A stretch of 64,000 nt of DNA from Copromyces sp. CBS 386.78 (lineage: Eukaryota; Ascomycota; Sordariomycetes; Sordariales; Sordariaceae): assembly GCA_030685235.1 (NCBI GenBank), contig MU839119.1, forward strand, positions 284,336-348,335, read 5' to 3'. Shown here piece after piece: positions 1-64,000 of the stretch. The notes below the pieces were generated by a model, which saw nothing but the letters and a program-made list of their open reading frames with translations, made no database searches and was not told where the DNA came from. The translations under genes and the position numbers were made by a program. Within the stretch, counting starts at the first letter, position 1, and every line of letters starts with the position of its first letter.

Positions 1-1169
1 ACCAGGCACCAAGGTGACGCCAGATGTCTCGGATACGGAAGCCAGTGTCAGTCAGTGGCACATCGCACCCTACACCTGTGCCACGCTCGTCGGCTTGAAT
101 CGGCACTCAACGCTCCTTTTAAGGTCAACTGGACACAGTCGGGGCGATTTCCAGTCAAGTCGAGTCTGGTAATCCTTAAGGGGGCGAACTCGGAGTTGAA
201 GCAGAGGGGCTAATGCAGGAACAATGCACGAGGAAACACTGGTGCAGGAGGGGTCAGTGGGTGGGAGTGCAGACGATCAGACCACAAGCCCCGATAGATC
301 CAACTAGGCTGGCTGCCACCGTCTTCGAAGACGGTGCTTCCGACCTCGGCTTGTAGATTGTGAGACTGAAGTGGCCACCTTCGCGTTTGATTTTCCTGTC
401 CCATTTTTTCCGTATCCAGAAGCAGAGGAAAGCATCTCCGCCTGCCGCCCCTCCTGCTTGTTCGTGTGTCCGTGTATCCTTGTGTCTGCGCTTTCTGTTA
501 CCGCACGACGAGTGGCTAGTGGAAACTCGGCCTATTTCCTCCTCCGGTTCCGGTTTTGTTCCTATCACGACAAGGGCTACCGTCGACAAGGACATCGTTT
601 ATCCATCATTGGCTTCGTCAAGGGAGATTTTCAGGTAAACTCGTTTCGAATGATCGGTTCGTGTGTTGTTGTCGCTAGAGTTATCGATGCGAGTAGGGGG
701 TGAATGCTAGATTGGACGAAGTGGGAGTCGCTACTAGAGGTTAATGGTGCGGAACCAAATGCGAGAGATGAATGGGAGGGCGTCTCGTCGTGCTTTTGGT
801 AGTTGAATGCAAGGCTGGGGAGTTTGCGCTTGGGTAGACGCCCGACTGTTCGTGGAGAGGCGGAAGATCGACGCTAGAGGTATGTATCTATCCTCGGATA
901 ATCGGATTGGGCTAGTAGCCATAAATAAAGAAGGAAGCGGATGCGAAAACGAGCACAGGGTCAAAGACGGTAGTCGGTAGCAATTAAGAAAGTTCGTAGG
1001 ATAGTTCTAATGAGCAGTCTCATAGTCAGTATCTCGGTAGCAACGTTGAAGTAGATACGAAGAATTGCGATGTTACAAAAACACACCGTGGGACGGGAGC
1101 TGAGCATACCGGGAGGGCATTTCCGGATCATGATGCTGTCAGAAGACCAAGAAAACCTGACGAGAAGTT

Positions 1170-1171
<2 letters not shown>

Positions 1172-1213
<42 letters not shown>
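1172..1213. repeat. Homopolymer A tract, 42 nt
   Basis: An uninterrupted run of 42 A residues is followed directly by GGGGG. It lies in otherwise balanced sequence. It could be the tail of an old retroposed copy or a slippage-expanded mononucleotide. No flanking target duplication was seen. Confidence 0.9.
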
Positions 1214-1216
<3 letters not shown>

Positions 1217-2289
1217 GGCAAAAAAAGATGCCAGGTTTCCTATGCGCGGTATCGAAGGGCGACCAAACCCCGTCCTGCGGCAGTACTAACTGAATGCTGT
1301 GCCCGATATGGCAATCCTAGATGCTGAGCTTTCTAGAGATGTTCAAGACTCCTGCTCACAAGAGACGTGTGGTCTCCCCTGAGGGCAGGTCCTTGGTAGC
1401 TTGTTCCAGAGCCATGAAAACCACAAGGTACCATGACGATGTACTGGGGCGTCCCCTTTCCTTTCGCCATATATGTAGGCTTGCAGAAACCATGCCGAGC
1501 GTGCACCTGAAAAACCCCGAAGATTTTTTCCAACCAGAGCCCGACATAGGGTTCGAACTCGTGTGGCCGAGACAGAGGTTGTCCAGTCGAGGCAAGTTGG
1601 CAGCACTACCAACTACGCCACGTCTCCTTTGGAAGAAGCAGTGCTGGTACCAATGTCCGGCAAAGAGGTAAGGAAAAGGTTCTTATCTAGCGCTTGTTTT
1701 TTGTTGGCTTGTTGGACCTTGGACGGTAACAAAACGATGATGGGGATTACAGACCTTGGAAAACACATTGGCTAGAGTCTTTTTGGGGATTGTTCCCGTC
1801 AGGAAATGCCGAAACTTGAATTATTGATGTCGTGCAAAGAGGAGTGGCTGTGGGAGACGAGGAGGTCACTCGCGAATTAGGGGCCAAACAATGACAGCGT
1901 GATTCTAGAGGTTGGAGGTGAAGGAAGCCAGATTATAGTAGATAAGGTAGCTCTATGGCACCAATAAAACAGTCCAACTTGTCGTCACCCACCGAGCTGC
2001 TCTTCCCGATGCTCATGACTGCGGCTTCCCTTCGAGGTGAAGTCAAGTGAATGCCGAGGTACGTACCTGATAATGTGGCTCGTGCTCACCAGTAGTCACG
2101 TGATGACGTCCAACCCCGCAGGAGAGCGACGCCAAGCGGGTCCCAGATGCCGGCGGCATTCCACTTTCAACAACAAGCCAACATGATCACCAATGTCTCA
2201 TGACAACATTCACGGCCTCAAAATACACGCATCGCGACCTACCCCATCCTCTTTGAGGGTCCTTGGTTACGAATGCTCATTGTTCTGGA

Positions 2290-2405
2290 ATTCAAACTCA
2301 GCAAAAGACGATAAATAGACCTCCCCCTTCGACCAATACTTGTACCATCACCAGACTTCAATGACAACATAAGTAGTCTAGACGGCATCAGACATCATCG
2401 CCAAA
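2290..2405 (+). promoter_or_regulatory. Core promoter and 5' UTR of the membrane-protein gene
   Basis: A TATA-like ATAAATAG lies at 2311-2318, about 90 bp before the ATG, followed by a pyrimidine-rich stretch (2321-2331) typical of fungal transcription start regions. The ATG at 2406 has the favourable context CCAAA-ATG-G. This assignment is by motif only. Confidence 0.45.
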
Positions 2406-3623
2406 ATGGACTCTCTAAACCGCCCCATGCCGCCCATCCACCACCTCTCCCTCAAGCTCATTCTCATCCCGCCCATCCTCTTGGCCATGGCGACAGCCCT
2501 CAGTCTCTTCACCCACTCCGACACCAACTTGTACATGCTCTACTCGCAATGTCACTCCCACGCCCGCATCGACTGGCTCTCTCGCATCCCCCTCGTTGGC
2601 CCTCTTGCCTGCTTCCTCGTCTCCTTCTTCCAGGAAGCCCTCCTCTCGCCTGTCCGATCAAAAGGCATCATGTCGGTCGTCCTCAGCTACGTCGCCGGTC
2701 TGCTCACCATCACCACGGTCGAGGGCTCGCGTCTCTGCAACAAATCCGCCTTCCTGCTCGCCTTCCCCACCGCGACCTGGCTTGTCTTCGACCTCGTCGG
2801 TGGCGCCCTAGTCTGGGAACTCGTCATCATCCCCGCCTTCTTCCACCGCGCCAAGGTCGTCATCCAAGCCCGTCGCCAGGGTACTACCACCACCTCCGAC
2901 GGTGAAGCAGCCGCCGAACCCGAGCTCGTCCTCGGTGACCCGCGCCATTTGTCCACCCTCGCCGAGTCGCTTTCCATCCCCGTGTCGATCGCCATCGGCT
3001 ACATCCTCCCGTCTCTGCTCATCCTCCTCCTACCCTCCGACAAGACCGCCGTTCCCGTCTTCCTCTGGCTGCTCTTCCCCGTCTGGGTATCCCTCCTCCA
3101 CCAGGGCGTGCGCACCGCGCTCCTCCAGGTGTTCAAGGGCCACCCCAACTGGCCGAGGCCTTTCCATTTGGAATCTTCCCTCTTGCCGCTGGTGACCACG
3201 TACGCTGCGCCCATGCTCTTGTCGCTGGCGTCGCACATCTATCTGATTGTCACACTCTTCACCCACCCGCGAGACGACCGACAGGAGATGACACTCGCCA
3301 CAACGCGGTTCATCACGGTCAACATGGTCTACGTCGGCCTGACGGTGTTGTACTGGGCTTTCATCGAGGCTGGATGGCAGACTGCGCTGGTGATGCTGGT
3401 GGTCACGGTGCTGGCAGGTCCCGGTGCGGGTGTTTGTGTGGGCTGGGTCTGGAGGGAGAGTGCGGTCGGGGTCGATTGGATTGGACGGAGGCTCGGATGG
3501 AGGGGAAGTGTTATTGCCGTTGCCGTGGGCGGAACCGGCTCGAGGAGGGGTAGCCGTGATCGGGGAGAGGAGGGCCGCGAAGGGGGCAATGCGCCGTCGG
3601 AGGAGACGCCGCTTTTGCGGTAA
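2406..3623 (+). CDS. Polytopic integral membrane protein, about nine helices, intronless
   Basis: The 405-residue protein is read from a single ATG with a good context, and no introns are needed. Hydrophobic segments lie at about residues 15-36, 60-80, 88-105, 114-146 (long, possibly two short passes), 190-210, 214-233, 256-286, 301-320 and 325-347. A hydrophilic loop at about 150-188 is rich in Ala, Glu and Thr. The C-terminal tail (about 375-405) is Gly/Arg/Glu-rich and ends in EETPLLR, which fits an acidic dileucine sorting signal ([DE]xxxL[LI]). That would suit a vacuolar or endosomal membrane. I do not recognise the family and see no transporter signature or catalytic motif. Codon use is GC-rich and normal, with no RIP damage. 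The neighbour downstream, about 1 kb away on the same strand, is a nuclear-type protein, so no functional link is implied. Confidence 0.85.
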   Translation: MDSLNRPMPPIHHLSLKLILIPPILLAMATALSLFTHSDTNLYMLYSQCHSHARIDWLSRIPLVGPLACFLVSFFQEALLSPVRSKGIMSVVLSYVAGLLTITTVEGSRLCNKSAFLLAFPTATWLVFDLVGGALVWELVIIPAFFHRAKVVIQARRQGTTTTSDGEAAAEPELVLGDPRHLSTLAESLSIPVSIAIGYILPSLLILLLPSDKTAVPVFLWLLFPVWVSLLHQGVRTALLQVFKGHPNWPRPFHLESSLLPLVTTYAAPMLLSLASHIYLIVTLFTHPRDDRQEMTLATTRFITVNMVYVGLTVLYWAFIEAGWQTALVMLVVTVLAGPGAGVCVGWVWRESAVGVDWIGRRLGWRGSVIAVAVGGTGSRRGSRDRGEEGREGGNAPSEETPLLR

Positions 3624-4674
3624 AAGAAATGGGTTACGTGAGACTGGCTTTCGTCTTGCATTTCGTTGGCGTGGTGGTGGTGGTAGGGGTGGTGTTGCAT
3701 GTTTAATGTTGTGAATCATTTCTTTTTCGTCGTTTCCTTGCCTCCGTCCTGTTGCATTTCCTGTTTCGTTGTTTGTTGCTTCTTGATTATATCCACACAC
3801 TTTGTTTGTTTCAATCGATACCACTTTGCTCGCGATCACGTCTGCAGTCAATCAAACTATCAACTACCTCTATATAGTTTGAACCACCTCACTCTTTCAC
3901 ATCTCTGATTCCAAATTTCATGCACCAAAACTCCTTTCGCCTGTGCGTCCTCGAAGATAGCTTGACACAGTGGAAAGGCGACGACAGAAAACGAGCACGG
4001 CATTGAAGCGATAAGGGAAGAGGAGAAATGGACACCACAGCCGACGGACACTTGGTGGGAGTGCCAGTGAATGGAAAGCCGAGTGAATGGGCAGGGCACG
4101 GACCTCCAACACGACACCATGGGGATGGCGAGCCTTCAACATCTCACTTCGGAAATCACTTCTTCAGCATGTCTGGAGGACGTTTATCAGCCGGCCTTCC
4201 TTTTCCTGCATCATTTACCCAAGTCTGTGTCCAGGTGCCGAATCTTCCATTTAAGGCGCATCCGGTGAAGGTGTTTGTACGTCCCCACGAGCTCCTGCCT
4301 CGACAGAGCGGCCAAAGTTCGTGTCAGCCAACATGGACATTCTGAGAGGAATCTGATCTCAACACCAAGCCCACCCACATTCCCCCCTCGCACGGTGGCA
4401 ACAATTGCTTCAAGGCGCACAACTTTGGAAATTCGTGGTGGGGCCACAATCCCACCATAAATTCCTGCCACCAGTGCTCAAATTCGTCCTCCTTCGTTCT
4501 TCTCTTCTCGTCGTCCGAGGTCATCATCAACCCAACCTTCGCCAACAACCACAATTCAGCAATTGGCTTTTCCCACCCGTTTGCGCACACTTTCCGCCTT
4601 GTCGTTCTGAGCATCAATTTGGATTCACCATCTGATAACAGACCAACTGTCTTCATCTGACGGACCTGCAAACA
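3624..4674. other. Intergenic: 3' UTR of the membrane gene and promoter of the zinc-finger gene
   Basis: About 1 kb lies between two same-strand genes. The first part is T-rich (3700-3800), as expected of a fungal 3' UTR. The second part (about 4300-4670) is CA/CT-rich 5' leader sequence for the gene starting at 4675. Small overlapping frames on both strands show no domain and look like chance. Confidence 0.5.
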
Positions 4675-7091
4675 ATGGCGCCATCACAGATGAACGTCGA
4701 ATACGATCGCATCAAAGGCGGTAGCGGCCGGAGATACGCCAATTTCCAATGTACGTCGCCGTCATTTACTTGCTCTCACCGCCAATTGAAACAACAAATA
4801 AGGCTCACACTTTGTCATCTCTACAACAGACGAGAACAAACGGCCCCTTGCTGGCTTCGGTGGTCTATATCCCGAGGGCTACGCTCCCAAGGCTGACCTT
4901 GAAAAACGCTGGCCCTGCCCCATCGTATGCTGCGACAAGGCGTTCAAGCAGCGCAGAGAATTGGGCGAACACTTTTCCGTAAGTGCCTCAGTTCTTCCTC
5001 ACCTTGTCCTTCTCCCGACACCTCCCCATTGCTAACTCCGTCTTTTCTTTGTTCCAGACGGCGCACAGAGGCGCAGCTCTCCACGACCTGCGCAACGGCC
5101 AATTCACCCTTATCCGCGACGAAGGCAACAAACCTCCATGCGTCCGCTCGAGGAGCAACAAGCCGCCATCTCCAATCCTTCCCCCTCTTCCTCCAGGCAG
5201 CCCCGCCTCATCGGCTTTGCGTTCGTCCTCGGTCGAGCGTGGATCTACGCCCGGTGACTACATCAAAAGAGAGCATTCAATTTCCTACGAGGATGGCCAA
5301 AAACCCGACTTCGTTATTCTCGACTCCGAGGATGACGAGCACACGTCCAGCACTCAGGACGTGGGCGAGGTAGTGGATGAGGAGGGAGAGGAGGAAGAGT
5401 ATAGCGATGAGGATCTGGACAATGTCTTCAGCGATGGCGCTGGCCCGGACAAGGAGAGTGTCACCAGCGTCAGTGACGAAGAGGAGGACGACGCCGTCCA
5501 AACCCCCGATCGCAACGAATCCGCCAACGAGAATCTCGAAAGCGGCCAATACTATGACTACGCCGCCTCCCCCGTCTGGCGCTATATTAACAAGTTCACG
5601 CCAATCCGCATCCCTGTTCCTCAAGATACCTGCTTGCGCGAGCTCCTCACGCTCCCACTCGTCCGTGAGTTTTCCCGTTCCTGGCGTGTGCGTCTCGGCA
5701 AGCCCCGCTTCGCTACAGATTCGTTCAATCTGAAGATGATGACTGCAGCGGCCATCTTCCTCATCGGCGAGGACATGGACGTTCAGGCCTGTACCGCATT
5801 CGGCTGCCTCAACAGACACCCCTTAAACATCGCACAGGCCTTGACAGACTTTGCGACAGACAGCGATGTCGTTCACGGAATGCTGGCCTTTCCGCGCTGC
5901 GTCGTCCCTCCGGCGGACTTTTTGGAGAGGTCGGCGACGCTAAAAGAGAGGCTGAACGGTATTACTTGCTGCAATGCATACTACTACCTCGGAAAAAAGC
6001 CGGAGCCCAAGTTGATCTACGTCGCTGGTTATCCGCTGCCGTACCCGATCACCCCCGAGAATCCTCCCCGTGCTGCGCCGGCACCGGCCCGCAAGGATCA
6101 TGTCGCCTCTCCCACGTCCGGCCAACCCCAGCAGGGCAGCCCTTATAATGGTCAATCCAGCCCGCTCAAGGCACGATCGACATCCGAGTCGCTGAAGCGC
6201 AAGACCTCTCCCTGCGCCGCACCCGACGATTATGCCTACGACTACCGCCTGTCAACCGACCCCGGAACGCCCGCCAAATGGGAATCCATGACCGGTGTCC
6301 TGCACCAGCGCGAGTGCTTTGCAGAGCCGGCTGTCGCGTACAGCCCTGAATACGTTCGTGTTCACACCAGCCTAAACAAGCGAATCAAGCTCTTCTCTTC
6401 TCCTTCCAGCAGCGGCAGCGGAAGCAGTCCCCTCGCAGACTTCCGCGTCATCAGCCTCGAGAATCAGCACAACCCCGTCCATACCGATAATCCCAAAACC
6501 AAGTCGAAGGCAGCGCAAGCCGTCAGCTTGCCTGTGAGCAAGTCAAGGTCCTACGTCTGTTCCGTGGCCAGCGGTGGTCCGGTCCGCGTCTACTTGGACA
6601 AGGGCAAAGGAGGAGGTCAGGAAAGGCCTTTTGACATCATGGAGGGCGGTGTTTGGGTTGTTGAGAAGGGTTGGGCATGCAGCATGGAGGCCGCTGTCGG
6701 TGCTGTTGTTGATGCCGGCGATGTCGCAATGGAGGACAAAAGGCATGTGACCGCCAGTGTGCATGTTACCGCCAGTGTGCATGTTACCGGGGTTTTTTCT
6801 TCTCCGGTGGCCGGCAAGACGGAGAAGGACATGGATGCCCTTGAGGTCAAGTCCAACAAGAACAAGCAGGAGGCCGCCGCAATCAAGAGGGAGGTCAAGA
6901 AGGCCAACAAGGAGATCAAGGAGAAGAAGAAACAGGAGAAGGAGGAGCGAAAGAGGGAGAAGGAGGCAAAGAGGCAGGCAAAGGAGGAGAAGAGGAGGGA
7001 GAAGGAGGTCAAAAGGGAGAAGAAGCAAGTGAAGAACGAGAAGAAAGAGAAGAAAGAGAAGAAAGAGAAGGAGAAGGCGAAGCAAGACTAA
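4675..7091 (+). CDS. C2H2-finger / central Cys-domain / cupin-like nuclear protein, family member 1 (three exons)
   Basis: The model is join(4675..4750, 4830..4978, 5058..7091), giving 752 residues. Intron 1 (79 bp) and intron 2 (79 bp) have GTACGT and GTAAGT donors and CAG acceptors. A C2H2 finger uses C55, C60, H73 and H78 (C-x4-C-x12-H-x4-H), and intron 2 splits it between S75 and T76. An acidic linker (about 140-225) contains IKRE at about 144-147, a SUMO-consensus-like site, and DFVILDSEDDE at about 159-169, a textbook SUMO-interacting motif. The central family domain (about 246-390) has VWRYI, CTAFGC, AFPRCV and CCNAYY. A cupin-like stretch (about 580-620) has GPVRVYL and GGVWVVEKGWAC. 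An 18-bp duplication repeats HVTASV. The tail (about 665-752) is almost pure Lys/Glu and likely a charged single helix. A nuclear, chromatin- or SUMO-linked role is inferred; the enzymatic function, if any, is unknown. Confidence 0.85.
6744..6785 (+). repeat. 18-bp in-frame tandem duplication inside family member 1
   Basis: The unit beginning CATGTKACCGCC is repeated at 6744-6761 and 6762-6779 and begins a third time at 6780. It encodes HVTASV twice. The copies differ at one base, so the duplication is recent. It sits just after the cupin-like stretch. Confidence 0.85.
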
Positions 7092-7670
7092 GGTAGACGT
7101 TAACTGCCCTTTGTTGTGGCCATGGATGATGTCACGGTCTGCGGCTTGGGATGGTGATGATTTTGTTTGACCTTCACGGTCTACGAAGGGAAGATTGTCA
7201 AGGCAAAGGAAAGCACCAGTGTGCTTGAAGGATCGCTTCATGTTTCGGAGCCGAGGCACGAAGTGTCATGGGTATCATGTTATGTGCAAGAGGCGGATTA
7301 CCGAGCGACTTGGGTGCTTTCATGGGACTGTGTGCTGGAGGAAAGAGATAATTTGCCTTGTGGCTTTTTTCAGTGAGCGAGCGTTGATTCTTTCTGCTTT
7401 TTATTGGCTTCGAGCATTTGAGGAAGAGAAGGCGACATCTAGTGATGTCTAGAAGGTAGCATAGCGATAGACCAAGCCTAAGGTACCTTAGTCATGGCTG
7501 ATACACTTTTTTCTTGTGATTTTCGAAAGCCCGAGTGGGTGTCGCATTTCTTTCTTTGCATTTGATGATACCCGTCCTCCTGTCTTCCACTCTCTTTCTT
7601 CGCGCGTTGGCTTCGAACAGAAACACTTTGGAGGAGTAGTTGATGGTTCGTTTGTTTCAAAACATATTCA
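7092..7670. other. Intergenic: 3' flank of family member 1
   Basis: No gene is recognised. The 3' UTR of the preceding gene is expected here. Short frames at 7167-7452 (+) and 7478-7660 (-) show no domain. The stretch ends at the target duplication of the composite MITE. Confidence 0.5.
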
Positions 7671-7704
7671 TTACATTAGAGCTTAACTTCCCGCACCGCC
7701 CCTA

Positions 7705-8166
7705 CTCGTCTGGGCTCAAATCGCCTCACAGACCAATGGCGCAGCCATTGGTCTGGCAGTATTAATCGCAAAATACAATCAATTCGCAAAAAAAAAGGGT
7801 ACATATAACCCCCACAAAATTAATTAGTAAAGCAATTTCGTCCAATTTACGTACATATGCGTTCTATATGCTACCCCCTCACTTAAAGGGGTGTTAAGCC
7901 ATAGTAGCTGAATTACTGTAACTATGTAAGTAGGGGAGAGATAAATAAATAGGATGATATGATATTCTGATATGCAATTTACAATATTTGGGGTTGGGTA
8001 TGCATATACGAGAAATATGCTGTGCAAATGAGCTACCTCGATTTACTAGTAAAAAGGTGTGCGGGGGAGGTACCCCAATTTTTGCGAATTGATTGTATTT
8101 TGCAATTAATACTACCAGACCAATGGCGCAGCCATTAGTCTGTGAGGCGATTTGAGCCCAGACGAG
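7705..8166. mobile_element. TA-target MITE with about 95-bp inverted repeats (462 bp)
   Basis: The element starts CTCGTCTGGGCTCAAATCGC and ends with its reverse complement. It is flanked by TA at 7703-7704 and 8167-8168. Inverted similarity extends about 95 bp with few differences. Each arm contains an internal palindrome (CCAATGGCGCAGCCATTGG region). The central part is AT-rich and has no convincing reading frame. TA targets and long inverted repeats fit a Tc1/mariner-type non-autonomous element. It is nested in the left arm of the hAT-like MITE. Confidence 0.85.
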
Positions 8167-8168
8167 TA

Positions 8169-8433
8169 CCGCTTTTTTTCATTCAAACCGGATTTGATAA
8201 ACTGCGTGGCTAAACAAGAGGGTTTTACTGGCGTACTGGCACGGGGAGCTCGGCTGGCATGGTCACCTGCAGCTGATCTGCAGCTGGCTGGCACGGCTGA
8301 TGGGGTGTAAAAATGGGTAAAATAGGGTTGCTGGTCCGGCTATACTATGATAAGTTTAGCGGGGCAGTGGCTCCACCAGATGTGCTAAACTGCTTGTGTG
8401 GTAGTCAAATCCGGTTTGAATGAAAAAAAGCGG
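8169..8433. mobile_element. TA-target MITE with 29-bp inverted repeats (265 bp)
   Basis: The ends are a perfect 29-bp inverted repeat beginning CCGCTTTTTTTCATTCAAAC. The element is flanked by TA at 8167-8168 and 8434-8435. The left TA is the right TA of the neighbouring 462-bp MITE, so the two elements sit side by side at one original TA. The interior is GC-rich with CTGCAG palindromes. No reading frame is present. The family differs from its neighbour. Confidence 0.85.
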
Positions 8434-8916
8434 TAATGTCCTCGCGCACCCTTTTTTAACTTGATGCACCGCACTTACTCCACCCGACAGCTGAATGACA
8501 GCTGACATGTAAAGCACCCCGTTTTGTATGGTAAAATCAATCCGTAAAATGTTTTAAACATTCAGCCACTGGCAATTTCGCATGCAATATTTTCTCGCAC
8601 AATCAAGGCTACATTTTAGTACAATACAACCCCAAATCCCAACCCAAACAAACCCCCCCCCCCCCAAACCGACCGCGCTCAATCGAATAGGTAGGTAATC
8701 AACAGTAGGGTTCCCCTGCTTGCGCATCTGGCGCACTGCGATTGATCTGGTATACCGCGGTTGACTTGGCGTACCGCTATACTCGAAACATTGAAAATAC
8801 TGAAATTTCTATGTGAAAACGATTGAAAACTATGTCAGCTGTCATGGTGGTGCATCAAGTCAAAAAGGGTGCGCGAGGACATTAGGGACGGTGCGGGAAG
8901 TCAAGCTCTTACATTA

Positions 8917-9185
8917 ACTCTACCTATGTACTACACTTATACAACTCATAAACAGGCAACAATGGCCCCAAGACGAAAAACAAGGACTAATTCACGCCTG
9001 CCCTGCTCGCGCTTTACCAACATGAAGTCGGTCCAAGAAAGGGCTAGCAAAACGCCGAAACACCCATACCCTAAACGACCGCTTGATGCATTTTCCACCC
9101 TCAATGAGAAATGCCAGTATTCCTGAAAGCCTACTTCCACCAATCAGATGCATCGAACATGTCCCCAACAACCTGTTTTAGGCTT
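8917..9185. other. Short intergenic stretch 3' of family member 2
   Basis: This region lies between the composite MITE and the stop codon of the minus-strand gene. It would hold that gene's 3' UTR. No independent gene is supported. Confidence 0.4.
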
Positions 9186-11296
9186 TTAGTCCTCCGTGGA
9201 AGGCCTAGTTCTAGCAGGCGTCCCAAAAACGTACAGCACAGCCTTGCTTTCAGTCCGCGGATTGCGAACTCTGCACTCCTTTCCAACGCCCACAGCCCAG
9301 TGGCCACCGCGCGAGATGGTAAAAACAGGTGCACCCTGGAGGATCACCTCGACGGTACCTTCAAAGACGATTATATCCAGGTCCTGGACGTCGCTGACGA
9401 GCGGAGTGGTGGTGCCGGTGTTCTGCAGATCGAGAACTTGAAGCGTTTTTGAGCCATTGGCGCCGACTGGGACGACCTTTCCATCGCGCTGCTGGAGCCA
9501 GATAGCTGAGTGGGCGTAAGCGGTTGGGGCTTGAGAGGGTTGTCAGTGATCTTGTTCTTGCGTCAAGGGAGAGGTGATAAGCTTTGGGGAAGGGGGATGT
9601 GTGGCTTACCGTTGCCCGGTGGGAAGAGATCCATGGGCTCGTTGCGCTGTGCCGAAAGGATGGTGATGGTTCCCGTCCCCTGCTGGGCTGATGTTCCTTG
9701 GATGCTTTGATGACTGGGAGTTTCCGGATAGGTGTTTGCTGGGATAGCTCTCTCCACCACGTTGAAGGGTGTAGTTGCGGGTGGCGGAGAGTACGGGGAA
9801 GAGGACCCCAAAGACGATTCAGAAGACGATTCCGAAGACGATTCTGAAGAAGATTCCGAAGAGGACGAAGAAGATGATGCCGAAGAGAATGCAGGAGAGG
9901 GCATCGGAGACAACACCGGAGCAAGAGCCGAAGCGGGTGCCGAAGCGGGTGCCGAAGCGGGCGGTGACCAGATGTTTGGCATGGGCGGGTTATTGAAGCT
10001 TCGGTAGACTGCGTTGCAGCACTTTACACCGGAACGGCTTTCGAACGAGACACAGTCAGGAAAAGCACCATATTTGTAGATGGTGAATTTCCCTTCCTGC
10101 ATGCTGTTCATGGCTGGGACAACTGTGTCCCAGTTCTCTCGGCACCTAGCGCTTGGAAGGCTGCAAGGGGAGTTCCTTGACAACTCGTCGCCAGTGAGGA
10201 AATTGAGGAGCAGTCTTGTAATCTTGCGGTTGGGCTTTTCGACCTCCAACCTGCGTTTCCAGACTATGGGGAGGTTCCGCTTGCGAGCACCATCGGCTTC
10301 GAGGAGCTTGACAAGACCCTTCGACACCCTGGGCACGGTCAGCTCAAAAGAGGTGAAACGAGTGATGTATTGCCATGTCTCGGTTGCTTTGACCCTCATC
10401 TGCAACTTCTCGAAGTCTTCCTCGTCGGCCTTCTTGTTTTGTCGTTTTTGCTTCTTGCGAGGGCCAGACTCAGTTGGGTCATCGTCGCTCCTCCCTCGCT
10501 TGGAGCTCTCGGTCTTCGAGGGGTGCTGCGCAATCGGAGACTCCTCTGTTCCAGGCTCCTTCTTAATTGACGCAGAGGGGGACGCCGGAGAAGAAGCCAG
10601 AGCGGGAGCGGAATCGCGTGAAACGGGCGGCGACCAAACTTCCGGCATGCTCGGGCCATGGAACTCTCGGTAAACTGCGTTGCAACACTGCCTTTTGCTT
10701 GAAGGGTTGGAAGATGCAAGCTCCGGATAGAAGATGCACCTCGGGAATGCAGCAGCTCTGTAGATGTTCGCCGTTTCTTCGTCATAACTCTCCATAGCGG
10801 GGCCGACAGTGGCATATATTGTGGCACAGTTGGCGCCATTGAGACCGCACATAAGGTCTCTAAGATGGTCTCCAACGAGGTATGCGGCAAGCATACAAAG
10901 AATACGTGGGCTCAGCCTGGTTGAAGTAATCCGTATCTTCCATGCCGCTGGCAGGTCACGCTTGCGAGGAAGTTCCATGAGCTCGCGCCAGTACTGATTA
11001 ATCACCAAGTTGCGGGGAATCCTACGGCCATCCGAGCCCATGATGCTCACGAGGTACTGCCACACCTCGCCCGCTTCAGCCCTTTCCCTGTATTTGTTTT
11101 CCCTACATTTTTTTATCCTTCGCCGATGTTCCCGGCGACTTGTATTGGTGTCTTGGGGCGTCGGATTGGCTTGCGCGGTTGCATGCAGCGGCTCCTCTGT
11201 GCCAGGCTCTTCCTTGATGGTCGGCGACATTGGCGCGTGGCTGGTCTGGTATGCCGAGTTCGAAGGCGTGGATAACCACGGCGGTGGCGGCGGCAT
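9186..11296 (-). CDS. Tandem central-domain protein with C-terminal CENP-C/Mif2-like cupin, family member 2 (two exons)
   Basis: The model is complement(join(9186..9505, 9610..11296)), giving 668 residues; the 104-bp intron has a GTAAGCC donor and a CAG acceptor. The start is the first ATG of the frame, with A at -3; the upstream extension lacks an ATG. Residues 27-221 and 246-445 are two copies of one unit: a SUMO-consensus IK[EK]EPGTEE, a basic stretch (RREHRRRIKK; RKKQKRQNKK), then the central domain with W-Q-Y-[LI], C-x6-C, AFP-x-C and CCNAVYR, and finally WSPP. Residues 446-510 are Ala/Pro/Ser-rich low complexity. The cupin (about 600-657) shows EGTVEVILQGA, SRGGHWAVGVGKECRVRN and AVLYVFG, matching the order of motifs in CENP-C/Mif2 cupins. 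This member has no C2H2 finger. Nuclear location is inferred from the basic stretches; cupin-mediated dimerisation is expected from the family. Confidence 0.85.
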
Positions 11297-11530
11297 CTTG
11301 TCGCGGTCGGTTTTTGGGATTATGTTGCCACAAGGTTGAGGACAGAGAGGCGTTGTGGGCAAGAAGGTGATGGTCGAATGAACTTTGGTGGGTGAGAGGA
11401 CGCCCCCACTTTTTTAGGACTCGCCAGACTCGCACTAAAAAAGGACACGGAAAGCGGGATTGATAAAAGGCGCGCGACCTTCGCTCGCCTCTGGAACGGT
11501 TGACCTGCCAAGGGAATATAACCACCTTTC
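11297..11530 (-). promoter_or_regulatory. Promoter and 5' leader of family member 2
   Basis: On the minus strand a TATA-like GGTTATATTCCC lies at about 11512-11523, about 220 bp before the ATG, followed by CT-rich leader sequence. No upstream exon encoding a zinc finger was found here, which supports the view that this paralog lacks that domain. Confidence 0.35.
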
Positions 11531-12018
11531 AATTTTTTGCCTGCCCCGGTGGTAGGCCGAATTCTTGCCGTTCAGGAGGTACGGGGGCCGGTGCCTGCCT
11601 CCAATGCCGTATGCCGCTCTGGGTCTGCACCAGCCGAGAATTACCGAAGGAAAGCGGGAACTGGAGACTGTAGAGGTACTGTATGCCTCCGATATTCGTC
11701 CTCTCCTATCTCTCTCGCTCACCATTCCATGGTACCGGCACTCGTGTCCGACCTAACTTTTGCCATATTTGCATTCCGGCATCTTTCCACCTTTCTGTCC
11801 TACTCTTCCTCCATTCACTACACTCTCCTTATTCTTCTCATTTTCCCTTCACTGTACCGCAGGTTTTTTGCCTTATCTTTTCGCAACTATGAGCGTACCG
11901 CGCTGTAGAAAAGCCGACTTCCTTCACCCAAGGCCGCTTGCACCCTATATTGTCTTTATTTCTTGCTGCTGTCGCTTACGAGTATCGGTCAAGCATCTCT
12001 TAAACAGAATCTCCAATA
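11531..12018. other. Intergenic, divergent promoter region
   Basis: This lies between divergent family members. The right half (11690-11880) is strongly CT-rich on the plus strand, typical of a fungal promoter or 5' UTR for the gene starting at 12019. No coding sequence is supported. Confidence 0.45.
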
Positions 12019-12756
12019 ATGGCGGACGCGGTTTCGAAGCCGGTGGTATTGATTTTCATCTGGGATAACACAAGGAAATATGACGTTTGGGACGGCGAGA
12101 TTGCTATGCCCCTCCCAGGAGCCCCGTTCCCTGAATGAGATCACAGATTTCCTAACACCCCGCTTGAAGAGGGCCAGCACATAGTTACCGAAGGATTTGG
12201 TGCCCTCTTTCCGGAGGGATACCTGCCCGGCGGCTCACCAGAGACCCGGACATGGCCCTGTCCGGTTCGAAATTGTCAGCATACATTTCTCAGTCCACAG
12301 GGCCTGGGCGATCATTTTCTGGTAAGAACGTTCAGGAACCCTCATTCATAAGACATAACCGCCGCACAGTGCGTCGTCTCGAAAGTAAGAGATTGTAGCT
12401 AACAAACTCTCTCTCCAGAAACTTCATGCCGGGGCGATCATACACGACCACCTCGACGGAACATTTTCTGTTCTTCCCCAAGATCCTGACTCCGCCAATG
12501 ATGCCAACCGCCAGCCGTACGTTGGGTCTCAAGGGCGAATATTGCCGAGCCCTAGGCCGAGCCTGCGTCAATCATCTCACTCTATACCTCTCCACCCGGG
12601 ACCAGGCGCTCTTGACACTCCCGCTGTGTTGATTGACAACCACGACAAGGTAAATCCTCATACTGGCAACAAAGCGCTTGCGAGCAGCAGCGAAATCACC
12701 AATAGCGAGATAAGGACGGAGGTAACGACATTTATATCGACAAACACGGTCCCAAC
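12019..12756 (+). pseudogene. Family member 3, 5' part: C2H2 finger, broken donor, interrupted by hAT
   Basis: The finger PCPVRNCQHTF...GLGDHFL/KLHAG uses C-x4-C-x12-H-x4-H and is split by a phase-0 intron (12322-12418, GTAAGA...CCAG, branch GCTAAC) at exactly the codon split in members 1 and 5. By alignment, intron 1 should be 12104-12184 (81 bp, phase 1, branch CTAAC, acceptor CATAG), comparable to 79 and 80 bp in the paralogs. Its donor, however, reads CTATG, not GTATG. If intron 1 is retained, an in-frame TGA at 12136-12138 stops translation. After the finger come HDHLDGTFSVL and YVGSQGRILPSPR, shared with member 5. The frame then runs into the hAT element at 12757. The gene is judged dead. 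Confidence 0.75.
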
Positions 12757-15700
12757 CAGCGATTAAGACAATTCAAATAACAAATAACAAGTAACAATCT
12801 GAGGCAATCTGGTGAGGCAAATCGAGGGAAAACGCAAATAATCTGACAGGGTCTAACTTACTTGCTTATTTGCGTTAAGCTGGCAATCTAGTATTAATTA
12901 TAGTTCATAATATTTGAAAGGGTAGATTTTAGCTGGGAATCCAGCTCTTCTCAATGTTTGGTACCTAGTACTATATCCGTTCAAACGTTATATAAAAAGT
13001 TTACTCCTAACAGGCCGCTAGTAGGGTTATAGGGGTTCGATAATGCCCGTTTAAATGGCGTACTAGCCTTATTAATTCGTTTAAAATAGCGATACCTATT
13101 ATAGTATTAAGAAAGATTAATACTTACCTCTACATCTATTTACACTTTTTAATTATATATACTAAACTCCCTTATACCCTCTTTCTTACCCTCTTTATTA
13201 CTCTACCATACTTTTATATACTACTAATATAATTAAATCTACTGCTAGTACCTCTTTTATAGAGAACCCTCTCGCTAGTTCCCCTATTATTCGTATTTTT
13301 ATATATAATAAAGATAATACTACCCTTACTATTAATATATTTATTATATTAAAGAAAAGTAATAATATTTTTTAATATATTAGAAACTTTATTATTAAGC
13401 CGAAGGATAAAATACGTAACTTCCCTAATACCCGCTAGAAGTATTAAAATTACTAGATATTAACTATTAATAATTATTATAAATACCGCTATAGATAAAT
13501 AAATTCCCCCGTATTAAATATAAGGGTAAGGAATACGTAATCGACGCGTAGTTATTACGGGCTCGCCTACGAACCTTTCCTATTAAATACTACGGTATTT
13601 AATTCGCCGAAATTAAAAATAAGGTTATTAACGGCAATATTATTTATAAAACTATTGGGTAGGCATAATCGTACTACAATTATAATTAAATTTACGTTGG
13701 CGCCGCTACTAATTCTATAATTAAATATTTTAAAAGAGAATATTATATTAATAGGCTTAACGACGATAAATATAATAAAAATAACCTAATTTTTAAACGC
13801 TAAAAGATAGCAATTTAAAATATACTCTATTAAATTATTAAAATTTATAAATTTAGGCGAATTTCTATACCGAAACCTATTATTAATATTTTTAAAGAAT
13901 TATTATTCAATTAGGTTATTAATTATAATATACCTTTTAATAGGGTTACTAACCCGAGCTTCCCCTAATTTTTATCCCTTCTTAACTCCGAAATAGTAAC
14001 TAAATTATTATTAGAATCCGGAATAATAATTAAATTATAGGTTAACTTTAATTATATTCGCTCATTAAAGGCTATTAAAGCGAAGATATTAACTAGCCTA
14101 CATTAGAAATATATCTCCTTCGATTTTTAGACTTTTAATAATAACTATACTTTACTAGGAATTTATATTTATTATTTAAATAAAAATAAGTATTTACAAA
14201 ACTATTTTCTAAATATAAAATATATAAAGGGGGGCTACAATAATATTAATATCGGTACATCGATAATCGAACTTTTAAGGGAGTATAAACTATATAAAAT
14301 AAATTAGCTTAAATACTATTAAAGCAATAATATTAATTCAAATAATATTTATATTTATTATATTATTAATTATTTATTTAATAATAATATTAACTTCTAA
14401 ACCGATAATTTTACGGTCGATAAATTAAAGGATCGCCTTCGTATTCATTATTTTAACTATATCCTTAACCTCGCCGCTAGAACGTTTCTAAAGGGAAATT
14501 CTCGTCTATTATAGACTACAATCGATCTAACTAATAATAAAAAAGAAGGATTAATAAAGGAATAGCGAAAGCGGGGTCCTATTAATAAACTTCGTAACGT
14601 TATTACCTTCGTACGCCACTCTCCCTAATATAAGGAAAAATTCGCTAACTTTATAAAAGGAAAATTAATTACCTAAGAAAAAGAAAATTTAGGTAAAATA
14701 TTCGTTAATCCCAATTTTAAAACTACCAATCTTCTTACTAATAATAATACTCGCTAGAACTCTATATTCTATATAATTAAAAGGGCATTTAAACTAAAAG
14801 ATATAATCGATTACTTTTATACTTAGAACTTTCGTTAATACAACCCCGCTAAACGTATCCCCGCCAACAATATTCTCTCTTCTAAAAATTAGAATATATT
14901 CAACGCTATATTCAATATCCTCCATCCTTTTAAAATTACAACTAAAATCTTCGAGCAATAAAAGCCGTACTTCCTTATAATATTCCCGACCCTCTATTAT
15001 ATTTTAAACGATTTTAAAACGTAGTAGACTCTCTATAATAAAAGGATTACGTTGGATTCGACTACGTAATACAATATTTTAAACGAAAATAAAGAGGAGG
15101 ATAATAATAATAAAAATAATAAGAGGGGTAATAGCGACGTAAATTATAATAATCCCTTGCGCAAAATCGATAATAATACCCAAACCTAAATTCGACCTCG
15201 CTGTACTATTAACCTACTACGTCGGTTAAATAACTTCGAATTCGATATACCCACCCTTAATCCTTAGCGACGTAATTTCTATTAACTAGCGGTCTCTTCT
15301 CTTCTTACTAGTACTCTAATTCGTTACGGTAGTTAACCTCTTCTTTTTAACAATTAAATTCACTTACATCGCAATAATTAAATTATTAATAATAGTAATT
15401 AAATTGCTAATAATAATTAAATTAGTAATAATTAGACTAATAGTCTCCCTAATTATTTTCCCTCCCTATTTAAATTATCTACTTCTAATTACTAATTTAT
15501 CTAGGATAATATTAATTATACAATTACTAAATTCGAAAAATATATAACGGTTATAAGTAAATCAAACTCGTACTAAATTACTAATATATTCTATCCCGGG
15601 CAAAGGAAAAAGTATCTAAATATAAAGCTAGCTCGCTATAAAATTAATAATATTATCCGCTAATTAAAAGCTATCTATTATAAATAATATTAAACGAAGG

Positions 15701-16399
15701 ATTATAAAGTACAGCGAAATTATAAGGATTTTCGTCTCTTTTATAATATTTTACCGTTAACCCTAAACCGCTCCCTCAACTAGCCGTCTAACTCCTATAA
15801 TTAATTAACTCCTAATAAATTCTATAATACCGTACTAATATCCCTACTTACCTTCGAAGACGAACTTACTACCTATTTTAAAGAGAAGCTATTACGAGTT
15901 ACTAACCCTCTAAAATAGTAGAAGTAGAATAAGGGAAGTATCCCTACTTAACGAGGATAATATTTAATTATTTATTTATTCCTTCGATATTTGACGAATA
16001 TAAGAAAATATTTAATTTAACTAAATTAGTACTTTCGTTATAGAGATACCGTCTCTATTAAAATACGATTAATAAACTATTATATTTAAAGATCTAGAAC
16101 CGCTTCGATATTGCGTTAGGGATAGAGATGGGGGTGTAACGATAGCTTTATTAGGCTCTGGTTTTTCTTTATATTGTTGTATATATTTTTCCGGTTGTTT
16201 GTATCGTGTTTTGGTAACGATACGGCTAATAAAAGTATGTATTTACTGGTATACCGGAACCGGAATAATTGGTATCCGGATTTACTTCCAAAATGAGGCA
16301 AATAATTTTAACAATGAAATGAGGTAAATTAATCGATTTCAAACAATCTGAGGCAAATCGCTGGAAAAGTCTGATTGCCTCAGATTGTTTTAATCACTG
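12757..16399 (+). mobile_element. RIPed hAT transposon inserted in family member 3
   Basis: The element is 3,643 bp and flanked by a perfect 8-bp target duplication GTCCCAAC (12749-12756 and 16400-16407). The ends are inverted: the left end starts CAGCGATTAAGACAAT and the right end, reverse-complemented, starts CAGTGATTAAAACAAT. Both continue into an AACAATCTGAGGCAATC block (12793-12809; 16373-16389). The plus-strand interior, read through RIP stops, keeps hAT transposase signatures: a SFD-x-WTS-like stretch near 14110-14140, LNLAA-x-FL near 14460-14500 and R-x-RGPI-x-KL near 14560-14590. This fits fungal Hop/Restless-type hAT elements. TAA and TAG occur throughout, so it is inactive. Confidence 0.9.
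16341..16390. repeat. Perfect 16-bp inverted repeat at the right end of the hAT element
   Basis: AAACAATCTGAGGCAA at 16341-16356 pairs with its reverse complement at 16375-16390 across an 18-nt loop. The same block is found once at the left end, so the right end carries an extra inverted copy. It may be a subterminal transposase-binding site. Confidence 0.8.
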
Positions 16400-16407
16400 G
16401 TCCCAAC

Positions 16408-16980
16408 GAGCGTGACGGGAGTGAATATGGAGTACCAACAAAGCCACCGATTCCTAACCCAAAGAAGAGAAAAACAAACCACCACGAGGTCGCATTTGAA
16501 CCTAAAAGAACAATGACAGCATCATTTCCTTCACTGCATCTTTCGGTAACCGGAGGAAACATGAAACATGAAACAAAACAGTATCGAGTGTCTAACATGC
16601 ATCAAACGCCTGCTTTCTGGGAGGATCTATGGGGTCAGCTCCCACATTCCGGACAAATGGGGAGATTTGACGCAGCGTACGTTGTCCTATCTTCTAGATT
16701 TCTTTCGCGAACTTAAATTCTTGCACAGTTATTTAATGGTTCTATATCTCCAGCTGCTGTGGCGTACTGTGCGTCAAAAGTGGTTAAGGGGTGTGTTGCC
16801 ACTGATGATGGCACATCGGTGTTGGTTCGCAATTCGCATAACATCTCTGAGGCAACCAGAAGCAAGGACATTGGATGTAGCAGACATCCGCTCATACCCA
16901 GGCACTCTTGCGAAAGTCTTGATCGTATGCCATTGTTGTTGTTACATGTTCATTACAAAGAGTCTACATTGAAGTCATAA
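16408..16980 (+). pseudogene. Family member 3, 3' part downstream of the hAT insertion (tentative)
   Basis: Immediately after the right target duplication the sequence returns to normal GC content. One frame (about 16402-16716) encodes a basic PNPKKRKTNHHE, a classical nuclear localisation signal, and then MHQTPAFWEDLWGQLP. This frame is not the one left by clean removal of the hAT element, so at least one indel is implied. A second frame (16568-16972) overlaps it. The central Cys-domain of the family is not recognisable here. The link to member 3 rests on position and the nuclear signal. Confidence 0.4.
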
Positions 16981-17139
16981 AGTTCAACAAACGCTCCTTT
17001 TTTTTTGCATGGAAGGCCCAGACACCCACCCGTATGGAAGCTAGTGCTTCTCTCTTCCCGCTTTCTCGCACAATACTCATGCGAAAGGAAACTGGCAAAC
17101 CAGAAGTCCTTCTCGAAACCACCTAAACATCAATCCCCT

Positions 17140-18054
17140 TCAGGATCCGAGTCTCCAGGCCAGGTGTCCACCGGAGAGCTAGTTGGGAGAGAAGCTCATC
17201 CGAACGAGGCCATCGACCTCAATTTCCTCGGGTGAATCGGTCCTTCTTGATATCGGAACCTGTTGTTGTGATCTCGTTCTTTACTGGCATCTCTTCGTTG
17301 GCACTCTCGTTGTTGATTCCCACTTGCCATCATCGAGACCGAGTAGGTACCTTGGGTGATGACCCTCCCAACGATTAGAGGCTAAGGCACTTTACCCACA
17401 ACTCTCGTCCACCTATCAATAAGTACCTGGTATCAGAAAACCAAAGGCTCATCATCTTCCCTCCTGAGTAAAAGCAAATAATCCTCCTTCGATTCTTCTT
17501 CTTCCTCGACCGTAGCTTTCCCGCAAGAGATGGTCTCCGATGATAATATCCGTCCGTTTGCTGTGACCATCTCAGGCCAGGCCAGGCCTTGCAGCCAGCC
17601 GGCCGGATGTGCGCTGTTGATGAAGACTGCGTGTTTGTTAGTGCCTATGCCTCAATGAAAAGTTGTGGGGTGTGTCACTTACTATTGCCCGGTCCGTGAA
17701 CCTACAAGGGCTCGCGACACTGCTCACGAGTGCGAGTGAGCGACCCAGTCTCATGCCGGGCTGGTACTAGTGCCTCTTAGATGGGGTTGGCGCCGGGGGT
17801 CTCGTCAAAGAGGGTTGAGGGCCCTGATCTCTCGGCCATGTCAAGGGCAGCCAGGCCGGAGCGGGGGTCGAGGAGTAAGACTGAGGCTGCGGCGAAGAAT
17901 ACGAAGGGGTATACCGATCAGCGGCGGGCTGAGAGAACGGCGGGCGCAGAATACCTCTAGGAGGGGGCATGGAGGCCGGAGAAGACGCCGAAGGCAACAA
18001 CCGGGAGGAGGTGCGACCCAGATAGGGCGAAAATAGTCCTTCCTCTCTCCCCAA
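17140..18054 (-). pseudogene. Family member 4, C-terminal remnant with cupin-like end
   Basis: On the minus strand a Pro/Ser/Ala-rich frame (18054-17767) resembles the low-complexity linker of member 2. It is followed, after a stop and frame change, by REPL-stop-VHGPGN and a phase-1 donor. The intron (17627-17682, 56 bp; GTAAGT...CACTAAC...GCAG) falls at the same place as in member 2, where RNEPMDLFPPGN precedes the phase-1 intron. The next exon contains GWLQ and ANG, like WLQQ and ANG in member 2. Further on, in another frame, EIEVDGLVRMSF and LSGGHLAWRLGS (17142-17225) recall the cupin. Stops and frameshifts show it is dead. The N-terminal half is absent. Confidence 0.5.
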
Positions 18055-18065
18055 CAGGCCTTCAA

Positions 18066-19280
18066 CCTTCCCTAAAAGCGCATATCCCTTCGATGATAGG
18101 CTATATACTTAGAGTAAACAAGGATCTAGAAGGAAGGTAGGAAAATTATAATAAATAGTAAATAATATCCATAGTTAAGAAACTGCTACTTACTATAGCA
18201 ACGTTAGTTTATAAGCTTATTTAATACCCTTAAGTAGCGCCGTTGCTAGAACTTAGGAGAGGAAGCTAATCCGTTGTACTTTGGTAGGTACCTACCTAGA
18301 AGTACCTATCTCTTTTCTTGCCCCTGAGCCCGAACTATAACGGCCGGCACCAGTGGGGTACAATAGCCGATGCTTTTCTTCTAAACTGTACGTTGCCTCA
18401 GCCCTATACGTGCCCCTCGTTGCCTGTTCAACTCAATATTCTTACACCCCCTCCAACTAGCTTGAGCTCAGAGCCTTGGGAAAAGCAAACCGATACCTTA
18501 TCTTTATGTTTTCGGGTTGGGGGGGGGGAATGTAGGCGTGCAGTGGGCTCTCCCACTCTGGAGTGACTGGGTCAAGTCGGTCGCCGTTTGGATCACGCCG
18601 AGTTGTAGCAGCCCCCGCCCTGCAGTACTGCAGGTATTAACAATCACTTTAGTTCTCAACCCTCAACTGTCACCAAACCACACACAAGCCTCACTTTGCC
18701 TCTAGGCATCATTCAAAACCTTTCGCGCTCAAAACACATTGATGCAAAGATACACGATTGTTTTGTCGTTACAAGCGTGGTATGTGCGGAAAGCAGCCTG
18801 TGGATGCATTCTTCCTGGAATAATGAAAGGAACGGCAGTCATTGAGTAATACACATTAAGAAGAAACTTAAGCAGGAACCAAACCTATAGACGCATTATT
18901 CAAGCAGTTAACAGTTGGAGAAAACTAAACTGGCGGTGTGTATGATGAGTGTCCTGCTAGTATTGATTATGGCCTTGATCCTGGTTACCACTCAGGGGTG
19001 AAACTTTGAAACTTGGCGTATTTCGTAATAATCGTGAAAGATTCGACACCACACCGGAGTGAGTACCAGAGTGAGAAGAACATGCTGACTCGCTTGTAAA
19101 TTGAAGACAAACCTAACAGTGACTGTAGATGGTGTCATGTTAACACCGGCTATGCCAAGCGTAGAGGTAGTCGTACCCTCGTCGGCGACGGGCTTCTTCC
19201 GTCTTCATGAAGCCATCACTCCTGCCTGCGGTCCTGATGAGATGAATTCCTTATCTCAGCGCTCAGACCACCTTGAGCTC
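18066..19280. other. Intergenic, no gene recognised
   Basis: The composition is mixed, with a mildly AT-rich patch at 18080-18300. Frames at 18318-18705 and 19101-19421 (+) have ATG starts but no domain or family resemblance. A G9 run lies near 18519-18527. Nothing here can be supported as a gene. Confidence 0.4.
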
Positions 19281-19890
19281 ACGTGCATGTTTCGGTTACT
19301 TTATTATTTTATTAATAAATTAAATTTTTCTACCAATTGGGGCAATATTTTACACTCCGCTCAAGGAGGTCTGAATACACAACTAAATCCTAGTCGCGTA
19401 AATATTAACTATCCTACCTAATAACTAATATCAATACTATAATTTCATTACAATACATCGTATCACGAAGGTTTCTAATTCATTTTAATTACGTAAATTA
19501 ACGCTTTTTAACAGTACCAATTTTATTGCTATTAAAATAGAAGATAAAGCAAGGGGGTCGAATTCCGTAGATTCTATAATGTTAATACTATATTAAATTA
19601 GGGAAAAAAAATAATATATCGCAAGAATGAAAAAATTATACCCAAATAACAAAATCTATATAATTTCTATACTTATAAAATTTTAAGAATTTCGGATGAA
19701 AGACCGTATTACAATAAGTAGCGGACCGTCTAATTAAAGTACGTCACTACGTAAAATTTTTACGTTTCTACAAAAACTTTATATTTATATTGATCGTATA
19801 AAAAAACTAAATATATCATTATATTCGCTTTATCGAATTCATTCTTACTATATATTTAGTTTTACTAGAATCCTTTGTTAAATATTATTA
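19281..19890. repeat. Small AT-rich RIPed repeat relic
   Basis: About 600 bp of AT-rich sequence with sharp borders. Near its right side is a hairpin-like inverted repeat: AAAACTAAATATAT at about 19803-19816 and its complement at about 19851-19864. No transposase signature is readable. It may be a RIPed MITE or transposon fragment. Confidence 0.4.
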
Positions 19891-20441
19891 TTATTAATTG
19901 TTTCTAGCAAGCCTGTCGTTTTGTCCCTGTCTGTACGACTACTATCTGATCCAGAACTTAGACCTCTTTTTTGGGCGTTCTCAATCAATACCGTCAAATA
20001 CACTGAAAGAAACGATGCACGGACCACAATCTGGAAACATTGGAAAGATTCGACCGCAGCCCAAAAAAGAAAGTAGGTCTGAGCACTGAGATAATGAATT
20101 CCAGGCTCAAAGGAAGCATTCACAACGGAGAGTTCAAGAGACCCGTTCCGTGTCCGTCTGCCAAAAGAATGGAAAGAATCCCGACGGACTCCCTCCAGTC
20201 TCCCCGAAAACTGAACTTGCCTCTGTATTTAGGAAGGGTGGAAATGAGAATGAAATGGAAAGCACGACGGGCACACTGTAAATGAAGGTGAGTTCAGCAG
20301 GGGAAGCAATGACTGATAGACGCAGGAGGCATGCATGAGAAAGTGCAGCTGCAGCATGCATGCCGGTTGAGATGTGTCCCGCTTGGAAGTCGCTACCGAC
20401 CCAAGGATGGGACAAGCTTACAGGTACCTTAGTTATTTGCT
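19891..20441. other. Intergenic, no gene recognised
   Basis: Normal GC content. Frames on both strands (for example 20134-20460 minus and 20040-20285 plus) show no domain. A palindromic GCAGCTGCAGCATGCATGC region is at about 20344-20362. Confidence 0.35.
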
Positions 20442-20675
20442 TCATTTTACAAGGAGACACCCAAACAACTCCTTCCTCAGCTCACTTGCCTCCCTAGGAA
20501 CGTACGTGAGTATCTCTAAATATCCTACAACGAATCTGAACTCGTGCGCCGCGGGATCCTTCTGCAGCTTCTCCATCTTCGCTTTTTGTTGAGCATTTTT
20601 CTTCGCCTTGTGTTGATCATGTTTGACGGGATCCTCCCTCAACTCCCCCACCTTCGCCTTGTAATACGCAAGCAT
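20442..20675 (-). CDS. Short Lys-rich repeat protein fragment (LREDP-type units)
   Basis: A 77-residue frame from ATG contains two related helical units, KVGELREDPVKHDQHKAKK and KMEKLQKDPAAHEFR, i.e. K-x3-L-x2-DP-x2-H spaced about 24 residues apart. The remainder is moderately hydrophobic. The sequence just upstream ends in CCTTAG, so this may be an internal exon of a longer, perhaps degraded, gene. I do not recognise the protein. Given the surrounding fragments it is probably a gene remnant. Confidence 0.35.
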   Translation of the reverse strand: MLAYYKAKVGELREDPVKHDQHKAKKNAQQKAKMEKLQKDPAAHEFRFVVGYLEILTYVPREASELRKELFGCLLVK

Positions 20676-21134
20676 CTAAGGCCGTCGCCTCTGATACCTT
20701 GCCTGATGAGGCCAGACCTGTATTTGGCCCATTGCTCATGGCCCAAGACGAAGGCTTTCCAAAGGACTCAACTGTAGCCGAGTTGAGGAACTACAAGCGG
20801 CGAGTCCGATGTGCGAGCGAGAACGAGGAGATCAAGGACGAAGACGATAATACACCACAAAACTCAACATTCGGAGCACACTTTACCAGCAAAGCCTACA
20901 AGGCATATTATGAATATGCCGGCAAGCGTCCACTGCAGATTAAGGAACACCTCCCTACCACACAAGTACGCTGGGAAACGTACTTTGAGCTAGATTGGAA
21001 CTTCGGCAAAAGGCTCGAACCGATCCTTCAAATCCAGGCGTGCCTTGTGCTTGACTGGGTCTTGCTTGGTTCCAACCCTAAGCTCCCGCTGACCCTGGCC
21101 TTTGGCTTCCTAGCCACTTTGCTCTGCAAGAAGT
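20676..21134. other. Possible coding remnant, unassigned
   Basis: A plus-strand frame runs from about 20699 to 21256 without an ATG start. It includes VAELRNYKRR and YFELDWNFGKRLEPIL but matches nothing recognised. It overlaps the F-box-like remnant in another frame, so it is not called as a gene. Confidence 0.25.
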
Positions 21135-21633
21135 ATGGCGGCCTCCAGTTTGGCTCACATGGACACGCTTCTCATCGAGCTGATCATGCTTCCTCGTCAA
21201 CGCGGGCTCCCATACAGCTGGAATCTGCGGGAACTCGGGAAACATGCCCTATTTGAAGACATTTACAACACGCGCCTTGTATCTAAGTGGTTTACAGCGA
21301 TTTACTCTACATATCGGTGGGAGCGACATGGGTTGCAATTAGTATAGGAAGCTTTGTGATGAGGTGCTTTATCTTGGCCACGAGCACAAGTCCGATTTCC
21401 ACACTTTCATCCCATCATCTCTTCGTTCTCTTCACGATCTCATTTCCTTTCATCTCAACAATCTCTGCTCCCCCAAAATCCAATACGCCCCCATTCCTCT
21501 TTCACACCCCGCCCACCATTTAAAAGCGTTCCCTTCTGCCGACCACACTTCATTTACTCATTGTTGTCGACGAATTGTGTATAGCAAGCATCACGATGAG
21601 TGGAACATTGTGGACCTGGATGATAAGCGATAG
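21135..21633 (+). pseudogene. F-box-like protein remnant
   Basis: The frame 21135-21347 contains DIYNTRLVSKWFTAIYSTY, which matches the typical fungal F-box core D-x-x-NLRLVSK-F. Just before it lies LLIELIMLP, comparable to the F-box LP-x-EL start but displaced by an unusual insert. After a stop at 21345-21347 the adjacent frame (21364-21633) continues with LGHEH...SLRSLHDLISFHL, plausible leucine-rich sequence of the same protein. The break and the short length suggest a decayed gene. F-box proteins are very abundant in Pezizomycotina. Homology is by motif only. Confidence 0.4.
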
Positions 21634-21845
21634 TCTGCAAAGGCCGCTGCGAGGTTCTCGCCAATGTCAGCCTTGACAGAATCGTTGCCGTTGGTTTTCT
21701 CAGAATCCGTGCCGGGGTCGTTGGAAGAAGACGTTGTCAAGGACACCATCGCCCGACAACCCTCCTGGTCCACAAGCAACGACGAGCAGCTGAAGGAGGC
21801 CCGAGCCCATACTACGAAAGTGGGACAGCTGAAGGACGTCGAATA

Positions 21846-22070
21846 CTAGGCCCGGATAGCGAGGAAAGCGGAAGCGACAACTACATCAACTCCTTTCCGA
21901 GAAGTGACGGACGGATAATACCGGCTGGAGAAGCAAATCTTGAGATCGATATCCCGAATGTCGGCCAAGTCCGCCAGGTCTTCGAAAAAGGATACCATTT
22001 TCCGGACCTCGTCCTCGTCGTACTTATCTAATACGTCGATCCAGATTTCGATAGCTTGACCATATGCCAT
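21846..22070 (-). pseudogene. NACHT-domain fragment of an NLR-like protein
   Basis: The 74-residue frame contains IEIWIDVLDKYDEDEVRKM followed by FFEDLADLA and LKICFSSRYYP. This is the Walker B/sensor stretch of fungal NACHT NTPases, whose usual form is F-I-D-A-L-D-E-C-D-E-D-x-V-R ... V-C-F-S-S-R-H-Y-P. The key Asp pair of Walker B is present (D12, and D15 in place of the usual position), but the E-C pair is replaced by K-Y. The P-loop upstream and the WD40/ankyrin repeats downstream are absent. NACHT proteins in these fungi act in non-self recognition. This is an isolated shard. Confidence 0.65.
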
Positions 22071-22216
22071 TTGTATCGCTCGTATAAGTGTTTGCGTAAG
22101 TGGTACGACGGTCTAATTGCCTTTGAGTAAATAGTCGGATCTAGTATTGCCCAAGTGGTCTAAGGAGGGCCAAAGCTCCTCCCTGCCATCCAACAAAGCG
22201 AACAGAAGCCCAGCCC

Positions 22217-22414
22217 ATGGCAATCGACACGCCCACCGAGTCGATTAACGCCGCCACTGCCGCCCTGTCACTCCGCAGCAAGAAATCCACCACCACCACC
22301 GCCACGACGAAAGCCCTGGAAGCCTCGAGCAGTTCTGGGTTAGATTCGTCGGAGTCGGATGGGGATGACGACGGCGCCGCGGGCACCGATTCGGACGACG
22401 ACGAGAAGGAGTAG
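22217..22414 (+). CDS. Short Ser/Thr/Asp-rich hypothetical protein
   Basis: A 65-residue frame with an ATG in the context GCCC-ATG-G. It has a Thr-rich middle and an acidic tail of alternating Ser, Asp and Glu, ending DDDEKE. No domain is recognised. The acidic tail resembles the N-terminal acidic linkers of the paralog family, but there is no other link. It may be a fragment. Confidence 0.25.
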   Translation: MAIDTPTESINAATAALSLRSKKSTTTTATTKALEASSSSGLDSSESDGDDDGAAGTDSDDDEKE

Positions 22415-22640
22415 CCCCACAGGAGCATTTTGGGCGGAAGCGTCCAGAAATTCCCTGAACTCAGCTTCAGACAACTCATTCCTAGGGGATAAGACCGGTT
22501 TTGGCGTTGTGCCTCCCCTATCGGATTTGGTCTCGTTCTGCGCACTTGCTGACCGTGTTTTAGTATCCATTACTGGTAATCTGGCCAGTTTACAACGCTT
22601 AAGTGATTCTAAGCGTTGGCTCTGAATTACGCTCCTTTCT

Positions 22641-22694
22641 GAGCTTAAGCGTTGACGAGAGCTTAAGCGTTGACGAGAGCTTAAGCGTTGGAAG
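22641..22694. repeat. 18-bp tandem array, left copy
   Basis: Three 18-bp units start at 22641, 22659 and 22677, each carrying GCTTAAGCGTTG. Two further single copies of the core lie at 22593-22603 (inverted) and about 22608-22616. The array is mirrored in inverted orientation at 31098-31169, across the Gypsy element. Confidence 0.85.
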
Positions 22695-23057
22695 TAGGAG
22701 ATTACACCTGATTGGCTGGCTGGTTCCCGCTAATGCAAACTAGTGAAATCTAACCAATGCCTACGCTCCTTAGGCCTTGGCTCCCTTGGCTTACCCGTCG
22801 CCCGCCCAAGTCCAAAATCACCAAATTCACTACCACTACCACTAAGGTACTTTATGTTTTGGCCGTCGTTGTCGCTATTATCGTCGCTGTCACTAGGGCG
22901 ATTGAATTTGTAGTGATGTAAATGTTGAAAAGTTAGTTAGTTTGGCAATTGAAGACCGGATGGATGCATTTATACTTGGGAGTGCAATAGCTTTTATCGT
23001 CGTCGTTATTGTCGGCGGTAGTAGTGATAGTTGCAAGAGGAAGGTTAGGAGACTTTG
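22695..23057. other. Left flank of the Gypsy element
   Basis: Normal-GC sequence with GTCGTT-rich stretches and no supported gene. Together with 30874-31097 it is probably the interior of an older element bounded by the inverted 18-bp arrays. The CTTTG target duplication is at 23053-23057. Confidence 0.4.
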
Positions 23058-23402
23058 TATCACGGGGCAAGGCGAAGGTTAGGTATTTGTAAAGATATTC
23101 GTAATTGTACGAGGAAGAGGAAGCTATTTGGGGGAGCTCTAATGGCCATCTATATATAGTGAGCATATAGCCCGTACAGCCTTATTATCCTATAGATTAT
23201 CCTATAGGCTGGTATAATCTATATAGCCTTAGTAATAGGGGTAGGTTAATAACCGCAGCCAATTAAATATTAAATGCGTTTAGCCGCATCTACTATGCTA
23301 AGTCTCTATAGCCAATTAGAGTATACTATTAATCTAGCAATTATTACCGTAGTAAAAGTAGCGATATAGGACGGTTAATTAATTATAAATAAACTTATAA
23401 TA
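23058..23402 (-). repeat. 3' LTR of the Gypsy element (345 bp)
   Basis: It aligns over its full length with 30524-30868. Most differences are C/T or G/A, as expected from RIP. This copy keeps GGGCAAGGCG near its start, where the other reads AAGGTAAAGCG, so each LTR retains different original bases. Confidence 0.9.
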
Positions 23403-26400
23403 CTTCCCTCGCTTAAAATACCCCTAGGGTAAAAATACTTCCCTTTTTAATTTCCTCTATAATATTTATTACTTATCCTTTTATATTATTTTTACTTTCC
23501 TTTTTAGGCTGCTACTTTACCCTTTTAATAATATAATAATCGCCATACTACTAATATTGTACTTGTTTTTCCCGGCGGCTAGTCCGTCCTAATAGCCTTC
23601 TCTAGAGCTTTCTTAATTCTATAACAACGTTTCTCGTTTACGATCTATTATAATAATATTAATACATTTAAATTATTATTATAAAACTTCCTAAAGTTAT
23701 TAATATAATATTCTACGTCCTTCTATAATTATTAAATAAAATTATAAGGGTTTCCCCAAACTACCCAATACTCTTATTTACTATTTTCTATATTAAAATA
23801 GCAATTATCAATAATTTTATAAAACTATTCAATTACGTCTTTAACGTTATTTATTCGTTTTATAATCCGCCCGTTATTTATTCGGATATTTTAAATTTTA
23901 TCCTACCCGGAAATCCCTTAATAATTCTAAAGTTTTATTATATTAATATAGAAAGTACGGCTATACTTTATATTAACAGATAATTTTAATATAACGTAAT
24001 AGTTATTTACTTTTATAATTTCGAAAGGCCCTTCTTACAATAGCGTAAACTTAATTTACAAGCGGCTTAATACAAAATTAATTATATTAAATAAAATTTT
24101 ATCGCCGATATAATATTTTAATATATTGGACCGTCTTTTATTAGCGGTTTCTTCGTACCGTATTTAACTATTCTTAATTATAATAATAATTTTATCTAAT
24201 ATTATACTAAACCGGTTAATAATTTTATTAATTTTAAAATACTCCGCTTACTATATTTTAAAAAGCTTTAATAAGTATAATTAAACGGATTCGACTCCTA
24301 TCCGAAGGTAAAAACTATAATTTACAAAGAATAAAAATATACCGGTACTATTTAAATATATATTATTGCCCGCGAATTCTACTAAGGGTAGCCAATCGAC
24401 TTAATTATCCTAAACCTAATTAATATAAGTACGAAGGAAATACTCTAATTTAACGTTAATACGCTCGGTTTAACTATTAATTTCTTTATAGAAAGCTAAT
24501 AATAATTTTAAAATAATTCTTAACCTTTTAAAAAAAGCCTTCTAAAATTATAAAACGAATTAAATACCGTAATCGGAAACAATAATATCCGGCAAGCTAT
24601 AAAGGGCGTAAATCTTCTCGATAAATCAATTAACGAATTCTTCTATAATTAATATTTCGACTAAGATATAGTGCCTCATTTTTATTAAATAGTCTACTAC
24701 TATAATAATATACTTATACTTTCGGCCTCCCCGGATATAGGGCGTTATAGAGGTTATATAATTAATAGTAATATCCTTCTATAGAGCGAAAAGTATTAAT
24801 AAAAATTTTAAAAGCCTTACCAATATATATTGTAACGGTTTCGTCTTTATATATTAGAAGTAAGCTTTATAATAAATTCTAATAATTTTATTTATACTTA
24901 ACTAGTAAAATAAGCGATTAAAAGTAGTAAACGTTTTATCCCAGCCCTAATAACCTACTAGTATAGGTTTATAATACCTTCGTATAAAATATAACTATAG
25001 CGTAGTATTTTTTAAATCGACTATAAACGCTAAACATTAATATATTTTACTATTAATTGCATAACATTCTATAAAAATTATTTTTCTTATACTTTTCTTT
25101 AGTACTTTAAGCTATATTCAATAATTCTCATCTATGAGGGCGGCTATTAAATTTTAATAAAAGATTAAATTATAATAATTAGCGTCGATTAATTTATCCG
25201 TAAATAATTCTTCCGGGTTAAATTCGTAAATATAAATATAACTTATAAAAATAGAAGGGTCGAAAAATATTTTATAGCGGGCTTTTAATCGATTATCGTT
25301 TATATCTTTCAATATATCCTCTAATTTCCTATTCAAAATATTAGGACGGACTTAGAAAATACCCGGCCTATATTTAATAATAAAATTAAATTTAGATAGG
25401 AAATTAAACTACTGTATATACTACAGTATAAGTTTCTTATTTTCTATAAAGGTTTATAGGCTTTTATAGTGGGTTAGGATTTTAAATAGTTTTTAAACGC
25501 CCTATAATTCTAATCCTTATTTTTCTAAAATTTTAATAATTGTAAATAATTCCTTATTGTAAATATCGTAATTATATTCTACGGCAGAATATTTTTGCGA
25601 AAAATATACGACTAAGCGTAAAATATTCTCGTCATTGTACTAAAATAGTATATTACCTATAACCTAATTAGAAATATCGGTTTCGACTACAATTAGTCGG
25701 GACTAATTATAAATTTGAAGGATAGGACTTATAGTAAAAACTTTTTTTAATTCTTTAAAAACTTTTTAATAATCTTTTATTTAGCGCTATTCGGCTAATT
25801 TCTTTATAAGGTCGTATAGTAGAATAATTATAATCGAAAAATATTAAATAAAATACTAGTAAAAATTTATAAATTTTAAAAATCTTTAAAGCTAGCGTTT
25901 TAATTACGGGGCCTCTTATTTAATAACGGCTTTTACCTTCATAAAATCTATTTTTATACCCCTTAATATAATAAAAAGGCTTAAATATTTTATATAGGTA
26001 ATATTAAATTCGTATTTATCGATATCTAATTAAAAGTTAACGTTAATTATTCTTCTAAGGACTTCGTTTATATAAATAGTATACTCTTTTACGTTTTCGG
26101 AGTAGACGAAGATATTGTTTAAGTACGTTATTGTATAAATATTTAAGATATTATATAGTATATTATTAATATAATTCTAAAACGTACTAGGTATGCCTTA
26201 GAGGCCAAAAGGAAGGATTAATAATTCGTAGAAATTAAAATATATAATAAAAATAATTAGCTATTTATAACCTTCCTAAATACGGATTCGGTTAAAAGCG
26301 GCGATAATATCCAATTTAATAAAGATTTTAATATAATAAATAATATTAAAAATTTCCTTAATTAATAGAAGCGGGTACTATATTTTAAGTATAATATTAT

Positions 26401-27599
26401 TAATATTACAGTAATCGATATAAATGCAAATACCCCCGCTAAATTTATTTACAAAGAGTAAGGGTAAGGCTATTTAGGATTAGGAAAGTTTAATAAAACC
26501 GTTTTCTAATTAATTATCGATCTATTTTTTAACGATAATTACTTCTATAAATAAAATTAATCGGTAGCGGACGTTTAACGGTTTTTCCCTTAGCGTAAAT
26601 TCGATTTTATAGTTATATATTTAATAAAGCGGAAATTTATTCGCTTTCTTAATACGGAAAGCGTTAATCCTTTTCTAATATTTATATAGGAATTTAAATT
26701 TAATTTCTTTATTAGTTTTCGGAAGTCGGTCAATTTTCTTATAGAATATTAATACGTCTTCCTCTATAATTTTTATAATAATAGCCTCGTATATAAGTAC
26801 GTCTATATCTAAATTACTTATAAAAATAGTAATTCGGGTAATTTCAATAGTTACTAATTCTTTTTAATCTATATCCCCTACGTACGTATTAATAAATTCG
26901 TAGAAGCGCTTTAAAAGGTAGTCCTTATATTATTTACCTTTACTATTTATAATATCCTAAACTATTTTTTTAATAAAATCGTTATAAATATTAATTTTAT
27001 AAAGGGCCGCTAATTAGCAGATTTCCGTATAATTCGTAAAGTAGGGCTATAAATTATACGTTTCGTATAAAAAATTAAAAGCGGTAATATTAATACTACG
27101 TATATCCTAAATATTAATTCGTCTTTCGATTATTCTAAACTGCTTTATAATTAAATAAATAATATTAGAGGAATTCTTTATACCTTTTACCTTTCTATAA
27201 AGTAGCGCGGGTATAAAAGGTTCTACTATCTATCCTAGCGCGTTATAATCTAATAAAGCTATATTTCCGGTAAATCTTTTAATAGGAAATTTGAAATAAT
27301 ATAAAAAGAGGTCGTAGTAGTACGGCCACGCCCCCTATTTTAAATAAAAATTCTCGTTAACCTCATAAAATTTATAAAGGTTGTAGGCCTTACTTCTAAG
27401 GTAATTTTCGTAGGGTTCGTAATAGGGGGGCGGAGTAGAAATAGAATCGTCTTCTAATAATAATTCTAATATTTAAATATCGCTACGCTCCGGTCCATTA
27501 TAGGGGATACGGTCTTAAAACCGTAATAGCCCTAATATATTTTAGCGAGGCTCCTATTAGTATAGGAATAGTACGGAATTAAAATCGGCTTTTAATAAT

Positions 27600-28010
27600 A
27601 ATTCTAAATTTTAATAATAGTAATTTACCCTACTAGTAATCTTATTAATATTCTTATTAGTAATCCTAGAATAGTATTTTAAATTTTAAAATTCTCTTAA
27701 ATTTTAATAATAATAATCTACTCTACCGGTAGTCCTATTAATATTCCTATTGGTAATTCCGGAGTAGTATTCTAAATTCTAAAATTCTTTTAAATTTTAA
27801 TAAAGTAATAAGTAATCCCTTAAAATCTAATATTCTATTAGACTCTAACGAAGTAATAATTCTAATAATTAAATATCGTTGTATATAAATCCCTCTATAG
27901 GGATTAAATATTAATCTTCTAAAATCTAATATTTTAATAGATTTTAATAAAGTAATAGTTTCGGCGGCTAAATATCGCCGCGTATAAATCCCTCTATAAG
28001 GATTAGGACC
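27600..28010 (-). repeat. Internal tandem repeats in the gag-pol region
   Basis: On the minus strand, 27747-28040 encodes a repeated motif: NPYRGIYTRRYL...ITLLKSIKILDFRRL is followed by NPYRGIYIQRYL...ITSLESNRILDFKGL, about 35 residues per unit. Further left, at about 27600-27790, a second pair of related units of about 120 bp occurs. The position is between gag and RT. Repeats in this linker are unusual for Gypsy elements. Confidence 0.6.
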
Positions 28011-30523
28011 GAACGATTTACTAAACCGCTTTTTATCCAACTAATACAATTATTTATCCTAAGTAGAAGCCTTAATATCTTTAAAATATTTAATAATACT
28101 CTTTTATCCCATTCGTTTACCGTTGCTACGTAAAATTAATAATACGAATTGCTAGGAGAGCGGTTCTATATACTAGGGGCATTCTATAGGGAAACGGGGA
28201 AATCTAATAAGAAATATTAATTAGCGTACTAATTAATAAATTAGACCTTCCCTTCTATCTAAAAGATATACGGTTCGTATTTCTTAAACCAGGGTAATCC
28301 TAAAATAATAAAGTAGTTAGAAAAAATATTGTAAATTAAGAATATAATATTTTCTAAATAATAACCAATATAAAGGCTCGCCGTAAATCCTTTAATAATA
28401 AATCCTTTTATAATACTGTTAACGAAAATTAATTTTTTAAGTTCTAAGAATTTAAATATAACGAATTTGTTTTTCCTTACAAAAGAACGGTTAATAAAAG
28501 TAAATACTATATAACCGCTATCGACGAAAGTTATATAATAAATTTTATATAATCCGAAGGATAAATAAGAAGAAAGGAATAATAAATTTTAATGGAAATT
28601 ATTTAGTAAATTAATAACGATTATTTCTAAATTTTTAAACAACTCCTTCCTTCTTCCTATAAACCTTTCTCGCCCCTATAGGCGACTATTTATAAAATTC
28701 AATTATTTCCCTAATTATTACCTATATTATTATCGTAATATTCCTCACCCTCGTCTTCTTCTCTGGCATTTATAGTACGGAAGTTTATATTATTACCGTA
28801 CCCCCGCTAACCGGCCGCCGGGGGGTTAATATTAGTATTATTATTATTATTAGCGTTCTTAATATTTTAACCGGAATTTCCGCCTCCCCGGCCTCCTCTA
28901 CCTCTTTCTCGGCTACTTCGGCCTCCTTTATTACCTCCTCAACCCTCCCTATTACCGGTCTAAGGGCTATAATCGCTATAATTAATACTATTACGGCAAT
29001 TCCTCATAATATACCCTTCCTTTCCGCATTTATAGCACAAATTATTCTTATTCCAATATTTGATAATACTACTATAAATAATATATAAAACGTAAATAAC
29101 GTTAAAATTTATAATATCGCCTCCTTTACTAATAATCTTTCCCAAATTATTATTAGAATTCGAATTAAAAATCTTACTAGTAGCGGATTTAGACCTATAA
29201 TCATTATCCTCAATATTACGCGCGAAATAGCGGTAGAATAATAATTATTCTTTAAAATCGTCTTCAATAGGGAAGGTTCGTTAATAAGTAAGGGAAATAT
29301 AAAGTTTTTAAGAAATTTTATTTTATAAATAATATACTTTTATAATATCGTTTAAACTATAATAATTAACGGTTTTAACGTATTCTATTTCGAAATCGGC
29401 GAAGAAATAATTTTCCTATTTAAATTCGTTAAATTTACGGGCGGTATTTAAACGTAAATCCGTATTATTATAATAAATATCTAAGAAGGATAAGAATTTA
29501 ATACTTATTTTCCATTATTAAACCTCAGGATTATTAAAATTTATAAAAATCTTTTAAATATATTTATCAATTAAAATAATTATTTTAAAACTAAATAAGT
29601 AGCTTACGTAAACGATCTTAATCTTTTCGTTAGGGAATTTAATAATATTTAAAATTTAAATAGAAAGGATATAGCCCTTTTACATTTACGCTTTATTATA
29701 TTTAATATAATCCCTTTAAATAATTACAAAAGGTTTAGGGTCCGGGAAGAGCAGTTTTTAATACTCTACTATACCCGTATTATTATTTATAGTAATTTAA
29801 ATAATATAATAATTCTACTAATTTATAAAGAGAACGGCCTATATTTCTTAAACGAAATTTCATATATTATTAAATTCGGTATAAATTTAATAAAATTCTT
29901 CCTAAACTTAATAAAGGTCCTTCAATATTTATTTATATTCGTCGAAAATATTAATATATTATTCTTTTTTAAATTAAAATTCAAATTAAAAATTCTGAAA
30001 TTCCTCAATAATAATAGTAAAATAATAATTAAATACCCTAATTATTCGGGTAATAAAATTAATAATTACTTAAAATACTCCTCCTTTAATTAGGCCGAAG
30101 GAATCGATAAAAGTACCGTCGTAAATAAATTCAACCTTCGTTAAATATTAAATAACAATTATAATAAGAACCGTAACCGTATTAATACGAAGGAGGCTAC
30201 TTAAAGTTACTAAATAAATTTCTTCGTTAATAGGGGGGTTAGAACTCTCTATTAGTATTCTTAAATTCTCCGGTTCGTCGGTATAATTTACTACGTTAGG
30301 TACCTCAACGTCGTTATCCGTAATATATTTTAATAAATAGGCTTATTATAGGGTATTTAGGAGGATACCTTCGTTTATAATAATATTATCGTTATTTAGA
30401 ATTATAGACTCGGGCCTTCGTAACCTCTTATTCTCTAGCGACTAGTAACGTCGCTTAATTGTATTAAATAACGTACGTTTAAAAAAATATATATTTATAA
30501 CGTAATAGTTAAATATAATTAAC

Positions 30524-30868
30524 TATTATAAGGTAAAGCGAACGTTAGGTATTTATAAAAATATTCGTAATTGTACGAAGAAGAAGAAATTATTTAAGGG
30601 AATTCTAATAACCATTTATATATAATAAATATATAGCCCGTATAGCCTTATCATTCTATAGATCATCCTATAAGCTAGTATAATCTATATAGCTTTAGCG
30701 ATAGGGGTAAGCTAACAACCGTAGCCAATTAGATATTAAATGCGTTTAGCCGCATCTACTATACTAGGTCTCTACAGCCAATTAGAGCATGCTATTAACC
30801 CGGCAACTATTACCGTAGTGAAGGCAGCGATATGGGACGGTTAGTCAGTCACAGATAACCCTGTGACA
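30524..30868 (-). repeat. 5' LTR of the Gypsy element (345 bp)
   Basis: The 5' LTR relative to the minus-strand coding direction. It ends in CCCTGTGACA at 30868 followed by CTTTG. Its outer third is less RIPed than the partner LTR (CAGTCACAGATAACC against TAATTATAAATAAAC). Confidence 0.9.
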
Positions 30869-30873
30869 CTTTG

Positions 30874-31274
30874 GGAATTTGGGAACTTCGAGCTTTTTAT
30901 TTTTAGCGACCCTGCTTCTCTTATCTTCTTTCTCCTTCTCTCTCTCCTTCTCTCTCTCCTTCTTTCTTTCCTTCTCTCTTTCCCTTTCTTATTTATCGTA
31001 CTTTGCTAAAGTGGAAGATTTTCGTCATTTCTCAGGGTCTTGCAGCGGGCCGAGAGCTTAGTATCTTAGGTTCCCGGTCCAACGGTTAGGGATTCCCAAC
31101 GCTTAAGTTCTTTACAACGCTTAAGTTCTTTGCAACGCTTAAGTTCTTTGCAACGCTTAAGCTCTTTCAACTATTAAACGGCGTTGTACTACGCTTAAAC
31201 TATCTTTAAGCGTTAAAAGCGGCCCTATATCACCGTTAATGTCCCTTATTTTCGGTCCTCTCAAACACTTCAAA
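30874..31274. other. Right flank of the Gypsy element with CT-rich tract
   Basis: Normal-GC sequence that contains a CTTCTCTCTC-type tract at about 30915-30990 and the right-hand 18-bp array. No gene is supported. Confidence 0.4.
31098..31169. repeat. 18-bp tandem array, right copy (inverted)
   Basis: Four 18-bp units start at 31098, 31116, 31134 and 31152. Each carries AACGCTTAAG followed by a TTCTTT spacer. The orientation is opposite to the array at 22641-22694. Two more diverged copies follow to about 31215. The arrangement suggests the subterminal repeats of one older element. Confidence 0.85.
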
Positions 31275-31987
31275 ATGAAGTACGCCTTCGGAAACATCGA
31301 TTGGGGTGGCGTGACACTGCCTCCTTAATACAAGTGGAAAACCATCATCCCAAAGGCCGCCGATAACGAGTAGTACGAGCATATACTACGCCTCCTCGCT
31401 CGGGATCCTGAGCTACCCGTATAGGCCGTCGCTGTACGGTATGGCGACCTTCAAAACCCGGCCACCAAAATAAACCGCGACACAAAGAACAAGGTCCATT
31501 TAAAGACCATAAGGTAATCATCGCCAACTAGCTGGTCTATTTACGGGCATCCTGGATATTACCAAACGACGCCGGTTTACTAGGTTTATATAATACCCCA
31601 TCGACTCCGATCTATAAAGGTAGGTATATTTGGTTTAGATACTATGCCGAAGGTTAGTTTTAGGCATTGATCTACTTTTGGTAGTATCGCACTTTGCGGA
31701 GGAATTCCACAAAATGCACCATCGGTGGCGCTAGCGGCCCCGATAAAGACAGCAAGGATTTTGACCTCCCCGTCTACATTTTCCGGGCCGTCGACACAGA
31801 GGGCCTAGGCTCCATAGACCAGCACATGGAGATTCCGGGTAACAATGCCCAACGGTTAGCTACGGAAATCTTTGAACTCGCCGATGATCACCGCCTAGGC
31901 CTGGATGATCTTAGAAAGCGCCGCAGAAGTCGCCCGGCTACACGTCCTCGGACTCAACAGTCGGAAACCGCATTCGCCGGCATGTGA
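31275..31987 (+). pseudogene. Decayed protein-coding gene with RIP-type stops, unknown
   Basis: From the ATG at 31275 the frame reads MKYAFGNIDWGGVTLPP, then a TAA, then YKWKTIIPKAADNE, TAG, YEHILRLLARDPELPV, TAG and so on. The stops fall where CAA or CAG would be natural, which points to C-to-T changes. After a frame change near 31690 the sequence continues as GGASGPDKDSKDFDLPVYIF and ends near 31987. Codon-like composition persists between stops. No domain is recognised. It lies just outside the inverted 18-bp array, so leakage of RIP from the neighbouring repeat is a likely cause. Confidence 0.5.
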
Positions 31988-33410
31988 TGGCGTTGGACGA
32001 AATGGTATATGCCCGACGTCTGGTTCTCCTTGCCACCCCACAGCACTAGTAGACCCAAACTTGCCGTCGCCAGCACCTCGGAACATATCCAACAAGCCCT
32101 TGAGGCAACGAATAGCACACTATGCATCAGCATCCGCTGCGTACTTTTCTCTCTCTACGCTGAGGCCGACGACGAGCTGAAGTCGCGCATCGAGGATCTC
32201 TCCCACGACTACACTCTCCGGTTGATAAAAGATGTCAAGAAACTGACAACAGGTCATCGACTTGGTTCTTACTTCGGACCAGACCCACTCTTTTTCCTCT
32301 ACCCGCGACCTGAATTTCTATTCGGACACTCGCAAATACCTTTCTACAAATTAATTCCATCACCTTCAAAGGGAGTTTCTATTGCACCTCCACCTTCATT
32401 CGTCATCCTCCAAGCATAGTTTACTTGGAAGATTTTTTTATTCTCTCACACCGGTCTTTCGAATTTGCCGAGTCCTGTTCGTGCAACGTACTCCTCTGAA
32501 GGCGGCGCGCTTTACCGGTCACATGCTAGCACGGGTACCGGAGGATCTGATATCGTGCAAGTGAGCTGGCTAAGGCTCGCAAACCCGAGTGGACTGACGA
32601 GTACGCACCGAGGGTCGTGGTGGCTGTAGTGGCATTGGGGAAACATGAAGTTGAGGGGACGGCAATGGTTTGGACGCTTCCACAGCTGTATGGAGGTATT
32701 GAATGCGGAAACCCGAATAAAGTCGGTGGCTCGGAAGACAATGGCTGGCAGGATGTCGACGGCCACGGCGGATCCTGCGATCACAGAAAACAAGATGGGG
32801 TGAGCTTGAATCACCCCTTGCTTAGATACAGTCACTATGACGAAGCCGAGAGCGGTCTCCATAATAGATGTGAGGCAGCGCTACTAGGTAAGCAGCGGAC
32901 GATCCAGTCGAGGTTGTCTATGGCTTGGTCTCGTTTGGCCAGATGCCCCTCCGCCTCCAATGTAAGAAACCCAAATGTTCGGATGAGTGACAACCCACGC
33001 CGTCTGCCTGAGCAGCACAGACTTCAGATTACCTTATCTATCTGGTCACCTGGCTGGCAACTGGTATTAAATCCGAAGATGTTTGCCCACAGTATTTCTG
33101 CCTGCCGTTCTCTTTGCTGGCCCGCTCTCTCTTTCTCTCACTCGAATTTCACCTCATCCTTGTCGTACCTCCCAAGATTCTCACCTCGCAAGCAAGATCT
33201 TCGTCTCCAAGATTTTTTTTCTTCAAGACAGTAACTTCGTCCTTGAAGCTTGAAACTCTCACTGAGAATCATCACGACTGCAATAAACTCTTCATACACC
33301 TCGTCCTCGTCGGCATTTTTCAGACATACATCAACCTGTCTCTACCTCTAATCTCCTTCTTCCAACCCGCTTACGTTCCTCCCACCTTCGTGCCCCCTAC
33401 TCCACCTACC
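31988..33410. other. Intergenic with possible coding remnants; 5' leader of family member 5
   Basis: A plus-strand frame at 32009-32419 includes LYAEADDELKSRIEDLSHDYTL and may be another exon of the preceding decayed gene. A minus-strand frame at 32526-32741, Cys/Ser/Thr-rich with PSTSCFPNATTATTT, could be a fragment of a secreted protein. Neither can be named. From about 33110 the sequence becomes CT-rich and serves as leader for the gene starting at 33411. Confidence 0.35.
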
Positions 33411-35022
33411 ATGGAGCCCTGGGTGCAAGAGCAAGCGATGATTCGCAGCCTGAGGCCTGCTCCTCTTGATGATCGCGCTTCCTACCAGACCTGGAAAGGA
33501 GTCTTCAGTACGTTTACAATATCCTAAAATTTTCCACGCTCTCATATTAGATGCTCTTGCTAACACTTCATTCTTCGCTCACAATAGACGGGCAGTACAT
33601 CAACTACCATCACCCGGCCGCTCTGTTTCCAGAGCGTTACGCTCCCAACTCGGGCGCGAGCCCGTGGCACTGTCCTGTCCTCGGCTGCGGCGCAGTCCAT
33701 CAGTTTTCTGTGGAACTGGCTGGTCATTTCACCGTGAGTACCTACCTGCTGCCAAACCCATCCCTATCTGCGAGAATGGTTGAGATTCTCGGATACTTCT
33801 GGTTCAGCATTTTGATATGTATGAATTTGAGGAGTCGACATTCTGATAAAAGCATGAGTGGGACAATGTGGAAATCGAGTACTGACAAGAGACACATTTT
33901 GCTGCACAGTACGCTCATCGGGGTGTCACTCTCTGCGACAACCGTAACGGTACCTTCACAATCTTGAGGGGTGAGGAGCAGGCTGATCCCCGCGGGTATG
34001 CCTATGTTGCTGCCCAAAGGCAGATACTAGCTGGCCCCAGGGCGTCATTCCCGTTCGCCACCCCGGGGCCCGAGCACGCCGACGACAACCAGGGCAACGG
34101 CGTGGCGGATGCAGCTGACGGTAGCGAGTCTGAAGCGTGGCGCGACTCTGGCATCAGCATGATGTCAACCAGCGACGAGGACAGCAGCGGCGAAGAAGGT
34201 GGCGAGGAAGACGAGGGCAGCGACGACGACGAGGACGATGACACCGTGATGGGCGATGCGGACGACGACAGCGATGGCTTTCCCGAGGAGACCATGGTGA
34301 TCCCCAACGCCCGTGCCATCGGCCAAACTCCCGGCGACGGTGCGTCTTCTGCTGCGGACGGAAACCCCATGGACGTTAACTCCAGCCAAGCCCCCAGGCC
34401 CGCTGCCCAAGCCGCCATCAGCCCGGTCACCTTCCCCGGCCTCCAGCTGCGCCCGCTCCACAACCTCCAGCCACGCCAGGAGCTGCCCGACCCGACCCCT
34501 CTCCAAACGGAGATCTGGCCCTACATCACGCGCTGGACTCTCTACCCTCTTCCCCTCCCCTCTCCTTTCTCCCCCTCCCATCGCACCCTCCTTGCGCTCC
34601 TCCGCTTCCCCCGCATCCGTTCCTTGCCGGTCTCCTGGCAGGAGCGCCTGCGGGCCCGCACCCCCTCCCTCGGCACCCTCACGGCAATTGCCCTCTACCT
34701 TGGCGGCAGAGCCGAGTCCGGCTCGCCCTGTCAGTCACACTGCGGGCAGTATGGCGCCCTGGTGGAGAGGCTGTTTGCCGTCCAGAGGGAGAAGGCCTGG
34801 GAGGAAGGGTCCGGGCAGTGGAAGTTGGAGAAGAAGTTTGCGTTTCCGAGGTGTGTGAAGGTGCCGGAGGCGTTGGAGGGGGATGGCGAGGTGGAGGAGG
34901 TGTTGGGAGGAAGGCCATGTTGTAACCATTTCTTCCGGGAGTTGAGGGGTGCGTGGGAGACGAGCGAGCCGTTTCCGCCGAGGCCACCGAATGGTCTTGT
35001 TTGGAATGGGCCGATGTGGTAA
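33411..35022 (+). CDS. C2H2-finger / acidic linker / central Cys-domain protein, family member 5 (three exons)
   Basis: The model is join(33411..33507, 33588..33733, 33910..35022), giving 451 residues. Intron 1 is 80 bp (GTACGT...AATAG, phase 1) and intron 2 is 176 bp (GTGAGT...CACAG, phase 0); both are at the positions used in member 1. The finger uses C61, C66, H79 and H84 (HCPVLGC...ELAGHFT/YAHRG) and is followed by CDNRNGTFTILRGEE. A strongly acidic stretch occupies about residues 155-210. The central domain (about 281-430) has IWPYITRWT, LRFPRIRSLPVSWQERL, CQSHC, AFPRCVKVPE and CCNHFF. The protein ends at NGPMW shortly after this domain, so the cupin of members 1 and 2 is missing. A nuclear role is inferred from the domains. 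No RIP damage is seen, although the 28-kb RIPed block starts only about 600 bp downstream. Confidence 0.85.
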
Positions 35023-35130
35023 ATGTAAGGTATAGCGCGGGAGGATCGTTTGAAATGGGACAACTTGGTAAATGTATGGCGTGGGAGGATTGCTTGGAAT
35101 GGTAGCAGTGGTACACGAATAGCGTGGGAG
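35013..35130 (+). repeat. Degenerate direct repeats over the stop codon and 3' UTR of member 5
   Basis: The motif GTGGTAAATGTA...GCGYGGGAGGA...TTGRAATGG starts near 35016 and recurs near 35069 and, more diverged, near 35109. The first copy overlaps the stop codon. The duplication may have truncated the C-terminus. Confidence 0.6.
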
Positions 35131-35620
35131 GAATTGTGGGCGAGTGAGCCGATGGGAGAGAGGGTTTTCTTCGCTGGGTGCTTGTCTGGAATTATTTTCT
35201 GAGAAGGAAAGAGCGGTTGCTGGGGATGATTTGTGTCGGAGAGAATAAAGAGCGTGGCGTTTGGGTTGTGCTTGCTTGGGTCATCTCACGAATAATGGAA
35301 GCCATGAGCTCTGGGTCGTTATTATATATTGCCAAAGCCTGAAAAGAAGGAAGTTGGCACGAATGTTTTGTGTTTTTCTTGTACAATACCTTAGATAGTA
35401 TATCATTTGAACCTCCGCCCTCGTCGCTTTTACACTCAGCAACTCCTCTTGGTTGATGCTATGTGATATGTTTTTTTGTCAGTGTGTGTATATTAATGGA
35501 CAAGTAAATCTATGTAACTAAAAGCACCACAGTTAAACATACGTATAGGACTTGGATTTAGCGATTAATATAAAATAAAAGAAATAAAACAAAATAAAAT
35601 AAAATAAAAGGGTGTAAATA
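35131..35620. other. 3' flank of member 5 and transition into AT-rich DNA
   Basis: No gene is recognised. An (AAAAT)n-type simple repeat at about 35571-35610 marks the border. GC content then drops abruptly. Confidence 0.5.
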
Positions 35621-37440
35621 TCGGTAAAACGGGTCGGCTCGGTTTTGCTAAAACACCTAAAATTTTCGATCTACGGCTCTAAATATTGAAAGGGGTAAGA
35701 TTTGGCCGTTCAAACCGGTTTATCGCATGCTAGGGACTTGGTGTTGAGGCTATTTAAACGAGTTGTGAAATCTCTACTTCCGACGGCCCGTTAATAATAT
35801 TTCTAGCGGTTATTAGGGTATTTCGTATTATTGTAGGGGGTTTATTATATTGGCCTTTCTATTAGTCGATTCGTATAAAGACTGCTAGTAATTACCCTTA
35901 TAGTATTATTATAAAAGCTATTACCCTATAAACTACTCCCCCCCTCTTTTTATATTCTGTAGAGATATTTTACCCTTTTTCTTTCTTTTTTTCTCTATAT
36001 CGGAGCCTTCTTCCCTTACTAGCAATATTGGCGAGGGTAATAACCTACTAATCATCGATGGCGGTAATACTTCGCTTCTTAGCTCCTCCCTTATTAATAC
36101 GTTTAGTACTCTTAAGAACCCTACTAATACAATTTTTAATTATATTAGAGAGATGGTTCGTATCCCGGTGGATAAGGTATATAATGCCCGGTAGTATTCG
36201 TTATTATTATAATATATTAATATTAATTCGTAACTTTTATATAGTTATTATTTTAAATTAGTAAGTTTCTTCGAATTAAATATAAGGGACGTAAATATAT
36301 TATCGAATATTAGTTCGAATACTATAAACCCTATACTTCCTCTGTTAATAAATACGGTATTTAATTTATTAAATATAAGGTTAATAAAGGTAGTAATTAT
36401 AAAATTATTAATTAAGCTTAGTATTATAATAATTATAATATTATTTATATTAGCTATTTTATTAGCGGCGCTATTAATTATTTTAAAGATATTTATTAAA
36501 TCGACAATAAAGTAAAAGGTCCGCCCACTAAGCGCTAGAAGATAATTTCTTAAATTATATTAGAATAGATTATAATAATTTATAGGTTTAGTTATATTTT
36601 TATAACGAAGCCGTTCGCCGATATTTTTAAAGATTTGTTATGTTCGTAGATTGTAGATTACGATATCCCTTTTATTGCTATTTTTAACCCAGTCTTTTAC
36701 TAATTATTATCTTTTCTTAACTCCGAAATAATAATTAGGTTATTACTAGAAGTTAGCGCGACGATTAAGATTTAGGTCGATTATATATATTTATTAAAAT
36801 TTATATTAATTAAAAGTAAATTAGCAGTTATTCTATTTAAGAAGTATATTTCCTTCGATTTTTAAACTTCTAGTAATAGCTTCGCTTTATTAAGAGTTTA
36901 TATTTATTATATTAATATAAATTGGATTTTATATAATTATTTATTCGGGTTATATTACATAAGAGGGGGGTACGGCGGTATAAATATTATATTAGTATTG
37001 TACAATATATTCGATCGATAAGCATTAATTGAAATAGAGTATAGTTAAATCTAGACCTAGAATTAAATCGGCTATTTTCAGTACAATAATATAGATTCTA
37101 ACGATATTTATATATTTTACTTCGTAGATAAATTATATTCTAATAACGATTTCCTAATTAATATAGTTAAGTTCGAAGAATTGAGAGAGCGATTATAATT
37201 GTATTATTTTAGCTATATTTTTAATTTTATTGCGAAAGTATTTTTGGAAGAGGATTTTCGTAGTTTTATACGATTGATAAAGGTTAATATTCGTTATATT
37301 TAATAAGAGGAAGAGGGGTTATTGAAGGAATAGAGGAAGCGGGGTCTTATTAATGCATGGAAACCGTATGATGAGATTAGCGTAGTGCGTCAACGTGATT
37401 ATAATGTTATTGTTGATTCTAGAGAGATCTAGAACCAGTG
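35621..37440 (+). mobile_element. RIPed hAT transposon relic, truncated
   Basis: The plus strand parallels the complete hAT element at 12757-16399. It has a SFDF-x-TS-like stretch near 36855-36880, a GVYI-like repeat after it, and KE-stop-RKRGLINAWKPYDEI near 37325-37375, the RIPed form of the R-x-RGPI-x-KLHN motif. This part is less RIPed than the rest. The C-terminal dimerisation region and the right terminus are missing; other sequence begins at about 37440. The left terminus was not resolved. Confidence 0.65.
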
Positions 37441-39252
37441 CGTCAATGCGCACGGCTATATATATATATGCATATAGTATATGCCTACCCTACGTTAAAC
37501 GTAGTAGGCAAGAGGTCCTTCTATAAAGGAAGCTACGTATTAATACCCCTTTTAGAGAAAAAAATAGTAATATCCTTATTGCTATATATATATAAGCGCC
37601 CGTTAATTAGGCTTAATTACGGCCTTCTACTATACTACCTTATTGACGTCGTTAACTAAGGTTTCTTAAATGAATGCCTCCTTTAATTTATATTTGAATA
37701 TATATCTTCCGTTCTTCATTTTTAAGAAATCTCCCTACTCAACGTTAATTACCCTTTCCTTATTCCTTATACGTTTTAATACTATTCCCTTAATAAATTC
37801 CTACGGATTTTTAACGTTTATTTTCTTTTATTATTCTAATTCCTCAATCCTTCCCTTTAAATTTTTAATTTCCTCCTTTATTTCTTCGTACTTCTTCTTC
37901 TATCCCGCTATAACCTTCTTTATCTCCTTTCTCACTTTAGTAATAGTAATGGCAATTAATACTTTAACTTCCGTAGTAGTAATGAAGGCCCCGTTATTAT
38001 CCGTAGTCAACTCGAAATCGTCCCTATAAATCTTAATTAGTTCGTATATATTAGTGATTATAGTATTAACTAGCTCGCTCTTAACCTCCTTATTTAATAT
38101 AGCGTATTTAAAACGGGTATTATCGGCGATAATCTCGTTAACGGCCGTATCCTTATTAACGGGGTTATTAATTATCTAATTTATTGGGTTATTATTAATA
38201 CTTTATATTACTAGGTTAGTAATAGGTTTAATTATATTAAGGTTTATATTTAACTTTTAGGTAGGCTTCCTTTATTTAGCCTTTAAAGTTTTAATATCCT
38301 AATACTATTAGAATTTTTTATTTATAGTATATTATACTTTATTAATTAGTAGTAAATTAACGTCAGTTTCTAAACGAATTATTTTTATATTAAAAGAATT
38401 GTAAATTATTAATATTTTTATTATTATAACGATATTAGTAAACGATTTTATATTGATTTTACGCTACTCGAAGTTATAAAGTGGATTCTCACCTAGTTTA
38501 AATATCTTTCCGGGCTTATTTCCTATAATATAAGCCTCTAAATCCCAGCTATACTTATTATTAAATTCCTTCTAACTTTTGGGAAGGTAACGTTCCGCCT
38601 TCCGGGTATTATTTAATATATTATAAATTTCCGAGTAATAGAGGATTATTATTGCAGCCTAAACGTTTAATTCCGGAATTTACGGGAATTTCTTATTTTT
38701 TACTAGTATATATTTTAGATTAAGATTAATATTCTTTTACTTATTAAGGATATATTTATTAAAGTTCTTGAAAATTGGATGTTAATTAGTTTTTTAGATA
38801 CTATATTTCTGTTTGTGGCCGAAGATTGCTATAATAGTCTTCAAATCTTAATTTTCCGGAATATTATTAAAGTCCTTAGCGAACTAAATTATAATTTTAA
38901 TTTCGTCGTTTACTTCGTATTCTCTATATTAATTAACGGGGATTTCTATAGCAATCTCGGCTTCTTCATTATTAGGCGTCTTTCTTTTACAAAAATTTAA
39001 TTTAATCGGCCTTACAGTTTCGTACGCTTTTTAATCCCTCTTAAAATTTATTATAAATTCGTCGAATATTATAAGTAGTCGCTATATATATTGGTCGAAT
39101 TTAGGAAAAAATAATAGTAGGTATAAGAGGGAGAAAGAGAAAGAGAAAAAGAGAGAGAGAGAGAAAAAGAGAGAATATATATAAACGAGAGGGAGTAGGA
39201 TAGATAAAGGGAAAGTAGGGTAGTTTATAAGTATTTAAAAGCGGCGCGAAGT
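37441..39252 (-). mobile_element. RIPed retroelement interior, gag-like, minus strand
   Basis: The minus strand carries a long decayed frame. Near its end (38030-37850) it reads TTTEVKVLIAITITKVRKEI followed by a Lys/Glu coiled coil (KKKYEEIKEEIKNLKGRIEEL), as in fungal gag proteins. A GA-rich simple tract is at about 39128-39205. It adjoins the LTR-like repeat at 39253-39929, which could have been its 5' LTR. No pol sequence is present. Confidence 0.45.
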
Positions 39253-39929
39253 TATAAGTATTATAGGGCGCGAGCAAGCACTAAGGTAAGATGTTAATTA
39301 TTGTGCGAGGAACTAGAAGAGGAACCTATACGCATACGAGAACTATATAGGGTATAGTATAGAGCCCTGTAGCTATAGGTCTATAGGGCGGCACTATGCG
39401 TGCTAGTTGTACTATACTCAAATAGCTATACTCAGCTAGTTATACTAATGAGCGACTCTACTGGCACCGTAGGGAAACTCTATTCGCACCGTAAATAAAA
39501 TTTAAACTTCTACGTTTATCTCGGTGAAGATAGAGTATATAAAGATAAAAGTAGGACTAAAATACTTCTTGAATTTTTATAGATTTTTCAATCTATTTTA
39601 CGCCTCTTATAGCTCTGAGATCGGCTAGATTTCTCTTCTATTTAACTTTAGCAGCCCCAAACTTTAATAGTTCTAAGTACCTTCGAATTTGAGGCTTTAT
39701 ATACGGCGTAAACAAGTGATGTAGGGCTTAGAAAATAAAGAAAAAAATAAGGAAAAATCTGGGCTAATATACGTACTGAGAGACCTTTTACTTATAGAGA
39801 AACTTTAGATTTTCTTTTCTATCTACGGTGCGAATAGAGTTTTCCTACGGTGCGAGTAGAGTCGCTCATACTAATATAGCATAGCACTCCTATTTATCTA
39901 TTTATAAAGAGTAAACAATACTTATAATA
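39253..39929 (-). repeat. LTR copy interrupted by a MITE
   Basis: Read on the minus strand it starts TATTATAAGTATTG, the RIPed form of TGTCACAGGCATTG found at 58408. It contains the segment with GGTCTATAGGGCGG shared with 58408-58651. The insertion at 39450-39867 splits it. Confidence 0.75.
39450..39867. mobile_element. hAT-like MITE (418 bp) inside an LTR
   Basis: Perfect 8-bp duplications ATACTAAT flank it (39442-39449; 39868-39875). The inverted ends start GAGCGACTCTACT and extend about 48 bp, each with two GCACCGTA motifs 15 bp apart. The uninterrupted LTR copy at 58408-58651 shows the empty site. The element is non-coding. Its GAGC start and 8-bp duplication resemble the MITE at 7679-8908. 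Confidence 0.85.
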
Positions 39930-42900
39930 CTACCCCCCTCCTAAATTAACGCCCAACTTCAAAATTATTTAAAAACTATTAATATTTATAAAGTAAAACT
40001 TACTAAAGCGGGTAAACGCTTAACGCCAAGCCTCCTATTAAAGGGTCGAATACTAGCTAAAACATTATTAAATATACCCTTTTCGTAAAAATTATTCGAT
40101 TATTACTTTAAATAATCCTAAATAGGCTTAAAACGTTCTTAATTGTTTTATAAACTTCCTATTTATACTTTACTATTATTAACCCCCGATAGGGGGTACT
40201 ATAAGGACGCCTATAGTATAATAATATATAGGGACGCTTATATCCCTATTAATATCGTAAATTATAAAAGCCCTTTATTCGAATTTTATTATAATTATTA
40301 TAATGATTTTTTCTCTATTTTATAACTATCTCCCCCTTCCCTACTAACCGCAATATAAAATTTTAACCGTATAGGTTTTAACCGTTAGTTAAAGGGGGTA
40401 AGGTAAAGTATTAGGGGTAAGAGACGTAGGTACGCCGTAAAATGTATTATTTCCCGGTTACTATTAATAATGCCCTTATTACTATAATAGGGTATCTATA
40501 AAGTAATTCGGCTAGAATACGTAGAATAAACCGTTATTAAACTCCTTATTTTTTATATCCGCTATTAATATCGCTTTACTTATTATTTAGCCTTACACTC
40601 CGTCGGACCTACCAATTATCCGCTTTTAAAATAGTAGTAATAGGGATTGGAGAAGGTACTTTAATCGGAGCTTCCTCCTCCTTATCTTTTAACTAAGCTT
40701 TAAATCCTCTTTTAAAATTAATATATAGCAATTCTAATTCTAATCGTCTTTTATAAAAGTCTTAAATTATTTCTTAATAACTGTTAAAGTTGGCCGTTAA
40801 TTACTAATTTAGGGGGTAGTAAAACTACTTTACTAAATAGTACTATTGTCCTTTAATCTTCTAATAATTTAAGAATTCTTTAAATTCCTAATATTTATCT
40901 TCTTCGAAATTATTAATTCTAGTAACTACTATACCCTCGTTAATTTTAATATTAATTATAAGGTCCTTCTAACCTAATAAGCCTTTAATATATAATTTAA
41001 TTTTAAATACGTTAATAATATAAGTAACTTTTATATTACTAAGTAAAATTAACTCTACTGTATATAAATTAATTTTTATAATACGAAAAAGTCCTTTAAA
41101 ATATAGTACTAATTTATTATATAGCCTATTAATTATATAATTAACTATATTAAATATAATTTCATCCCTAACTTTATATTTAAGCGTATTAATATAATTT
41201 TCGTTCGCTGCTACCTTGTACTTCGTTTATACTTATAAAGAAGAAGTTTTAACGAAATCCTAAACCTCTTTAAACTATAATACTAATTAATTAATATTAA
41301 AAATTTACTTTTTTTATACTTCTATTATATTTAGGGGGAATAATATAAATAATTTTATCCCTATACGAAGGTAAAAACTATAATTAGCAAAGAACGGGGT
41401 TATTCCCGTTAATACTAATTTAAAGTTATTACTTTAGAATTCAACCAAAAGTAGTTAATCTACCCAATCGTCCTATATTTAATTAATAAAAGTTCGTAAA
41501 TATTACTCTAATTTTACGTTAATCCTTTCTATCTATCTATTAATTTCTTTATAATAAAGCGTAGAATACTTTAATTTAATGCCTAGCCGTAAAGATAACT
41601 ATCTTTAAAAAGCTAAAACGAATTAAATACCTCTATCCGAAACTATAATATTTAAAAGACTGTAAAAAGTATAAATATAATTAATAAATTTCTCTACTAA
41701 TTCTTCTATTATTAACCCTTTTATTAGAATAAAGTGCCTTATTTTAATTAGCCTATTTATTACAATTAGTACGTATTTATATTCCGCCCTTCTATTTACC
41801 TATTATAATTTAGGGAATAAAGTTATATAATCGATAGAAATATTGCGCTATAGGGTATTAAAAATAAGTAAAGATTTAAAAAACCTATTAGCAATATTCT
41901 AGTAGCCTTAATCTTACTATAGGGTATATATCCCTTATAATAAATATTTATTACAACTATTATTCCTAACTAGAAATAGCAGTATATTAGTGCTATCGTC
42001 TTATCCCTCCCAAGATAGCCGCCTTATATTAAAGTATAAATATAATAGATTAATTCTAATTAGACCGCCTTATTGTCGGAGGGTATTACTAGTCTATTCT
42101 TAAATATTACCCTATTGTTAACTATATAATATTCAGCGAAGGGGATTTTTAACGTCTTCTTTAAATACTTTGGCTAATAATCTTTTAATTTAATAGCCTC
42201 CCTAATATCCGTTATTATAGGGGAATTAGCGTAAGCCCAATCTATTAAATTATCCGTATAAATACTTAATTTATCTTCGTCTTCTTAAAAGCTATCCTCT
42301 AGGGTATAGACCGTAAAGGGTATTCCCGTATTTAATATAACGTTTATTATAAAGCCTTCGCTATTTATATTTATTAATTCTTAGTTAAACGAATTTTCGT
42401 CGAAGCGTAAAGGGTTAATAAATAGCTTTTTCCTTACCTTTAGCTTATTGTCCTCCGTATTTTTCAATACGTATTTTAGTTTACGGCTTAGGGCGTTAAA
42501 TTTAACGTTAATTAATCCTGGCCGATATTTAATTGTAAAATTGAATTTAAATAAAAATTTAGACTACTTTATATACTTAAGTATAAACTTCTTTATAGTA
42601 TTAAACGTCTTGAAATTCTTATAATTTATAATAATTTTAAAGGGTTAGGTAGCACCTTCTAATTCGGGTCTTTATTCTTTTAGTACTTTAATAACGGCTA
42701 ATAATTCTTTATTATAAATATTATAATTATATTCTATTATAAAATGCTTAGCTGAAAAATAGGTAATTAAATATAATTTACCGTTGTATAACTATAATAA
42801 TATACTACCCGTTAATTAATTAGAAGTATCGATTTTAATAACGGTCGGTTTTTCCTAATTATAGATTTTTAAAATTAGCGCGGTTGTAAATACCGTTTTT

Positions 42901-45900
42901 AAGGCCTTAAAAGCGTTATTATATTCTTTATCCTACTTTTAATTTATTATTTTCTTTATTAATTTATATAGCGGTTTACCTATATATAAAAAGTTAGTAA
43001 TAAACTTCCTATAGAAATTAGTAAAGTTTAAAAAATGCTATAATTAACGTTTTGTCGTTAATACCTCCTATTTAATAACGGCTTCTATTTTTTCTAAATC
43101 TATCTCAATCCTTCTAAGGGTAATAATGAAGTTTAAATATTTAGTTCGTTAAATATAGAATTTATATTTATTAATATTAATTTATAAGCTTACGTTAATT
43201 AAACACTATAATACCTCCTTAATATTCTTAATATACTTTTCGTACATTTCTAAAAAGATTAAAACGTTATTTAAGTAAACCGTTATATAAATATCTCAAA
43301 TATTATATAAAATATTATTAATAAAATTCTAAAACGAGGTTAGAGCTTCCGACAAACCGAACGGATAAATTAGTAATTTATAAAAGTTAAACTATATAAT
43401 AAAGGCGGTTAATTATTTGTACCCTTTAATTATATATAATTTATTAAAAGTAGTAATAATATTTACCTTCGTAAATTACTTAATTTTATAAATAGTATTT
43501 AAGGTTTCTTTAATTAAAGGTAACAGATATTTATTCTTTAGCGAAATTTCGTTAATACTTCTATAATTTACGTAGATTTATATACTACTACTTAATTTAT
43601 AAACTAATAATATTAATAAAGCAACGTCGGAGGTAGAAGGTTTAATAAATCCCTTTACTAAATTATTATTTAACTATTATTTAATAACTTTAAATTCTTA
43701 TAGTAATATCGGCTATACTTTAGAATAAAGTAAGAATTCTATTCCTAATTTTAATTCGATTTTATAATCGTAAAAACGGTATTCGGGTATTACGTTGGTA
43801 TTCCGTAGGTTAGTAATATAAGAGAAATCCTTATATTCGTTTAGGAAACGAACTTTTACTTCCTCTAAAGTATATTTCGGCCTAATTACTTTATTTATAA
43901 ACTTTTGGATATTTTCTTCTATAATATTACAAATTTTATTAATTTCGGTTAAAAGGGTTGGCTTCCGCTCTTCGGCCGGTTTTTAAGGCTTACCGTCTAT
44001 TATTTTTAGAGCGTATATATAGTTAATATATTCTTTTACGGATTTACTAGGCTAAAAGGTTTATTTTCCCTTATTTTTATTCGCGGTTTCTATTTTGTAA
44101 AGGTTAATAAATTCGTATATTTTAAGGTTTTTAAAATAGGGTTTATATAATTCTCCTCTCCCTTATATAATATCTTTCTATATATTTTTAAATAGAAATA
44201 ATATTAAAATAATTACTTTCCTTTCCTTCTATACTTTTTAAAGCTCTACCTATATAATAGAATTGATTTTAACGCCCTTTATCTATATATTAAATATAAA
44301 AGTTCGTATATTAATTAGTTTAATATTTGAAAAGTCTAGGGCTACTATATTAACCGTCGGTTTAAAATATTAAAAGAACGTACGTTTCACCTATTCTAAC
44401 TGTTATATCGTTTAAATCTTTCGTCCGCTAATAATTTATACCTTCGCTTTAATTTTTTTTAACGCTAGTTTTTTAATAAGGCTAAAAGGTTTTTCGAAAT
44501 TCTTTACGTATATTAGAAAAATCGGAAGTTCTATTATTATAATTTGATTACCTTTAAGTATTTCCGTTATATTAACTACTTAAACTAGGAAATATTCGTT
44601 TTCGTCGGAGTTAGAATTGGAATTACTATTAAATCCGCTTTCGGCCTCTTTAAAAATAGATCCGCTTTTAATTTTACTAAAAATAATATTTAGGACTACT
44701 ACTACTTTTAAAAATTAAAATATATAAATACCTATATAAATTATATTCTAAATAATTTTGTTAGTTATTTAATTAATATTTAAATTATAGAACTATAATT
44801 ATAATTAGCTTAGAATTATCGGATAATTTACGGCTAGATTAGCTACGAAGAATTTAATAATTTTTTTATAATTACTAATTTATATTATTATTTTAACGTA
44901 TTAATTTACTCATTCTTTAAAATTGCCGTCGGCTAAATATAACGGCTTAAGTTTCTTTAAATGTTTAAATTCTAAGTAAGCTCTTTCTGTGAAAAATTAA
45001 TCAATAAAAGCCTTATTTAAATATTCAAAGTCGATTAGTAATATATATTCTATATTTTTATTATATTAGGGATATTAAAAATACGTAAATAATAGGGTTA
45101 TATTCTGCCTATAGAATTCTAAATTATTTAATTTAAGTAATTCTATCTTTTAATAATTAATAATATAAATATTTAACTTCGTATTTACCTTCGTCTCTAT
45201 TTTTCTTTATATCTTTATTAAATACCTTTAAACGCGATTTAACTTTGGGGTTCTCTATTTCCCTATTAGGCTAGAGCGGCCAAAACTGGAACTGGGGCTG
45301 CTAGGGCGGTTAGGGCCGCCGGGTTAATTATATTCATTATAGTACAGTTAGTAATTAGGGTACCTATACCGGCGTATTTATACGTCGTAATATTTAAACC
45401 GGTACAATTAACTTATTTACTTTTATTACCGTAATTAATCTAATTTTTATATTCGCGGGCTAAATATTTACTTTTATTATAATTTATATAGAAACTTTTA
45501 TTATAGTATTCTTATAGAATATTTTTATAAATCTTTATAAATTTAGCGCAATTTAAATTTATAGCGTCGGGATTTTTATTACTACTACTAATATTAGAAT
45601 TACTATTACCTTTATTACCATTCTAAGTACTTTAAATAGTATTATTATATAAAGAAACTTTAACGTAAGCTTTAGAAATACTTTTAAATAATTCGTACTA
45701 TTTTTTAAAGTTATTACGAACGGGTTAAATATAATAATATAAAACCGAATCCGCTAAAGATTTAGAAACCTTTTAGTAAAGAAGACAAATTTTGGTAATT
45801 ATATTATAATTATAATAATTAATTAAAGTAATGAATTAGGCCTTAAAATCTTTATAATTAAATTATTTACCGGTTTATTTAAATTATAATAGCGAATTCT

Positions 45901-47533
45901 TAGCAATTTATATAATATCGCCCTATATATAGCGATTATCTAAATATACTAGGAATTCTTCACTTATTTATTATTTTTAGAAGATAGAATACTAAAGGTT
46001 ATTAAAAATTATTTTTTAGTACTCTATAATATTAATTTTTACTTCGCCTCCTAAATAGGATATAGTATAAAATAGTTTTATTATTTCATTAGGGAATTTA
46101 TAGCTATTAATAATTTAATAGCTACGGATTTCTAAATTTTAAGCGTTATAAATATTATATTGCTTAATTATATTTATCTCTTTACGTTTAAACCGCTTTA
46201 AGTCCTTATAAAGTATTTTATAATAATAGTATAGTATAAGGGCTAGGGCTATAGCGGGGGGGTAGGGACTGCCGGGGCTATTAAGGCCGCTAGGACCGTT
46301 AGGACCGCCGGGATTGCCGGGGCTACCGCCGCTAGGACCGCTTAGACTATTAGGATAATTAAATCCTCCGCTTTTAAAACTATCGTCCGTTTTATTATAA
46401 CCGAAGCCGTTTCCCTTACCTAATTTTCTAAAGCTATTATTGCTAAGACCGCCGCCTACTTTATTAGAACTAAAGCCGGTTCCTTTACCCAATCTTCTAA
46501 GGCCGCTAATATTATTCTTTATAATAATTTTATCTTCTTTTACCAAACGGAGGCGAATTTAAAGGTTCTTAATCTCCTCCTATACTTAAGTAGACTCCTC
46601 GCTAGCAATTTTACCTATAATACGCAATATATTAAAATCTTCCAATATTTTCTTTAATTCTATTCTATATAGTTCGGCGTTATTATTCATTATTTTATTA
46701 AATTTAAGGAAGCTTTAATAATCCTCCTTATTATTTTGGATAGTATTATCGAACTTCTTTTAGAAATCGGTCTTCTTTTAAGTAAAGTTTAATATTTTTT
46801 AATAGAAAAACGTATTTTCAATAATAATTTAATTATATTATAGTTATAAGGATTAAATTTACTATATAAATTACTTTTTAGTCTCGTTAAATTAGTTAAT
46901 CTAATTTTTTAGCTATTCCTCTACTATCTTCTATTATTTCTCTTTTCCCTATATTTCGTTAATAAAAGACTTAGCATCGTTTTTAAATTTAATATAACGA
47001 ATTTACTCTTCCTTTACCTATTTATTAAAAGCGTTAATCTTTTTATTAAAATAATAGAGTAGCTTTATAACCTCTTTATAGCTACGAACTTTATTAGCAA
47101 AATTTAGGGAGATTATAAGGCCGTTAAAATTACTACTATAGACTTTTAATAGTATATCGTATCTTTTTAAAAGGGAGGGGAAAACTATAGCGAAATCAAT
47201 TTAGTATACGTCGTTACCCGTTAAATTACTAGCTATTTTAATTGTACTTTCCTAAATAATTAGATAACGTTTATTAAAAGAGAGATATTTCTACTATATC
47301 GTACGGTACAATATCTACGCCCTCGTTATTTTAAAAGCTTTAATATTTACTTATTGTTTTTAAATTCGATATTTTAGTCGCTAGGGTTCTTAATTCTATA
47401 TCGGCGATTATATAATTTCGCTTCGAAATAAAATTCGTAAAAATTAAACTACTACTAATCTTTTATTAGTCTTAATTCTTACTAAAATTATTTATTGCGC
47501 GTTAACGCGAGGTTAAATATAATAAAGTATTAT

Positions 47534-47822
47534 TGTAAAGTCTTAATACGATAGGGTGGGAAACACCTCAATATACGAGGTAGGTCTATTCTTGCTAAAA
47601 GACTTTAGCCTGACCGGTTGGAAAGGACCGGTTAGGCCATAAAGGTTTTTATATTCGTACGAGCCTTCGGTAGGCCTAGCCTTCGGCGCTCGTATTCCGA
47701 CCGAATGCTTCTACCCTTATTAATCTCGTTTATCGAATTTACTCTATATCCTATATTGGATTAGGCCTAATAGCCTTACTCCGTATCGGCCTATCCTAAG
47801 CTTCCTACTCTATATCTTTATA
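47534..47822 (-). repeat. 3' LTR of the 9.7-kb Gypsy element (289 bp)
   Basis: It matches 56987-57275 in direct orientation and 58652-58940 in inverted orientation. The GC-richer core (about 47590-47800) is only moderately RIPed. Confidence 0.85.
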
Positions 47823-47966
47823 ATTATCCTTCTTTCTAAAAAATATAATCCCTTATAATTCGTATATACATACTATTTTATTTATTTTATAATTATATAC
47901 CCCATTATCTTAGCGGGGCCTTATCGGCAAATCTTTAACCGTCCTTTTCCTTTTAAGCGCTTCTAT

Positions 47967-48116
47967 ACGTACGGACGTAGTACTCTACCTCCTATTCGCT
48001 ACCTATATTTTATTTAATATATAGACGTAGTATTTTACCTCTTATTCGTTATCTATACTTTACTTAGTATATAGACGTAGTATTTTACTTCTTATTCGCT
48101 ATTTAAATTTTTTTAG
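47967..48116. repeat. Three tandem 50-bp units
   Basis: GACGTAGTA begins each unit at 47974, 48024 and 48074, followed by a shared TTTTACCTCTTATTCG-type stretch. It lies just inside the left LTR of the 9.7-kb element. Confidence 0.75.
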
Positions 48117-51100
48117 GGTTTTTTATAATTTATTAACGTTATTCCCCCCTTTAAATATTTAACCTCTAAACTACTATATACCCTTTATTTTCGGGGTAAA
48201 CGTATTTTATTCTTATATATTATAATTACTCGCCAACCTTTATATTAATTATTTTCTCCCTAATTAACCTTTCTTATTATACTTTTTCGTATACTATAAT
48301 TATTCGCTAATTCGCAAATTAATTACCTTTTTTCCAATTAATTTCTTCTATCGTACTTATTCTTCGTATAACTTTTATTTCCTTAAATTTATCTTCGCCG
48401 ACCTATTATTACAATAATTTAATACATTTAAATATTAATCTTCGAAAACTTTATTAATAGTAGCGAATTTCCATATATTATAATTAATTTCCTTTATAGT
48501 ATAACAAAGCAAATTTTACATCGCTACCCCTTTAATATAATAAAAAACTTTCCCTTTATTTAAATATAAATATATAATTTCCTTCTTCCGTATTTACGGG
48601 CGCCTATTCGGCAATTTATATTAATTTTATTACTACTTCTAAAATAATGAAACGACGCCTTACTTATAATATTCGCTTACTATATATTTAAATCCCTTAT
48701 TCCTTTACTACTTTTAAACTAAAAATTCGGAAAATATTTACACCTGTTATTAAATATAGAATAAAACTTACCGCCTAATATATATTTTTCCTTTTTAATT
48801 CCCAAAATACTTTATCGGCTAACGTTTATTAATTAAATCCCCTTTAAATACTTAAGGATATTCTAATATTATTAATACTATATCCTAAATATCCTTCGCT
48901 ATATTTAAACCTATTATAATAATAATCCTTTTTATAATAATATTACGAATATTCTTATACGTATTCGTATAAATATTTTAAAAAATTTATACTTTATTAA
49001 AAATTTATATAATTATTTTAATAAACTTATTAACGAATAAGCGGCGACTAATCATAATACAACTATTTTTAATGAACTTTTAAAGGAAATATATTCGTTA
49101 TACTATTTCGCCTCTACTACTATAATTACTTTATATTATAATTTCCGCCCTAATATATATATAAATACCGTTTAATATTCCAAAATTATAATTATATTTA
49201 CTAATAATCTACCTTTTGCTAAATAAATATTTAACACTCTACTTTTAGTAAGGATAGCCCTAAACTAATTTATCGCTTAATAGTCGTATAAATTCTCTAT
49301 TTATTAATTTTAAAAGTAAAAGAAAAATTAGCGCCGTAGACCTCTATTTTTTATTTACGTAAAAATATAAGAATTATTATTTATAAATTTAAAATTTAGG
49401 ATTAAATTATATATTCTTTAACCGGGCGCCTACTATTATACTAAATTTCGTATTGCCCGTCCCGCATTATTCTTTAAATAGAACTATATTCTTAAAATTT
49501 AAATTTTATATTATATTACTAATAATAAAGAAAATAATAATTATTAATCGCCGACTATCCGCTTTAATAATCTAATTTTTTTTCCCCCTACTTTTATCGG
49601 TTCTTATTTTTAATTCGTTTTATTAATATTTTATATTATTCATAATCTTATTATTCGTTAACATATTTTCTTCATTTATAATATTTAAACTATCCCCGAA
49701 TTTAATATAATTACGCCCGAAAATAATAGCCCTTCCCCTAATATTTCCCCTATTACCAATTAAACGGTTTTTAATAATAAAGAAAATAATAATAATATTT
49801 CCTCTATAACTAATTCTTTAAATAACAAAACTTTAGAACTTCGTAAGTTATTTAATTCCTTTCGCTCTTTTTATTCGCGGAATTCGTTTTTTTTTAATTT
49901 ATTTAACCCTCCTTCTTTAAATAGCGAATATAATAATATTACCGAACCTAACCCCGAAACTTCTCTTTAATACGCCAACTTTATATTTAATAATTTAAAT
50001 AATAACAATCTTACCTTTAATTTAATAAATATTAATATTAAATTTTTCGCCGAATATTTAAAGGGTAATACTTCTTTAAATTTATAACCCATTAGCGAAC
50101 TATCGGTTTTTAATATACCTTTAAACCCTTTTTCGGCCACTCCTATTCTTAATTATAATTATCCCTTTATATAATAAAGCGGAAAAATTTTTATTATTAA
50201 AGGTAATTTAATAGCTTTTATTGTAAATAATATCTATCGTCCTCCTTTAAACAATTTTTTAAATAATAACTCTCGCCTTCGTTTTAAAATCTCTATAATA
50301 TATAATTAATATTTTTAATACTATTAATTTTTATTAGAACGCTATTATATACCGACCCTTCTCTATTAAAAAATTCATAAGTTAGAATCGCCTTTAAATC
50401 GCTATACCTTTACTATACCGGTTCCCGAAATTTCGCCTAAATTTATCTTACTTTAGGAAAATATAAATATTAATAGTAAAGTAAATTAATATAACCTAAA
50501 TAAAAAACGTTTGTATTCAATATAATTATTTTATAACCCTTTTAAACTTTTAATTATATAACCGACCTTTCGCCTCTTATTTACTATTAGAAGACCCTTT
50601 ACACTCCCTTCTATATAAAAATACTATTCTAAAACGGGGCTTACTATAATTATTAATTTTTTAGCGCTTCGTCTACTTTTAATTATATTTTTTTATATTC
50701 CCTATTCTTCTTTAAATATACTTTTTAAAGAATTTAATTTATTTACCCGCTTTTATAATTTAATAAATATTAATAACCTTTATACGTTAACCCTATTATC
50801 TAAATTTAATTTTCCTACGTCCCCGTTTATATAAAGTACAATTATTAATATATATTTTCCTATTATTATATAAGCCGAAGTAGGCCCTTCTATTAGCGTT
50901 AATTCGTTATCTATTAATTAATTTAAATTACCTTCTTTTCGTCCTTCAGTAGGACTTAAAATTATTATTAGTAACCCTTCGACTAAAACGGGCCCTACTA
51001 TTATAATTAACCTTTCTAAGCGTATTCGCCTATTCCCTTTTAAAAAAGGTAATATTTAAATACTGTTTTTAATTATTTTCTAACGCCCTTCGGTCGGCTC

Positions 51101-51640
51101 TCCTTCGGTTTTTACCCTTATAACTTCGCCCTATAGGCCTAATTATCGTCCTTCTACCGTTAAAAAAAATAAAAGTAAAAATATTAATCCTATTCCTTTT
51201 ATAATTGCTCGCTTAAAACCTTTTTCTAACTCTTCTATCGGTAATTAATCGTTTACGGCCTACTATTTTCCCTAGAAGTAGAACGTATTTAGAATTACTA
51301 TTAATACTAATAATCCTAATAAATATTATAAATAATAAGTCGGTTATAAGTTTTCTTTAATAGATTATTAAATATTTTATTTATTTTTTAATATTTAAAT
51401 TTTCTATTCGCCTTCTTGTCGGCTTCGTACTAAATTATTTAATATAAATATAATTCTTTATAGTAAAATAGAATTCTCTTTATTTATTTTATTAATTTAT
51501 ATTATCCTACTTTTTATATACCCGTTATTTAATTTTCTAATATTTAGAGAGCGCCTTTTATGTATTATATAGATATTTTACCGGTTCCTAAATATTATAT
51601 TCAACGGGCTACCTTATTTATTTAATTAAGAATTTTTCGT
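48117..51640 (+). other. Extra segment between pol and the LTR with plus-strand coding character
   Basis: This part of the 9.7-kb element has no recognised pol domain. On the plus strand, opposite to pol, stretches such as SGKIFIIKGNLIAFIVNNIY (about 50170-50240) and RYTFTIPVPEISPKFILL (about 50395-50450) read like protein between RIP stops. It could be an antisense accessory frame or a nested element. No match is recognised. Confidence 0.35.
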
Positions 51641-54600
51641 TTATTCTTTTCCTTTAATAATTTATAATTTCTTCTACTTTTTATTTATTCTAATCTTTTA
51701 TTAATTCTAATAATAATATTTTATCGGCAACCTTATTATTAATTTTTTATAATTCGAATAAATTTACCGGGAATATATTATATATCCTTTAATATTTTAT
51801 AAGTAAAATAATTCGGTATATTTAAAACCCGATCTGTTTAATTACTTTAATTTTAATAAAGGTAAATATAAATTTATAATTTTAAAAACGAAAGTTCTTA
51901 GTAAATAATCCTACGAAATTGCTTAATTAGGATTCAATTAGTGTATATTGCTTATTATACTTTTTCTTTTAATTTTTAACGGCCTATTCCTAATATTAGT
52001 ATATAGACTTTTATACGGCTTTTAAACGCTATAAATACTCCTTTACTCCTTGAACTTTTAATTCGTAGTATCCTTCTATATATTCGATTATACGAGGGTA
52101 GAAACTATATAAGGCTTTAAATAGTAATATTCCTATAATTATATATTTAGAATTATTATAAGCGAATTCAACCTCTTATAATTAACGGGACTATATAGTA
52201 CTATCCTTTTCGATCGCATTAATATAAAAGAATTTTTTAATTATCTAATATATTCGTTCCGTTTACCTATTAGTTTAGGGGTAAAATATAGTAAATAACC
52301 GACGTAGTATACTTCGGGTCTTAATAAATTCTTTTTAAAATTCGTTAATAAATAATTTATCCTTATCGCTAATAATTCCTAAAGGGGAATTAAAATAATA
52401 TTCTACGTATTTATAGAAAAAATTAACTATTTCTATAGCGTTAAAAGTCTTTTTAATAAGTATTATTATTACGAATTTCGTAAACTAATTAACAATAATT
52501 AAGATAGTATCGTATATATTGCCGTAAGGCCCTTAATTCGGCGGTAGGCTAATAATAAAATTTATATTAATTTCCTAAAAAGGTTGTTCTAATAATAATA
52601 AAAATTATAAGTCTCTATAAGGCTTATATCTAAATTATTATATTCTTTAATATAATTCGCATTTACTAATATATTCTTTTATATCGGTAGCGAAGTTTTC
52701 CTAATAAAATTTTCTTCTAATTAAATCTAACGTTTTAAAAATACTTATATAATTTGCCCTTAGGTTATTGTAATAATTATATAAGAGTTCCTTATATAGT
52801 AAACTTTTATTAAAGATTACTAACTATCCTTTAAATTATTAGACCCTTTAATTATCTAATTTATACCCTTTAATTATAAAGCCTTTTATTCGTACGGCCG
52901 CCGCTAAATTAATAATATTAAGATTTTTAAACTAAAATTACTTTATAATAATATAAAACTCTTAACTCTCCTTAATTATAAAGGGGTATTCCTTACGTAA
53001 AATCTTCTTAACAATCTTTTTAAATAGGATTTAAGAGAATAGATTATCCTTTAATTCAATTTTTTATATCTAATAAATCGCCAATTAAATAACTTTTTTA
53101 ATTTATTTAACGAATAAATAAACTATAGACCGTTTCTTATATTTGTAAAAGAATTTTATTTCGAATATTTTCCTTATTTCGAAGGAGAATTATTATATTA
53201 ACCCTAATTTCCGTTAGAATATTAATAAAACGTCGCCGTATTTTATTTCCCCTTTTATATAATTTAACTTCCTAAATAAATTATCCGTTAGGTTAATTTT
53301 ACCCGGCCGGTAAGCGATATTAAAATTAAATTACAATAATCGATATACCTACCGTACGAACCTCCCTCGGAAATCCTTCGCCGGTAATTCGATAATACTT
53401 ATTAATACTTAATAATTCGTAAAGATTTAAAACTTTTAAAATAATCCCTCTAAATAATAGTTCTAATATTCTAAATTCGTAATAATTATAAAGAATTCCT
53501 ATTAACTTATATATTAATATTATTCCGTCTTTATAAACTTCTTTAAAAAAAAACCTACCGAATACTATTAATCGCCTATTTTTTAAAATAAAATACCCGA
53601 AATAACTTTTACCGAAGTATCTATTTCTACTTATATTTCCTTTAATTAATCCTAATATTAGAGGATAAGCGCCAATATAAAAACTTCCTTAAATATTTCA
53701 AATACTTTATCGGCTACCTCTAGCTATTTAAAAGGCCTTTTCTTCCTCCTATTCTAATTCCCTTTTAAAAAGTCTATTAACGGGGCTACTAATTTAGAAT
53801 ACTAATAAATAAACTGCTAATAAAAATTCGCGAACCCTAAGAATACCTACATATTATAGAAAAATTCCGGCCTAGGCTACTCTTTAACCGCCTTCACTTT
53901 CTCAAAGTCTATTATAATACCCTAAATTATAATTTAGTAATTAAAGAAATTTATATACTCTTTATAAAATTCATACTTAAATAATTTTACGTAGAATTAA
54001 ACGTTTTTTAAACGTTCGAATACTAATTATAAGTACTTATTATACTCCTCCTTATTTTATAAGAATATAAAAATATTATTAAAATAAATAATATAAATTT
54101 TATTGATTAAACCCGCTAAAGCTCTATATATATATATTTAAAAAGTAGCTGGGGCGTTTATTAAGCTAAATAGTATAATTATATATTTAAAATATCTATA
54201 TTAGGTTTTAAACGCCGTTTTCTATTTATCCTCTTCCTTAATACAAATTCTATAATAAACTTCTTTTAAATCAACCTTAGAGAAAACTTTAGCGCCTACT
54301 AAATAATCTATTAATTTACCAATTAGCGGAAATAAGTAGCGGTTTTTAATAATAATTTTATTAAACTTATAATAATTTATATAGAATTATAGGGAATTAT
54401 CCTTCTTAAATATAAATAGGACTAGCGCCCCTACTAGGCTATTTAAATACCGGATTTATCCGGCTAATAAATTTTTTTCTAAATAATTATAGAACGTATT
54501 TAATTAGACCTTCAATAAGGGGTAAATTACTTTTTCTAATATAATCTCCCCTTCCTTAATTTTAATAGTATATTCCGTATTAAAGAAAGTAGGGAATACT

Positions 54601-56986
54601 TTAACCCCTTCCTCCGAAAAATAAAATTCAAATTCCTTTAATACTAATAAAATTATTACCGGTCCGTCGGCAACATCCTTTTCGTCCTTATTAATACTTT
54701 TGAAGGTAAATCCTAAAGGATTATATACCGCTATTATAAAAGTAATAAAAGCTTTTTCGCCTTATATTACTTTATATACGAAAAACTTTAAATCCGCTAT
54801 TTAGGGTCTATTAAATTCGAATTTATTATTACGTATATATATAACAATACCTTCTAAACCTATACCCGCTATTAATATTAATAATAATAATATATATACA
54901 TTTCTACGGATAATATAAAATAATTATATCGTTTCTTATTCTTAATTATTTATATCCTTTAATAAAAGGGTAACTTCGAAAACTCCGTAATACTTTATTT
55001 CTCCGCCGCTCATACCTATAAATATAAGTACTACCGTAATTACAACCTATTTTAGTTTATACTTCCTAGCGAAGTTCTTATAAACTATATTAATTTCTAC
55101 GCCCGTATCTAAATCTATATCGACCTCCTATCGGCGATTTTTCAGCGTTATTACTACTATTATTATTTTTACCGGGCTATTTCTTCTAACCATTTTAAAA
55201 TTAGTAATTTCCTCAAACGATAATTTATTTAAAGAATTTAATTTTTTAACGATATTAAAGAATTAAATAATTCTTCAATCTTCTTAAAGTCTTTTAATAA
55301 TTTATTAACCGAAATACTTTAAACCGCCACTCTTTCGCACAATTTATACTTATCCATCTTAAGCTTTTTAGAATAATCCTAAACGATATATCCCTTTTTT
55401 TAATAATTATAATATTTTTATTAGGAAATTCGGGAACCTAATTTTTATTTGTCCGGAAATTAGTTTCTTTTCCGGTAATCCTAGGAAAAACGTTACCAGT
55501 CCTAATTTCATTCCGATCGGTCGCCGTAATTATTATTACACTATTTCAAACGGTTATTATCCTAAAGTTTTAAAAAGCTTTCCTTCCTTCCTTACTTCTA
55601 TTCGGCGTCCTTTATTTATTATGCCGAAACCTTCTACGCAACTTCCTATATATCGGCGACAAAGATATTTAAAATTTCGAAATATTATTTAATTTTAAAT
55701 ATTAATTTAAAGAAGAACTTATAGGTAATATCCTTATTATTCTTAATATTTTATTTAAGCCTTTAATAATAAGCGTTAAATTTTTCAAAGAAGATTTATA
55801 GATTTTTATTATCCTTTTAGCATATATTATAAATTTCGGCCTAGATATCTATTTTATAATATTTAAATATAATATATTCCTTACGTACAAACTTAAAAAA
55901 TTCTTCTTATATAATATCCCATTTCTTATCCTTATTATCCCGTAATATAACGGCGAAGGTTCGCTACGACATAACTAGCTTTTTTTCTATATAAGTTTAC
56001 ACCTATAAAATTTTTTAATAGTCGTTAATATTTTTTCGTATTTAATTACTATTTTATAAACCTTCGATCTAATCTTCAACTTCGGTACTAATATTAAATA
56101 TAGTAAAATAGCAAATACTATACATAAAGATTTTCGTATTAAGAGCCTAATTAATCTTTTTTTATATTATAATTTAAATAGTCACCTACAATTCCCTTAG
56201 TATAATATTTAATTCGTAAAAGTCGAAATTATTAATAACCGAACAATAATATTTACGAACGGAATATCTTCTTAATTACCTTTAATAATTTTCATTATTT
56301 TCTAATCGTAAAGGACTATAAAATTTATTTTAAACCAGTATAAACAATTATATAGACAATCGGGACCTAAAGCAATCTTCCAATTAAATAGAAGGATTAT
56401 AATTATAAGGCCGGGTCGGCTAGGCCTTCTTACGTAGCGAACGAAAACGGCTACAACAATATATAAGAATATTAAAACAGTATTATAATACGTATTTTAC
56501 TCCCCATTCGGGGGAATAATACTTATAGCGCTAATAGGGATTATATAATTTATAAGCGCGTAAAATACGCGAATATTTAGAGTAATAACGTTTTTAATAC
56601 CGTTTCAGCGAAATTCCCCGTATAAAAATACCTTTAAATTCTAACTCCGGAATTTAATTAATTATAATTATAACGGACTCTACATCGACGCATTATTCTT
56701 TAATTTAAATCGTAAGGCCGTTAAATTCGTCGGTCGGCTATTTATTAGCGAATTAATAATTATTTATTTAATTATTAATAATATTACCTCGAACTTTAAT
56801 AATATTATAAATTTCTTCGCCCAATCTTTCTAAATAGCCTTAATTTAATATAAACTCGTCTAGGCTAGCCTTACACTCTAAAAAGCGCCTACGGCGACGT
56901 ACCGTACTTTAGGTACCAGTACCTTCCTTTTATATATTAATTATATTCCCGGCCTTTATAAACACATATTTAGGAGGTTAAAGAAT

Positions 56987-57275
56987 TATAAAGTTTTAAT
57001 ATAATAGGGTGGGAAATATTTTAATATACGAAGTAGGTCTATTCTTACTAAAAGATTTTAATTTAACTAGTTAGAAAAGACCGGTTAGGCTATAAAGCTT
57101 TTTATATTTATACGAGTCCTTAGTAGGCCCGGCCTTCGGCACTCGTATTCCGACCGAACGCCTCTACCTTTATCGGTCTCGCTTATCGAACCTACTCTAT
57201 ATCCCGTATCGGGTTAGGCCTGGTGGCCTTGCCCCGTATCAGCCTGTCCCAGGCCTCCTGCTCTATATCCTTACA
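56987..57275 (-). repeat. 5' LTR of the 9.7-kb Gypsy element (289 bp)
   Basis: The direct-repeat partner of 47534-47822. Its right half (about 57120-57265) keeps many original C and G bases. Confidence 0.85.
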
Positions 57276-57280
57276 TTTAT

Positions 57281-58651
57281 ATCCGATTTTTAGCAAGGAG
57301 TATTTAAAGCGATAAGCGTCAAACTTTTAATATCTACCGCCTACTACGCCTAAATAAATAATTTATTAGAAAGAAAGAACTAAATAATCGAAATTGCTAT
57401 TAAATTCTATATTGTAGTTAGCGAAGTATTTTAATTAAATATCCTCTTAATATTATAATTTAACTTTAATATAATATATATTAACGCTATTAGTAAATCC
57501 CTAATTAAATTACTAATAAAATTTAAGTCCTGTACCCCGTTAAATATAATATTTAATTTTAAAGCTAAATTGAATATTAAAACGGTCTATATACTAAACT
57601 ATTTTAAAACAAAAATAATTATCGTTTACGTAGTAGCCGCAATTAAAATAAAATATAATAAAAAGATAATACTAATTAAATTTAAGGTTGGAGATTAAGT
57701 ATATTTATAACTATATTACAATTATTATTTATTAGGAAAACCTCTAAGGAAATAGTTTTAATAGAGAGTAAGACCTTTTAAAGTTATTAGTATTAAAAGA
57801 TTATTAACGGTCGAATTCAATTTCCTAACTAATTAGAAAAATTACTGTACTATATTAATTACGTAATTAATACCCGCTCCTATTAGAAAAAATCCTTTCG
57901 GCTATCGTCTTTAAAATTTAAATAAAATTGTTAAAGAAAATATAAATAATAATAAATAATACGAGATTAATAAGATTCTTAGTCGGCGTACAAACTTTAA
58001 ATATAGTCGCCCAATCCTTAAATACTTCGTTAAATAAAAAGGATACTAGAATTAATAGAATTTATATATACTACGTCCTACCCTTTTGCAAAATGTATTA
58101 AACTTATTCTATAAATATAATAATATTTATCCTATTAATGAAAAGGAGTTTAAACCTAAGAAACTAAGGAAAGGGAAAAAAGCTATTATAATATAGGAAG
58201 AGCCTTTAAAAGAATAGGGAAGGGAGGTTATTAAAATTCTTAAATTTAATATTAAAGTAAGGCTTCCCTTATATTGTATTTAAATTACTATGCCGCATTT
58301 TCATCCCGTCTCCTTACCCCACCTTTCTATGAAAATTTACTACTTTACTGTACTATTTTACAATTTATATAACGAAATTTTACTAAATTCTTATAATTCT
58401 CCTCTATTGTCACAGGCATTGCTTGCTCCTTATAAATAGATAGATAGGGGTGCTATACTATATTAGTACAGCTAGCTGAATGCAACTATTTGAATGTAGT
58501 ATAGCTAGCACGTATAGTACCGCCCTATAGACCTATAGCTACAGGGCTCCACACTATGCCCTATATAATTCTCATATACGTATAAATTCTTCTTTTAATT
58601 CTTCGTATAATAATTAATATTTTACTTGAATGCTTACTCGCGCCCTATAAT
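57281..58651 (+). mobile_element. 3' fragment of a plus-strand Ty3/Gypsy element with partial LTR
   Basis: The plus strand begins inside the integrase core (STAYYAQTN-type, RIPed STAYHPQTDG, about 57335-57360). It continues through a C-terminal region with KFKVGD, RPFKVI and a chromodomain-like tail ending near 58280. From 58408 (TGTCACAGGCATTG) an LTR-like copy of 244 bp matches the LTR at 39253-39929 in inverted orientation, and it stops at 58651 where the next element begins. Gag and RT are absent. Confidence 0.65.
58408..58651 (+). repeat. LTR copy, uninterrupted (empty site of the 418-bp MITE)
   Basis: It aligns with 39253-39929 minus the MITE. The junction reads GTACTAATATAG on the complementary strand, with a single copy of the target. 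The last few bases are cut by the element starting at 58652. Confidence 0.75.
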
Positions 58652-58940
58652 TATAAGGATATGGAGCAGGAGGCCTGGGACAGGCCGATACGGGGCAAGG
58701 CCACCAGGCCTAACCCAATACGGAATATAGAGCAGGTTCGATAAGCGAAACCGATAAGGGTAAAGGCATTCGGTCGGAATATAAGCGCCGGAGGCTAAGC
58801 CTACCAAAAGCTCGTACAAATATAAAAACCTTTACGGCCTAACTAATCCTTTCTAACTAATAAAACTAAAATCTTTTAATAAAAATAGACCTATTTCGTA
58901 TATTAAAGTATTTCCCACCCTATTATATTAAACCTTTATA
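58652..58940 (+). repeat. 5' LTR of the inverted Gypsy copy (289 bp)
   Basis: It has the same length as the other two copies of this LTR and is in opposite orientation. It abuts the LTR fragment ending at 58651 with no spacer. Confidence 0.85.
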
Positions 58941-61900
58941 ATTTTTTAATTTCTTAAATATTTATTTATAAAGGACGGGAATATAATTAATATACAAAAG
59001 GAAGGTACCGGTACCCGAAATATAGTACATTACCGTAAGCGCTCTTTAAAGTATAAAACTAATTTAAACGAATTTATATTAAATTAAAACTATCCGGAAA
59101 AATTAGGCGAAGACATTTATAACGCCGCTAAAATTCGGGGTAATATTATTAATAATTAGATAAATAATTATTAATTCGCTAATAAATAACCAACTAACGA
59201 ATTTAATAACCTTACAATTTAAATTAAAGAGTAGTATATCGACGTAGAATTTATTATAATTATAATTAATTAAATTCTAGAATTAAAATTTAAAAATATT
59301 TTTATACAAAGAACTTCGCCAAAATAATATTAAAAATATTACTACTTTAAATATTTATATATTTTATACGCTTATAGGTCGTATAATCCCTATTAACGTT
59401 ATAAATATTATTCCTTCGAATAGAAAGCGAAATATATATTATAATATTATTCTAATACCCCCGTATACCGCTATAACCATTTTCATTCGCTACGTAAAAA
59501 GGCCTAACCGACCCGGCGTTATAATTATAATCCTTCTATTTAATCGGAAAATTACATTAAATCCCGATCGTCCGTACAATTATTTATACCGGCCTAGGAT
59601 AAATCCTATAATCCTTCGCAATCAAAAAGCTATAAAGACTACTAAAAATAATTAAAAAGATACCCCGTTCGTAAATATTATCGCTCAATTATTAATAACT
59701 TCGACCCTCGCGAATTAATCACTATATTAAAAGAATCGTAAGCGATTATCTAAATTATAATATAAGAAAAAATTAATCGGGCTCCTAATACGAAAATTCC
59801 CACGTATAGTATTCGCCGTTTTATTACGTTTAATACTAGTACCGAAATTAAAAATTAAATCGAAAGCTTATAAAACGGCAACTGAACGCGAAAAAACGCC
59901 AACGACTATTAAAAGATCTTATAGGCGTAAACCCGTATAGAAGAGAAATTAACTATATTATAACGAACTTTCGCCGTTATATTACAAGATAATAAAAATA
60001 AAAAACGGGACGCTACATAGGAAGAATTTTTTAAATTCGTATATAAAAAATATATTATACCCGAATATTATAAAATAAATATCCGGGCCGAAATTTATAA
60101 TATACGCTAAAAGGATAACGAAAACCCATAAATCTTCTTCGAAAAATTTAACGCCTATTACCAAAAATTTAAATAAAATATTAAAAATAATAAAAATACT
60201 ACTTATACCTTCTTCTTTAAATTAATACCTAAAATTAAATAATACTTCAAAACCTTAAATATCCCCGTTATCAATATATAGGAAGTTACGTAGAAGGCTT
60301 CAGTATAATAAATAAAGGACGCTAAATAAAAGTAAAGAAGAAAAGAAAATTCCTTAAAACCTTAGAATAATAACTACTCAAAATAGCGTAATAATAATTA
60401 CAACGACCGATTAAAGTAAAACTAAAACTAACAACATTCTTTCCAAAATTATTAAAAGAAAGACCGGTTTCCAGATAAATAGGAATTAAATTCCCGAACT
60501 TCCTAATAAAAATATTATAATTATTAAAAAAAAGGATATATCGCCTAAAATTACCCTAAAAAGCTTAAGACGGACGGGTATAAACTAAGTAAAAGAGCAA
60601 CGGTCTAAAATATTTTAATTAATAAACTATTAAAAAATTCTAAGAAGATCGAAGAATTATTCGACTTTTCAATATTATTAAAAGATTAAACCCCTTAAAT
60701 AAATCGTCGTTTAAAGAGGTTACTAGTTTTAAAACAACTAGAAGAGATAGCCTGGCAAAAATAATAATAATAATAATAACGCTAAAAGGTCGCCGATAGG
60801 AGGTCGATATAGACTTAAATACAAGCGCGGAAGTTAATACAATTTATAAGAACTTTATTAAGAAGTATAAATTAAAATAGGTTATAACTATAATAATACT
60901 TATACTTATAAATACGAACGGTAAAAAAATAAAATATTATAGAGTTTTCGAAATTACTTTCTTATTAAAAAATATAAATAGCTAAGAATAAAAAACAATA
61001 TAACTATTTTATACTATTCGTAGAAATATACGTATATTACTATTATTAATATTAATATTAAATATAAATTTAGAAAGTATCGTTATATATATACGTAATA
61101 GTAAATTCGAATTTAATAGACCCTAAATAGCAAATTTAAAATCTTTCGTACGTAAAGTAATATAAGGCGAAAAGGCTTTTATCGCCTTTATAATAATAAT
61201 ATATAATCCCTTAGGACTTGCCTTTAAAAATATTAATAAAGATAAAGAAAATACCGCCGACGGGCCGGCATTAATCCTATTAGTATTAAAAGAGTTCGAA
61301 TTTTATTTTTCGGAAGAAAGGGCTAAAATATTCCCTACCTTCCTTAATACGGAATATATTATTAAAATTAAAAAAGGGGAGATTATATTAGAAAAAACGA
61401 TTTACCCCCTATTAAAAATTTAATTAAATACGTTCTATAATTATTTAAAAGAAAATTTATAAGCCGGATAAATTTAATATTTAAATAACCTAGTAGGGGC
61501 GCTAATATTATTTATATTTAAAAAGGATAATTCCTTATAATTCTATATAAATTACTATAAGCTTAATAAAATTATTATTAAGAACCGCTATTTACTTCCA
61601 CTAATCGGCAAATTAATAAATCGTTTAATAAATATTAAAATGTTCTCTAAAATTAATTTAAAAAAAGCCTACTATAGAATCCGTATTAAAGAAGGAGACG
61701 AATAGAAAACGGTATTTAAAACTTAATATAGCTATTTCGAATATATAATTATACTATTTAATGTAATAAACGCCCCAACTACCTTTTAAACGTATATATA
61801 TAGAGCTTTAGTAAATTTAATTAATAAAATTTATATTATCTACTTCGATAATATCCTTATATTTTCGTAGAATAAAGAAGAATATAATAAATATTTATAA

Positions 61901-63909
61901 TTAATATTCAAACGTTTAAAAGACGCCCAACTTTATATAAAATTATTTAAATACGAATTTTATAAAGAGTATATAGACTTCTTCGGCTATTAAATCACAA
62001 CCTAAAGTATTATAATAAACTTTAAAAGAGTAAAGGCAATTAAAAAGTAATTTAAACTAAAATCCTTCTATAATATATAAATATTCCTAAGGTTCGCGAA
62101 CTTTTATCGGCGATTTATTTATTAATATTCCAAATTAATAACCCCGCTAACGGATTTCTTAAAAAAGAACTAGAATAAGAAGAAGAAGGGGCCTTTTAAA
62201 TAATTAAAAGTAGCCGATAAAATATTCGAAATATTTAAAGAAATTTTTATATCGGCGCTTATCCTCCAATATTAAAATTAATCGAAGGAAACGCAAATAA
62301 AAATAGATATTTCGGTAAAAGCTATTTTAAATATCCTATCCTAAAAAATAAACAATTAATAATACCCGGTAGCTTTTTTCTTAAAAAAATTTACAGAAAT
62401 AGAATAATATTAATATATAGGCCAATAAAAATTCTTCGTAATTATTGCGAATTTAGAATATTAGAACTATTATTTAGAAGGATTACTTTAAAAATTCTAA
62501 ATCCTTACAGATTATTAAATATTAATAAATATTATCTAATTACCGGCGAAGGACTTCCGAAGGAGGCTCGTACGGTAAATATATTAATTATTATAATTTA
62601 ATTTTAATATCGCCGACCTAACGGCGGCTATACGAATAAAAAACTTTATAATTAAAAGGTATAAATTAAACGATTAAAAAGTCTTATAATTTAAAAAACG
62701 GTTAATAATCCCTAATAAAGGCTTACTACGTAAGGAATTCTTATATAACTATTATAACAACCCGAAAGTAAATTATATAAACACTTTTAAAACATTAAAC
62801 TTAATTAAAAGAAAGTTCTACTAGAAAAACCTCGCTACTAATATAAAAAAATATATTAATAAATACGAATTATATTAAAGAATATAACGATTTAAATATA
62901 ATCCCTACGAAGATTTATAATCTTTACTACTATTAAAATAACCTTTCTAAGAAATTAATATAAATTTTATTACCGGCCTACCGCTAAACTAAGGGCTTTA
63001 TAATAATATATACGATATTATTTTAATTATTATCAATCGATTTACGAAATTCGTAATAATAATACTTATTAAAAAGACCTTTAATACCGCGGAAATAACT
63101 AATTTCTTTTATAAATATATAGAATATTATTTTAATTCCCCCTTAAAAATCATTAATAATAAGGATAAATTATTCACTAACGAATTTTAAAAAAATTTTA
63201 TTAAGACTTAAAGTATATTACGTCGGTTATTTACTACGTTCTACCCCTAAACTAATAAATAAATAGAACGAATATATTAAATAATTAAAAAACTCCTCCG
63301 TATTAATATAATCGAGAAGGATAGTACTATATAGTCCTACTAATTATAAGAGGCTGAATTCGCTTATAATAATTCCAAATATATAATTATAGGAATATTA
63401 CCGTTCGAAACCTTATATAATTTCTACCCTCGTATAATCGAATATATAGAAAAATACTACAAATTAAAAGTTTAAGGAGTAAAGGAACGTTTATAGTATT
63501 TAAAAACCGTATAGAAATTTATATACCAATATTAAGAATAAACTGTTAAAAATTAAAAAAAAAGGTATAATAAGCAATATACGCAAATCGAATTCTAATT
63601 AAACAATTTCGTAGGATTATTTATTAAGAACTTTCGTTTTTAAAATTATAAATTTATATTTACTTTTATTAAAATTAAAATAATTAAACGGATTAAATCT
63701 TAAATATACCGAATTATCCTACTTACAAAATACTAGAAAATATACAACGTATTCCCAATAAACCTATTCGAACTATAAAAAATTAATAGTAAAATTGCCG
63801 ACGAAATACCGCTACCGGAATTAGTAGAGGATTAGAATAAATAAGAAATAGAGGAAATTATAAATTACTAAGGGAAAAGAGTAAACGAGAAATTTTTAAT
63901 TAAATAAGA
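58652..63909 (+). mobile_element. RIPed Ty3/Gypsy element, second inverted copy, 3'-truncated
   Basis: The 5' LTR (58652-58940) is the inverted counterpart of the 289-bp LTRs above. On the plus strand, gag ends with a RIPed zinc knuckle near 60500-60550. A protease-like VDIDLNTSAEVN lies near 60795-60840. RT runs at about 61480-61880 with LVGALILFIFKKDNSL, YRIRIKEG and YFDNILIFS. Integrase has a RIPed YHPQTDGQTER near 63230-63280. The similarity to 57275-51640 stops near 63909, so the 3' end and the 3' LTR are missing. Confidence 0.8.
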
Positions 63910-64000
63910 GAATGTCTTTTCGCACCGTCATAAAAGTCTTCCGGCACCGTCACCCCACCCATCCCGCACGCCAAGCACACGCTAATGCACACCAAAATTT
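63910..64000. other. GC-rich sequence at the right border of the RIPed block
   Basis: GC content rises sharply. Two GCACCGT motifs 15 bp apart (about 63924 and 63946) echo the paired GCACCGT of the 418-bp MITE ends, so a related element may begin here. Confidence 0.5.

What the first reader, a model, noticed from the sequence alone, without database searches (positions are those of the whole stretch)
4675..35022. A clustered, apparently undescribed family of C2H2-finger / Cys-domain / cupin proteins
Five members lie in 30 kb: 4675-7091, 9186-11296 (-), 12019-17000 (broken), 17140-18054 (-, broken) and 33411-35022. The central domain (three genes, four copies) keeps W-x-Y-[IL], L-P-x-x-W-x-x-R-[LI], a C-x(3-6)-C pair, AFP-x-C and CCN. 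Its Cys layout recalls the fungal unknown domain DUF3716, but I cannot confirm that. Domains are gained, lost and duplicated between members.
Basis: partly seen in the sequence, partly recalled or inferred. Interest (0 to 1): 0.88.

Follow-up and report, generated by a model that had tools for sequence, protein, structure and literature searches.

The report
Fungal zinc-finger/DUF3716-like/cupin gene cluster
A dung-fungus genome carries a cluster of related genes whose proteins join a zinc-finger-like motif, a cysteine-bearing helical domain and a cupin domain; it is a diverged branch of a known fungal protein family of unknown function rather than something wholly new.

Summary
The family is real. 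The window lies in Copromyces sp. CBS 386.78. Members 1, 2 and 5 are confirmed. Member 3 keeps the finger and is split by a mutated hAT-like transposon. Member 4 matches none of three domain profiles. Three more intact members lie 25-34 kb upstream.

Three DUF3716 genes elsewhere in this genome share the upstream LPRxR helical module and a C-terminal cupin, two of them also the finger. Profile-profile comparison links all three domains. But Pfam's DUF3716 model does not score the cluster copies, and the module was seen before only 4 of 13 DUF3716 copies: this is a diverged sister branch. The cupin resembles, not uniquely, the CENP-C/Mif2 dimerisation cupin. The central domain models well (pLDDT 82, pTM 0.80); Foldseek found no credible PDB or viral match.

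Best reading, inferred: nuclear, dimeric, DNA- or chromatin-binding proteins. Function is untested.

The parts
4675..7091 (+). Member 1 gene, 752 aa, exons 4675-4750, 4830-4978, 5058-7091; finger, central domain, cupin, Lys/Glu-rich tail
   Evidence: Spliced model; relatives P0013-P0016 in Pseudoneurospora, Neurospora sp., Sordaria macrospora and an unnamed source
4808..4993 (+). Member 1 C2H2-like finger, exon 2 part (C-x4-C-x12-H-x4-H; intron 2 lies between the two histidines; the profile range overlaps a little intron)
   Evidence: Finger profile 66 bits; alignment
5568..5999 (+). Member 1 central domain (extended DUF3716-like)
   Evidence: 157 bits; AlphaFold2 model pLDDT 82.3, pTM 0.80
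6477..6773 (+). Member 1 C-terminal cupin
   Evidence: 83 bits
9186..11296 (-). Member 2 gene, 676 aa, exons 11296-9610, 9529-9186; two central domains plus cupin, no finger found
   Evidence: Spliced model; profile scan
10655..11071 (-). Member 2 central domain, first copy
   Evidence: 108 bits
9989..10384 (-). Member 2 central domain, second copy
   Evidence: 89.5 bits; pairs with the first copy in the tree, support 99/98, both on long branches
9222..9503 (-). Member 2 C-terminal cupin
   Evidence: 76 bits; weak Pfam CENP-C_C match 12.2 bits, E 0.23, below cut-off 29
12019..17000 (+). Member 3, broken: exon 1 and finger remain, insert 12757-16399, no central domain or cupin found
   Evidence: Finger 12154-12342 at 44 bits; frames read apart
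12749..16407 (.). hAT-like DNA transposon 12757-16399 (3643 bp) between 8-bp repeats GTCCCAAC (12749-12756, 16400-16407); body RIP-mutated in composition
   Evidence: TA/AT 1.29, substrate index 0.36; inverted ends agree at 17 of the first 28 bases; second copy on contig C98 at 89% identity over the 344 bp tested
17140..18054 (-).
   Evidence: No finger, central or cupin profile match in six frames at E 5 or less; only other DNA match found is 105 bases at 82% on C33
21126..21308 (+). Possible remnant of a central domain (TLLIELIMLPRQRGLPYSW)
   Evidence: Weak: 16 bits, E 0.0025 in the six-frame scan
33411..35022 (+). Member 5 gene, 451 aa, exons 33411-33507, 33588-33733, 33910-35022; finger and central domain, no cupin found
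   Evidence: Spliced model; profile scan
33572..33745 (+). Member 5 finger, exon 2 part
   Evidence: 56.5 bits
34507..34950 (+). Member 5 central domain
   Evidence: 130.5 bits

Best explanation
The cluster encodes a diverged Sordariaceae branch of a fungal family whose fullest form is C2H2-like finger, extended DUF3716-like domain, C-terminal CENP-C-like cupin. Shown by computation: the domain order, shared descent of the three domains with DUF3716 genes elsewhere in the same genome, a common three-exon structure of the five intact finger-bearing genes, and relatives in Neurospora, Sordaria and Pseudoneurospora. Inferred: the proteins are nuclear; the finger contacts DNA (or another nuclear partner), the cupin makes homodimers as in CENP-C/Mif2 and is no enzyme, and the Cys-bearing central domain is a small helical interaction module held by metal or Cys contacts. 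Together they would act as dimeric DNA- or chromatin-bound adaptors whose copies part roles by losing the finger or cupin or doubling the central domain.
Confidence: 0.45

Rival explanations
1. The family takes part in self/non-self recognition or genome conflict (like HET-domain and other lineage-specific Neurospora genes): the copies diversify because they recognise partners that change.
For: Clustered, diverged copies with domain loss and doubling, relatives found only in Sordariaceae and unnamed sources, long RIP-mutated blocks beside the cluster. Lineage-specific Neurospora genes cluster with HET-domain genes near telomeres (PMC10684091, title and start of abstract in the listing).
Against: No HET, NACHT or death-fold family among Pfam matches of members 1, 2 and 5 at E 10 or less. 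That paper's main text holds none of NCU08862, C2H2, DUF3716, cupin or CENP. No population data or DNA of orthologues was at hand, so selection was not tested, and the rate of change was not measured against other genes.
Confidence: 0.2
2. The cupin is an enzyme or a ligand sensor and the other domains regulate it.
For: Cupin folds are often enzymes (general knowledge); Cupin_3 matches 2 of 7 cupin members, best E 7e-4.
Against: No HxH motif in the aligned copies (read); two of six intact cluster members show no cupin.
Confidence: 0.08
3. A decaying gene cluster with no present function.
For: Member 3 is broken, and fragments lie at C238:594-770, C65:226057-226182 and perhaps window 21126-21308.
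Against: Six intact members with open frames and splice sites; A-, C- and m1-type proteins have relatives in other genera; members 1, 2 and 5 do not have RIP-mutated composition.
Confidence: 0.1
4. A domesticated transposon gene family.
For: Sits among RIP-mutated repeats; zinc fingers and Cys domains occur in transposases (general knowledge).
Against: No transposase, integrase or reverse transcriptase among Pfam matches.
Confidence: 0.04

Closest known systems
DUF3716 (Pfam PF12511) proteins; here three genes at C9:102.9-105.8 kb, C9:221.4-224.6 kb and C63:56-59 kb
   Same: LPRxR(D/E)L helical module before the Cys domain in 4 of 4 copies (with W-x-Y in 3 of 4), C-terminal cupin frame in 3 of 3 genes, finger in 2 of 3; shared Cys pair, F-x(1-2)-C and C-x-N
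   Different: Cluster copies lack the second Cys of CxNC and the last Cys, have a longer stretch between the first Cys pair and FPxC, and do not score with the Pfam model. The other 9 of 13 DUF3716 copies above cut-off do not show the module in the frames read, some of which are short
CENP-C/Mif2 C-terminal cupin (PF11699)
   Same: Jelly-roll fold; top PDB sequence-profile match by a hair; probability 63.9 to the genome's own CENP-C
   Different: Below the Pfam cut-off; the genome's CENP-C match above cut-off is on C116; other jelly rolls score as well by structure
C2H2 zinc fingers (PF00096)
   Same: C-x4-C-x12-H-x4-H spacing in 7 of 7 aligned fingers
   Different: Only 2 of 7 match the Pfam model, below cut-off; one finger per cluster gene, with a conserved downstream L-x-D ... 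F segment

Membership tests
DUF3716 (PF12511) | Match to the Pfam model above its gathering score (22 bits) | tested here: not met
   0 of 8 central copies match at E 10 or less; no C41 place among the 15 genome matches at E 10 or less
DUF3716 (PF12511) | Homology of the central domain by profile-profile comparison | tested here: met
   Extended domain probability 96.7-97.8; core alone 55.7, E 1.2e-4; no permutation reaches the scores
DUF3716 (PF12511) | Cys layout CxxC ... PFxxC ... CxNC ... C (read from this genome's copies) | tested here: not met
   A first pair, FPxC and C-x-N kept; second Cys of CxNC and last Cys absent
CENP-C/Mif2 cupin (PF11699) | Match above the gathering score (29 bits) | tested here: not met
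   m2 12.2 bits; 2 of 7 cupins match, best E 0.0082 (that list includes three cupins of the DUF3716 genes)
CENP-C/Mif2 cupin (PF11699) | Same fold | tested here: met
CENP-C/Mif2 cupin (PF11699) | Homodimer at centromeres | not testable with these tools
   No biochemical data
C2H2 zinc finger (PF00096) | C-x(2-4)-C-x12-H-x(3-5)-H (recalled) | tested here: met
   7 of 7 aligned fingers
C2H2 zinc finger (PF00096) | Pfam match above cut-off | tested here: not met
   2 of 7 match, best E 0.061, below cut-off
Metal-binding cupin enzymes | HxH part of the cupin metal motif (definition recalled) | tested here: not met
   No HxH in the cupin alignments (read)

The most novel reading that the evidence does not exclude
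Finger-DUF3716-cupin proteins are a fungal class of dimeric chromatin adaptors, built like a zinc-finger protein fused to a CENP-C-type dimerisation cupin, whose central domain is a new helical Cys-bearing fold; in Sordariaceae one branch has formed a diversifying gene cluster.
Probability: 0.3. Interest if true: 0.7.

Novelty: new variant of a known kind. Interest (0 to 1): 0.45.

Why it matters
DUF3716 is a Pfam domain of unknown function that no paper in the held library discusses by that name. This work indicates that in a subset of such genes (4 of 13 copies here) the Pfam model covers only the second half of a larger domain, that these proteins share a C-terminal cupin that may dimerise, and that a cluster invisible to the Pfam model belongs beside them. 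That gives a concrete, testable proposal with N. crassa genes (NCU08862 and 5E6.240) in a model organism. The central domain's confident model without a credible Foldseek match makes it a sensible target for a solved structure.

Full report
Setting. The window is the end of contig C41 (284336-348335) of a 49.8-Mb assembly. My spliced protein of neighbouring gene A is 100% identical to QBC45DRAFT_478296 of Copromyces sp. CBS 386.78, so I take that as the organism. By one-kb blocks, 13001-16000, 23001-31000 and all 28 blocks from 36001 on have strongly positive composite RIP indices (0.65 or more); the family genes have negative ones (reading of the index recalled).

Observation. Members 1, 2 and 5 splice into 752, 676 and 451 aa proteins. 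Each of the four central copies, held out, is found by a profile of the other three at 52.3-79.4 bits, with at most 11.1 among 2000 shuffles each; with seven copies (adding the upstream members) 56.6-112.4 bits against at most 12.1. A six-frame scan of 112,335 bases of the contig finds the central domain clearly seven times in six genes, the finger in six genes and the cupin in four, besides weak matches.

The cluster. Three more members lie upstream on the minus strand: A (C41:250433-252680, 674 aa), B (253537-256183, 814 aa) and C (257529-259354, 562 aa). The five finger-bearing intact genes (A, B, C, m1, m5) share three exons, the second intron lying between the finger's two histidines. For member 5's last exon 6 of 6 genome matches lie on C41; for B's central domain 6 of 8, the others being an 83%-identical 42-aa fragment on C65 and a weak match (E 0.3) on C9; the tool scores best candidates only. 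Orders: A, B, m1 finger-central-cupin; C, m5 finger-central; m2 central-central-cupin; m3 finger only, broken.

Members 3 and 4. Member 3 keeps an exon-1-like stretch (TRKYDVWDG) and the finger; a 3643-bp insert between 8-bp repeats, with ends beginning CAGYGATTAARACAATY and a body of RIP-mutated composition, fits a hAT element (the hAT signature is recalled); another copy lies on C98. Member 4 shows no family domain.

Relatives. Searches listed 12, 5 and 5 proteins, 21 different ones, one of them A itself: A-type in Neurospora, Sordaria and unnamed sources; m1-type in Pseudoneurospora (93% identity), Neurospora sp., S. macrospora and one unnamed; C-type in S. macrospora and Neurospora, including NCU08862. 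In the tree of 28 central copies the m1 group is firm (100/99), the A/B group moderate (88/89); the C-types form two firm groups (Copromyces with S. macrospora; Neurospora) that are not joined to the exclusion of m5, with a long-branch warning, and the places of m5, m2 and B are unsure; 8 of 25 inner branches are well supported. The m1-type and C-type S. macrospora proteins are both listed with a longest contig of 6,404,168 bases, which suggests, but does not prove, that the cluster is old. I did not measure rates against other genes.

DUF3716. The genome has 13 places above the Pfam cut-off of 15 listed, none on C41. Four copies, in three genes, are preceded by the LPRxR(D/E)L module of the cluster domain, 3 of 4 with W-x-Y; the other nine above the cut-off do not show it in the frames read, some of which are short. 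hhalign gives probability 96.7 (10 copies) and 97.8 (the 4), core alone 55.7; no column permutation reached any of the three scores (100 each, one run failed) and reversed controls had probabilities of 0.2% or less. The two C9 genes carry fingers, the C63 gene shows only the stretch before it; all three have a cupin frame at the C-terminal side, on the same open frame for C63, on a later frame for the C9 genes, whose splicing I did not model. Profiles from the cluster family and its relatives score six fingers in two genes at 25-43 bits, four central copies at 14-26 bits, three cupins at 14.3, 9.2 and 4.8 bits (E 0.002, 0.08, 2). The C63 cupin finds the first C9 one at 41% identity, E 2e-14. 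Profile comparison makes the links clear: cupin probability 95.9, finger 98.9 (canonical side: three fingers of one C9 gene), 0 of 60 permutations each. Some A-type relatives (P0004, P0006, P0009 and the second copy of P0007) read CANSYYR where DUF3716 has CANC, a natural bridge.

Central domain fold. With 23 aligned sequences the domain of member 1 models at pLDDT 82.3 and pTM 0.80, with eleven helices of four or more residues. Foldseek returned one PDB match (E 4.1, probability 0.02) and four viral ones (E 5.4 or more); none is credible. The second look compared only 8 chains, so a new fold is possible, not shown. I had no coordinates and could not measure Cys distances.

Mechanism. I commit to dimeric nuclear DNA- or chromatin-bound adaptors, probability 0.45: shown are architecture and descent; inferred are nuclear place, DNA contact, dimerisation and metal. 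The chief rival is a recognition or conflict role (0.2), suggested by clustering and divergence and by the reported clustering of Neurospora lineage-specific genes with HET-domain genes (PMC10684091, title and start of abstract in the listing; five terms searched in its text, none found).

Literature. DUF3716: 0 papers. PF12511: one passing mention as a protein of unknown function in Colletotrichum (PMC5225507, one passage seen). NCU08862: 0 papers. NCU08861, NCU08863, SMAC_07957, SMAC4_13352, 5E6.240: 0 papers. These cover only the held open-access library.

None of these altered the odds given.

Noticed in passing
window 12749-16407: hAT-like transposon of RIP-mutated composition with an 8-bp flanking repeat inside member 3; a copy at 89% identity over 344 bp on contig C98:112015-112358.
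   Followed up: partly
window 21126-21308: Weak central-domain-like stretch (16 bits) between members 4 and 5, perhaps a remnant of another member.
   Followed up: partly
L002 594-770 (C238): Fragment resembling member 1's finger exon; 64 bases at 91% identity to the window.
   Followed up: partly
L053 4060-4194 (C65:226060-226194): Fragment about 42 aa long, 83% identical to the start of member B's central domain, on another contig.
   Followed up: partly
P0017, P0019, P0020, P0021: In Neurospora C-type proteins the Cys half of the central domain is poorly matched or missing, unlike in Copromyces and S. macrospora; annotation error or real loss not settled.
   Followed up: no
window 36001-64000: Long AT-rich block of RIP-mutated composition running to the end of the contig; no telomere repeat seen in the last 600 bases.
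   Followed up: no
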